From positions 754,501 to 818,500 of the forward strand of contig NC_092629.1 of the NCBI RefSeq assembly GCF_039555335.1: DNA of 64,000 nt. Direction: 5' to 3'. Source of the stretch: Amphiura filiformis. Its lineage: Eukaryota > Echinodermata > Ophiuroidea > Amphilepidida > Amphiuridae. The position numbers were made by a program, and so were the translations under genes. This document shows, one piece after another, positions 1-64,000 of the stretch (the first letter of the stretch is position 1; each line of letters opens with the position of its first letter). The notes under the pieces are model-generated. The model made no database searches. It was not told where the DNA came from and saw nothing but the letters and a program-made list of their open reading frames with translations.

Positions 1-299
1 TTAACATTCTGTCGTAAAATGATTCTGCCGGCATGCTCATACCAACGGGACCCTTATATACTAGGTGCATAATGAATCTTGCAAATATATTCCCTTTCCA
101 GAGAAACCGGCCAACATGTTCGATTTTGAATTTTATTCTGTCGCCAACGAAAGTATAACACACAATCCTATGGACCATTGAAATATACGGTATGTTATAG
201 ATTTAAGGAATGTCCGATTTGCATGAAATTTAGGATTTAAGATTCTTTTATGAATGTAAAAACACATGAGCAGGAAGAAATTGGGATAGAAATATCCCT

Positions 300-800
300 T
301 TAACATTATATCAGCGTTCCATGGAAATATTTAACACAACATCTATTAAAATGCTGTTTTAAATACCATTTTAATGAAAAAATCATGTTTTGCAGCCATT
401 TTGGCGGCCATTTTGAATGTTTACATGCCCATATGAGATAATATTAATTGATGCCGATGTCATATTGTTACCCCTTTACCAGAGGGATACTTTGAATACA
501 AAAGAACACAATGTTTGGCACCATTTCATTGTAAATCTGGTACTTTATAATACTCCTGTAACACATTTTAATGAAAAAGACTATTTTATGGCCATTTTGG
601 CAGCCATTTTGATTTTTAAACATATCCAGGAGATGATAGAAATGACATAGACGACTTATGCTTTGTTGTCACCATAATATCAGCATCCCATGGTTATTTT
701 TAACATCAAATAAGTTAAAATATTGAATTCTAAATGCATTTTAATGAAAACCCCATCTTTTGGCAACCATTCAAGTGCCATTTTGAATGTAAACATGTTA
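300..800. repeat. Degenerate tandem repeat, about 186-bp unit
   Basis: Three diverged units share the order 'ATATCAGC.TCCCATGG', 'ATTTTAATGAAAA' and 'GCCATTTTGA', beginning near 300, 480 and 665. Identity is low, so this is an old array. No coding potential. Confidence 0.4.
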
Positions 801-1368
801 TACTGACCTTCAATCATAAAAATAATGTCAGAAATTGATTCCTTGTATGCAAAAACCTATAGAATGATGTATTACACATGAATATTGAGTGAAAACTAAA
901 ATTTAAAATTTTTCAAAATGGCCGGCGGCCATCTTGGAACTCTCGAATTCAAGCAGCCGCTTTAGCATAAAAGCACCTCCGTGATTCTTTAACCTCAAAG
1001 GTCCAATAACCCAAATCAAGTGTCAAAATCTCTACCCTATCCGGTGTAGGCCGGGTTCTAGCTAGGGCCTGGACTAATAAGACAAGCTTGATTTTCAGGT
1101 CCCTGACACTGAATCCCTATGTAATATGTGATGGATGATACAAAATCATGATAAGACAAACTAAATTTTGTGGCCCACAAATTTCGTATTATAGAGTTTA
1201 CACTGTATAATCATGTGAGTAACCAATCAAAATAGAGCTTGTATTCCAATGGGCTTACTGCCTTTCTTACAGTGCCCCTGGTTGGGTAATTACATGATAT
1301 AATCATCTGAATAACAATCAAAATAGAACTTTTAGATCTCTTAGCTATTTTAAACTTAACCCCCTTCA

Positions 1369-1481
1369 GCCCTACTGACTATTTATTCTTACCATATCTC
1401 TGATTGGCTCAATACATGATATAGCCCTCGCCCTGCTGACTATTCTTACCATATCTCTGATTGGCTCAATACATGATATAG
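1369..1481. repeat. Direct duplication of about 55 bp
   Basis: The segment from GCCCTACTGACTATT through CATGATATA at 1369-1423 is repeated with few changes at 1431-1481. It lies in the intron and is a simple recent tandem duplication. Confidence 0.75.
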
Positions 1482-1566
1482 CCCTCTTTTTAACCAATCA
1501 AAATAGTTCTTAGAAGCCAATAATGCCCATGGGGGGTTAATTTGATTCCATATTCAATTTTTGCAG

Positions 1567-4500
1567 ATGAACGCCACTTTGGACAAATTAAGTAGGACAT
1601 CGTCGGAGCTTGTCAGTATGTACAACAAGTCGCCAATCAGTGAAAATGTCGGTCAACAGGAGGCGCCATTCCTATCCCAACAGTCACTGCAGCATTACCA
1701 TGGCAACGAGGAGAGATTTACACAGCAACTGACAGCCTACACAAAGAAACAATTTTTTGAGGTAGGGTAGGGGTGTTATCTAACCAACCATCATTTTTGA
1801 TTCTTCAAATTCTTCATAATAAATGAAGGCCATAGCAATGGCTATTTGAACTGACTGAACCCCCAGAAGGGGTACACAGCCGTTTTCGCCAAACGTATGT
1901 CAAACAATTGCCGAGCACAAACGTTTGTCAAACATTTTTGCAAACGCCCGTAAGCGCTTGCAAACGCGTTTTGATCGCTAAATGTTTGTCAAACGTTTGG
2001 CGAAAGCGGCTATGTAGAGGTCTGGTTTATGTTTTCATGTTAAGGGAGCACGGTGGCCTAGCGGAACGGGCACCGACTCATGATTGAAAGGTTGCGGGTT
2101 CGAGCCCCGGCGACGACAACGTGTTGTGCCCTTGAGTAAGGCACTTTATCTCGATTACTCCTATCCACCCAGGTGTTTAAATGGGTACCGGCATTCTTAA
2201 ATGCTGGGAAGGTAACAGACTCGCTGTAGAGGAGGTGTAGCGATCCCCTATAGCAACATTACATGGAGGAGTCTGGCCCAATCGCCAATGAAAGAGAGAT
2301 GGGCACTCTGATCACTGTTTATACAGGATCGTCTCCTTTACCTTTACCTTTACCTTATGTTTTCAGGGTCAAATTTTGGTGAAAATGACAGGCACTTGTC
2401 AAATCCTAGCTAAGACCCTGGGCAGGATACCCAGCTATAGTCCATCCAGTATAAGTTACATTGTAGAACATGATCCCATCCGGTAACCTTTGTTATCTCA
2501 TACACAATGTCCAAAATCATGTTTCATCTTTCTCTAAATTATCTCCTGGCAACTACAAAGTGTTCTACCATAAGTTGGCAACATGACCTTTGCTTCATTT
2601 GTGTAAGATGCATGCATATTGGTGTAGGTCCTGTTCAGCCGCATACTGGAAAAGACTATAGCTTTCACCTAAAGGTGAAAGGTCAGAGGTCATAACTTAT
2701 TTTTTCTTCTTCCAAAGGGAATTGGAGATGTGGCAGGACACAGCGAGTTCTCATGAGTTGCTTGACATAGTGACCCCAAAACTATAATGATCAATGGTGA
2801 TAGACAGGTCAGGTCATACTTATTTCTTCTTCCAAACAGGCAATTGAAGTTGTGTCATGACACTGCAAGAGTACCTGTTATGAAATTCTTGACATCAGTG
2901 ACCCAAACTTATTAAAGGTCAGAGGTCATAACTTATTATTTCTTCTTCCAAACAGGGAATTGGGGATGTAGCAGGACACAGTGAGGGTTCCCGTTATGAG
3001 TTCCTTGACATCAGTGATCCCAACACTCTAACAATCTGAGGTGAAAGGTCAGAGGTCATAACTTATTTCTTCTTCTTCCAAACAGGGAATTGGGGATGTA
3101 GCAGGACACAGTGAGGGTTCCCGTTATGAGTTCCTTGACATCAGTGATCCCAACACTCTAACAATCTGAGGTGAAAGGTCAGAGGTCATAACTTATTTCT
3201 TCTTCTTCCAAACAGGGAATTGGGGATGTAGCAGGACACAGTGAGGGTTCCTGTTATGAGCTCCTTGACATCAGTGATCCCAACACTCTAACAATCTGAG
3301 GTGAAAGGTCAGAGGTCATAACTTATTTCTTCTTCTTCCAAACAGGGAATTGGTGATGTAGCAGGACACAGTGAGGGTTCCTGTTATGAGCTCCTTGACA
3401 TCAGTGATCCCACCACTCTAACAATCAGAGGTGAAAGGTCAGAGGTCATAACTTATTTCTTCTTCTTCCAAACAGGGAATTGGTGATGTAGCAGGACACA
3501 GTGAGGGTTCCTGTTATGAGCTCCTTGACATCAGTGATCCCACCACTCTAACAATCAGAGGTGAAAGGTCAGAGGTCATAACTTATTTCTTCTTCTTCCA
3601 AACAGGGAATTGGGGATGTAGCAGGACACAGTGAGGGTTCCTGTTATGAGCTCCTTGACATCAGTGATCCCCACACTCTGACAATCTGAGGTGAAAGGTC
3701 AGAGGTCATAACTTATTTCTTATTCCAAACAGGGAATTGGTGATGTAGCAGGACACAGTGAGGGTTCCCGTTATGAGCTCCTTGACATCAGTGATCCCAA
3801 CACTCTGACAATCTGAGGTGAAAGGTCAGAGGTCATAACTTATTTCTTCTTCCAAACAGGGAATTGGTGATGTAGCAGGACACAGTGAGGGTTCCTGTTA
3901 TGAGCTCCTTGACATCAGTGATCCCAACACTCTGACAATCTGAGGTGAAAGGTCAGAGGTCATAACTTATTTCTTATTCCAAACAGGGAATTGGTGATGT
4001 AGCAGGACACAGTGAGGGTTCCCGTTATGAGCTCCTTGACATCAGTGATCCCAACACTCTGACAATCTGAGGTGAAAGGTCAGAGGTTATAACTTATTTC
4101 TTCTTCTTCCAAACAGGGAATTGGGGATGTAGCAGGACACAGTGAGGGTTCCTGTTATGAGCTCCTTGACATCAGTGATCCCACCACTCTGACAATCTGA
4201 GGTGAAAGGTCAGAGGTTATAACTTATTTCTTCTTCCAAACAGGGAATTGGTGATGTAGCAGGACACAGTGAGGGTTCCCGTTATGAGCTCCTTGACATC
4301 AGTGATCCCACCACTCTGACAATCTGAGGTGAAAGGTCAGAGGTCATAACTTATTTCTTATTCCAAAACAGGGAATTGGGGATGTAGCAGGACACAGTGA
4401 GGGTTCCTGTTATGAGCTCCTTGACATCAGTGATCCCAACACTCTAACAATCTGAGGTGAAAGGTCAGAGGTCATAACTTATTTCTTCTTCCAAACAGGG

Positions 4501-7500
4501 AATTGGTGATGTAGCAGGACACAGTGAGGGTTCCCGTTATGAGCTCCTTGACATCAGTGATCCCAACACTCTGACAATCTGAGGTGAAAGGTCAGAGGTC
4601 ATAACTTATTTCTTATTCCAAACAGGGAATTGGTGATGTAGCAGGACACAGTGAGGGTTCCCGTTATGAGCTCCTTGACATCAGTGATCTCAACACTCTG
4701 ACAATCTGAGGTGAAAGGTCAGAGGTCATAACTTATTTCTTCTTCCAAACAGGGAATTGGTGATGTAGCAGGACACAGTGAGGGTTCCCAAGTTATGAGC
4801 TCCTTGACATCAGTGATCTCAACACTCTGACAATCTGAGGTGAAAGGTCAGAGGTCATAACTTATTTCTTCTTCCAAACAGGGAATTGGTGATGTAGCAG
4901 GACACAGTGAGGGTTCCTGTTATGAGCTCCTTGACATCAGTGATCCCAACACTCTGACAATCTGAGGTGAAAGGTCAGAGGTCATAACTTATTTCTTCTT
5001 CTTCCAAACAGGGAATTGGTGATGTAGCAGGACACAGTGAGGGTTCCCAAGTTATGAGCTCCTTGACATCAGTGATCCCAACACTCTGACAATCAGAGGT
5101 GAAAGGTCAGAGGTCATAACTTATTTCTTCTTCCAAACAGGGAATTGGTGATGTAGCAGGACACAGTGAGGGTTCCTGTTATGAGCTCCTTGACATCAGT
5201 GATCTCAACACTCTGACAATCTGAGGTGAAAGGTCAGAGGTCATAACTTATTTCTTCTTCCAAACAGGGAATTGGTGATGTAGCAGGACACAGTGAGGGT
5301 TCCTGTTATGAGCTCCTTGACATCAGTGATCCCAACACTCTGACAATCTGAGGTGAAAGGTCAGAGGTCATAACTTATTTCTTATTCCAAACAGGGAATT
5401 GGTGATGTAGCAGGACACAGTGAGGGTTCCCGTTATGAGCTCCTTGACATCAGTGTGATCTCAACACTCTGACAATCTGAGGTGAAAGGTCAGAGGTCAT
5501 AACTTATTTCTTCTTCCAAACAGGGAATTGGTGATGTAGCAGGACACAGTGAGGGTTCCCGTTATGAGCTCCTTGACATCAGTGATCTCAACACTCTGAC
5601 AATCTGAGGTGAAAGGTCAGAGGTCATAACTTATTTCTTATTCCAAACAGGGAATTGGTGATGTAGCAGGACACAGTGAGGGTTCCTGTTATGAGCTCCT
5701 TGACATCAGTGATCCCAACACTCTGACAATCTGAGGTGAAAGGTCAGAGGTCATAACTTATTTCTTATTCCAAACAGGGAATTGGTGATGTAGCAGGACA
5801 CAGTGAGGGTTCCTGTTATGAGCTCCTTGACATCAGTGATCCCAACACTCTAACAATCTGAGGTGAAAGGTCAGAGGTTATAACTTATTTCTTCTTCCAA
5901 ACAGGGAATTGGTGATGTAGCAGGACACAGTGAGGGTTCCCGTTATGAGCTCCTTGACATCAGTGATCCCAACACTCTGACAATCTGAGGTGAAAGGTCA
6001 GAGGTCATAACTTATTTCTTATTCCAAACAGGGAATTGGTGATGTAGCAGGACACAGTGAGGGTTCCCGTTATGAGCTCCTTGACATCAGTGATCTCAAC
6101 ACTCTGACAATCTGAGGTGAAAGGTCAGAGGTTATAACTTATTTCTTCTTCCAAACAGGGAATTGGTGATGTAGCAGGACACAGTGAGGGTTCCCGTTAT
6201 GAGCTCCTTGACATCAGTGATCCCAACACTCTGACAATCTGAGGTGAAAGGTCAGAGGTCATAACTTATTTCTTCTTCCAAACAGGGAATTGGTGATGTA
6301 GCAGGACACAGTGAGGGTTCCCATTATGAGCTCCTTGACATCAGTGATCCCAACACTCTGACAATCTGAGGTGAAAGGTCAGAGGTCATAACTTATTTCT
6401 TCTTCCAAACAGGGAATTGGTGATGTAGCAGGACACAGTGAGGGTTCCCAATGAGCTCCTTGACATCAGTGATCTCAACACTCTGACAATCTGAGGTGAA
6501 AGGTCAGAGGTCATAACTTATTTCTTCTTCCAAACAGGGAATTGGTGATGTAGCAGGACACAGTGAGGGTTCCTGTTATGAGCTCCTTGACATCAGTGAT
6601 CCCAACACTCTGACAATCTGAGGTGAAAGGTCAGAGGTCATAACTTATTTCTTCTTCCAAACAGGGAATTGGTGATGTAGCAGGACACAGTGAGGGTTCC
6701 TGTTATGAGCTCCTTGACATCAGTGATCTCAACACTCTGACAATCTGAGGTGAAAGGTCAGAGGTCATAACTTATTTCTTCTTCTTCCAAACAGGGAATT
6801 GGTGATGTAGCAGGACACAGTGAGGGTTCCTGTTATGAGCTCCTTGACATCAGTGATCCCAACACTCTGACAATCTGAGGTGAAAGGTCAGAGGTTATAA
6901 CTTATTTCTTCTTCTTCCAAACAGGGAATTGGTGATGTAGCAGGACACAGTGAGGGTTCCCGTTATGAGCTCCTTGATATCAGTGATCCCAACACTCTGA
7001 CAATCAGAGGAGAAAAGCCTGAAGTTACTAATGATTGCTGCGAGGAGCTGGCCAGATTAAAAGAGGTGTAAGTAATAGCTCTCTCCATGCGGGTGTCGAC
7101 TGCAGATGCCAAATTTCAATTATTTTATTATTATAAAAAAGAAACACAGAAGGAACAAGAAAGAAGCTAACTGAAAAGGTGAGTTTTCAGTTTCTTTCTG
7201 AAAACTGGAATTGATGGAGACTCCCTGATGGCTTTAGGGCGTTTGTTCCATTCCCTCGGGCCAGAGACAGAAAAGGTATTTAAACCAGATTCTCTATGTG
7301 CCCTAGGCTGACTAAGCAGAGTCTTATCGGAAGAAGATCTCAATTCTCTTCCGGGAGCATAGGCTGAAAGAAGATCACAAAGATTATTAGGGGCATGGCC
7401 CTTAGAGCACAAATATGATTCCATATTTGGAATCAGCATGAAAAATGCATTAAAATGAGCACAAACAAGCTGTATTGGGTCAGTGGTTTTTGAAATAGCT

Positions 7501-10500
7501 CTTGATATTTCGAGAAAATATCTCAAAACGTTTTATGTTAAAACCTATGCCTAGCACTCAACGCATTAAATACCAATATATCAATCAAGTAATGGAAGCG
7601 ATTAGACCCAAAAAGAAAACACTCCGCCATGTTTGTGTGTTGTTCATTGAATGCAATATACAGACGGCAAAAGAATTAAGGTACCAGTTTTGTTCACCCC
7701 CGTGTCATGAGATATAAATCAGCATTCTAAATAAGGCGTGTCCTTGCGTCAAATACCCGTCAAAGTGGGCGCTGACCCGCAAATTTCCTGCGGCACGGGT
7801 CTGTGTGACCCGTAAAAATCTAACCAAGCAAACAGAAAATGTTTGTTATTCCACTGGAAAATCTGGTTCACATAATACGTCCAGCTCCCTAAATACACTT
7901 TCATTTTACTTTCCCATCAAGTTTTCAACCCGGGTTTTCAACAATCTACATACTGTGATCGCCAAAGCTAATTCTCTCTATTGAAATTTCAAAGGCAAGG
8001 GTCCGGGGTCGGACCTGTGAAAATTGGTGAGGAGCCTTAAAATTTCAAGGCCTGATCTAAATGCTCTATTTCGATTAGTTACTCAGATGAGCTTTTAACC
8101 AATCAGGGGCACCTTAAAAAGGCAGATTTGCCCAATGGGTTAATTCATGAATCATTTTGATATTTGGTTTGCAGATATCCTAATAGTCAAAAGCGACGCA
8201 TCAAAGCTGTAACAGAGGAGAATCGTATAGCTGCTGCATGTAGACTAGCTGGGGATAGACTACAAGCATTAAACCAACAGACCAAAGGGTCTACTGTACA
8301 AGACATCAGGTTAGTACTCAATGACTTATAATATAGGACTCATATTGCTGCCGTATGTACTCTAGCTGGGATAGACCAACGGACCAAAGGGATCTCAGCT
8401 TATGGTACTGAAGGAAGACAAAAAACAACTTTATATGTTTTATATCGTCATTGGGCAGGAAAACCCTATGTACTTGCGGCCTTTGAACATGTTTAAAACA
8501 AAACTGCCAAGAGGTTACATAGGAGGTTTTGATTTAAACTTGTTCAGGGGCCAATGACATACAATATTAGCAGAATATAAGACTTGTAAGGATAAAGAAA
8601 AATAATGCTGTGCCTCAAAGCGCATGGCAGTTTCAAACTCGGATGCAGAATGTTTTTTTTTTTTTTTTTTTTTGTTTTAATTTTCTAAAACTTAATTTTG
8701 AATTAAGATGTCATTTTTAAGTGCTCAAAACTACACAGCATAAAATTTTGATTGATTTACACATTTGAAGTACAAATATCAATTGCTTTATACCTAAACA
8801 TTTGTGTGTTTTCAGTGACAGGAATCAAGAAACAGAGAAGCAACTGAATCATGTCCAGAAAGAGGTCGCTATGTTAGCAGACAGCCAAGTGCCAAAATGG
8901 ATACATGAGAATGCAGAACTACAGGGAACATTAATACTGTATGGGGATTATAATCTGAAACTGGCTAGACAGGATTACTTTACTTCTAAACAAAATGAGG
9001 TGAGTACGGACCCTGTGAGGTACTCATGACATATGACCATACAGACTACAGGGAACATTAATACTGTATGGGGATTATAATCTGAAACTGGCTAGACAGG
9101 ATTACTTTACTTCTAAACAAAATGAGGTGAGTACAGACCCTGTGAGGTACTCATGACATATGACCATACAGACTACAGGGAACATTAATACTGTATGGTG
9201 ATTATAATCTGAAACTGGCTAGACAGGATTACTTTACTTCTAAACAAAATGAGGTGAGTACAGACCCTGTGAGGTACTCATGACATATGACCATACAGAC
9301 TACAGGGAACATTAATACTGTATGGTGATTATAATCTGAAACTGGCCAGACAGGATTACTTTACTTCTAAACAAAATGAGGTGAGTACGGACCCTGTGCG
9401 GTACTCATTACTAATGACCATACAGACTACAGGGAACATTAATACTGTATGGTGATTATAATCTGAAACTGGCTAGACAGGATTACTTTACTTCTAAACA
9501 AAATGAGGTGAGTACAGACCCTGTGAGGTACTCATGACATATGACCATACAGACTACAGGGAACATTAATACTGTATGGTGATTATAATCTGAAACTGGC
9601 TAGACAGGATTACTTTACTTCTAAACAAAATGAGGTGAGTACAGACCCTGTGAGGTACTCATGACATATGACCATACAGACTACAGGGAACATTAATACT
9701 GTATGGTGATTATAATCTGAAACTGGCCAGACAGGATTACTTTACTTCTAAACAAAATGAGGTGAGTATGGACCCTGTGCGGTACTCATTACTAATGACC
9801 ATACAGAGAAGTGCTACAAAATGAGGTGAGTACAGACCCTGTGAGGTACTCATTACTAATGACCATACAGACTACAGGGAACATTAATACTGTATGGTGA
9901 TTATAATCTGAAACTGGCCAGACAGGATTACTTTACTTCTAAACAAAATGAGGTGAGTACAGACCCTGTGAGGTACTCATGACATATGACCATACAGACT
10001 ACAGGGAACATTAATACTGTATGGTGATTATAATCTGAAACTGGCTAGACAGGATTACTTTACTTCTAAACAAAATGAGGTGAGTATGGACCCTGTGCGG
10101 TACTCATTACTAATGACCATACAGAGAAGTGCTACAAAATGAGGTGAGTACAGACCCTGTGAGGTACTCATGACATATGACCATACAGACTACAGGAACA
10201 TTAATACTGTATGGTGATTATAATCTGAAACTGGCTAGACAGGATTACTTTACTTCTAAACAAAATGAGGTGAGTACAGACCCTGTGAGGTACTCATGAC
10301 ATATGACCATACAGACTACAGGGAACATTAATACTGTATGGTGATTATAATCTGAAACTGGCCAGACAGGATTACTTTACTTCTAAACAAAATGAGGTGA
10401 GTATGGACCCTGTGCGGTACTCATTACTAATGACCATACAGAGAAGTGCTACAAAATGAGGTGAGTACAGACCCTGTGAGGTACTCATTACTAATGACCA

Positions 10501-13500
10501 TACAGACTACAGGGAACATTAATACTGTATGGTGATTATAATCTGAAACTGGCTAGACAGGATTACTTTACTTCTAAACAAAATGAGGTGAGTACGGACC
10601 CTGTGAGGTACTCATTACACATGACCATACAGACTACAGGGAACATTAATACTGTATGGTGATTATAATCTGAAACTGGCCAGACAGGATTACTTTACTT
10701 CTAAACAAAATGAGGTGAGTACAGACCCTGTGAGGTACTCATGACATATGACCATACAGACTACAGGGAACATTAATACTGTATGGTGATTATAATCTGA
10801 AACTGGCCAGACAGGATTACTTTACTTCTAAACAAAATGAGGTGAGTACAGACCCTGTGAGGTACTCATGACATATGACCATACAGACTACAGGGAACAT
10901 TAATACTGTATGGTGATTATAATCTGAAACTGGCCAGACAGGATTACTTTACTTCTAAACAAAATGAGGTGAGTACAGACCCTGTGAGGTACTCATGACA
11001 TGTGACCATACAGACTACAGGGAACATTAATACTGTATGGTGATTATAATCTGAAACTGGCCAGACAGGATTACTTTACTTCTAAACAAAATGAGGTGAG
11101 TACAGACCCTGTGAGGTACTCATGACATATGACCATACAGACTACAGGGAACATTAATACTGTATGGTGATTATAATCTGAAACTGGCCAGACAGGATTA
11201 CTTTACTTCTAAACAAAATGAGGTGAGTACGGACCCTGTGAGGTACTCATTACATGTGACCATACAGACTACAGGGAACATTAATACTGTATGGTGATTA
11301 TAATCTGAAACTGGCCAGACAGGATTACTTTACTTCTAAACAAAATGAGGTGAGTACGGACCCTGTGCGGTACTCATTACTAATGACCATACAGACTACA
11401 GGGAACATTAATACTGTATGGTGATTATAATCTGAAACTGGCTAGACAGGATTACTTTACTTCTAAACAAAATGAGGTGAGTACAGACCCTGTGAGGTAC
11501 TCATGACATATGACCATACAGACTACAGGGAACATTAATACTGTATGGTGATTATAATCTGAAACTGGCTAGACAGGATTACTTTACTTCTAAACAAAAT
11601 GAGGTGAGTACAGACCCTGTGAGGTACTCATGACATATGACCATACAGACTACAGGGAACATTAATACTGTATGGTGATTATAATCTGAAACTGGCCAGA
11701 CAGGATTACTTTACTTCTAAACAAAATGAGGTGAGTATGGACCCTGTGCGGTACTCATTACTAATGACCATACAGAGAAGTGCTACAAAATGAGGTGAGT
11801 ACAGACCCTGTGAGGTACTCATTACTAATGACCATACAGACTACAGGGAACATTAATACTGTATGGTGATTATAATCTGAAACTGGCCAGACAGGATTAC
11901 TTTACTTCTAAACAAAATGAGGTGAGTACAGACCCTGTGAGGTACTCATGACATATGACCATACAGACTACAGGGAACATTAATACTGTATGGTGATTAT
12001 AATCTGAAACTGGCTAGACAGGATTACTTTACTTCTAAACAAAATGAGGTGAGTATGGACCCTGTGCGGTACTCATTACTAATGACCATACAGAGAAGTG
12101 CTACAAAATGAGGTGAGTACAGACCCTGTGAGGTACTCATGACATATGACCATACAGACTACAGGGAACATTAATACTGTATGGTGATTATAATCTGAAA
12201 CTGGCTAGACAGGATTACTTTACTTCTAAACAAAATGAGGTGAGTACAGACCCTGTGAGGTACTCATGACATATGACCATACAGACTACAGGAACATTAA
12301 TACTGTATGGTGATTATAATCTGAAACTGGCCAGACAGGATTACTTTACTTCTAAACAAAATGAGGTGAGTATGGACCCCAAAGCGGTACTCATTACTAA
12401 TGACCATACAGAGAAGTGCTACAAAATGAGGTGAGTACAGACCCTGTGAGGTACTCATTACTAATGACCATACAGACTACAGGGAACATTAATACTGTAT
12501 GGTGATTATAATCTGAAACTGGCTAGACAGGATTACTTTACTTCTAAACAAAATGAGGTGAGTACGGACCCTGTGAGGTACTCATTACACATGACCATAC
12601 AGACTACAGGGAACATTAATACTGTATGGTGATTATAATCTGAAACTGGCCAGACAGGATTACTTTACTTCTAAACAAAATGAGGTGAGTACAGACCCTG
12701 TGAGGTACTCATGACATATGACCATACAGACTACAGGAACATTAATACTGTATGGTGATTATAATCTGAAACTGGCCAGACAGGATTACTTTACTTCTAA
12801 ACAAAATGAGGTGAGTACAGACCCTGTGAGGTACTCATGACATGTGACCATACAGACTACAGGGAACATTAATACTGTATGGTGATTATAATCTGAAACT
12901 GGCCAGACAGGATTACTTTACTTCTAAACAAAATGAGGTGAGTACAGACCCTGTGAGGTACTCATGACATATGACCATACAGACTACAGGGAACATTAAT
13001 ACTGTATGGTGATTATAATCTGAAACTGGCCAGACAGGATTACTTTACTTCTAAACAAAATGAGGTGAGTACGGACCCTGTGAGGTACTCATTACATGTG
13101 ACCATACAGACTACAGGGAACATTAATACTGTATGGTGATTATAATCTGAAACTGGCCAGACAGGATTACTTTACTTCTAAACAAAATGAGGTGAGTACA
13201 GACCCTGTGAGGTACTCATTACTAATGACCATACAGAGAAGTGCTACAAAATGAGGTGAGTGTGGACAGGCCTTATATTAAGTATGCCTGGACCAGGAGC
13301 TAAAATGAGCTCCTGGTCCCAAAGATGGCTCCTGGTCCTATAGTTTGTAGTGTAAAATATTGGATGCACCAGGAGCCAAAACTGGGCAACCATGGGGTAA
13401 AAAAAGCCTGGGTGCCTGGTTAATATAAGCCTTGAGGTACTCATTACATAATGACTATACAGAGAAGTGCTACAAATGTTGCTCTCATCTCCGGGTCCTG

Positions 13501-16500
13501 TGGTGTAAAAATAGCAAGTTAATTTTAAAAAATTTGGGATTACGAAAAAAAAGCACAGTGATTTATAGTGCGCTATGCACAGGCACAAAGCCTAGACTTT
13601 GGCCCACAAGCCTCAGCACACTTTACTGGTTGTCACTGACCACTATGGCCCCACATCATTCCATAAACCATTAAAAGCAATAATGTGTGATTTGCATAAA
13701 AATAGATTCCTATTTAAATGTTAGTTTGCACTTATAGCTACTGATCGCATTGTCCCCTTTTTATTTCGAGCCAAACAAATGAGGTAAAATGAAGAAAATT
13801 GGTATTTCATTCCAGCACCTACAATGCGTGTATGTAGCTCACCGATTATTATTATCATGATTATCGGGAGCTTCAATGCAGCTGATGGGATTCAAACAAG
13901 ACATATAAGACGAATAGTGATATACACACAGCTTATGCGTCAAGTCAACATACAGCGCTGACAATACCTGTATAATCCCGCCAATCGTATTATTTATCAT
14001 GATTATTGGCGGAGCTACATGCAGCTGATGGGATGTACAAACAAGACATACTACAAAAAGCGATATGCATACAGTTTATACTGTACGTTACTGATTCAAT
14101 GATTCAATATACACACAAGCAGGCGATGCTTGTGTATTCAGCACTCGATTGGTGAGCTCAGAATAAATGCTAAATTTTACTAGCTTAGTCTTTCACAGGG
14201 CATTTATGTACACCAATGGACATTATAATGGTGCAAATAGTAAAAAATTGAGGGCGATGCTGTGGAGCAAATCACACATTATGGCTCCTTTAACAACAAC
14301 ACAAGGAAATGAGTGAATGTTCTTAGTCATCCAGTAGTTTCAAACAGAGTTTTGGAATTAAATCTAATACTGGAACTTACTTTTTGCAACTATTGCGACG
14401 TTGCGTCTGGAACCACACAAGGACTTTGCAGCTTCAGTTTTCTCTCCCTCCCCACCCCCACAAAAAAAATGTATATATAAAATATATATATAAAATACAA
14501 TTTTGTGATCTGTATTTCAGTTGATCAAGCAGTTGATCTCACAGAAAGCACGCAATGATTTCCTGATGATGGCGTATGAGATGGAGGTCAAAGGTCACAA
14601 GGAAACACATCGTCTGCTGACAGGGACTGAACAATTACTGGAGAGGAATGTACAAGCCAACCAGGACAGGATGGTATCCTTAATGCTTGTATTGCTGGAG
14701 GCCATGGACATCTACATTCAATGGCAACGGAAGCATTAAAAAAAAATGGGGGGGGGGGGTCGGAGGATGAGCATATTTTGTTTCTGTTTTGTTTTCAAAA
14801 ATTTCAATTTCAGACCATTTTAGCCCCAAATGATATGTGTTTTGCTATTTTGTGGGCCGGTACATGCGAAGCGCGCAAAGTTTTGCTATTTTACGCTATT
14901 TTGGCCCTTAACATGATGTTCTTCGATCTATAAAGTCAAAGGTACAGATCAATTATTGCTTTATTTTTTTCTTCTGTCTGCCCCCCCTTGCAAAAATTTA
15001 GGGGGTCGTGTCCCCATAGCCCCGCTTCCGCTGTCTAGGTCAACATTAAAAAAGTCCATGTTTTGAGATATTTTTTCAAAATATGAAGAGCTATCTCAAG
15101 AACCTCGGAACAAATACTAGGCTTGTTTGTACTCACAGAGGTTGGGCATATGACATATCATACCATAAATACTCAAATGCATTCAACAAAAGCATAATTG
15201 TATCTACCGCCGCAGTTTGTCTCACACACATAGCAAATGCACTACGATCAAATAGGTTGCTGACAACATTTGATTGAATGGACTACACTGCGCCATGATT
15301 ACGGTGAAGGACACTGGTTCAAATCCTTTGTTTGTAGCCAATAAATAATTTCACGCACAACCTCTATTGTAATGCATTCTTCAAGTGAATCTTATTTTGG
15401 TAAAAATGTAACATTTTAATAACATTTAAATGCAGGGTTATATTAAAGGTCTTAAAAAAAACATTTTAAAAATGTTTTATGAAAACACTATGTACAACAA
15501 CATTTCAAAAATGTCAAAATTTCTTGATATTTTCTCAATTTTTCACTTGGTTCAAGATTGCCTGCATGAAATTCCTTTGTTTTCAAACTATTTTGTTACA
15601 CACGATTTCTTTAACATTTGCCCATAGCACATGATGAATGACCCCGGTATATCAGTACCTCATAGTATACGTAATACTGTAGACAGTAGGGATTTGTTCA
15701 CCACTAGATTGCAGCAACTTGTCGGTAAGGATATAACATAGACAAAGATTATATGATCCTTCGTCTCTCTTCAAAAAGTATTGTTACACAGAAGGATACA
15801 CATTGTATTTCAAGAAGAATTTAACACTAAATGAGCAATACGAGGGGGTATCCAAAAGTTTTTGACATCACCCAGAAGTGAAAGAGCTATACCGATGAAA
15901 TTTTGTCAGTGTAATCACTGGTCCTTATGTACATTATGGTCCAAAAATGTTCTCATAAGTATGTTTTCTTTCTTCACAGGTGGCGCTAGATGGACAGTAG
16001 GCGCATAACCTGCAAGATGGTGAAAATTGAGGCATGCAGCGTGATTAAGTTCCTGCATTTGAAGGGTTAGGCCTGAGAAAATCTATGATGAAATGAAAGC
16101 AATCTCACGGTGATGATTGCCCATCATATGGCACTATTGCTTTTTGAAAAAGGAATTTCCAAACTGGCCACATGTCCCTCACAGATGAGCCAAGAAGTGG
16201 ACGTCCATCACTTACGGATGATGTGGCCACAGTGAAAAAACTCAAGAAAGTGGAGGATCTTATCATGAAAAGGTTATGCGCCTACTTCGCATCTAGCGCC
16301 ACCTGTGAAGAAAGTAAACATACTTATGAGACCATTTTTTTTTTTAATGTACATAAGGACCAGTGATTACACTGACAAAATTTCATCGGTATAGCTCTTT
16401 CACTTCTAGGTGATGTCAAAAACCTTTGGATACCCCCTCGTATGTTCCATGGTTGGAAATATTTGCCCATTTGACAGATGCCCTGAAATGTTGCCACTAT

Positions 16501-19500
16501 AGCTAGTAGGGGTGTACCGAATACCAGTACCGTCTGCTCCACAAACAGTACAGAATTTCTACAAGTACTGTAACCGCTGTCAATAACACTGACTGCCGCC
16601 ACATGGATATTGTGAAATCGGCGATCAGTGTTGGAATATACAGGTACTGTGTGGTATTTTGACAGCATTTATGGAGCAGTTTGGTTAAGAAAATGGTGGG
16701 GGTGTTTGTTAGAAGGGGGCATATATTAATAACACATAGATTGGAATATTGCATGCCTGTGCCCTTTAAGCGATCTAATTCAGCTGACGTTAGTACAGCG
16801 TTCGTGCCTGGCGAAATCTGAGTGTACACAGAGCGCTCAACTTGTTGACTCCCCGTAGGCAACATCCCACCTTCTATGGTATGGAGGGGGCGCTTTAGAG
16901 AGAATGCAGTATACAAGCGTCACCTTCCTGAAGTAATCATTTGACATAACGTTTGTTGCAGGTAATGTGCCTACAGATCAACAGCAGTTGTTCTTGACGT
17001 ATGGTAATCTCGTAGAGGGCGCCAGGCGATTGGCGCATGATCTCGACACATTACAAGCTACGTTGTCATCTACAACCAGTAGTCAGGATTCAAGGCTTGC
17101 AAGTCTGTAAGTGTTATTAGGCTATTAATTAGAGGTTAATAACTGTGCGTCGGTCCAAAAGCAAAATGTTTAGATTTTTCACAATGCCTGACATATTACC
17201 GATGCAAAGTTATTAACCTCATTCATAACTGTCACTTTCATCTCTTAACTTTAAAAAATATACCACAATTTTCCTCAAAAATAAACAATTTTTACGTTTT
17301 GCCTTTTCAAAAATTGATTAGGCTAAAACAGGAGGACCAATAACAGAAGTGCATATCACAATCTGTGGAAATATGGTAGCACGCAATCCAAATACGGTGG
17401 CCAGCGCCCTCGCAGTTTGTTCGACGCACAACACGGCGCGCGCAGAGGTTACTAATATTTACGCTGACGGCCCAGAGGTCCAGTTGTTTATTAGTGACCG
17501 CGTTCAGCGTTTTGCCAAATAAATATAAATGATTGGATTGCATGTATCACGTATATTAATGAGGTTATGAATAGGAGTTATTGGGTAAAGCAATTATTAT
17601 GCATTTGTGTCTATTCCAGCGAGAGGGGCAGGGAGACTTTGTGCTCATGTTAGAGCGGGATTTTTATTTCAATGTCAATGGTCAATGTTTTTTGGCCATT
17701 GCAACAGAGTCCCCACAAGGTCTATTTCGACTGCTCAGTACCAGAAGTGGGTAAGTGCAATAGCTGTCCTGTGAACATTTGGCAATTTACACACAGTATA
17801 TTGTAGTCATCTACACGGCAGGTATTGCACTCACCCACTTTTGGCACTGAGCAGTCGTTTTCTGTTCTTGTTGGAAAATTTACCTTGCTTGAAATTCCAT
17901 TAAGCAAGCAACTAATTGCATGCTGTCTCAATCTACTCATACAAAACTGTATATGACTGCGTCCCAGATTTATGCTAAATGGATTAAAAGGTTTGTTTTG
18001 GGCCAAAGTGATCAGCAACGTTCTGTACAACACAATGACCTTAAAGGTAATATTGCTTTAAAGTGGAACCTCATTAATACAAAATTGTCAGTTAACAGGA
18101 ATTTGTATTACAAAGTCATAATGAATATATGCTTGGGACTTTTCAGGAATTTTGTGTTAACATATTTTGTTAACGAGTTTCCACTGCGTAATTCTGTGGC
18201 TGATTTTTAAGCACTAACTGTATTGTTTTGTCTTATTTCGGGTTTCATCACAGAGAGAGACTTTGTACTGAAGCTAGTTATGATAGTTTCGTTATTTTAA
18301 GGGTCTGATAATCTACAGACCCTCATACATTTTTACAGATCTGACCTCAATTGAATACCTAAGTGGAAGAACTTGAGAAGGGCCCACCTCCACCATTTTA
18401 CAAAAATGAGTTTTATCGTATTAATACCGCCTGTACAGCGTACCGTTGCCATTGAAACATATATAATTTCACATGTTTGTTATAATGTATGTTCTTGTAC
18501 CAGTATTAAAGATCCTGTGAAGATGAAAACAGTCTGTTTCTAAAACTTTTCCAAATTTTCATTTTTTTTGTTAATATCTCAAAAAAGTGTTGATGGAATT
18601 GGGCCCTTCTTCCACTTAGGTTTTTAATTGTAAATTGACTCAAAATACACATTTAGCAGCACCCCTTGAAATATTTGTGACTATTTTTGCATTTTTCTCA
18701 AAAAAAATAATAACACACTGGTAACAAAAGTTATGTATATTATAGGGGCAAGGAATTCAGTTACTACACTATAATGTCAGTGACTCAAGACAAGCATACA
18801 TTATTTATGATAAGAAAATTGATACCACTAGTACGTACCGCATTTCTTAACTTATATAATGAACCACTTATCTTGAATCACTGAAATTTCAGTGAAGTAA
18901 TTGGATTCATTGCCCTGTAATATATATACATAACATAACTTTTGTTATCAGTGTTTAGTTATTTTTTAAGAAAAATGCAAAATTAGTCACAAAATTTATC
19001 AGGGGGTGTAGTACCACCTTAATGTTACACTGGTGCACATTTTGTGACACTTCAGCCTGGTAAATCAACAACAGGTAATGCTAAATATTAGGGATGGATT
19101 GATGTTGGTCTTGAGTCCATCTTGCAAACTTTGGTAACAACATTTCGCTAGCCCACAGGATAACATAGCAGTGGGCCTGAATGATTTTCTGCTGTATTTC
19201 TAACATGCTGGCTTCCTCAATCTCATTAATGCTCTGCGTGCTAGCCATGCGCTTCAATGGAAAAAGTTCTGAAATATTTTTTCAAAATAGCAAGAGCTAT
19301 CTTAAGAACTACTGAATCAATACTAGGCTTGTTTGTAATCATTTTAATGCATTTTTCATGCTGATTTCAAATATGGTCATGAAAATTTACATTTCTGAAA
19401 TTTTTGAATTTCTAACAAATTTTTGAAACTTGTCGTCTGCAGTCGACATCCACGTGAAGAGAGTTAATTATTTGTTCCATTGCTCACTATTTTTTACTTT

Positions 19501-21036
19501 AAAAAAACGATACTAAAGAATTAGATGATGAGCATTGTTTCTAAATCATTGGGCTATTCCATTTAAAATCCAGACTCATCCTGTGGAAGATTTATATCTA
19601 ATACAGGGGGAGTGTGAATTTCAAATGGAATGAACACATTAGCAGCTCCATTTGAAACTCACCTCCCTCTACTAAAGAATTAGATGATGAGCATTGTTTC
19701 TAAATCATTGGGCTATTCCATTTAAAATCCAGACTCATCCTGTGGAAGATTTATATCTAATACAGGGGAGTGTGAATTTCAAATGGAATGAACATAGCAG
19801 CTCCATTTGAAACTCACCCTCCCTCTGTGGAAGATTCAGGTTGAATCTTTCTCAGAGGCTGTGTGACAATCAAATGGAGCTGATAATGACACAATTCAAT
19901 TGGCTAAACGGTACCCGACTTCATGATACGCCGTAAACAGCACCAAATCGGGCAGTGGGAAAGGTCTTTGTAAATATAATGCTGTCATTAACATGCAATT
20001 ATGTTGTTGACATCAGAAAAAATTGCAGATGTCGACATAAAATTTGGATTAATAACATTTATCAACATTATTTATGGCACATGGTACTTAACTGTGGAAT
20101 ATATACGATTACGTCTTGGCGTATTTTTATGTTGACATGTTATTGAAACGTTGACAAATTTTTCTGACATGTTGAGTTGTCGACAAGAAAAAAACCATTT
20201 CAATTACAGCACTATTGCAAAATTAATAGGTGTAATATTTCAATTGATTCTAATTTAATTTATCTCATTTCAGGGAACAAAATCTCTCTGTTTGCGAGGA
20301 TATGGTTTACGCAAACAGCGCCACCAAAGATGGACAACCTATAATGAGTCCGCCTCAACTGATTGACGGACTGACACAACTAGACCAGACAATTAAGAAC
20401 CTTGAGCAGACGATATGCGACATTATTACAGAACACAACAGCAAAACTAAGGTAGGGTTTATTATAGCTGGGAATTTTCACGGGGGTTTAATTTTAGCAC
20501 TTTTTGCGGTCAAACAAGCAACCGAGAATGTTTAACCCCACAAAAATATTTATTACGCATGGTCATGTGTCTTGAACTAAAGCATGGTAATACCTTCTTG
20601 CTTGGCAGAAATATCATCAATTGATTTGAGTCGCATTTGGAAAAACGTAACATCTATCAAGGCACAGTTATTTAACCCCAATACATTTACACATTCATTG
20701 AATGACCTTTGAAAATTTGGGTACAAAACCTCATACTCTACAACTTGAGGTCAAATTTTGCACTATGATTGTTTAATTGAGGTTATTGAACTATGCCATT
20801 GGGTTGAGGCCATTATGATGAGTTTTTTATCATTTCAAATACCCCAATGTTGTTGCCATGGCGGCCATTACTTGTTCTCAAATTTGATACTCATTTTTTT
20901 TCTTCAGAGTTTGAAGTCTGATCCGTTCCTTTCTCGACAACGTCAACTGTTTGTTTACTTCTTTTTGGAACCAAGTCGTCTGCGCAGAGCTGTGAATGAA
21001 TTAACGCAGCGGCTGGAGGCCCAACTGGTTTCGTAG
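1567..21036 (+). CDS. HAUS3: HAUS augmin-like complex subunit 3 (C-terminal exons; gene continues left of window)
   Basis: HAUS3 is a coiled-coil subunit of augmin, which binds spindle microtubules and recruits gamma-tubulin to branch new ones. Nine exons are supported: 1567-1761, 6925-7067, 8175-8309, 8816-8999, 14521-14673, 15628-15724, 16962-17106, 20274-20451 and 20908-21036 (TAG). All have GT-AG borders, and the phases (0, 2, 2, 0, 0, 1, 2, 0) join into 452 residues. Recognisable family motifs are YTKKQFFEG across exons 1-2, GDYNLKLARQDYFTSKQ in exon 4, QKARNDFLMMAYEMEVKGH in exon 5, LFLTYGNL in exon 7 and QLFVYFFLE in exon 9, in the same order as I recall for vertebrate HAUS3 (about 600 residues). 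About 150 N-terminal residues are therefore missing to the left. The first exon begins with an internal Met, not a start. Exons 2, 4 and 9 are each the edge copy of a tandem array, which is unusual. Identification is by remembered similarity, not a search. Confidence 0.9.
1879..2010. mobile_element. Small fold-back MITE (132 bp)
   Basis: The ends are inverted copies: GCCGTTTTCGCCAAACG on the left and its near complement CGTTTGGCGAAAGCGGC on the right, with inner inverted TTTGTCAAAC motifs. No coding sequence. It interrupts the hAT-type MITE around it. Confidence 0.6.
2038..2354 (+). mobile_element. tRNA-derived SINE
   Basis: The head has a polymerase III A box (GTGGCCTAGCGG near 2051) and B box (GGTTCGAGCCCC near 2098), the tRNA-type internal promoter. 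The body is not coding and the 3' tail is a (CTTTAC)n run. An 11-bp target duplication, TTATGTTTTCA, flanks it at 2027-2037 and 2355-2365, as expected for LINE-mediated insertion. The host sequence is the MITE at 1826-2420. Confidence 0.85.
2669..7012 (+). repeat. Tandem array of HAUS3 exon 2 acceptor side, about 34 units of 120-130 bp
   Basis: Each unit holds about 45 bp of intron ending in a pyrimidine tract and acceptor (TTCTTCTTCCAAACAG), then about 80 bp homologous to the start of exon 2 (GIGDVAGHSEG...YELLDI), then GTGAAAGGTCAGAGGTCA. I count 32 well-conserved units plus two diverged ones at the left end. Nearly all copies read ACAATC-TGA, an in-frame stop right after the exon homology; the last unit (6925 on) reads ACAATCAGAGG and runs into the rest of exon 2. 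Only that last unit can make the full exon. Most variation is in the number of TTC triplets of the pyrimidine tract and a few C/T sites. The most diverged units at the left suggest that the array expanded near the exon. Confidence 0.95.
7077..7515. mobile_element. MITE fragment interrupted by a LINE 3' end
   Basis: The left edge (CTCTCTCCATGCGGGTGTCGACTGCAGA) is the reverse complement of sequence at 19430-19460, and 7415-7510 is the reverse complement of 19270-19390. The two stretches therefore belong to one repeat family. The middle (about 7130-7410) is a LINE fragment, annotated separately. Lies in the intron after exon 2. Confidence 0.45.
7130..7410 (-). pseudogene. Non-LTR retrotransposon, C-terminal end of reverse transcriptase ORF plus 3' tail
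   Basis: On the - strand an open frame ends at 7167 with the typical tail of jockey/CR1-type LINE proteins: HAPNNLCDLL, then RSSSDKTLL, then FSVSGPREWNKRP, and a closing KTHLF. A short AT-rich 3' UTR with an ATAATAATAAAATA-like tail follows toward 7125. It is 5'-truncated, as most LINE copies are, and has no catalytic domain. Confidence 0.7.
7520..8174 (+). other. Rest of HAUS3 intron 2
   Basis: No gene seen. It is AT-rich and ends with the acceptor TTTGGTTTGCAG before exon 3 at 8175. A stretch near 8060-8150 resembles 1190-1530. Confidence 0.5.
8310..8815 (+). other. HAUS3 intron 3 with poly-T run
   Basis: Intron between exons 3 and 4, with donor GTTAGT at 8310 and acceptor TGTGTTTTCAG ending at 8815. 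It contains a homopolymer T run at about 8651-8673 and nothing else I can name. Confidence 0.6.
8919..13264 (+). repeat. Tandem array of HAUS3 exon 4 donor side, about 31 full units of 127 bp plus 7 short units
   Basis: Each unit repeats the last about 80 bp of exon 4 (coding LILYGDYNLKLARQDY...KQNE), its donor GAG|GTGAGT and about 45 bp of intron, ending CATACAG. The first unit is joined to the upstream part of exon 4 and is the functional one, with its donor at 9000. The period is 127 bp (starts 8919, 9046, 9173). Unit 1 and unit 2 share GGGGATT where later units have GGTGATT, a synonymous change. Seven short units carry GAGAAGTGCTACAAAATGAG instead of the full exon piece. Three of them at 9811, 10129 and 10446 recur at 11780, 12099 and 12416, a second-order period near 1,970 bp. 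Confidence 0.95.
13268..13432. mobile_element. Small MITE in last unit of the exon 4 array
   Basis: The termini AGGCCTTATATTAA and TTAATATAAGCCT are inverted, and the interior repeats 'CCAGGAGC/GCTCCTGGT' in both orientations. Array sequence (GAGGTACTCATTACATAATGAC) resumes after it, so it inserted after the array formed. Confidence 0.65.
13671..14292. mobile_element. MITE-like element with internal duplication
   Basis: Inverted ends: TTAAAAGCAATAATGTGTGATTTG at left and CAAATCACACATTATGGCTCCTTTAA at right. Inside, a block starting CCGATTATTATTATCATGATTATCGG near 13840 is repeated near 13980 (about 130 bp apart), each followed by GCAGCTGATGGGAT. No coding sequence. Confidence 0.5.
14353..14425. 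repeat. Fragment shared with 40816-40890
   Basis: The sequence from GTTTTGGAATTAAATC through GTCTGGAACCAC matches 40816-40888 almost exactly. It is a truncated copy of a dispersed repeat; the copy at 40.8 kb continues into a hammerhead-like motif, while this one stops before it. Confidence 0.7.
14724..15033. mobile_element. Probable MITE in HAUS3 intron 5
   Basis: Weakly inverted ends (GCAACGGAAGC and GCTTCCGCTGT) enclose G-rich and C-rich flanks and AT-rich sequence with TTTTGCTATTTT motifs. The short open frames here have no recognisable product. The repeat at 55464-55884 has similar internal phrases (AAAATAGTGTAAAATG). Confidence 0.35.
15841..16440 (+). mobile_element. Internally deleted mariner element
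   Basis: The 600-bp element has about 150-bp terminal inverted repeats starting CGAGGGGGTATCCAAAAG and is flanked by TA on both sides (15839-15840 and 16441-16442), the target of the IS630-Tc1-mariner superfamily. The centre keeps decayed pieces of a mariner transposase helix-turn-helix region (VIKFLHLKG; DEPRSGRPS) with stops. The catalytic domain is absent, so it could only be moved in trans. It sits in the intron between exons 6 and 7. Confidence 0.85.
17728..17857. repeat. Inverted repeat / MITE
   Basis: CGACTGCTCAGTACCAGAAG at the left and its near complement ending GAGCAGTCG at the right form arms of about 35 bp around a short loop. Non-coding, in the intron between exons 7 and 8. Confidence 0.6.
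18357..18621. mobile_element. MITE, 265 bp
   Basis: Inverted termini ACCTAAGTGGAAGAA and TTCTTCCACTTAGGT, followed internally by GGGCCCA/TGGGCCC. No coding sequence. Confidence 0.6.
18656..19014. mobile_element. Fold-back MITE, same family as 37850-38205
   Basis: Long imperfect arms start near GGGTGTAGTACC (right end) and are built from 'TTTGCATTTTTCTCAAAAA', 'TATATTATAGGGGCAAGGA' and their complements. The copy in the RNF170 intron has the same order of blocks, so this is a dispersed family. Confidence 0.7.
19512..19828. repeat. Tandem duplication of about 160 bp
   Basis: Two adjacent near-identical copies start at ACTAAAGAATTAGATGATGA (19512 and 19672) and end in CTCCATTTGAAACTCACC. The phrases GGCTATTCCATTT and CAAATGGA also occur in the repeat at 27176-27466, so the unit comes from a dispersed family. 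Confidence 0.85.
19829..20273 (+). other. End of HAUS3 intron 7
   Basis: AT-rich, no gene seen. It ends with the acceptor TCTCATTTCAG at 20263-20273. Confidence 0.5.
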
Positions 21037-21295
21037 CCAAGCCAACAGAGGGCACTATTTCCTCTTGGAACCATTTGTCTTCATGGAGCATGAATTAGCA
21101 GAAGGAATTGAAGCCCAACTTTGTAGCTAACATACGACATTTTTCTACTGATACCAAGCTGTAAATGAATTAAACAAAGACTCAAAGCCCAACTTGTTTC
21201 GTAGCCAATATAGGGCGTAACTTCTTTGTGGAACCAATTGTCTCTATAAATGAGGTGACCTCAATGTTATCAACAGAGGCAAGGGCCTGGTAATC

Positions 21296-21427
21296 AGGCA
21301 TGGGACTACGCATTTATGAAAAAATCTGGAAAAGCGCGTAAAATTGGACAAAAACACCTGAAAATGGGCTGAAAATAAATAAAACTGCGGGAATTCCAGT
21401 GTTTCCACTGGAAAATCCCATGCCTGG
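21296..21427. mobile_element. Small MITE with CAGGCATGGGA ends
   Basis: Inverted ends CAGGCATGGGA and TCCCATGCCTG with GGTAAT immediately outside both ends, a possible 6-bp target duplication. The interior is AT-rich and non-coding. Confidence 0.5.
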
Positions 21428-21638
21428 GTAATATTGATATGCTTGAGTGAACACAATGCAACCACTATACTGTTCAATAGCTTTATTATATTGTGATGTG
21501 CCGGGAGTTTTAAAAACACAAGCCCTGAACAAAATATGATGTTCGCGCATACTGTCAGGCAAAAAACAATGGAAATTGTGATGATGTGTGCGCATACTGC
21601 CAGGCACTGACGTCAGAAGTCAAGTCATCTATAGAGTG

Positions 21639-21824
21639 GGGGTTCTCAATTATATTTATTCATGGGCTATGGAGGGCCAAAATCATTTCATAGATTTGTG
21701 TTTGAGGGCCAAATACATCTTGGTTTGCCATGTTTACTTTTCATTTTAGATCTTTTCATGGGCCAACCACAATTGGTTGGCAGGTCAGATCTGGCCCACA
21801 GGCCACCTATTGAGAACCCTGTAG
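21639..21824. mobile_element. Small hAT-like MITE
   Basis: The ends GGGGTTCTCAATTA and TATTGAGAACCC are inverted. Internal GGGCCA motifs also occur in both orientations. A clean target duplication is not visible. Confidence 0.45.
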
Positions 21825-22738
21825 AACATGAGGTTGGGCCACAAAGAATTGAAGCGCAACATGTTTTGTAACTAACATAGAGCATTTTTGACCAATACCA
21901 AGCGGTCTCTATAGAGCCACAAATTAATTAAAACAAAAGACTCAAAGCCAGCGTTCGAAATAGGGCCTGGCCGGTAACTTTTCTGACTTGCATCTATTTG
22001 CCGTCCCGGCTGGCCGCAGGGTTTTCTTTAACGCACAAAACACGCGTATTTACGCGTTCAGGCACTTTGCTGACTCCTTCAAATCCAAAGTCCCAAAGTC
22101 CAACGCGCATACAAAATCTTGAAAACGTCACGCGTTCAGATATTGCAAGATTTGAATAGAGAAACACCCGATATTGTGCATTTATTCACGGCTTTTGGCA
22201 TTTAGGACCTACTCCCGATATGTAGGGCCCATCACATTTTGTCAGCATTAATCCATGCATGTTTTAGTGATTTGCGAGTAAGGTAGAGTGTCAGTTTGAA
22301 ATCTTGCAAATTGGGTTCGGGTCCTTTTTTCTGTTTAAAGGATGCACCAAATGTCTTCAATCGGACTTTAATTTTGCACAATTTTCCCTCTCAGGGGTGA
22401 ACATCCCCTCAGACGCCCCCATGCGTAGTGGATAAACAAGTGACCATTTTCGCTTCTGCTTTCGACTTTTGCCAATTTAGGCCATATTTTTAACACAATT
22501 TATAAGCCTAATAGGGAAAACGTGACAAAGAAAGGCTTCATGGACCATCATTTCACAATTTTTGGCTTTTCAACTTAAATTTTACACAGTAATAGTGCCA
22601 AAATGGTCCACCAAATCGCTTCAATTAGGTCTTCATTGTGCAAAATTTTCCACGTTCTGAGGGGGGAACAAAAAATTAAATGGCCACTTTCACTTCTGCT
22701 TTCGACATTTGACAATAATGTTTAACACAATTTATAGG

Positions 22739-23109
22739 CAGGCCTCGAATTAAGGATCTGAAGGGGCACAGCAACTTTTTTAGGGCAAGTTGTTAATTGC
22801 CTTGGATTTTCACTCAAAAGGCAAGGCAGCACGACAGTTTGTAATATTTCAAGAGGGCATCATGGCAACTGTTGAAAATTTGAGAAGGGCGCCAAGGCAA
22901 TTTCTCAAAAGTGAAGAAAACACACACAAACATAGATAGATGATTTTATTATGAAAGGGCAGGGCTGGGCCGGGCACCGGCAACAACTTCATTAGAGGGC
23001 ACGACAAGTGACTGCCTTGGGTAAAGGACATATTTTGAGGGCATTATGGCAGTGGGGATGGGCACCCACGGCAAAATGCTGTGGGTGCCGTGGGTTAATT
23101 CGAGGGCTG
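22739..23109. mobile_element. hAT-type MITE, 371 bp
   Basis: Termini CAGGCCTCGAATTAA and TTAATTCGAGGGCTG are inverted; the 8-bp target duplication TTTATAGG lies at 22731-22738 and 23110-23117. The sister copy at about 24290 lacks the insertion and shows the empty site. Confidence 0.9.
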
Positions 23110-23677
23110 TTTATAGGCCTACCATAATAGGGAAAACTTGCCGTCCGAAGGCTCCATCATGATCATGTCCATGTACTGCTCATTTCACAAATGTTCTGCT
23201 TTTTTAAACTAAAATTTTACACATTAATAGTGCCAAAATGATCCACCAATTTGCTTCAATTAGGTCTTTATTTTTCTTTTAAAATTGCCCCCACCCTTCT
23301 GACTGCTTTAGATCCGCCACAGCTCCAAACAGTGACGCAGATTTCTTTTTGACTTGGGGGGTGAAAAAAATGTCTTGAAGTATAGTGAATCCAGGCTTTA
23401 TCCAGCACCTTTTGGTGAAAGAATACTAGTAAGTTTATGGTACAAAACATTTTGCCACTGTTGAAATATGGTGCAAAAGTGGAATAAATTGTGCTAAGCG
23501 GGCAAAAATGTGCACTTTTTGGGCTAAAATGGCCAAATATGAGGTTAATTTGGTAAGAAACATGTCGATATAGGGAGAAAACCCACATACAGGCGTCAAC
23601 ATTGGGGGAATGATTGTATGGTCCACCCCTGGCAAAATATTGGGGAGATTTCTCCCCCCCCGGATCTCGCCTATGGC

Positions 23678-23968
23678 CAGGGTCTTAGCTAGCCACCCGT
23701 CTGGCCGTCATTTTAGACGGCCAGTTTGCTCCTGGGACGGGCAAAATTAATGCCTTTGACAGATGCTATATTATAAATTGTATGTTTTGAGAAGCTAATT
23801 GACCTTTTTAGTAGACCCAATTTGTAGAACAAGGCCATATCAGCATATATTTGAACTCTTTGAACCCCCAATGGGCTATAGATGTCTGGTAAATGTTTTA
23901 AAGGTCAAATTAGGACAGACAATTTTATTCAAATGACGGGCAACCCTCAATTTCTAGCTAAGACCCTG
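23678..23968. mobile_element. hAT-type MITE, 291 bp, founder-type copy
   Basis: Termini CAGGGTCTTAGCTAG and CTAGCTAAGACCCTG are perfectly inverted, with target duplication CCTATGGC at 23670-23677 and 23969-23976. The empty site is present in the sister block at about 24840. Its interior is homologous to 1826-2420 and to the flanks of the minisatellite at 35458-37003. Confidence 0.9.
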
Positions 23969-25452
23969 CCTATGGCTCCAAAAACAAACATTGTTAAAAA
24001 TGTCTTCAAAAATAATATTATAAAAATACCCCTTGGGCAATGTTTTTGACTCCTTCAGAGGAAAAATTCACAATTGAAAGGGTCAAAAAAAATTTGAAAA
24101 TACCCCTTCAGCAAAATGCTTAAAGAAAACCCTGACAGTAATAGTGCCAAAATGGTCCACCAAATCGCTTCAATTAGGTCTTCATTGTGCAAAATTTTCC
24201 ACGTTCTGAGGGGGGAACAAAAAATTAAATGGCCACTTTCACTTCTGCATTCGACATTTGACAATAATGTTTAACACAATTTATAGGCCTACCATAATAG
24301 GGAAAACTTGCCGTCTGAAGGCTCCATCATGATCATGTCCATGTACTGCTCATTTCACAAATGTTCTGCTTTTTAAACTAAAACTTTACACATTAATAGT
24401 GCCAAAATGATACAACCAATTTGCTTCAATTAGGTCTTTATTTTTCTTTTAAAATTGCCCCCACCCTTCTGACTGCTTTAGATCTGCCACTGCTCCAAAC
24501 AGTGACGCAGATTTCTTTTTGACTTGGGGGGTGAAAAAAATGTCTTGAAGTATAGTGAATCCAGGCTTTATCCAGCACCTTTTGGTGAAAGAATACTAGT
24601 AAGTTTATGGTACAAAACATTTTGCCACTGTTGAAATATGGTGCAAAAGTGGAATAAATTCGTGCTAAGCGCGCAAAAATGTGCACTTTTTGGGCTAAAA
24701 TGGCCAAATATGAGGTTAATTTGGTAAGAAACATGTCGATATAGGGGAGAAACCCACATACAGGCGTCAACATTGGGGGGGTGATTGTATGGACCACCCC
24801 CTGGCAAAATATTGGGGAGATTTCTCCCCCCCCAGGATCTCGCCTATGGCTCCAAAAACAAACATTGTTAAAAATGTCTTCAAAAATAATATTATAAAAA
24901 TACCCCTTGGGCAATGTTTTTGACTCCTTCAGAGGAAAAATTCACAATTGAAAGGGTCAAAAAAATTTGAAAATACCCCTTCAGCAAAATGCTTAAAGAA
25001 AACCCTGGCTGGCCGGTAACTTTTTAAGGTCAAGCCCGGTTGGCCTGTAACTTTTTGAGGCATATTTCGAACACTGCTCAAAGCCCAACTAGTTTCGTAG
25101 CCAACAGAGGGCGCTATTTCTTACTGGAGCCAGTTGTCGCTATGGAGCACGAATTAGCACAAAGAATTGAGCCCTAACTTGTTTTGTAGCTAACATAGGG
25201 TATTTTTAATGGAAATGTTACAACATGGCAACAAATGAGAGGCAAATGCACCATTATGACTATAATGACAAATAAAATGAACAAGCAGAAAGACTGTCAT
25301 ATTAGTAGAATAAACAATTATTTATTTCTCAATGTTTGTGAATACCAAACCACACATAAAAATACAAATGATCAGATCTCATGAAAAAAAATCCCCAAGA
25401 TCGTTTATCAAGATCAATAATATTCTTAAATAAAATCTTTTATAGTTCATTA

Positions 25453-25737
25453 AAGTAGAAAAGGCTCTTTTTCAGGTGCATGTAATCAGGTACTCACTCA
25501 GATATAGTATCAGGAATCTATTCTTGATCACTCTGTTGTGGTGTTTTTAGATGTTTGGTCTTGATGATGTCTCCAAATTTCCTAGATGCTGTTTATTGAC
25601 AAGTTGATTGTAGATTATATTATCTAAATAATCATCTACATTTAGAAACACCACAATAGAGTGGTTGAGTAATAGCAATTGAAATATTTCCAGTGAGTTC
25701 CAGATTATGTGGCTCTGAAAAAGAACCTTTTCTGCTT
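25453..25737. mobile_element. Fold-back MITE
   Basis: Inverted ends AAGTAGAAAAGGCTCTTTTTCA and TGAAAAAGAACCTTTTCTGCTT; inner inverted blocks CACTCTGTTGTGGTGTTTTTAG and AAACACCACAATAGAGTG. Non-coding. Confidence 0.65.
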
Positions 25738-26811
25738 CAACAATTCAGACCTGTAGCCTATCTATAGTATGTTTAGGTGCAAAAATGTGCCTTGATTGTA
25801 TCAGTGATTACTTTGAATTTGACCAAAAGGCAAAAAAAAGTGTCTTGACCTTCTCCCACTGATAGTGGCTTAGCCAAGGGGGGAAGGGTGGACTGCCCTG
25901 TGAGAAGCCTTGCCTACCCCCAGGGTTTTGAGTTTTGCTAGCTTAAACCTGCAAAAACCTAATTTAAACCAGGCATTAATTTAAACCCGTTTTTGCTTGG
26001 TTAAAACTGGCAAAAACCTGTTTTTGCCTGCAAAAACTCATCTATAGTCATTCAAATATTAAAGGTAACACAGAAAGCCATAAACAGTATCACAACTTTA
26101 AATGCATCATTCAACATTTTTTTGTCTCACCAAGTCCTTAAAATGAAGTGCACTATAGTGAGCCGTTAATTATAATTTCAAAATGTGGCCTTAATCCTCA
26201 GAAAAATATTTTTGCTACTTTTATAATTGTTTTGAGATGAAAAATAGTGAAACAAATCACTTTTGTAATTAAAACCACATTTTTTTACCTCCAACAAAAA
26301 CCTACAAACAATGTTTAGGCCAACAAAAAAATAAGATTTGCCTTAGGGGAGTTTGAAAGCTTATGCGGTGTGCGTTTTTGTTTTTTCTTTATTTTATTTT
26401 TCATAAATTGAACAATGCCAATTTCAGAGTAGCGGTGCGATCAGAAACAAAATTGAACGTAGATTTTCATTTAAAATAAAAATAAAAAAAATCAACTTCT
26501 GCAATTTTGTTTGAGCAAACGCGCAGCATAAATTAAATGTGCGCAGGGAACATGAGACAATTATTTCTTTTGGCCTAAAGTGGATAGATATTACTAAGTG
26601 CAGTATTTTGTGATGGCTACACAGACATGGTACACAAATGAGATGTTAACTTTCATTGAAATTTCTTTGTAATTAAAGGTATAATAAATTAACATTATAA
26701 ATGTACAAGATAAATAATTAATAAACTGCTGTATGAAGAGCAAGTGGAGTCCTATTATGGTAAATTTGTGATTGTCATAACATACTACACTAGCTTCCAA
26801 ACTATAGTCTG

Positions 26812-27012
26812 TATACCTTCCTCGAGTCAGTAATTTAGATATTGTTTTTTATTGTATCTCTAATGTAATGATGGTAAGTATATAAAAGTATACATTTTCA
26901 GAAAGTAAACGATGCAAGGAATCCAAGTAGCATAACAGATTCCTGCACAAATTAACAGTTTTTGAGAAAATCTCGAAAATTTGATTTGACTTTACTGACT
27001 CAAGGAAGGTAC
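26812..27012. mobile_element. MITE, about 200 bp
   Basis: Inverted ends TACCTTCCTCGAGTCAGTAA and TTACTGACTCAAGGAAGGTA. AT-rich interior. Confidence 0.6.
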
Positions 27013-27175
27013 TCGGACTATAATAAAATTTCCTTTCAGTATACATATAAAGATACTGACCTTTTCCCCACATATATAATTTATATCAAAATCCAAATAC
27101 ACAAAACAATCACATTTTCAGGTTTGTGCATACAAAGCAATTGTTTTCAAAAATCAGTAAAAAAGAACAAAAATG

Positions 27176-27466
27176 GACTATTCCAGTTGAAATCCATACG
27201 CCCCTTATGGAACATATGACCAATCTTTATCTTCACACAGGGAGTGTGAATTTCAAATGGGGTTACCTTACCTGAATGGGTGAATCCATTTGAAATTAAT
27301 ACCCCTTGTCATGTCTTCCACAAGGGGTGCATGGATTTCAACTGGAATAGCCAATTTTGTAGCAGACGACACTGAATGGGTGACTCCATTTGAAATTCAC
27401 ACTCCCTATGTAGGAGATTAAGGTCATGTCTTCCATAGAGGTGTAAGGATTTCAACTGGAATAGCC
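27176..27466. mobile_element. MITE with CTATTCCAGTTGAAATCC ends
   Basis: Ends CTATTCCAGTTGAAATCC and GGATTTCAACTGGAATAG are inverted, and inner copies of AGGGAGTGTGAATTTCAAATGG face each other. The repeat at 19512-19828 uses related phrases. Confidence 0.65.
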
Positions 27467-28788
27467 CATTACTACATGTACTACCTGTAAAGTTGGTTCA
27501 GCATATGTTGGCGAATACCATGAGACTCATAACATTGTGTATCACTTGGGTGCAGCACTTGCTAATTGCACGTAACGTGTCTGGGGTGTTAACGCGGCTG
27601 TGTACTCTAGACATTGTTTCTTTCGCGAAATTGAGTTTTTTGTATAAGTTTGTACTTAATGTTTTTTATAAATACAAGGAATGAAAATCCAGATTTATAA
27701 ACTCCAACTGCAATATTTTAAGGATTTTATTTCACTATATTCCACCCGTGTTTGAAATTTAAAAGGAAAGAAAATCTTTGTTGTACCAGCAGGGTACACG
27801 CGCGCAACAACGCATCGCGTTGCGTATCGTGCAATTTGGTAACGCACAGATACGCGACGCTTATCTGCATGCGTGGCGCATCTTATGGAAATACCACGGA
27901 AGCACTGATTTCACAAAAACCTAGCGGTCAAATGGCTCCGTTTTAGCTGATAAAATGTGATTCTTTCCCCCTATTTAAACATCAAGATATGAATAGATTT
28001 CGCCCAAACTTCTCAAGGGGCTGTGGATGTACCCGATGTTCACGTAATGTAAGGTAGAAAAACGGGAACTGCCGCATTCTCCTGTAAGCTTCGATCAAAG
28101 TGCAAAATGTGACCACTTTAAACTTCAACGGCCTTTATTTCAATGTTCATTTTCTCGGTAAAATAACGATTTAGGTACACGATAACTCAATAAATACAGC
28201 ATCTATAAGGTAAGCAATAATGCTCATCATAAAAAGCATGATTGACTTAAGAAACGGTTTTCTCATTTTTTTTATATTTTGGTCTATTTCCGATTTTAGG
28301 CATCATTTTGTACAAATAGGCGTTTGTGAATTTTAAAAAGTTCATTTTGATGCCTTATATGATCAATATCTCAAAAAATAAGGCCAATATCAAAAAACAA
28401 AAAAAGAAGTTTTTGGAATGGTGCCTCAAGATTAAGAAAAAAGCAAAACAAAAATGTTTGGAAAGAGTGTTTTTTTGTTATGTACCGAACAAAAATTGCC
28501 AAAAATTCACTTTTTTGTGATTTTCTTCATAATTGTTGTTTTTACGCCAAAACTGTACTTATATTGAGATTCATTGATGTATTGCCTTTATAAAAATGTA
28601 TACTTTTACATGTCTTGCGTGAATAATTACAAAGTTATGGCACTTTTACTACATGCGTATCTGAGAGTACACAGCTACCTTAATGTGAATTTATGTGATC
28701 AAAGTTGGGACTTGGTGACACATGCAGTAACAAAAACCGAATAACAAACTATAGACAGAAATATACACAAAATTGTGATATAATAATA

Positions 28789-28984
28789 TACTGTAAAAGT
28801 GGAAATTTTTGCACGATTAATTTTTTGCGCAAGCCAATTTTGAACTGTTCCCCTTGTTTTTACATTCACGATTCTAAGTTTCCTTACACTGACCTATACT
28901 GTACAAAAGGAATATATTCGCACATTGTTATATTGGCGGTAGCACAAAAATAAATGTAGCGTGAAAATGTCCACTTTTACAGTA
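28789..28984. mobile_element. MITE with TACTGTAAAAGTGG ends
   Basis: Inverted ends TACTGTAAAAGTGGA and TCCACTTTTACAGTA. The element at 34598-35255 has the same termini. Confidence 0.65.
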
Positions 28985-30245
28985 GTTATAGTATGTTAAT
29001 CAGTGCTATAAGTATATTATAAAAATAAAAAGACACATCACTGAGTAAAAGATGGTCAACACATGTAAATAAACAAATTATACAGCACATTTTTTCAGAT
29101 GATTCAAAGCGCTGTAATTCTCTTGCCACTGGTGAATCATCAAAATTACATTGCATCAACTAGGCCGCTTGCAGCCAAATGGTGCAAGCCAATCTGCACA
29201 TAGATTGTAACATCTCCCGAATTCCATTGAGTCCAAATGCCATTCGGTGAAGATACCGGTAACTAAAGATACCAATCAATCACCAATTTTGAAAGCAGGA
29301 GGAAACCTTTTAGTCATCAAAATATAGCGGTTTGTTCTGTAAACACAATGGCTGTATTCACAGAGAGAGACGAATGAGTACTGGACTATAATTGGAGTTA
29401 TTCCAACCAATGGTGCATCCAGGGGGCGTGCCCCCCTCTTATAATTTGTTTAGGCCATTTACTCTGAGGGGGGCTACCCCCTGCAGGCTCCAACAGAGTT
29501 GTATTTTCCATTAAATTTGGGCATACAAAGCATCAAAAACTTTTCCACAAAAAAAAGAAGAATTTTGGATCTGCCCTTGAATCCAACTAGATGGGGCCTT
29601 AAAAAAGTCATATGTCATAGGGCCTCAACTTAGTCTTGGTTTATGAGAATCAGAATCCGTCATAGTCACTGCACTTAATGTATGATACAATGAGAGAAGT
29701 TGATTCTCGCAATCGAATCTTACGAGAATCGATTCCGTGATTCTCATCAAAATCTCTGCCATGTTTGCATGTGGCTCATGGAGGACAAATGTGTATCTCC
29801 TGACAATTTTGCTGTGCGCCTGGCACACTTTGATTTAAAGTGGTTTGAGTTCTGAATGAAACGTATTGTGCCGAAGTCCAGCTTGACATATTTCTCCATG
29901 TAAAATAAAGTTTCAATAGTAATATATTAATGTTGCATCTATTCAAACTCGATTCCCATAATTTTTCTCTGATTAAACAAAGTTCTGAGGGTATATTAAT
30001 TAGGGCAGGGGTCAAAAAGTAACCAATTCCCATTTAAAAAGGAGGTGTACAGTAAGTAAGAAAAACATATCCAGTCCATTGCAATATCATACTTAATCCG
30101 ACCTTATCCAAAGGCCTTACAATCAATACACTTCCCATGATTTGTATCCAAATTCAAAATTTCTACCAATGTTAGCTTACATATTTTGATTCAACAATAT
30201 TTTCACCTCTAACCGAAGCTTGACTAAGATATTGGTATAATAGCA

Positions 30246-30269
30246 CTCACTCTCTCTCTCTCTCTCTCA
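30246..30269. repeat. (TC)n microsatellite
   Basis: About twelve CT dinucleotides in a row in the intergenic region. Confidence 0.9.
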
Positions 30270-31002
30270 AGTCTCAATAGAGTAGACTGGTGCACAGTAC
30301 AGACCCTTGTATCATTTGTAAAGTCAGTTCTGCTTGGTTACACAGACATTATCCATAACCTGCATGAATAGGTTGTCTTATGGATCAGTCAGGGTTGTTT
30401 AGTTTTTCTTCAATCTTAATGCTTCTACAACTTTTGGATACAATTAAAATACCTCTATGATGTCATTTTATCTATTGCTAAAAATTCACCTTCAAGGTGC
30501 AGAATTCAACAGGTTTGTTCCCCATGATTTTACCAAATATTTTCTTTGAAATTTTCACATGTAAAAACATGTTTTGATTTTGTAGTAAATACCTGGTAAG
30601 ACTGTGCATATGACTAGCATTCCACTGGTACTCATTTGACTTTATTATGGGGGTATAGCAGTTCTTAGAATCAAAAAAATCGATTTAAATTTTTTTTAAA
30701 TCTGATTTTTTTTAAAAATTTTAAAAAATCAACAACCCTGGGATCAGTACTCAATAGGTTGTCTTATGGATCTGTGACAGCATTGCAACCTTTCAGGTTG
30801 CAATCATGAAGTTACATCATCATTCCTTTATTTTTAAAAGTACTAGTTAATTTAACTTCCTCAAAAATAAAATTCTTGATTTTTGGTGAAAATTATGGGA
30901 AATCTAAACTTGTAATTCATTGTTAAGCCTTGGGATATGGCTAGATTAAATGTTCTTGAAATTGCTGGAATATTTTTTCTTACCGTTCACCCCTTTAATT
31001 TT

Positions 31003-31190
31003 CTACGTATCCACACCCATTCCCCTATTTGCAATATTACCCCTATATATAATAGTCACATAATATGCCTAACAAAAGTTGTACAAAGGTGTCGTCTACG
31101 TATCAGCACCCATCCCCCTATTTGCAATAATACCCCTATATATAATAGTCACATATATGGCTAACAATAGTAGTACAAAGATGTCATCCA
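31003..31190 (-). repeat. Duplicate of the RNF170 stop-codon end of the last exon
   Basis: The last about 95 bp of the coding exon (31096-31190, plus-strand phrases CTACGTATCAGCACCCAT and AATAATACCCCTATATATAA) is repeated with substitutions at 31003-31095, an offset of 93 bp. The extra copy falls after the stop codon, in the 3' UTR, and includes a copy of the stop codon. Confidence 0.9.
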
Positions 31191-34100
31191 AGAATCCTAA
31201 AACACCAAATACAGCTTCCGGAATAATGTCTAGAGGTGATATAAAATACACGATTGCTGCGAAGAAACACAAGATAATGCGCAGACGAAACATCCAAACG
31301 AGGCCAGAGAAAGAGAAGAACTCCCTCATGGCGTGCCGGAGAAGAGTTGGTAGGTCACGAAGAATGTCCATTATCTGAGAAGAAGAGGAGAACGTATTAT
31401 GTTACTTGTTTATTTATTATTCGACTTATTGACACAATAATGCAGCAAAATAGGATAATAGGCGGTACAAACATAAAAACACAAAATATTTATGTATAAT
31501 TCAATTTATTTCACAATTTTTCATCATTTTTTTTACAATTCTCCCTTTTTTCTGTCACCATGAGTAAAAAATAGTATATTGTTGACCCAATTTTTTTTTA
31601 ACCAACGCCTTCCGTCTACCAACGGCCTTACATGAACCGGCTCCCCCTGGCCCCCAACTGGCTACGCCACTGATGTGTTTCTCTCTGCAAATCGCAAAAA
31701 TAACTGTACGTGAAAATTACTACTTATACAGTACTTTACTCACACAGCAAAAAATTGTTAAGCTAGGATGCACAACTAAGTTGACTAGCCGTCGTAGCGA
31801 CTATTACTAGTATTAGCAACTATGCCCTACGGTCAAAAGACGATGGTTGAGTGTCGGGTGAGGGAGAGGAGGGTTGAAGGTTAGGTAAACTTATTGGTCT
31901 AGGGTCCCCCCCCCCCCAGGGTCCCCTGAGAACCTATTGTAATCATTGAGATTTACAAATTTGTAATACTTTCAGGGGGGAAGGGGATGAGAGGGTGCCT
32001 TAGTAAACTTACCAGTTTAGGGTCCTCTCAGAACCATATAATTCTTTCCAGGATGGGGGAGGGGATGTGAGGGGAAGAAAATTAGGTGACTTTAGTAAAC
32101 TTACCGGTCTAGGGTCCCCTGAGAACCTCCTATTGTAATCATTGATAGCATTTGAGACAGTCTGGGCTTCCTCAACAGTCACATCGACTTCACGAAAACA
32201 TGGAAATAGTACAGTAACCTGAAATGGAAGGGAATTGTATCATTATGATTCCTGCATAGTGATGATCGCTAGATTGGAAAGGCCTTGGGCAAGGCGTATT
32301 GCCTCGCTTGTCTCACCCCATCCAGGTGCAAGGGGAAGCTGTTAGGGATAGTCACAGTTGTTGTACTGATGAACCATTTTTAGGCAGCAAAACGTGGTTC
32401 CGACAGATTCTAATGACGGCGGAATAAATGTGAGGCTGTTTACAGCATAAAGCGCTATATAAATATCTACATTTATTTATTTATTACAACAATAATCCAT
32501 TATGAATATAATAAGGACCTATACGTGCACTGTGACATTATCATGGGTCATTCGAAATCAAAAATAATTTAATTGAACAGTACGAAGTGGTGATTTTGAC
32601 CCCCTTGAAATCCCAACGAAATTTAAAAATCTTTTTCGGCATTATGCATTGATTTTGACGCCACTAAAATCTCAACGAAATTCAAAAATCTATCTTTTTT
32701 GGCAAGAGGGTCACAATTGTGATCACTTTTAAGAAAATGCCCCTCAAAGAGAGCATTTTGTCATTTGGACCATTTAAATTCCCAATTTTGGTCAAGATCA
32801 ACAAACTTTGACGGCCCGCCATTCACAAATGAAATGGAATTTGACCTTTTTTCTTGTGACCTTACCTTGGGATCCATGAAAGGTACCTTTGAGCCAATGG
32901 AGAGCAAAAATCCAAGTGGGTGGTAAGGACCGTCGATGTTAGGATTTTAAAAAATCGATATATTGGTCACTCATTATCGATAATAATCGATAAATCGATT
33001 TTCCTCCCAATTTTAATGACCTGAAAATTCAAGTCACTAAGCTTCAAAAATTTGACAGTCGTAAGAAAAGTTAGCAATATTTATCAATTCTACAACATTT
33101 TCGGAGGGAAATTAGGATGATAGAACATATGGAAATGTATTAGAAACTTTTAATAGTGGTGAGGTAAAGTAACACTGATTGATTCTAGAAGTTTTTACAT
33201 GTCAAAACACGCCTGTATTGACAAAATTGCGTTGGTTAACACGCTGCTTACGCCTCGATTTTTGGATTTTTTTCATTATCGGCAACTCCGATATATCGAT
33301 TTTCTTCCGAAAGTGATATCGGCGATATTGATATTATTGGATAGCCGATTTTTTGATTATTATCGATTCATCGACGGTCCTTAGTGGGTGGGTGTATACT
33401 TGGTCTGCTTTGGCATGAACTGACCCATTGGTGTTCTTTATATCAAGTCATTGTAATGGGCCATTCACAAATGACATACTGCAGGCATGAGAATTTTCAG
33501 TTTAAAAAATGAATTCAGTTTTTTTTATAGTCAAAATTTCCGCAACTTTATTTAATTTCAGCCTGTTTTTGGTACTTTTTGCCCAATTTCACGCGCATTT
33601 TCAGTTTTTTCAGTTTTTTTTAGGAAAGTGCAGTCTCATGCCTGCTACTGGCTAGTACATGTACAGGTGGCGTGCACAGCTAACAAAGTACATCAACTCA
33701 GCAGCCAGGAGGTCTCGAAACTACCAACTTGTGATTTCATGCTCATTTTGTGAGAGCAGGTCACATGTTGACCCCTGACCTAATAGGATTTATGGGACCT
33801 TTACACACAGAGGAATATGTTCAGATATGAAGAGCTTTGTTTCAAAACCCCTTACATCCACTTGCCCAATTTTGAGAACACAAAAATCACTGATATATGG
33901 GGTTTGCAACAAAAAGCAGTTTTTGGCGGATGCTCATTCTACCCAAGCATCCCGCCAAAAACTGCTTTTGTTGAAAACCCCCTTATATCAGGGATCTTTT
34001 TTTATGATTATTTGATGTGTTCTCAAAATTGGGCAAGTGGATGTAAGGGGTTTTGAAACAAAGCTCTTCATATATTACACAACGTTTAATAATAAAATTA

Positions 34101-37100
34101 CCTTCCTCTTTTGATGAGGATAAGGGCAATGCTATGTAAGCTAGTAAGCTCACTGATAGTAATACACTTGGAAATAGGTATCGTAAGGTGGATGTGACAT
34201 TGAGTTATTCCATTTGAAATTGGAAATCTGCTATATCCCTGTGGAAGAATTAAGAATAATCAGAGTGAGGCCTAATAGCTAAATTCACACAAATGTCCCC
34301 TGAAGTGAGCTTGTTTGGCTGCCCACTCACACCTTTATTCTGTTTCTGTCAATTTCACTAGGATTTCAAATTTGACCTTTGACCTCACCTGTTGTCTACA
34401 TACAGGGCATGCTATGGCTCCTAGCCATGTCCCATGTCTCCAATATGTTATAAGGCACATTCCTAGCAAAAAACAATAATAGGGAAAAATCAGAAGATTA
34501 AGTAACCAGCAAAGTATCAGTGATGACAAAATCATTCAAACCATCAAAAATCAAATGTTGACATTTTGATAAGAAGTATTAAAGAGATGACGTCATCTAC
34601 TGTAGAAGTGGACATTTTCGCGGTAGCCTACATTAATTTTCTCGCTCAAAGCAGCTTCTGCGAAAATATGTTCTTTTTATGTATTATCTTGAAATATGTT
34701 CTTTTTAGTATTATCAGATCTATTAGTATTATCAGATCTATATAGTATTATCAGATCTACATTAGTATTATCAGATCTACAAATTCTGTTGCTTCATTTA
34801 AGCACCAAGTTTTGGAGTTTTACCAGTCCAAATTTGCTCGCACCTTTGATGCAACTTCTGTTTGCACTTGGACCTCTTTTTGTAATTGTTCAAATTGCAG
34901 GCAAATGTAACTTACCTGCATTTTCCCCTCTAATTTATTTTTCCTTCCCTTCTTTTTTGGTTTTGGTGGGCGGTCTTAGAGGTGCCTGGCACCTGTTCGC
35001 TCCAGCCATTCACTGGACTTTTTAAAACAAATGTTCCTTTCATAATATTGTGTAATTTTTGATGTAACTTATGTGCAATATTATATATTTCTTGTAATTC
35101 TGTGCCAGTGATAAAGTGTAATAAATAAATAAATAAATAAATGGTATAGGTCTATGTAAGAAAACTTAAAATCATGAATTTTAAAACAAGTAAAATGGTT
35201 AAAAATCAACAAAACACAAAAATTTACACACACAAAAATAACAACTTTTACAGTATACCAGAAGGTCATTTACATCAAAACACAGCTGAAGTCTGAAGGT
35301 TTTAGTCGCAATGTTCAACATTGGTTGGTTGTCTGTCAAAATAGGTATGTTTGGTTGACCAGATTAAATCAATTAAATCTTAATGCTTAAATTTAAAGTT
35401 CTGTGAACTCAAAATTAAACCAAACTAATAAATCAAGGCAATGCACTTGACCTGACTGAACACCCAGAAGGGGCAGAGGTATGGTTTATGTTTTCTGAAC
35501 ACCCAGAAGGGGCAGAGGTATGGTTTATGTTTTCTGAACACCCAGAAGGGGCAGAGGTATGGTTTATGTTTTCTGAACACCCAGAAGGGGCAGAGGTATG
35601 GTTTATGTTTTCTGAACACCCAGAAGGGGCAGAGGTATGGTTTATGTTTTCTGAACACCCAGAAGGGGCAGAGGTATGGTTTATGTTTTCTGAACACCCA
35701 GAAGGGGCAGAGGTATGGTTTATGTTTTCTGAACACCCAGAAGGGGCAGAGGTATGGTTTATGTTTTCTGAACACCCAGAAGGGGCAGAGATATGGTTTA
35801 TGTTTTCTGAACACCCAGAAGGGGCAGAGGTATGGTTTATGTTTTCTGAACACCCAGAAGGGGCAGAGGTATGGTTTATGTTTTCTGAACACCCAGAAGG
35901 GGCAGAGGTATGGTTTATATTTTCTGGCTGAACACCCAGAAGGGGCAGAGGTATGGTTTATGTTTTCTGAACACCCAGAAGGGGCAGAGGTCTGGTTTAT
36001 GTTTTCTGACTGAACACCCAGAAGGGGCAGAGGTCTGGTTTATGTTTTCTGAACACCCAGAAGGGGCAGAGGTCTGGTTTATGTTTTCTGACTGAAAATT
36101 AAACCAAACTAATAAATCAAGGCAATGCACTTGACCTGACTGAACACCCAGAAGGGGCAGAGGTATGGTTTATGTTTTCTGAACACCCAGAAGGGGCAGA
36201 GGTATGGTTTATGTTTTCTGAACACCCAGAAGGGGCAGAGGTATGGTTTATGTTTTCTGAACACCCAGAAGGGGCAGAGATATGGTTTATGTTTTCTGAA
36301 CACCCAGAAGGGGCAGAGGTATGGTTTATGTTTTCTGAACACCCAGAAGGGGCAGAGGTATGGTTTATGTTTTCTGGCTGAACACCCAGAAGGGGCAGAG
36401 GTATGGTTTATGTTTTCTGAACACCCAGAAGGGGCAGAGATATGGTTTATGTTTTCTGAACACCCAGAAGGGGCAGAGGTATGGTTTATGTTTTCTGAAC
36501 ACCAAGAAGGGGCAGAGGTATGGTTTATGTTTTCTGAACACCCAGAAGGGGCAGAGGTATGGTTTATGTTTTCTGGCTGAACACCCAGAAGGGGCAGAGG
36601 TCTGGTTTATGTTTTCTGACTGAACACCCAGAAGGGGCAGAGGTCTGGTTTATGTTTTCTGAACACCCAGAAGGGGCAGAGGTCTGGTTTATGTTTTCTG
36701 ACTGAACACCCAGAAGGGGCAGAGGTCTGGTTTATATTTTCTGGCTGAACACCCAGAAGGGGCAGAGGTCTGGTTTATGTTTTCTGGCTGAACACCCAGA
36801 AGGGGCAGAGGTCTGGTTTATGTTTTCTGGCTGAACACCCAGAAGGGGCAGAGGTCTGGTTTATGTTTTCTGGCTGAACACCCAGAAGGGGCAGAGGTCT
36901 GGTTTATGTTTTCTGGCTGAACACCCAGAAGGGGCAGAGGTCTGGTTTATGTTTTCTGGCTGAACACCCAGAAGGGGCAGAGGTCTGGTTTATGTTTTCT
37001 GGCTCATATTTTCAACACAGTTTTGGTGAAAATGATGGGCACTTGTAAAATCCTAGCCATGACCCTGAATATGCCTCTGAAATCCAATGTCTGAAGTAAA

Positions 37101-40100
37101 GAAAATGTAACACACTCATAAACAAAGTTCTTGGTATCCAGTGGCGTAACTTTGGGCCAGGGTGCCCGGGGGCGAAAGTATATCGGGTGCCCCTGACCAA
37201 CGATGTGCATAGTCCGACGTGTAGGACAGTGGCGTAGCTAGGGGTTGTGGCGCCCAGGGCTAAGGATACATAATGGCACCCCTCCCCAATTCCCGGAGCG
37301 GAGCGCGCGAAAATTTGCACAAATGGGACCAATCACGCATTAATTTTGGTCATAATGAAGTTGAATATCGGTCTTAAATATCGGTCGAAAATTTTGACTT
37401 TCATCGCTGGAGGAGGCGCAGAATCGACGCTGAATTGGTTAATTCGGCGCCCCCTAAGGGTGGCGCCCAGGGCACGTGCCCCTTCTACCTCCTAAGTTAA
37501 CAGACTACATGTATGCTCAGCTCAGACTATAATCACTATCTCACATGGCGCAAGAAAGACGAATCGCGAAAGTGACCGTACCGCTCCTCCCGAAATTTTT
37601 TTTCGGGTGGGGCAGTGGACTTTTGCAGTTAATCTTTCTTGAGCGATCAGTCTTGAGTATAGACGAATCCAATTTCCTACTCCTCAATGACAGCCATAGC
37701 CGTGACGGGGACCCAGCCAACTACCTACCGATTGGCTAAAAAAAGTTTTCATTATCAATTGGACCAATCAGCAACATTGTTAAAATAATTTCACCACACA
37801 AAAAATTGGGGTGAATTATTTGCAAAGCTCCATTCTGATTGGTGATTTAAGGGGGTACTACACCCCTGGCCAATTTTGTGCCTATTTTTGCATTTTTTCT
37901 CAAAAATTATAGCGCATTAGTGACAAGTAAGATATACATGTATATTATAGGGGCAAGGACTACAACTACTGCACTGAAAATTCAGCAACTCAAGGCAAGT
38001 AGTTATTGATTTATTTATCAAATATTGGGTTTCCCTCATTTTTGACTGTAACTCCACAACTGTTGTCTGTGCTGAAATAAAATTTCCAGTGCAGCAGTTG
38101 TAGTCCTTGCCCCTATACATATCTTACTTGTCACCAATGCACTATAAATTTTTGAGAAAAATGCAAAAATAGGCACAAAATTGGCCAGGGGTGTAGTACC
38201 CCGTTAAGTGAAGAGATATCATGTAATTGATCAATCAGAGGCAATGTTAGATCAGAATATTAATCTCACCACAAAATACATGGCCACAGTTGGTCTCTGT
38301 TGCGAATCTCTTTTCCACAAGGCATATAGGGCATGTAGGATCTGTGTTATACCGGCGTCTTCTAAATGCTTCACCTCCGCTCGTTGACGTTGATGATGCT
38401 GATGTTTCCGAGGCGCCATTTTCATGTTGTGTTGGTGGTGGGATACCCAATTCTTCTCGAGTCCGATTCACCGCTTGTAGATTGTCCGGATGTATGTACC
38501 TTTGGTTTTGGTTTCTGTATAATAGCAAACATTCAAACAAATTAAACATGTTTTTAATTAGTTAGTACATGGGCTCAAATTTGTCACACTGGCGAGAATC
38601 AAGTAACAATTGACTGACCATCGTAACCATGGTAACAATACCACATACAGAATGGATATGATTTGAGACGAATCAACATTCGAGGTTAGAGACCGTTGCA
38701 TTCGAATCTAGTCAGATTCGCTGAAGCATGACACTGTGTACATTACAGCAATGGAAGTTCAGAAGTACACACAGCCAATCACGATGGGCGATCGCATAAA
38801 AAATGTTGCTAAAATTGCACTTCAACAAAATTTCCGACTGTTCAAAATAGGCAATCTTTTCTCAAAAGATACAACTGACTCATCAAAATAATCTAAATTT
38901 CAACATATAACAGAATATAATTCTCAAGTAAGCCGAGCTGTGAAGATTTAGTTTTGAACGGCATGAACCCTGCAAGACTTTTTAGCCCCCAGTAGTGTCA
39001 GTTAATCATGTTAATTGTTATTGTTGGTATTGTCCTCCATGTGGCACAGACCCTAGAAAAATATCTTTTTCAAGGGTCTGTGATGTAAACTTATTCTGAA
39101 ATCTTAACATTATCGTAGTCTCACATTTTATTTTTAGTTATAGCAGAAATGATGTCATTTAACATGGGCAGCTTAAAGTTTATGTATTTCAGCTATTTAT
39201 ATATAAATTGCAAGGTTCTTCAGCAGTCTGCCAATTTGGCGCTTACAATGTATACTTTCATGACTTTTTAGAAACACAGAGCCAGCGGTGCAAGTGGGGA
39301 TACATGTCATCATCACATCGGCACTCAGCTTCATTTGCTGGTCAAGCTGCGTAGCATCGCGTGACTAGAACTTTTTTTGTTCTTTTTAAAGATAAACAGA
39401 AAGAGAAGATGGACACTGCTGAAGGAATTTGCTGAATATACTATTATAATATAGGCCGGGACGGAGCTACGTCATGCCGGTGAAAATAACCAAGTGCCGG
39501 TGAAAACAACTTGTGCAGATCAAGTGAACTCATTTATTTCATGTTCAAGTATGTATATTTTTTCTTCATATATGTGACCATCCTCCACAACTGAGCCCGG
39601 ATGTCGCCAGTGCCACTATTGAGATATGCTCCATTGAACTTAACAATAAATAATAGGTAACAAAGGATTTATTGACTGTTTTATTGATTTTTCATACTAA
39701 AATGTCAAGTACTGTAGACATGATATACATCATTTTAAAGCTAATTTCAAGCAGAATATTTTGGTTGAATATCTCAAAAATGATGATTGTCGACTTCAGG
39801 GCTCAGTTGTGCTGGATGGTCACATATGTACTCAGTATGAATACTATTTTTAAATACAAGTATTTTAATTTGTAAATGTACGGCACTACGGCTCTTGCAG
39901 GGCCCCCAGGAAGATCAGTGTTTTCATTGATGGGATTACCCTGCTTAATTTAGACTAAGAGAGTATAAATAAATAAATAAAGCAAATTATTTAGGAAATT
40001 AGGTCACTGACACTGGACCATGCGCCCGCCCACTGCGCATCGCAAGCATTACACTTTCTGACTTTACGCCAAGTGCGTGCTTGGAATGTTTTGTTTTTTA

Positions 40101-40368
40101 ACTGCAAGTTGCCAGGGAAATTTGCTAAAAATAACCCAAGTCCGCTCTCTCCTATATTGTCAATGTTAATGACAATAATGTCGTCATGGTCATTGGCAAG
40201 CCAATGCCCGGGGCCAATGCATTGGTCATAATTGGTAAGCTTAAAATATACTGACCTGTTGAGGTATGCAATCATCAGCGGAATGGCAATAACAAGAAAT
40301 GCACCAAGAATATGAACAACTTCGTCACCAACCCCTTCAATCATCGTTCCACTTTGAGGCAGGCTCAT
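31096..40368 (-). CDS. RNF170: E3 ubiquitin-protein ligase RNF170
   Basis: RNF170 is a multi-pass ER-membrane RING ligase; in vertebrates it ubiquitinates activated IP3 receptors. Five coding exons on the - strand, 40368-40256, 38514-38270, 34462-34389, 32218-32105 and 31374-31096 (TAG), have GT-AG borders and matching phases and give 274 residues, near the about 258 of the human protein. The order is: [10 protein letters not shown] followed by a membrane segment (about 17-35); a Ser/Thr-rich linker (about 70-85); a complete C3HC4 RING with Cys99, Cys102, Cys114, His116, Cys119, Cys122, Cys138 and Cys141; [24 protein letters not shown]; and a DUF1232 region with [12 protein letters not shown] and GFLDD between two further membrane segments. 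The start is the Met shortly before the conserved IEGV motif; an extra 5' UTR exon is possible. Exons 4 and 5 each have tandem copies of their 3' edges. Confidence 0.93.
31460..31673. mobile_element. Fragment (right end) of a hAT family
   Basis: It matches 58470-58675: AACGCCTTCCGTCTACC, CGGCCTTACATGAACCG and the terminus CTGGCTACGCCACTG. The left end of the element is missing here. It lies in the last RNF170 intron. Confidence 0.7.
31885..32104 (-). repeat. Two decayed copies of the RNF170 exon 4 donor side
   Basis: The exon 4 end plus donor (plus strand GTAAACTTACCGGTCTAGGGTCCCCTGAGAACC from 32095) is repeated starting at 31885 and 32003. Each copy keeps parts of the exon end and of the G-rich intron sequence next to it. 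The copy at 31885 has a C run inserted and a mutated donor (TTATT instead of TTACC on the plus strand); the copy at 32003 keeps a donor-like TTACC. Confidence 0.85.
32924..33383. mobile_element. hAT-type MITE, 460 bp
   Basis: Inverted ends TAAGGACCGTCGATG and CATCGACGGTCCTTA, with target duplication GTGGGTGG at 32916-32923 and 33384-33391. The interior repeats ATCGAT-rich phrases in both orientations. Inside the RNF170 intron between exons 3 and 4. Confidence 0.85.
33828..34070. mobile_element. Near-perfect palindromic MITE with TA target
   Basis: The two halves are inverted copies over most of their length (TGAAGAGCTTTGTTTCAAAA to TTTTGAAACAAAGCTCTTCA, with the hinge near 33945). TA lies outside both ends, as for mariner-type MITEs. 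Open frames on both strands are a by-product of the palindrome. Confidence 0.8.
34598..35255. mobile_element. MITE with TACTGTAGAAGT ends, containing a LINE-like 3' end
   Basis: Ends TACTGTAGAAGT and ACTTTTACAGTA match the family at 28789-28984. It appears to be split by sequence ending in an (AAAT)n tail near 35115-35140, like the 3' end of a non-LTR retrotransposon. A four-fold repeat of TAGTATTATCAGATCTA lies at about 34704-34780. Confidence 0.5.
34704..34780. repeat. Short tandem repeat, about 17-21 bp x 4
   Basis: TAGTATTATCAGATCTA occurs four times in a row with small spacer differences. Confidence 0.85.
35458..37003. repeat. 39-bp minisatellite (about 38 units) in an RNF170 intron
   Basis: The unit contains GAACACCCAGAAGGGGCAGA and GGTATGGTTTATGTTTT. 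The left part is made of 39-bp units; the right part is mostly 43-bp units with an added CTGG or CTGA. The flank AATTAAACCAAACTAATAAATCAAGG occurs both before the array (about 35412) and inside it (36096), so a block of array plus flank was duplicated. Because 39 is a multiple of three and the unit lacks stops, both strands are open: [13 protein letters not shown] repeats on + and [13 protein letters not shown] repeats on -. These are not credible genes. The unit and the right flank (TTTTGGTGAAAATGATGGGCAC) match the interior of the hAT-type MITE at 1826-2420. Confidence 0.95.
37143..37495. mobile_element. hAT-like fragments
   Basis: Two starts of the kind CAGTGGCGTA (about 37140 and 37225) are followed by GGCGCCC motifs in both orientations. 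No matching right end or target duplication is seen, so these are fragments. Confidence 0.4.
37850..38205. mobile_element. Fold-back MITE, same family as 18656-19014
   Basis: Arms: TAAGGGGGTACTACACCCC at left and GGGGTGTAGTACCCCGTTAA at right, then TTTGCATTTTTTCTCAAAAA and TAGGGGCAAGGACTACAACT with their complements. Located just 3' of RNF170 exon 2 in the - strand sense. Confidence 0.8.
38519..40255 (-). other. RNF170 intron 1
   Basis: Intron between coding exons 1 and 2 (donor GTCAGT, acceptor ATTATACAG on the - strand). Apart from the MITE at 39573-39824 I see no feature; 39940-39980 has an (AAAT)-type tail that could end another retroelement. Confidence 0.6.
39573..39824. mobile_element. 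MITE with TGTGACCATCC ends and TA target
   Basis: Termini TGTGACCATCCTCCACAACTGAGCCC and its near complement at the right, with TA on both outer sides. 252 bp, AT-rich, non-coding. Its open frame has no recognisable product. Confidence 0.75.
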
Positions 40369-40700
40369 TATTTGATAAGGAAAACATTAAAAATAACACC
40401 AGGACTGGCCCTGTCATCTACCGGAACTAGGAAGGCCACATACTGTGTTTTGATTGGTGGTTGGTACTAAACAATTTTGGCAACTTGAAATACGTAATGA
40501 AAAACGATGTAGAAATGAAATAGTAGCCCATGCAACGCATGGAACCAGATTCACCAAATGAGCGGTCTGCTGCCCTCGTTTGATTGATTGGCATTTCTCG
40601 GGGGGACCACTTTAAACTATAAGGGGTACAAAACACAAGAGAAGGAGATTTCTGAGATAACGGTTCCAAAATAATTATTTATTTTTATAGTTTCAATTTT
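40369..40700 (-). promoter_or_regulatory. RNF170 upstream region, possible promoter
   Basis: This is the sequence immediately upstream of the RNF170 start codon. It has the ETS-like motif CCGGAA (40425-40430) next to AGGAAG, common in housekeeping promoters, but no TATA box or start site can be assigned. An untranslated first exon may lie here. Confidence 0.25.
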
Positions 40701-40785
40701 AAATTTGCAAATAACGTAAAATTAAGTTGGTTTCAATACAGAATAATACACAGAATTTTCAAAACAAATGAAACAAAACAAAACA

Positions 40786-40786
<1 letters not shown>

Positions 40787-40816
<30 letters not shown>

Positions 40817-40906
40817 GCGTTTTGGAATTAAATCTAATACTGGAACTTACTTTTTGCAACTATTGCGACGTTGCGTCTGGAACCACCAGACTTCATCAGG
40901 CAACTA

Positions 40907-40996
<90 letters not shown>

Positions 40997-40997
40997 T
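40787..40997. repeat. (AAT)n and (GATAAT)n microsatellites around a dispersed-repeat fragment
   Basis: AAT runs at 40787-40816 and 40907-40943 and a GATAAT run to about 40997. Between them, 40816-40900 matches 14353-14425. The polyasparagine frame that results is not a gene. Confidence 0.9.
40865..40899 (-). ncRNA. Degenerate hammerhead-ribozyme-like motif
   Basis: On the - strand CTGATGA (40899-40893) is followed by a stem GTCTGG/CCAGAC and then GCAACG where an active hammerhead has GAAA. The layout resembles the hammerheads carried by Penelope-like elements, but the core is altered, so it is probably inactive or a coincidence. Confidence 0.3.
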
Positions 40998-41049
40998 AAT
41001 AACCCTGCATTCATCCTCATACGTTCACTGAATCACACTCCACCAAACA

Positions 41050-41560
41050 CACATCATTCATGCATCTTCTCACAATAAAACGTTATTTATGATTTATATA
41101 CTAGGCCTAGTTATATTTAAATTATTAAAACACATCAGAAAACTATCATCAAGACCACTATTGCACAAAATACAGAAATTTAAACAATATAAAATATACA
41201 AAATGATAAAAAATTATTAAGAAATAATTTGTTTAAAATGTTTCAGATTGCACACGCTTCTAACATTTTCTCACCATGCATAATGTCATAGGGGGGGCCT
41301 ACATTTCATCCACATCATTCATACATTTTCTCACAATAAAACGATACAATTTATATATTAGTTATTATGGCACATCAGGAAACTATCATCAAGACCACTA
41401 TTGCACAAATAAATACAGAAATTAAACAATATAAAATATACAAAATGATAATTTTTTTTTAAATTATTACGAAATAAGCTGCTAATAAAGTGTATCAGAT
41501 TGCATTCATACATCTTCTCACAATAAAACGATACGAGTTATATACTACTGTCTGTTCAAT
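41050..41560. repeat. Tandem repeat, about 235 bp x 2.3
   Basis: Blocks starting CATTCATGCATCTTCTCACA recur near 41050, 41300 and 41510, each followed by AATAAAACG and, in the first two, GAAACTATCATCAAGACCAC-like sequence. Moderately diverged and non-coding. Confidence 0.75.
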
Positions 41561-42004
41561 TAGCTTAGATTCTTGAATTTTTGAGATATTTGAAAAAATA
41601 AAAATTGTGGTCAAAGTCATCAAAGAAAAGTGTTAGCCCAGCCTTAGACCTAACGTGATTTATACTTTTCAAATTCTGAAGTTCAATTTAAAACCCCATT
41701 TCTTTTGAATTTTAGTCTTTTCCCGCGATATTTTTATAACAAGCCGTAGAACGTCGGGTACCATAAACTTTTTTGAATCAATCCATTTAGAGCAATGGGG
41801 ACAAATGTCATATTGCGCTGAGATAGCATTTATTCGACCCGGGTATTCGACTATCCGCATCAAGAAGTATTGTCCAGCAAAATAGCTATAGGCCTATTTG
41901 CCAATATGCCTATTGTGTTGAAACCTTACTGTTGAAACATTACGCCATTATTTATGAACTAAGTTTTCTAAAATAGGCCCAGCTTATATAAATACATTCC
42001 TTGC

Positions 42005-42012
42005 GTATGTAT

Positions 42013-42055
<43 letters not shown>

Positions 42056-42057
42056 TT

Positions 42058-42136
<79 letters not shown>

Positions 42137-42138
42137 TT
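42005..42138. repeat. (TTTA)n microsatellite
   Basis: More than 30 TTTA units in a row, directly left of the BEL target duplication. The LFIY-type open frame across it is an artefact. Confidence 0.95.
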
Positions 42139-42143
42139 ATGCG

Positions 42144-42593
42144 TGTTGATGCCATTTACCAAAATCAAAGTTTGTTTAAGTGTTGTGCATCCTTAATCAT
42201 TGCATTCCTATGGCATGTTTATTTATGTGATGAGCGCCCTTGAAGTGTTAAGCTAAACATAGCCTGCAGCCCATCAATCACATGTAATTTGGTGCCGAAT
42301 TTGGCACTGGAGGCTGTCATCTTGTATTTTGAAGTATTGTAGTGTAGAAGCTCTCGGTAAAGACACAATTAATCTTTACCTAAACCAACATAATTAGTAT
42401 TTGTGACAAGAACAAGAAGAAGAATAGCAAGTGAAGATAATAAACATCATCAAGATACGTTTCAGCTAAAGTGTATCCTTGGATTTGTGATGATTTGTGT
42501 CACTTTTTGTTGTTGGTTTCGAGTCATCGAAGATTGTATTATTTAGTACCAAGCTTCTGCTAACCAGGGGAGCAAAGCAAGTTTGCCCCTACA
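42144..42593 (+). repeat. BEL 5' LTR
   Basis: Starts TGTTGATGCC and ends TTTGCCCCTACA. It begins at the edge of the (TTTA)n run. Confidence 0.95.
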
Positions 42594-43570
42594 TTTGTAA
42601 AGATTAATTATCTGTAAAAAGATGCTATAGTTGGTAAATAGTTACCAAATAAAGGTTCAGTTGAGCGTCTGTTTTGTAAGCTTACCTAAAAATAGCTAAA
42701 AGCTTAAGGTCGTGTCAGCAGTGTAAACATAAACATTGCATTGGCACAGACAGTCACCGCAGCCTCCAGTCATGTCAGACGTCACTGAATATATCAAATA
42801 TTAATGAGTGTGCATGTAGATAAATGCACATTTGGTAGAAGCTTAAAGAATAGAACTTCAAAGAAGTTATTGAGGCCTATGAATCCGAATCGTAGAAATC
42901 AAAATAAAGATATCAGTAGTAGCTGCCTGTATGTACATTTCTAACACAGACATTAGATCTCTTGCACCGTTGTGCAGGAATGACTTGTAGAATCAAAAGC
43001 ACAAACTGACACGGGACTACTACTGAAAAATAGCTTTGTGGTATTTTAATAAATATCTAATTAAGGGGTAACAAGTTTACTCCCGAGTCGCTTTACGACA
43101 ATTCAAATAAAGTTTGGTAGTAAAGTGCCTGCATGTACGCCTCTAATACTGACATTAGTAATCTTGCAGTTGCACAGCTAGTGCATGCAGGAATAACTCA
43201 TAGAATCATACAACACTGACTCAGGACTTCTACCTAAAAAAGAGTTTTGTGGTATTTTGTTATCAATAAACGGGCGCAAAGAGCTTACTCCCGCCTGTCG
43301 GTGCACGATAAACGAGTGGATCAAGCTTTCTCCCACCCGTCGGTAAGCAACGTGGGCCTGCATTCAAGCCGAAGTTTCGTGTATACTGACATTCAGTATT
43401 TATTTTAGGTTTCACACATATAGCCTCACAAAGCACACTTTACACAGGTCCTACGTATAGTTTCTCACATAAATTAGTGAACCGTTGTTCACTTCAGAAA
43501 AATATTTAAACCGTTGCTTGCATCGGCGCGTTTAGATTAATTAGCTCGTTTCGGTACTATCGAAAACATC
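42594..43570 (+). repeat. BEL 5' leader with two imperfect 200-bp direct repeats
   Basis: About 42915-43120 and 43120-43330 share, in order, GCCTG(T/C)ATGTAC, CTAA(C/T)AC(A/T), GACATTAG, TTGTGGTATTTT and a CTCCCG-type motif. No open frame. The leader could hold packaging or translation signals, but nothing decides this. Confidence 0.6.
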
Positions 43571-45182
43571 ATGTCGAGTCATAAAAGCGGTTCGAATTAA
43601 GAAGCAGAAGATCTTATAAAAGTGATGCATTATCTAAAAGTACAGAATATGCTTTATTGCAAGCTGCAACTCGAAAGGTAGAGCTAGAATGTCGTGCCAA
43701 AGCATTGAAGGAAAAACAAGCTCTAGAAAGTGAGGAATTTAATATCCAAGCCAGGGCAAGGGACTTGCAACAACAAAGAGAGTGGTTGGAAATGAAGACT
43801 GAAATAAACATAGAGCAAGCCAAAATAGATGTATTGGAGGATTATGAACATAAATCCCAGAGCTTAAGAAGTAGACCAAAATCGGTGCTTGATGACCTCA
43901 CAGAAGCTCAACCAGATACAAACACATCAGTGAGGCAGTGGTTGAACCACAACACTAGAGAAGGTCAAGAAATTGATGGCAAGTTCCTAGCTAAACATGA
44001 TACAATTGGTGCTGTAGGTCTAAATCCAGGGCAAGACCAAAATACACACATGTGGAGTTGGGACCTGCAAAAGAGCAGCCAGCAGTGGGCATGACTACTG
44101 ATGGTAAAGTACATACTGATTTAGGTCAACAAGTTCAGCCAAGAAGCAGGTTAACAACCAGTCAAGTTATGCAAGTCAACTTTCCACCACCAAGTGAAGT
44201 CTTGTTTCCTGCAGCAGCACCTGAGGAATCAGAAAGTACAGGGACAGAATACCCCACATTATTTGTCAGCCACGAAATATGAAAATATTGATGAACAGTA
44301 TCGTCAGTATGGTCAAGAACAGTACAGTGAACAGTATGAACATGACGGGCCTTCATCAGTAAAGTATGGTCATAGAGTAACTTCGTCACCAGAGCCTGAT
44401 GTGAAGAAAAAAAAGTCATGTTGCCACGGCAACATACAACAGAAGTGAAAGAATAAGATAAAGATACCAGTATAGAAAATTTGGCCCGCAACCAAGACAA
44501 CTTAACAAGGCTGCTGGTGGAACAACATAAACAAGCTTAGTCTACCAAAGCGGACATTACAGACATTTACTGGAGACCCGCTTCAGTATGTTACTTTCAT
44601 ACGAGCCTTGAATTCATAATTGAAAATAAGAGCAAAAGCAATAGAGACCGTCTGTACTATCTTGAACAGTACACAAGAGGTGAAGCCAACAGTTTGGTGA
44701 AAAGTTGTATTCACATGGATGATGAGGTTGGTTACCTGGAAGCAAAAAGGTTGCTGGAAAGGAAATATGGTAATAAGCACAAGATTGCAGAGGCCTACTT
44801 AGCGAAGATGAGGCAGTGGCCGAATGTGAAAGGTGATAGTTCAGGGCTACAAGATTTGTCATTATTTTTGTTAGAATGCAAAAATACCATGACCAGCCTG
44901 GGCTATACTAATGAGTTGCAAAGTACAGCAAACATTAGAATGTTGATGATGAAGTTACCATATAGTATGAGAGACAGATGGAGGAGACAAGTAGATTATG
45001 TAGAAGAAGAAAGAAACAAAGTGGTAACATTTGAAGACTTCACCTCCTTCTTAGAAAAACAGGCTAGAATCGCAACTAATGCTGCCTACGGTAGAAGTGT
45101 GACGGAGAAGGAAGATAGTACTAAGAAGGAAGAAAGGGTAAAAACCCAAACTATCAGACTTATAAAGCTAGAAGAAATCTAG
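43571..45182 (+). pseudogene. BEL gag, frame-disrupted
   Basis: An ATG at 43571 opens a frame that stops after ten codons. Open segments in different frames follow at 43657-44094, 44052-44282 and 44694-45182. The first is a charged coiled-coil stretch. The last carries the DUF1759-type gag core common in BEL elements (LLERKYGNKH; MLMMKLPYSMRDRW; FLEKQARIA). Several frame changes separate the segments, so no intact Gag is encoded here. Confidence 0.8.
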
Positions 45183-45261
45183 CAACAAACACAGAAGCTG
45201 TGTCGGCAAGTGTGACATCAAATAGTCCAGGAGCCAGGCCAAATGTGTCGCTGGTAGCCCA

Positions 45262-46287
45262 GGAGCCGACAAGCCGTGTACATATTGCAAGGGTAAAGAT
45301 CACACTTTGGAAATGTGTAACAAATTGAAGGAAAAGCCTATAAGTGACCGGTTGCAGTATCTAAGAGAGTTGGGAGTTTGTTTTGGCTGCCTAAAGAAAG
45401 CAACACATTACAGTAAAATCTGCAAATACAAGCTTACCTGCAAGACATGTAAAAAGCGCCATCCAACAGTGCTGCATGTGAAACAGGAAGAGACAAAGAA
45501 GTCTGGTGAAGTTGCCAATCAGACATGTGGGCTTACAGGCGCCGGAGTTAAATCTAGTGATTCATATCCCACAATAATACCAGTCATAGTCTACTCAAGA
45601 GTTTCCAGAATGTCTGTAGAAACTTACGCCTATCTCGACAACGGCAGTGATGCTGTATTCTGTTCTGAAAGGCTGCAAAAGGAACTGCATGTTAAAGGCA
45701 AGAAAACCAAATTGGAAATTGAAACCATAACAGATGATATCATAGTAGACAGTGAAATCATCCAAGATTTAGAAGTTTCTGACATGAACAGAAATAATAT
45801 CATCTCTCTTCCAAAGGCATACACACAAGATAAGATCCCTGGTGAATTGGCTGACATTATCAACCAGGATGATATTGATGCAATTCCATATATGGAAGAA
45901 GTTAAGCTAGGAAGATTAAGTGATGAATCTCAATGCCATATTGGTCTCCTCATAGGAAATAATGTGCCTAAAGCATTTGAGCCAATACATGTAGTAAACA
46001 GCCAAGGTGAAGGACCTTTTGCCTGCCAAACTAGACTCGGATGGACAGTGTATGGTGTCAAAAATAAAGAACACAAAAGGACATCAGTCATCCACAGAAT
46101 TAAGGCACATGACACTATTGACCAGCAATTAGAGAAACTCTACAATGCTGAGTTCAATGAGCGAATCATTGACGATAAACCAGAGAGAAGCGTGAGCGAA
46201 GGCCAATTCCTAAACAAAGTAGAAGCATCAATCAAGTATGTAGATGGGCACTACCAAGTAGGTTTCCGCTCAAAGATGATGACATGA
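45262..46287 (+). pseudogene. BEL zinc knuckles and aspartic protease segment
   Basis: The segment opens with a CCHC knuckle (CTYCKGKDHTLEMC from 45277) and further Cys/His motifs (CFGCLKKATH; CKTCKKRH). The retropepsin-type DUF1758 domain follows, with YLDNGSDAVF holding an LDNGS version of the active-site motif. The frame ends at a TGA at 46285-46287, before the reverse transcriptase, so pol cannot be read straight through. Confidence 0.85.
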
Positions 46288-46819
46288 AATTGCCGAACAA
46301 TATACATCAAGCAATTGCGAGCATGCCATCTGAAGAGGAAGTTAGAAAGGGACTCGGTTTTCAACGACCAATACACTGCATTCATGAATGATATGTTTAA
46401 AAATGATTATGCAGAAGAAGTGCCCAAAGATGCATGCAATAGAAAGGATGGCAAGGTGTGGTACGCCCCACCATGGGGTGTTTCACCCCACCAAGGGCAA
46501 GCTGCGAGTTGTATTTGATTGTGCGCTGAAGTACATGGGCCAGTCTTTAAACTCACAATTACTAAAAGGACCCGACTTGACAAGCAACTTGGTAGGTGTG
46601 TTGACGAGGTTTAGAGAGCACCCTGTTGGAGTTGTAGCAGATATAAAAGCAATGTACCATCAAGTGCGTGTACCAGAATCAGACAGAGACTTAGTAAGAT
46701 TACTATGGTGGCCCTACGGTGACCTGAGTCTGCCTCTGAAGGAATATAGGATGAATGTGCACTTGTTCGGCGCAACTCGTCACCTTCATGTGCAATTTCG
46801 CACTGAGAAAGACCGCTGA
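46288..46819 (+). pseudogene. BEL reverse transcriptase, N-terminal part, shifted frames
   Basis: Homology continues through 46315-46518 in one frame and 46388-46819 in another. The RT fingers and palm are visible ([37 protein letters not shown] with the first catalytic Asp). The frame changes again near 46760-46790, just before the YVDD motif in the next segment. I give positions only. Confidence 0.8.
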
Positions 46820-49754
46820 TGATGGTAAGGAGAAATACAGCGAAGAAGTATGCAACACGGTGCTGTCCAACTTCTATGTCGATGACTACCTCAAATCTAT
46901 CGAAAGTGAAAGCAAAGCTATTCAACTCGTCAGTGATCTCACCAATTTGTGTAAGGATGGTGGTTTCAAGTTGACCAAGTGGTTGAGTAACTCAAGAGAA
47001 GTGTTGCAGTCAGTTCCTGAAGACGATAGAGCTGAGACTACAAAGACACTAGATTTGAAGAATGAAGAGTTACCATCAGAAAAGGTGCTGGGGTTGCTAT
47101 GGTCACCAGAAACCGACAGGTTTGGCTTCCATATTAAAGTGAAAGAGAGACCTCCTACCAGAAGAGGCATCCTAGCAACTGTAAGCTCCATCTATGACCC
47201 GCTAGGATTTGTTGCTCCAGCAATCCTGCCAGCAAAACAAATATTGCAGAACTTAAGCAAGCTGCAGCTTGGTTGGGATGAGTCTATTCCTAGTGAGCTT
47301 CTGACCCGTTGGGAAAGATGGCTTGATGAAGTACCGAAATTGTCAGATTTCACCATCGAAAGATGTTTCAAGCCCAAGGACTTTGAAGAAAGTGAAGTCC
47401 AGATGCACCACTTCTGTGATGCAAGTCAGAAGGGGTATGGTTCAGTGAGTTACTTACGATTCGTTAATGAGAGTGGTCAAGTGCATCTTACTCTCCTGAC
47501 AGCCAAGGCAAGAGTTGCTCCTTTGAAGATCATAACTATACCTCGCCTAGAGTTAACTGCAGCTGCAATGGCAGTAAAGGTCAACAACATGTTGCAAAAG
47601 GAACTACAGTTGAAAGTTGAAAGCACATACTTCTGGACTGATAGTCAGACCGTGATCAAGTATATTAACAATGACACCGCCAGATTCCACACCTTTGTGG
47701 CTAATCGAGTCGCATTGATTAGAGATGGCTCCCAGTCACACCAATGGAAGTATGTAGGAACCAGCTCAAACCCTGCAGACGACTGCTCAAGGGGCTTAGC
47801 CGTTGATTGCTTCCTCAAGAATAGAAGGTGGACTGATGGTCCAGATTTCTTACACAAAGCAGAAAACCAGTGGCCGAAGACTACCATTGGAGACAGCTCT
47901 GAAGAGCTAGCTGAAGATCCTGAAGTTAAAAGGAAATTAGTAGTCAACACAGCGTCGACAGAAGAAGCAACAGATACAATGGAGAAACTACTTACACGAT
48001 TCTCCTCATGGTATCAACTTTGTCGTTGTGTTGCATGGATCCTCAGAGTCAAGAAACATCTCCGCAAGATCTGTCGTGATAGAGATGATGATAGAGATGA
48101 TGATAGAGTTGATGATGGTAGAAAGAATGATGAGAATGAAGAGCATGGCAACATTACAGATTTGCTTAATGTTGCTGACATGCAAGAAGCAGAAAGAGCT
48201 GTAATAGTATATGTCCAAACCAAGGCATATCCAGAAGAAATTATGACACTAAAAGAGCTGCAATTGAGAAGTAATGACAGTCAGCCAGAAGGCGACTTGC
48301 GACAAGTTAGCAAGATTAAGAAAGCAAGTCCTCTCTACAGACTTAATCCATTTATAGAAGATGGAGTAATCAGAGTAGGTGGTCGACTGGCTAAGTCAGC
48401 TCTACCTGAAAAGACAAAATTTCCATCAATCATACCAAAGAAGTCCCACATTGCAAAGTTGATTTTACATGACGTCCATGAAGCAACTGGACATGGGGGC
48501 AGAAACCACATGTTGGCTCATCTGCACAAGAAGTACTGGATAACAAATGCCAATGCAGCAGCTAGAAAGGTTATCAACAGTTGCATCACCTGCAGAAAGA
48601 GGAATGCAAAAGTACAACAGCAGATGATGAGTGATCTTCCCAAAGACAGAGTCACTCCAGGAGAGCCACCATTTTCAAGAGTCGGCATGGACTATTTCGG
48701 TCCACTAGAAGTTAAACAAGGCCGTAGTATAGTCAAGCGATATGGTGTAGTGTTCGTCTGCCTTGCATCCAAAGCCATACACATTGAAATGGCAGCGTCT
48801 TTGGATACCGATGCCTGCGTAAATGTCATACCACGATTCGTGTCCAGAAGAGGCCAAGTGAAACAGATCCGCTCTGACAATGGCACCAATTTGATAGGGG
48901 CAGAAAGAGAGTTACGCCGAGAAATTGCAGCTTGGAATCAAGACAGAATCCATGACTACCTTCTGCAAAGAGAGATTGAGTGGACCTTTAATCCACCAGC
49001 AGGAAGTCACCATGGAGGCATCTGGGAACGTCAAATACGAACAATCAGGAAAGTGATGTGCTCTGTTATAAAGGAACAAATACTAACAGATGACTCTCTT
49101 CATACATTACTGTGTGAGATAGAAGCCATAGTTAACAGCCGACCACTCACCAATGTTCCTGGAGAAGTATCTGATTTAGAGCCACTTACACCAAATCACC
49201 TTCTTCAACTAAAGAGTGACATGATCTTACCACCAGCCACTGCAGGAAAGCTGAGTCAGTATGCCAAGCGTCGGTGGAGGCAAGTCCAGTATCTGGCAGA
49301 CCTGTTTTGGCGCAGATGGATCAAAGAATACCTTCCTCAGTTACAACAAAGACAAAAGTGGATTCACCCACAGCGAAATGCCAAGGTGGGAGATGTCGTC
49401 ATGGTTGTAAATGAATCTACACCCAGAAACGTCTGGCCGCTAGGAAGGGTGATTGAAACTCTCCCAGCAAGTGATGGACTGGTTCGGCGTGTGCGAGTGA
49501 AAACTAGGACAAGCATTCTCACCAGACCCATTGATAAACTGTGTTTGCTGTTGGAATCAGAAGTCCCAGATCAAGATATAGGAGTGAAGAAAGATTCTAC
49601 TTCAGCTCATCCACCAGTACCAGCACTTGGTAACCCAAGTACCAAGCCTAAAACTACGTCCAGTGCTACCAACAATGAAACTGTATCAGTGTCAGGTACT
49701 CCAGAAGCAAAACCAAGACGAACATTGAAACCAGTGAAACGCCTGGACTTGTAA
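46755..49754 (+). pseudogene. BEL RT C-terminal part, RNase H, integrase and DUF5641 (999-codon open segment)
   Basis: This is the longest open stretch in the window. In order: NFYVDDYL (RT YVDD active site, about residues 40-47), RNase H motifs (HFCDASQKGYG; PRLELTAA; FWTDSQTVI), the integrase HHCC zinc domain (HEATGHGG; CITCRKR), the DDE core (GMDYFGPL; IRSDNGTN; the Glu in HHGGIWERQI) and the C-terminal DUF5641 region (WRRWIKEYLP; VWPLGRVIE). It is intact within itself but has lost the start of RT to a frame change. It ends with TAA at 49752-49754. Confidence 0.9.
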
Positions 49755-51339
49755 AGAACTAAAGAACTAATAGTGTTATAACAACAAGTCACTGAAACCG
49801 TTATAACCAAAAGGTATCAGCTAAGCTAAATTGCCACTTAGTCTGGAGGCTAAGCTACGGATCAGCTGATATATAAAACAAGACTAAACATCAGTTTACG
49901 TTAAATTGCCATGAAAGGCAAGCTGACACCTTGCTTTCACTTTGGAACAACTGATGCAAACTGTCAAATTCATCATGAGATCTACCAGATGTGATGACGG
50001 ATGAACCTACCTGTACTACAGATGTGAAGACTGGTGATTCGTCTCTACAGCGGCGTGTCTGCGTTTAGTGTGAAGTTGCCAGATTCGTATACAACTCATC
50101 GTCAAGATCAAGAATGAACATGTTTGACACCTACATCACCACATCTGTGAATTTGATTTTGTAAAGAAGAATCCTATGCATGCAATTTGTACCGATGGAA
50201 CCAGTGTGCATCATTAGCAAGTTTGTTTAAAGTTTGGTACACCACAGGCCCATGGAGTTTTAATTTGCAAGATTCTACATCGTATTCTACTGCAATGTGT
50301 GCACAATTTGTTGGTTGTGTACAGTGATCTACATGTAATCCATATTTGGGATACACATTTGAAAGTAATGTTCTCTGCGTGTATTTTGGAATCTCGATAA
50401 TGCTCAAATTTGATTTCTCTTGAAATTGTTGCTCTGCTATTAATCAAAGGGTATGCATGATCGAGGTCTGAAATAATTTCACTCAAGTTTGTAAGTGTGT
50501 ATTCCTATCTGCATGTACTTTGCAAGTAAATGCATCAAAAGTAAATCAGCATCTGGTGTTTTGACTATAACCTGGATTGACTGAATTTGCAAATTTGGGC
50601 CATGGCTGCTATGGTTGTGCACAGGCAGTCATATTATATCAAGTTGTGTTTTTCTCATGGCTGCTATGGTTGTGCACAGGCAGTCATATTGTATCAAGTT
50701 GTATTCTCATTTACAAGGTGTACCAAACAAGATATTCGCATGCAAGGCGTTTTGTACTTTCATCTAAAGGACAGCAACAGACTGCATTTCTAGTTTACAA
50801 ACTAAACATTGTGTGTTCATGTTGATATGTTGTGATCATGTTGCACTTGAATAGTATCTCCCATGTATTCAGTTGGCTTTTCCAATCTCACCAAAATGTG
50901 CCTGTTGTGTGGGCTTTTGTTTGGTTTTGTTTCAAGTAATTTTGGTTGGCATGGGCAGTTATCTCTTGAGTGCAGCATCATCTATCCTGTAAAATAAAGC
51001 AAAATAATTCTTTCATGTGAAGCTAAAATCACTTTTTGAAATTTCCAAAACTCAGTTTATTTTTTCTTTTGGATCAAATCATTTGAAATTTTTGAAATGT
51101 TTTTTTTGTTTTGAATCATAGCATTGATACAAGTTTTTTATCACACAAGTGAATCAGATAAAGGTTTTTGTTTTCATAAACTTTATTCATGTTTCAAAAT
51201 CAGTCAAGTTTGATGTTTTGAAGTTTAAGGGGTCACAAAGGCACCTCTTGTAAAAGGTTCAGTTTTGTCAGTAAATGGCACACCAAAACTATGTTTTAAG
51301 AAGTAATTGTTGCTGGTAGCAGACAATTAGGCGCCGGAA
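49755..51339 (+). other. BEL 3' untranslated region
   Basis: No gene. A direct repeat of about 54 bp (TGGCTGCTATGGTTGTGCAC at about 50602 and 50660) is present. The bases before the 3' LTR (GGCGCCGGAA) do not form a long purine tract, so the polypurine tract is not obvious. Confidence 0.6.
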
Positions 51340-51789
51340 TGTTGATGCCATTTACCAAAATCAAAGTTTGTTTAAGTGTTGTGCATCCTTAATCATTGCA
51401 TTCCTATGGCATGTTTATTTATGTGATGAGCGCCCTTGAAGTGTTAAGCTAAACATAGCCTGCAGCCCATCAATCACATGTAATTTGGTGCCGAATTTGG
51501 CACTGGAGGCTGTCATCTTGTATTTTGAAGTATTGTAGTGTAGAAGCTCTCGGTAAAGACACAATTAATCTTTACCTAAACCAACATAATTAGTATTTGT
51601 GACAAGAACAAGAAGAAGAATAGCAAGTGAAGATAATAAACATCATCAAGATACGTTTCAGCTAAAGTGTATCCTTGGATTTGTGATGATTTGTGTCACT
51701 TTTTGTTGTTGGTTTCGAGTCATCGAAGATTGTATTATTTAGTACCAAGCTTCTGCTAACCAGGGGAGCAAAGCAAGTTTGCCCCTACA
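51340..51789 (+). repeat. BEL 3' LTR
   Basis: Same sequence as the 5' LTR over 450 bp as far as I can read. Followed by ATGCG, the second half of the target duplication. Confidence 0.95.
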
Positions 51790-51794
51790 ATGCG

Positions 51795-52371
51795 AATGGA
51801 TCTGAGAAGGTGTAGGCCTATAGGCCTATTATAAAACTACACATTTATTTTCAAAATGTTATTTCGTTTTGTTTGTTGAATACAAACTATGAGAAGGACA
51901 TTTGGAAACAAAAGAACTTTTGTACAAGAAAATATTATTTAAAACAATCAGGTTACAGAAAACAATTCTTGTAAAGTCACTGTATCTGAAAATGTCAAGG
52001 GAATGCTGATATTCTTGGGAAGGAATTATGGTATTAAACAAAACTCAATTTACATTGTAAACCAGTTGAAATAAGAACGAAATCCATAATTTTAATGTCA
52101 TTGTTTAGGGAAAGTTATGCATAAAACCTAATCGTGCCATATAATTTCGTGTAACAAAAACCGGTGGACCATCATCACCTATAGAACCTATCCAATAACC
52201 GGAACGGTATAACAATTGAAATGGCAGGACAGATTGGTGGACAGATTGTTTTGCTAAATTGGATAGGGTCTATGCCCTAAGTTGAGAATGGACCGTCCCA
52301 CTCGATTTGTAAAAAGGTAGCGAACCCTTTTGGTGGACCCAAGTAACTGCCTAAAATGAGGCAAAATTGAA
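51795..52371. other. Internal part of the interrupted fold-back element
   Basis: No gene or named repeat recognised. AT-rich with short inverted motifs. Confidence 0.4.
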
Positions 52372-52661
52372 AAGAAATGGGGTTTTAAATTGAACTTGGG
52401 AATTTGAAAAGTATAAATCATGTTAGGTCTAAGGCTATGCTAACACTTTTCTTTGATGACTTTGGCCGCAATTTTTTATTTTTTCAAATATCTTAAAAAT
52501 TCAAGAATCTAAGCTAATTGAACAGACAGTAGTTTATATTATGCAACATATCATTTTGGCTCAAGGGTAAAAGCGGGAAAAGCTGTCATAAACAGCACGC
52601 TAGCGATGATTTTTGATAAAATGGGAAAATTTGAAAATGGGCCCGAATTACCGGATCTGTA

Positions 52662-53533
52662 CAGCCTGTCTCAAAAAAAAATTGTGCAAGTGAAAAGCGC
52701 CCTCTTTGGCAATTAGAAAATACGGTTGTGACATGATGCTTACATCAACGTCAAGGGCACATTCTTACCTCTCAAATACCGTTTGTTCTGTTCAATTTGC
52801 TTTTTTTAATCTCGAGATATGTTTATTTAACCACGAAAGGATAAAATCACAATTGTGCCACTTTTACTCGGGAATAGGGCTGTACATGTAAATCAATGAT
52901 AGCTGATGTTGATGCGTCTATGCACTCCGGCCGGGGCTCGTGCATTAGACGCTTCAACATCAGCGCGTCATTATTTTGTCTAATTTCATTAATTTTTCAA
53001 ATTTCATGAACTTGTCTAAGTTGATTAACCTATAAGTGTGCAATATTTGTTTGTCTTTTAACATGTCTTGAGTGACAAAGAAAACAGTATTTACCATGAT
53101 AAAATCATGCACATGTATTTAATTTTACAGCAGAATGTGAAATATTTATTTATCTTTTAACTTGTCGTAAGTGGAAAAGAGAAATATAATATCTGTATCA
53201 TGATAAAACAGTAAAAACAGTAAAAACAATTTTATATTGTTGTGTAATTGATGCATTCTTTTGATTTCACGAAGGAACCCTTGATAAACAATGCTATCAT
53301 TGATTTACATGTACAACCCCCTTTCCTAGTAAAAGTGGCACAATTGTGATTTTACCCTTTCGTTGTTAAGTAAGCATATCTCGAGATTAAAACAAGCAAA
53401 TTGAACAGAACAAACGGCATTGGAGACCTAAGACTACTCCCTTGACGTGGATGTAAGCATTATGTCACAACGGTATTTTCTAGTTGCCAAAGTTGGCGCC
53501 ATTCACTTGCACAACTTTTTTTGAGACAGGCTG
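52662..53533. mobile_element. Mariner-type MITE with long arms, 872 bp
   Basis: Ends CAGCCTGTCTCAAAAAAA and TTTTTTTGAGACAGGCTG are inverted, with TA outside both. The arms are about 230 bp and share AATCTCGAGATAT, CACAATTGTG and TCAATGATAGC-type blocks. The terminus resembles that of the element at 62312-63376. Non-coding. Confidence 0.85.
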
Positions 53534-53598
53534 TATTATCACCACCTTTATATTGACTGGACAAATTCTGGCTTTGCTTTCTTCATCTACAGGGAAAG

Positions 53599-54239
53599 CA
53601 CTCAGAACGGTGGTCAACCGAAATCTATTGTTGTACAAGGCTCACTCAGTCATTTAAAGAGGCAATACAAACGATCGAATTTTCTCGGCCAAATGAAAAG
53701 CAATAAGTTTTCATTTTTTTTAGTAAATGAAAGAATAAAACTATTATACTTGGTACTGTATATTTTTTTCAAACCCTGATTTTCAACTTAGGTGTGAAAT
53801 TTAGGTAGTCACAAGTGAAAAAGGGTGAAATCAAAACGGAAATTCTGACCAAACTATAATATATAGACTCACACGATGTGCCTTACAGAGGTGGGAAATA
53901 TCTTTCTTCAACAAACTGTATTAGTTTAAAACGCTAAAAATGAATTCTGAAAAAAGCTCGCGGGCGAAATTAAGGCCTATACAAATCAAAAATATCACAC
54001 TAAAAGACACAATTTCATACCTAATATCAACACCAGGATATTAAAAAAAAATGTATATCCAAGCACTATGTTTTTAACTGACATTTCTGAAGAAATAAAT
54101 ATTGTTACATATTTGACCAAGAAAATTAATTTCATAGCAAAACGGTGTATCTCTGAATTGGGCTGATTTTAACATTGTATCGGTCGACTTTTAGCGCGAC
54201 TATGCATAACAAAAGAACTGGTGGCAACCGTTCTGAGTG
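53599..54239. mobile_element. Possible MITE
   Basis: Short inverted ends CACTCAGAACGG and CCGTTCTGAGTG, each followed inward by GGT(G/T)G-type sequence. The rest is AT-rich. Confidence 0.45.
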
Positions 54240-55189
54240 AAAGGTACCATTCAGTGATTTGCTCTTCCAGATGATCATAAAAATCAATTCAGATTTTAGT
54301 ATCTTTGTCATTGTCACAGATGTGTTAACATAGCCTGCTAGTGGTAAAGCCGAAATCCGTGTATTTAACCTGAGACGAATATAGGTATATATAGCTACTT
54401 AGACAAACTAAGGCATTTTACATGAATCTGTAATTTATACATGTATTTGAATGGGGCTTCAACTTTGTTAATACTGTTGTTTGATTTGTTTTTGCCAAAT
54501 CTTTCATACCAAACGACAATTCAAGTTGAATGACTTATCCACTACTTCTAAACAATATTTATAAACCATTTTAATTTTTTTTACACTTGCGCTGGGATCA
54601 CTGAATGGGTCTTTTAGAGATAAATTAACAAGAAGTTGATTTAGAACATATTCCTCATTGACATCATAAACGTCAAAACGATTTATGTACATTTTGAAAT
54701 TAGAGAAAAAGACGTTATCACACTTTTTTTTTTTTTTTTATCAATGTCCATTTTCTTTTTGGATCAAAGTAGACTATGCCATAGTCGAATTTTATTAAAA
54801 ATATGTTATTATTAGTCATGATGAACCCATTTCGTTGAACTCAAAATTATACTGATGTTTATTAAAATTAAAGTATTCAATAGTAAAATGGTCATAAAGA
54901 GTTAAAAATATCAGGCGATTAGTGACAATAAAAGTAATTGAATGCAACATTATCTTGCATAATTATAACGGCTCACTTTAATACTGAACAATTCTGATTT
55001 TGGAATCTACCAGTTTATTGATAGCGAACCCGAAATTTCCCCACGGAAGCTAACAAACAGAGGGAGTAGGGTGACTGAAAAGATCAGATGTGAAAATCTA
55101 TCAATTGTGCACACATTAATTAAATCAGAGTTTTAAGCTTAAATACAATATCCAGAGTATGCACAATGGGCAAGTGGACTACGGGGTAG
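54240..55189. other. AT-rich region, nothing recognised
   Basis: No gene, RNA or clear repeat termini. A T run lies at about 54724-54739. Confidence 0.5.
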
Positions 55190-56095
55190 TCTAGGATCAT
55201 TCAAAGTACAAAAATAAACTGAGCTCAAAAAGAAACTTATATTTTTTTCACAAGGTCATAATTATCTTAAAATCCTGTCCATCACAAATTCAAAACGACA
55301 GTAACATGTCAGTATTAAACCAAGAAGTTGTCCAACTGACACAATAAATGGACTGACATGAAACAGCTTCCCGGACCACATTCGCAGCCCAATAGTGGAC
55401 ACCCAGCAAACGAAATCTTTGAGAATGCGTACAAGATGCATTCTCACAGATTTCTGTTGCTGGCAGTAGCGTAGCCAGCGGGGGGGCAGGTGGGGCAGAG
55501 TGCCCCCCCTGACAAAAAATGAAAGAAAAAGTGCCCCTCTGACAAAAAATGAGAGAGAAAATCAGGAGGGCAAAGGAAAAGAAAAGGGCAAGGAGCCCTT
55601 TTCTAGCAAAATTCAGGGCCAAAATAGTGTAAAATACAAAAATTTTCCAGCTTCTGCCAAGAAATTGTAACAATAAAGCCCTTTTCAGCGGATAATGGGC
55701 GAAAATAGTGTAAAATGCCATTTTTTTCGCGCTACGCGCACACATCATCCCAATAAGGCCCTTTTCGGGAAGCTCGAAGACATACAGTCTCTATGTATGG
55801 TATGATGCAACTGCAATTTTTTTCGTCTGTGCCCCCAAAATTTTATTTTGCCCCCCCTGACCAAGAAAGCTGGCTACGCCCCTGGTTGCTGGGTGCCAAC
55901 TATTGGGATTTTGGAAGCTGTTCCATGTCAGTGCATTTTGCTGTTGTGTCAGTTGGATAACTGCTTGGTTACTGACATGTGTTTAGAATAGAGTATTAAA
56001 GTAATCCTGTGTGTAATTTTGGTTCATTTTGATGGACAGGATTTCAAGATATGATCTTGAGAAAAATTATAAGTTTCTTTTTGAGCTGAGTTTAT
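55190..56095. mobile_element. Fold-back element split by a hAT insertion
   Basis: Arms: ACTGAGCTCAAAAAGAAACTTATA at the left and TATAAGTTTCTTTTTGAGCTGAGT at the right, then AAAATCCTGTCCATCA and GATGGACAGGATTT, and GAAACAGCTTCC and GGAAGCTGTTCC. The hAT at 55464-55884 sits at its hinge. A second copy lies at 56212-57390. Confidence 0.8.
55464..55884. mobile_element. hAT-type MITE, 421 bp
   Basis: Ends CAGTAGCGTAGCCAG and CTGGCTACGCCCCTG are inverted, with target duplication GTTGCTGG at 55456-55463 and 55885-55892. The interior has TGCCCCCCCTGAC near both ends and no transposase. Confidence 0.9.
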
Positions 56096-56211
56096 ATAGG
56101 GGCCTAACAAACAACCCGATATCTCTACATTTGTAGCTATTTGTAGAATTCCATGGTAAAACCACCAGGCCCACGTGTCTAGTTTCATCTGCATATACCC
56201 TTTATAACCCT

Positions 56212-57390
56212 TTATAAACTGGGCTCAAAAAGAACTTATTTGTCACAAGGTCATATCTTAAAATCCTGTCCATCAAAATAAACCAAAATTACACACAGGA
56301 TTAATTCAATAATCTACTCTAAACACATGAGCGTGTTTCTACAGAGCCAAATACCGTTTTGGAAACGGTATGGAACCGTTAATCACTCCTGTGGAAACAG
56401 CCTCCAACGCCTTTTTTGCAACGCCTTTTTCATCGCCAACGGAAACCTCGTTGGAGTAGGTTTTGCCGTTGACGAAGCGGGTAGATTTTCTGTGGAAACA
56501 GACCTAAGCGGTAACTTGCCGATTATTGAGCAAAATCAAACAAAATGGCTGTTAATCAACATGTTAATTGGACAGACGACATGACAAAAACGTTAATAAC
56601 AGCCTGGGCAACATAACAAGTCCAAACTATTATGTAAAGCCACAATTTCTCCGTGATACGGAAAAACAGAAAAACGGGGTTTGCTCACGGAAATTTGTAA
56701 ATGCTACAAAATAGTGAAAAACTGTGTAAAATGTACAACTTTTCTGTTGATTTGCAAAATATAACAAAAAAAATGATTATTTAGCAATAATCAACCATTA
56801 AACAATCCATTCTAGCATTAATTCTAGGCCTACGATGCAAGATTTTGGCCATACTACCGTAAAAGGTAAGACAAAATACACTTTTAAAACATGTTTGTCA
56901 TTCAGATTAAACGGTATGAACACGCGAACGGCAAAAACCTGTCTGTGGAAACAGCAGGTTAAACGGTAAGATAGCGGTAAGATAGCGTTATCCATTTAGT
57001 GGTAACTTAGCGGTGCGCCTGTAGAAACACGCTCTTAAGTCAGCACAGATATTGGAACTGTGTTCCAATATCTGTGATGTCAGTAATGTCAGTAACCAAA
57101 CAGTTGCCCAACTGAAGAACATCAAAATGCACTGACATGGAACAGCTTCCCGCAAAATCCTGGACCACATTCACAGTCCAATAAAATTTTAGCACCCAGC
57201 AAAAGAAATCTGTGAGAATGCATCTTGTATGCATTCTCAAAGATTTCTTTTGCTGGGTGCCAATTATTGGCACCAAGAAGTTGTCCAACACAACAGCAAA
57301 TACAAAATACACTGCATGGAACAGCTTCGGACCACATGTCACAGCCCAATAATTGGAGCTAATTGGCACCCAGGAGAAGAAATATGTGAG
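56212..57390. mobile_element. Second copy of the fold-back element, with nested insertion
   Basis: Shares ACTGGGCTCAAAAAGAACTTAT, AAAATCCTGTCCATCA, GGAACAGCTTCC and the hinge AGAAATCTGTGAGAATGCAT with 55190-56095. The element at 56329-57034 interrupts it. A perfect hairpin, CACAGATATTGGAAC with its complement, lies at about 57044-57076. Confidence 0.7.
56329..57034. mobile_element. Unclassified inverted-repeat element, 706 bp
   Basis: Ends GAGCGTGTTTCTACAG and CTGTAGAAACACGCTC are perfect 16-bp inverted repeats. Inside, TGTGGAAACAG occurs near both ends. No clear target duplication, so the superfamily is open. The 85-codon frame in it has no recognisable domain. Confidence 0.65.
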
Positions 57391-57701
57391 ATTACGTACA
57401 AAATCCTTGTACAGATGATAATCTGACCAGGTGGTGTATGACGTGCAGTCCCTAAATTCAGTAAATTTTCATCCGTCAACCGTGTAATTGAATGGGATTA
57501 TTTTGAAATTTTAAAACGCTTGAAATATCACAAACAAATAGGCCTATGCTGATAAATAATATAAATACAAGCTAAAACCGTTGGAGTTCGATAATGAACC
57601 CCACAAAACTAACCGAGTATATGGAAAATGCCATACGGCCGGGCGGTTTCACGAGTTGCCGGCTCGATCATGTCATCCGCCGCCTGAATCTGACCTAGAG
57701 C

Positions 57702-58675
57702 CAGTGGCGTAGCCAGGATTTTTGAACCGAGGGGGCGCAACTTGTAAATGTACCGACGGAAATCAGACGATGGTGGACTACATTATTCAATGTGGCAACA
57801 GCCAAAAGCGTAAACAAAACAGACAATATGACGGCAACACTGCCTGCACGATGGACGCAATTATTTTTTCCCGGAGCCAAGATCCGTTTCTAGCTCTATT
57901 GGCCGGGTGGCCCCATTACAGAAAAAAAATGCACAAAATAAATTTCCCAGTGCAATATATACATTTTCACATGAAAATAAATAATTTTAAATTCAAAGAA
58001 AAAAGAAGAAGAAAAATTTTTATCCATTGCCGGGGATGGGAATCGATCTCGGGACCCTTTGCGTGGGAGTCGAGATTCGTAACCACTACACCACGGAAAC
58101 TCATTGACACACGTGGGGAAATTTTCAGTATATATCGTAACATATCGTGCGTTATTCATACATAAAAAATCAAAAAAACAGTACTTACAATGAGGTTCAC
58201 TGGCGAACCTCAACGGATTTAGACTGATAAAATAGTGCTTAATAACATACGTACAGTTTTGGAATAATTTGAGACATTTTTGTGTTTACGTGTAAAACCA
58301 ATGACAACGTCAAAATTGAGCCAATCTTGGCCGGCCCCCCCTGGACGGAAATATTTGTTGCCGACGGAAGTTGTGATTTGTTGACCCAAAATTTTTTTTG
58401 GTTTGAAAAAGTGAAGAGCAAAAAAAAAAAAAAAAAAAAAGATTATAGGGATATACCAACATAAAAACACAAATTTTTTATGCTATATTCAATTTCATTC
58501 ACAATTTTTCTATAATTCTCCCCTTTTTTCGGTCACCCTGGGTGAAAAATAGTCTATTGTTAACCCAATTTTTTTTTCACCAACACCTTCCGTCTACCGA
58601 CGGCCTTACATGAACCGACGGTCATGACGAGCGGGGGGCACCGGCCCCCTGCCCCCCCCACTGGCTACGCCACTG
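57702..58675. mobile_element. hAT-type element, 974 bp, non-autonomous, carrying a tRNA-like segment
   Basis: Ends CAGTGGCGTAGCCAG and CTGGCTACGCCACTG are perfect inverted repeats, with target duplication CCTAGAGC at 57694-57701 and 58676-58683. No transposase; the 147-codon open frame inside has no recognisable domain. The right 200 bp recur at 31460-31673. An A run lies at about 58421-58440. Confidence 0.9.
58024..58101 (-). other. tRNA-like sequence (tRNA-Gly/Val-like pseudogene)
   Basis: On the - strand GTTTCCGTGGTGTAGTGGTTA resembles the acceptor stem and A box of a tRNA, CTCCCACGC resembles a Gly(CCC) anticodon loop, and GATCGATTCCC resembles a B box. The acceptor ends do not pair, so it is a pseudogene or a SINE head captured by the hAT element. 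Confidence 0.5.
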
Positions 58676-58683
58676 CCTAGAGC

Positions 58684-59044
58684 CATCGAAATGTTAGGCA
58701 ACATATCAATTTGTATGACAAAACATTGAGTTGCGTTATCTGTTGACCTAATGTAAAAAGGTGTTTTAGGGGGAAGTGTTAGCTTTCGTTCGATACAAAA
58801 AAAAATCTGATTGGATGAAGGGAACACTTGAGGTTTTGGCAAAAACGATTGTCTTATAAATGCATCTACGCAGTTTCCACCTCGATACACCCGAGTACAC
58901 ACACCTTTCCACCCCGGCGAGTCTAGTCTCCACGCAGTCTGTGTTATACAGCTTTATACTACACGTTTGAGTGCATAGCATCATAAGAGCTGTGTGAGAT
59001 CTAGTGGGGAAATAGCTTAGACATATGTGATTGGCCAATTAGAA
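58684..59044. other. Unassigned sequence between the hAT and Penelope-like elements
   Basis: No gene or clear repeat termini recognised. Confidence 0.4.
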
Positions 59045-59086
59045 ATTTTCGCTTGACAAAACCAGTAAGTTTTTACTTACTCTCTA

Positions 59087-59121
59087 ATATTTCGTCCTAC
59101 ACGTCGGAGGACTTCATCAGA
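59087..59121 (-). ncRNA. Hammerhead-ribozyme-like core in the Penelope-like 3' UTR
   Basis: On the - strand CTGATGA (59120-59114) is followed by a stem GTCCT/AGGAC and then GAAA (59093-59090), the conserved hammerhead core. Hammerheads are known in Penelope-like elements. I could not assign stems I and III or the cleavage site with confidence. Confidence 0.55.
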
Positions 59122-59180
59122 TGTGACACATCTGATCCACTTTCCCGGGAAACTGACTTCCGGTTGTGATTGGTCTTGTA

Positions 59181-59400
59181 TCAAGTCTTTAAAAGTGGGT
59201 CATATACGTGACTTAGGAAATAAGTGCCTTCCTCTCTATTCATGGTCTTTGTCCCCCTCTTTCTGATCTCCATCGCTTCTCTTACTTCTCTGGATCTTCT
59301 GATATGCTCTTTGCCAAGTATCTTGGAGTCCTCCCAGTTGACAACGTGATTTGCTCTAGCGACTCGGACATGATCAGATATGGCTGACTTCGATATGGCT
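59181..59400 (-). pseudogene. Penelope-like protein, C-terminal fragment
   Basis: The frame reads KSAISDHV, NHVVNWEDSKIL, REVREAMEIRKRG, MNREEG and LSHVYDPLL before a stop at 59181. This is the sequence that usually follows the GIY-YIG domain in Penelope-like proteins. The start of the protein is not on this strand here. Confidence 0.75.
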
Positions 59401-60056
59401 GACTTCGTTCGGAAACCTGATGGTACGGTAAAGCTCCTGGTATATAGGAAACCAACCCACACTGACCAATATCTCAGTTTTAAGTCATAACACCCTCTCC
59501 ATCAGAAAATGGGCGTGGTCCGAACTCTATTTGACCGTATGTACAGTGTGGTCACGGAAGAAACGGTTAGAGAAAATGAAGAAAAACATGTGCGTGGAGC
59601 CCTTAAAAACTGTGGCTATCCTAAATGGGCAGTAGACCAAGTCAAAGAAAAAATGAAACAAAAATCTAAAGCGACTGTGAAACCTAGCGCTAAGAAAGAT
59701 CAAAAGATTGAGGACAAAAGCAAGGGGATGGTAGTGCTCCCTTATGTCAATGGAATCTCTGAACGAGTTCAAAGAATTTTCAAAAAACACAAAGTAGACA
59801 CTGCAATGAAGCCCCACCAAACCCTCAAAAAGATTTTGGTCCACCCAAAGGACAAGAGAGACAAACTAAAGACAGGCAATTGTATTTATGAGATCGGCTG
59901 CCAAAATTGTGATCTTAGTTACGTTGGTGAAACCTCTCGGTTGTTCGGGATTAGGCTCGCAGAACATCAAGCGGAGGTTAGGAAAGCGAATGAGAAAAGG
60001 TTCACTCGGTCAGAGCGAAGGACATCGGAGCAAGAACAAACGAAGTCAGCCATATC
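59397..60056 (+). pseudogene. Penelope-like protein, RT end plus GIY-YIG endonuclease
   Basis: The fragment starts inside the RT region (YRKPTHTDQYLSF), is interrupted by a frame change or stop near 59490, and continues open from 59509 (GVVRTLFDRM). The GIY-YIG domain at about 59880-59970 shows CIYEIGCQNC, the conserved SYVGETSR and EHQ. After KSAIS at 60056 the frame runs into unrelated sequence and stops at 60090. It is not functional as it stands. Confidence 0.8.
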
Positions 60057-60061
60057 GCTTT

Positions 60062-60243
60062 CCAATGGGGGAATAACACAAAACGTATAAACAAAGTTAA
60101 AAGAGTTTTTAAGTTTATACGTTTATACGTTTGTTATTCCCCCATTGGAGGTTGTGTCATATTTTCCCTGATTTTAATCTTATCTATTGCTTATCCTTTG
60201 TTCTTCTCTGCTGGTCAGTTGGAACAGATTTTCCCTGTTTTTG
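60062..60243. mobile_element. Partial copy of the fold-back element seen at 61738-64000
   Basis: 60062-60148 is a palindrome (CCAATGGGGGAATAACA at one end, TGTTATTCCCCCATTGG at the other). 60149-60243 is the reverse complement of 62186-62281. The left half is missing, replaced by the Penelope-like copy. Confidence 0.75.
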
Positions 60244-60247
60244 GGTG

Positions 60248-60280
60248 TGGGTGGGTGCGGCGTGCCGCACCCACCCTGTA
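60248..60280. repeat. GC-rich perfect hairpin
   Basis: GGTGGGTGCGGC and GCCGCACCCACC form a perfect stem around a TG-type loop. It could be a transposon end or a structured RNA; nothing else supports either. Confidence 0.6.
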
Positions 60281-61332
60281 TTCTCTGACTATTGACCTAC
60301 TTTTTCACATGCCGCAGTGTTGAGAAAATATTGGTGCCGGTTATATCCCAAACACCCACAGAGGTGATAGTTTACGGCGAGTTTTGTAATTATTACTTGA
60401 TTTTGATATGTAAGTAATACGATAAAGTCGTCATAGGCAGTAATGTGTTTGAATTAAAAGAAATAACAAAAATAATTATTTAAGTAATAGAAATACTATT
60501 TGGAAATTGCAGCAAGATTTGCAGATGTTTTTATTTGAACATACACCACATTTCGCCATAATATATTCTAGAAACGCTTGCTGTTAGAATAAGAAAAATT
60601 TTAATTGTAATTATTGCACAGGTCACGGCGACCCTGTGACCTTTCCGGAAAAAGCCGAGTGGCAGGTTTTTCAAATAAATATTTTCTTTGTAAAAACTGT
60701 ACCATCAGATAGGTAATGGCTAATATGAATATTAACTGTACATCTATCACAACTATTTTTGATAACAACTTGCGTCACAATTGATCTAGTATAGAAGGTA
60801 GAGAATTTATTTCAATCTTATATACGCCATTTTTTTTTTTTGGAATTAAGTGAAAATTAATTCTGTAAAAACTGCATTTTTTAATGTAATTTTCACATTA
60901 GACCCGACAAAAGATTACCGTTTTGTTGTTATGATAATCTAATCTTTTGATTTTGTAAATAAAATTAGGGTCTAATGTGGATTTAGGATGCAAACTGGAA
61001 CAATCCAATGCCTTGTCAAAATCATTTGCTTCAAAATGGAGTTCGGATGCACTTCGTAATACAACTTCCGCCACTGCGGGAAACCACATGCACAGCAGAG
61101 CACATGGCCGATATCAAAATCGATTTTATGTATTGTGTATGTAGGCCTATTCATAGGACCCTCGTATTAATTGTCTCTATGCACTTGAGAATTCAACAAT
61201 ATAAATAATGGTAGCTTTATTATAATTCACATTTATAATGTTTTAAGCAGATAAAATTCCAAAATATGATGCAGTAATGAAGTTGCGATTTATTAATATT
61301 ATAGGTATAAATTTTCACAATGACACTATCAA
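60281..61332. other. AT-rich region, nothing recognised
   Basis: No gene or RNA. An imperfect inverted repeat (GTCTAATGTG-type) near 60890-60980 is the only structure noted. Confidence 0.45.
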
Positions 61333-61440
61333 GTTCTTCGTGGTCGAGCGGTCTAAGGCGCTGGACGTATGGTATACGTGATACTAGCCAAAGCGGTGAG
61401 CCGTGAGTTCGAACCCGCCTCTGCCAAACTTTAAAAGAAT
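61333..61440 (+). mobile_element. tRNA-derived SINE or tRNA-Leu-like pseudogene
   Basis: TGGTCGAGCGGTCTAAGGCG is a leucine-tRNA-type A box region and GAGTTCGAACCC a B box; CTCTGCCA looks like a tRNA 3' end. The 5' end does not pair with it, and the middle is expanded around GTATGGTATACG. An (AAATT)-type tail follows, so a SINE is more likely than a working tRNA. Confidence 0.5.
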
Positions 61441-62311
61441 TAAAATTAAAATTTTACTTTTTAAAAATTTCATATTGGGGAAATGTGACTGGGAGAATTT
61501 ATGTATGGCGTGGAGTGGTGTGATTTGAACAGTAGCAGTTCACCAGTTTTGCTAGTTTTCCTAATCTTTGGGCTGAATTAATAGCATCGTGAAGGTCATA
61601 TATATCATTTTATACTGACAGCTTCGGCATGCCTACTTAAATACAGCTTGTATGTGCATTGTGTTCAGTGTGTACATAGGCTATTTACTTTTCAAATCTT
61701 TGATGCTTGTATAAGGTATTATAGACAAATTATTAGAATGCATGTGCGCCAGTAGAAATGGCCCAGGTTGAATAAAATAAATAAACATATGAATGAATAT
61801 TTTATTCCCTGGATTATTTTTGTTGGGACAAAATAATGATATAGTTTGACGCTTTGAAATACAGTTATATGTTAATCATAATAAAGTTACAAAGTTAAAA
61901 ACTAATATCGAAATATTGTAAAATCAAACATTTCCCCTCATAAGTTGCAATACAACATATTGAGGAAATTGATATGACAGATTTTTAAACTTTGATATGG
62001 AAAGATACCCCAGCCCTGTTGTCTCACCAGAGAAGATGAGCAGAAGTCTTTCTATCTGATGATAAAAAAAAACTCTAGGTATGATTACGAAAATGTTTTA
62101 AATAACTATTATCTCCAAAAGTTTTATAACCATGTTTTATATAAAATGTTAACATAAAACGTCTTGTGTTATGATGTGAAGGGTTAATATAAAAACAGGG
62201 AAAATCTGTTCCAACTGACCAGCAGAGAACAAAGGATAAGCAATAGATCAGATTAAAATCAGGGAAAATATGACACAACCTCCAATGGGGAATAACAAAC
62301 GTATAAACGTA

Positions 62312-63376
62312 CAGGCTGAACCAAAAAGGAGTAAACTCTTGTTTGAAGGCCTGTAACTAGAGATCTATAAAGAATCTGCTAACAATGAAAATATCATTGG
62401 AAAGAACACATTCTACACATCTAATTTAAAAAAAGAATTGTTGGAATTGCTCACAGCAAACTCAAGTTATACTCATTTGAATACAACCACCCATTTTTGT
62501 AGCTGCACACGGTTTCACTTCCCAAGTACCTATTACATTGTTTGGTAAGGCGCGATATTCAAATGCAAATAAAGTTCTGTGGCCGGTGTGGTTTCGATCA
62601 ATAATTCCCTCATGTTTGGGTTCTTTTCAATATGAATCTTACCTCATTGCACTACATTATTATGAAACGGGCCAATTGACAACATGGCACTACAATTTAC
62701 CGCACAAGATCGCACGTTTCTATCGACGAAATATCATGAAACTAAGAGTCCCACTGAAGTTCAGCGTCTTTTTCGTCTCCAGTCTTCCACAGCTAATCGG
62801 ATTCCATGTAAGGGAGCAGTATATAAGAATGTGAACAAGTACAATGTGCATGGGACACTAAAAACAGACATCCGGCCGGAAGCTTCACGCAGACCACGAA
62901 CTGCTAGATCACAAGATTGCTAGAGTTAGACATGCGTTACAGCAAGACCCAAAGATCAGTTCAAGACAAAATCCTTTACCCAACATTCCCCAGTCAAGCT
63001 TCTGCCAGATCGTTCGTAAAGACTTGAATTGGTATCCATACAAACTACAGTACCGTCATGGACTTCATCCTGGGGTCGCCGTTTGTAATTAATTAAAAGC
63101 AAAAGTTATCAATTCAACAATAAATCCTGTTAGTACTTTGTTGATTCGAAATTGAAATGGATGAAAATCAATCGGCCGTGTGCAGCTACAAAAATAGGTG
63201 GTTGTATTCAAATGAGTATAACTTTAGTTTGCTGTGCGCAATTACAACAATTCTTTTTTTTATTTAGACGTGTAGAGTTTGCTCTTTCCAATGATATTTT
63301 CATTTTCAGCAGATTCTTTACAGATCTCTAGTTACAGCCCTTCAAACAAGAGTTTACTTCTTTTTGACTCAGCCTG
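62312..63376 (+). mobile_element. Tc1/mariner-type element, 1,065 bp, internally deleted
   Basis: Terminal inverted repeats of about 190 bp start CAGGCTGAACCAAAAAGGAG and end in its near complement, with TA on both sides (62310-62311 and 63377-63378). The inside holds a transposase N-terminal region (62684-62923) and a decayed continuation to about 63060, but no catalytic DDE domain. Confidence 0.85.
62684..63060 (+). pseudogene. Truncated Tc1/mariner-type transposase (helix-turn-helix region only)
   Basis: The open part has FTAQDRTFLSTKYHETKSPT, KNVNKYNVHGTL and RRPRTARS, the pattern of the DNA-binding region in DUF4817-type transposases of invertebrates. It stops at 62923. Further homology (VRHALQQDPKIS; VRKDLNWYPYKLQ) follows in another frame to about 63060. 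The catalytic half is deleted. Confidence 0.65.
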
Positions 63377-64000
63377 TATAAAGTTAAAAACTCTTTTAAC
63401 TTTGTTTATACGTTTTGTGTTATTCCCCTATTGGAAATCGATGTTGTGTCATATTTTCCCTGTTTTTAATTGTGAACTTGACTTACTCATTCTTTCATTT
63501 CTCTTGACAATTTTTCATTTGCCCACCCTATTCCTTTTAAAGGAATTTTTATTATATTAACCCTTCACATCATAACAGAAGACGTTTTATGTTAACATTT
63601 TATATAAAACATTGTTATAAAACTTTTGTAGATAATAGTTATTTAAAACATTTTCGTAATCATACCTAGAGGTTTTTTTAATCATCAGATAGAAACACTT
63701 CTGCTCATCTTCTCTGGTGAGACAACAGGGCTGGGGTATCAAAGTTTAAAAATCTGTCATTTCAATTTCCTCAATATGTTGTTTTGATACAACTTATGAG
63801 GGGAAAAGTAGCTAAAAGTTTGATTTTACAATATTTCGATATTATTTTTTAACTTTGTAACTTTATTATGATTAAAATAACTGTATTTCAAAGCGTCAAA
63901 CTATATCATTATTTTGTCCCAACAAAAATAATCCAGGAAATAAAATATTCATTCATATGTTTATTTATTTTATTCAACCTGGGCCATTTCTACTGGTGCA

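Follow-up and report, generated by a model that had tools for sequence, protein, structure and literature searches.

Gene context

Two convergent neighbours, HAUS3 on the plus strand and a putative RNF170 gene on the minus strand, lie in the window, by which we mean the whole 64,000-nucleotide stretch of Amphiura filiformis DNA analysed here. Nine in-window plus-strand exons, when joined, give an open frame that matches HAUS3, with hits to the Pfam family HAUS-augmin3 (E 3.3e-23) and to the solved structure of HAUS3 in the PDB (E 8.7e-52), in agreement with the identity proposed by an earlier sequence-only reading of this DNA. The gene is partial here, since the Pfam match covers the profile only from position 145 of 260 onwards, which places the gene start upstream of the window; the HAUS3 exon numbers used below are for this reason in-window numbers. 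The minus-strand gene consists of five exons running from start to stop codon and encodes a protein with RING and DUF1232 matches. We take it to be RNF170, a name that comes from the earlier reading and from the domain architecture. A search of the window against Rfam at gathering thresholds was negative. The exons concerned are:

1567..1761, plus strand: HAUS3 in-window exon 1, its donor upstream of array A1; part of the joined frame with HAUS3 matches
6925-7067, plus strand: true HAUS3 exon 2, part of the joined frame; it carries the exon-joined A1 copy (A1 copy plus exon 2, 6883..7067)
8816..8999, plus strand: HAUS3 in-window exon 4, part of the joined frame, its 3′ end being the exon-joined A2 copy
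20908..21036, plus strand: HAUS3 terminal exon, CDS part including the stop codon, part of the joined frame
32105..32218, minus strand: RNF170 exon 4 with its donor at 32105, part of the joined frame

The window also holds other repeats. HAUS3 introns contain a tRNA-like SINE-type sequence recognised by eye before A1 (2041-2360), an element with inverted ends that are 92.5% alike over 174 bp (15838-16443), and a 159-bp tandem duplication, 97% alike and off the exon edges (19511-19826), part of which matches a repeat at 27385-27468 in inverted orientation. An RNF170 intron holds, away from exon edges, a 39-bp minisatellite of about 38 copies (35456-37001), and an apparent single copy of the same unit, split by a palindromic insert, was seen by eye in a HAUS3 intron near 1850-2031. 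Further along are a Pao/BEL-type retrotransposon region with long open frames (43585-49754), in which the frame at 46755-49751 matches Peptidase_A17, an integrase zinc-binding domain and DUF5641, and a large inverted pair (61745-64000) whose arms, 61745-62512 and 63176-64000, are 84% alike over 837 aligned positions.

Five tandem arrays at exon edges and coding-sequence ends

Five tandem arrays, with copy numbers from 2 to 38, sit on exon edges or CDS ends of the two genes:

A1, 2679..6882, plus strand: 33 decoys repeating the acceptor edge of HAUS3 exon 2, the first two badly diverged
A2, 9000..13255, plus strand: 37 decoy units following HAUS3 exon 4, each ending GAG before GTGAGT
Edge of A2, 13433..13476, plus strand: far intronic edge related to the A2 units, beyond an insert, 93-95% identical to the short units
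A3, 20957..25202, plus strand: six degenerate units of the HAUS3 CDS end and 3′ flank, with inserts at about 21255-21832 and at 21950-25076
A4, 31885..32145, minus strand: RNF170 exon 4 donor edge in triplicate, with the true copy at 32095-32145 and two more at 32003-32039 and 31885-31949
A5, 31003..31186, minus strand: the final ~92 nt of the RNF170 CDS, present twice (CDS-joined copy 31096-31186, the second past the stop)

All five are present where the sequence-only reading had placed them, and its claim that one copy is still attached to the rest of the exon is borne out by the array layout and the joined frame. Its description of them as amplified exon edges holds for A1, A2 and A4, which lie at exon-intron edges, but had to be corrected for A3 and A5, which are CDS ends in terminal exons, and its top copy number of about 34 becomes 38, the number of A2 donors counting the true one. 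In A1, A2 and A4 (three of the five arrays) the repeat unit spans the exon-intron boundary, and the authentic exon keeps one joined copy. Both features define the ‘mirage’ minisatellites that, according to the available portions of two papers, are carried in amphioxus by Adh3, the globin genes BflGb6 and BflGb9, TnC and PGBD5 (PMC3087553, PMC3902484). The unit spans no exon-intron boundary in A3 and A5, where the CDS end and stop codon are repeated inside the terminal exon.

The HAUS3 acceptor and donor arrays

Each A1 unit consists of about 47 intronic bp, which include the acceptor, and about 80 bp from exon 2; its length is 125-130 bp among the homogeneous copies. Searching with nhmmer, we found 34 plus-strand matches to the 127-bp unit at 2679-7010 and none elsewhere in the window on that strand; the final copy is attached to exon 2. 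The acceptor AG is kept in all 34 copies, the string being part of the search pattern and the nhmmer count also being 34. Relative to the exon-joined copy, the two most distant copies carry differences at 19 of 118 and 32 of 109 sites (16% and 29%), and the other 31 (copies 2-32) at 1-9 of 121-126 sites. Divergence grows with distance from the exon, both without the two old copies (rho 0.39, p = 0.029) and with them (rho 0.50, p 0.003). Such units, variable and homogenised with diverged copies at the edge, are again characteristic of mirage minisatellites. Exon-derived and intron-derived parts are alike in variability (0.0281 versus 0.0265 across 32 copies), and 25 distinct unit sequences occur among 31. 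An exact 37-base A1 pattern had no match in viral contigs.

The A2 decoys comprise 27 units of 127 bp, three of 126 bp and seven of 64-65 bp. All 38 donors, the true one included, read GAG then GTGAGT; this string was the search pattern, and nhmmer independently gave 38 copies. Among the 27 units of 127 bp (the three 126-bp units excluded), exon-derived sites vary less often than intron-derived ones (2 of 82 versus 6 of 45, p = 0.023), and mixing of two old intron variants could explain this difference. Differences from the true exon end showed no significant trend with distance (rho 0.26, p = 0.19). We also considered whether the A2 units harbour cryptic exons; the acceptor-like site in them has a weak pyrimidine fraction of 0.45, compared with 0.5-0.8 in eight HAUS3 acceptors. 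A common origin of A1 and A2, considered in view of their equal 127-bp period, was rejected: plus-strand matches to the A1 unit are confined to 2679-7010 and those to the A2 unit to 8900-13238. Since nhmmer finds no shared sequence between them despite the equal period, the two arrays look like separate events.

A2 contains a block of 16-17 units twice (9381 and 11350), the second shifted by about 1,970 bp, with seven units letter-identical in order. Across 2,366 aligned bases the two blocks are 98.7% identical, as expected of an assembly or haplotype duplication, and copy numbers might on that account be inflated by assembly or haplotype error, particularly through this block. We consider such inflation very unlikely: the blocks differ in several units, in single-base deletions and in one altered short unit, the diversity of the A1 units speaks against it, and A3-A5 are too divergent to be recent artefacts.

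The decayed and low-copy arrays

The A3 units, about 80-100 bp long, are decayed; with unit limits set by hand, all seven non-reference pieces score above every one of their own 500 shuffles. The second insert in A3, about 3.1 kb long, is flanked by a 9-base direct repeat noted by eye and contains a duplication (23110-23677 and 24280-24850) that is 97% alike over 572 aligned bp. At A4 the farthest donor copy lacks GT, as judged by eye. The A5 copies are 87% identical, and the unit stops at the stop codon, including almost no 3′ UTR.

Reading-frame consequences of the decoy sites

When exon 1 is joined to decoy A1 acceptors, a stop codon follows 6-52 codons past the junction in all 32 tested (of the 33 decoys, the oldest being excluded). 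Likewise, when exon 4 is extended to the decoy A2 donors, a stop appears within ten codons in 37 of 37. With the true A1 acceptor and the true A2 donor the HAUS3 frame stays open. Because the decoys bring stops, only the exon-joined sites among those tested yield HAUS3. On this frame logic, splicing presumably ignores the decoy sites and uses only the exon-adjacent one. We found no new spliced intron with the frame kept, as intron gain by tandem duplication would give, at A1 or A2, where the frame is open only through the exon-joined copy.

The stop codons that would follow decoy use also bear on whether the arrays are selected for splicing control, for example as decoys that produce stop-containing isoforms and thereby tune the level of HAUS3. 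The retention of AG in 34 of 34 A1 copies and of GAG plus GTGAGT in 38 of 38 A2 copies (strings within the search patterns, with equal nhmmer counts) agrees with such a role, as does the greater variability of the intron parts of A2. However, A1 shows no such difference between exon and intron parts, recent expansion accounts for the identity of the copies, and GT has been lost in one A4 donor copy (by eye). We regard a selected role in splicing control as highly improbable.

Origin of the arrays

We think it probable that A1-A5 are mirage-type minisatellites that arose by ordinary tandem duplication, with selection acting as a filter, an intact copy kept at the exon and unequal exchange later; A3 and A5 are two CDS-end cousins of this type. 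A short tandem duplication would have had one breakpoint within coding exon sequence, with the second falling in the neighbouring intron or immediately after the stop codon. A full copy would then stay attached to the exon, leaving the protein unchanged if splicing uses the exon-adjacent site (or translation ends at the first stop codon); the surplus copies would fall into the intron or 3′ UTR. Such a duplication would be survivable because the intact copy remains joined to the exon. A1 and A2 would subsequently have expanded and turned over by unequal exchange or slippage. The unit structure, the straddling of edges, the repetition of the A2 block and the old, diverged A1 copies most distant from the exon can be read directly from the DNA; the extra copies may well be neutral and machinery specific to boundaries unnecessary.

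At the junctions for which both parents are readable, the overlaps are 3 bp in A1 (from the rarer form of the junction, which has an A in common with the exon and whose precise string is found once, the commoner form giving no exact overlap), 1 bp in the 127-bp unit of A2 (with one base difference to the far edge set aside) and 5 bp in the 64-bp unit of A2. An overlap sum of at least 9 has a probability of 0.002 under a simple random model. These overlaps fit microhomology weakly and are only suggestive.

Some observations count against an origin by ordinary duplication and neutral turnover. The lower variability of the exon parts of A2 does so because neutrality alone does not predict it, the trend with distance in A2 is not significant, and a test of duplication events tends to show edges over-represented (p = 0.027-0.032, falling to 0.0005-0.007 with generous counting). 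The sequence-only reading had suggested, on the strength of the five arrays, a process that duplicates segments at exon-intron boundaries, or the loss of a mechanism that normally cleans them up. A process favouring boundaries might act, for example, through breaks coupled to transcription or splicing. In its favour, splice edges are straddled by two of the window's three largest arrays. We compared edges with other positions and listed local duplications as events.

In the position test, a second copy within 1.5 kb that spans the edge was found for 4 of 28 edges, compared with 74 of 600 controls (Fisher 0.47), which is not significant. As controls we drew random non-edge positions from 1600 to 42000, with the three large arrays excluded; of their 74 matches, four lie in A3 or A4 themselves, and A5 was not counted as an edge, its unit ending at the stop. 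Leaving out a transposon-dense block lowered the controls to 33 of 530 and gave p = 0.11, or 0.035 with A5 as a fifth edge, an exclusion chosen after seeing the matches.

The event test over the gene span used 13 hand-listed local duplications, of which four include a splice edge where 0.67 would be expected (p 0.003, the A2 sub-array being treated as a separate event). Counting A2 once leaves three splice-edge events and p = 0.027; adding the A3 CDS end gives 0.0005, or 0.005 with A2 once. For the whole window (18 events) the corresponding values are 0.004 and 0.032, and 0.001 and 0.007 with the CDS end. All of these p values overstate the case because the window was chosen for this feature. 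In addition, two of the five arrays are CDS ends, and the introns hold several tandem duplications that touch no edge, among them the 39-bp array of about 38 copies (35456-37001) and the 159-bp duplication (19511-19826). In principle, a simple filter would predict part of an edge excess, as a duplication wholly within CDS alters the protein and one that straddles an edge leaves an intact copy. The sequence-only reading described most of the anatomy correctly, and events of one common type are plausible, but the window does not establish a special process or lost removal, with a non-significant position test and an event test from a window selected after the fact. We judge a boundary-directed process unlikely as the maker of these arrays.

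Relation to known systems and significance

Among the papers listed by literature searches on this phenomenon, none came closer than those on the amphioxus mirages and on the human and potato cases. As in amphioxus, the arrays consist of a tandemly repeated 5′ or 3′ exon edge with adjoining intron and leave the authentic copy in the gene; in both, many copies keep splice signals and boundary copies escape homogenisation, so far as the available text of the amphioxus papers goes (PMC3087553, PMC3902484). From Adh3 data and their own globin RT-PCR, the authors of the first of these concluded, in the part available, that regular splicing continues (PMC3087553). In that literature, as far as it is available, the two BflGb6 haplotypes have 6 and 3 repeat units, in contrast to 34 and 38 copies in one gene here; also unlike amphioxus, HAUS3 combines acceptor, donor and decayed CDS-end arrays, and A2 interleaves two unit lengths.

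In human segmental duplications, internal tandem repeats at exon-intron boundaries alter gene structure, and the minisatellites described here are similarly located (PMC2812944, available portion). The human repeats have a mean unit of 30 bp and 4 copies, vary between paralogues and in some cases form new introns (same portion of PMC2812944); the units here are longer and the copies more numerous, with no sign of a new intron. Introns can arise by tandem duplication (Rogers model), and in the case presented in the available part of that source the duplication includes splice signals, as it does here (PMC4974935). Unlike that case, in which the copy became a new spliced intron and exon (same part of PMC4974935), the frame is kept here only by the exon-joined copy among those tested. 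The general phenomenon is already described, and the value of the present example lies in its copy number and in its clustering in one gene pair.

The exon-joined copies of A1 and A2 are near-identical to most array units, in contrast to the two A1 copies at the far edge, with divergences of 16% and 29%; exchange would accordingly move mutations between decoys and coding sequence. A HAUS3 exon locked in concerted evolution with more than 30 non-coding copies of its own edge is a tentative prospect that we hold to be possible, if doubtful. Should splicing indeed pass over 33 acceptors and 37 donors that closely resemble the true sites, the choice would have to depend on where a site lies with respect to the remainder of the exon. 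Such a choice, if true, would be a direct natural test of exon definition, with the spliceosome selecting a single site among 34 near-identical acceptors, or among 38 donors that have nine bases in common. Arrays of this kind are also relevant to the lengthening of introns and to the possible origin of new ones.
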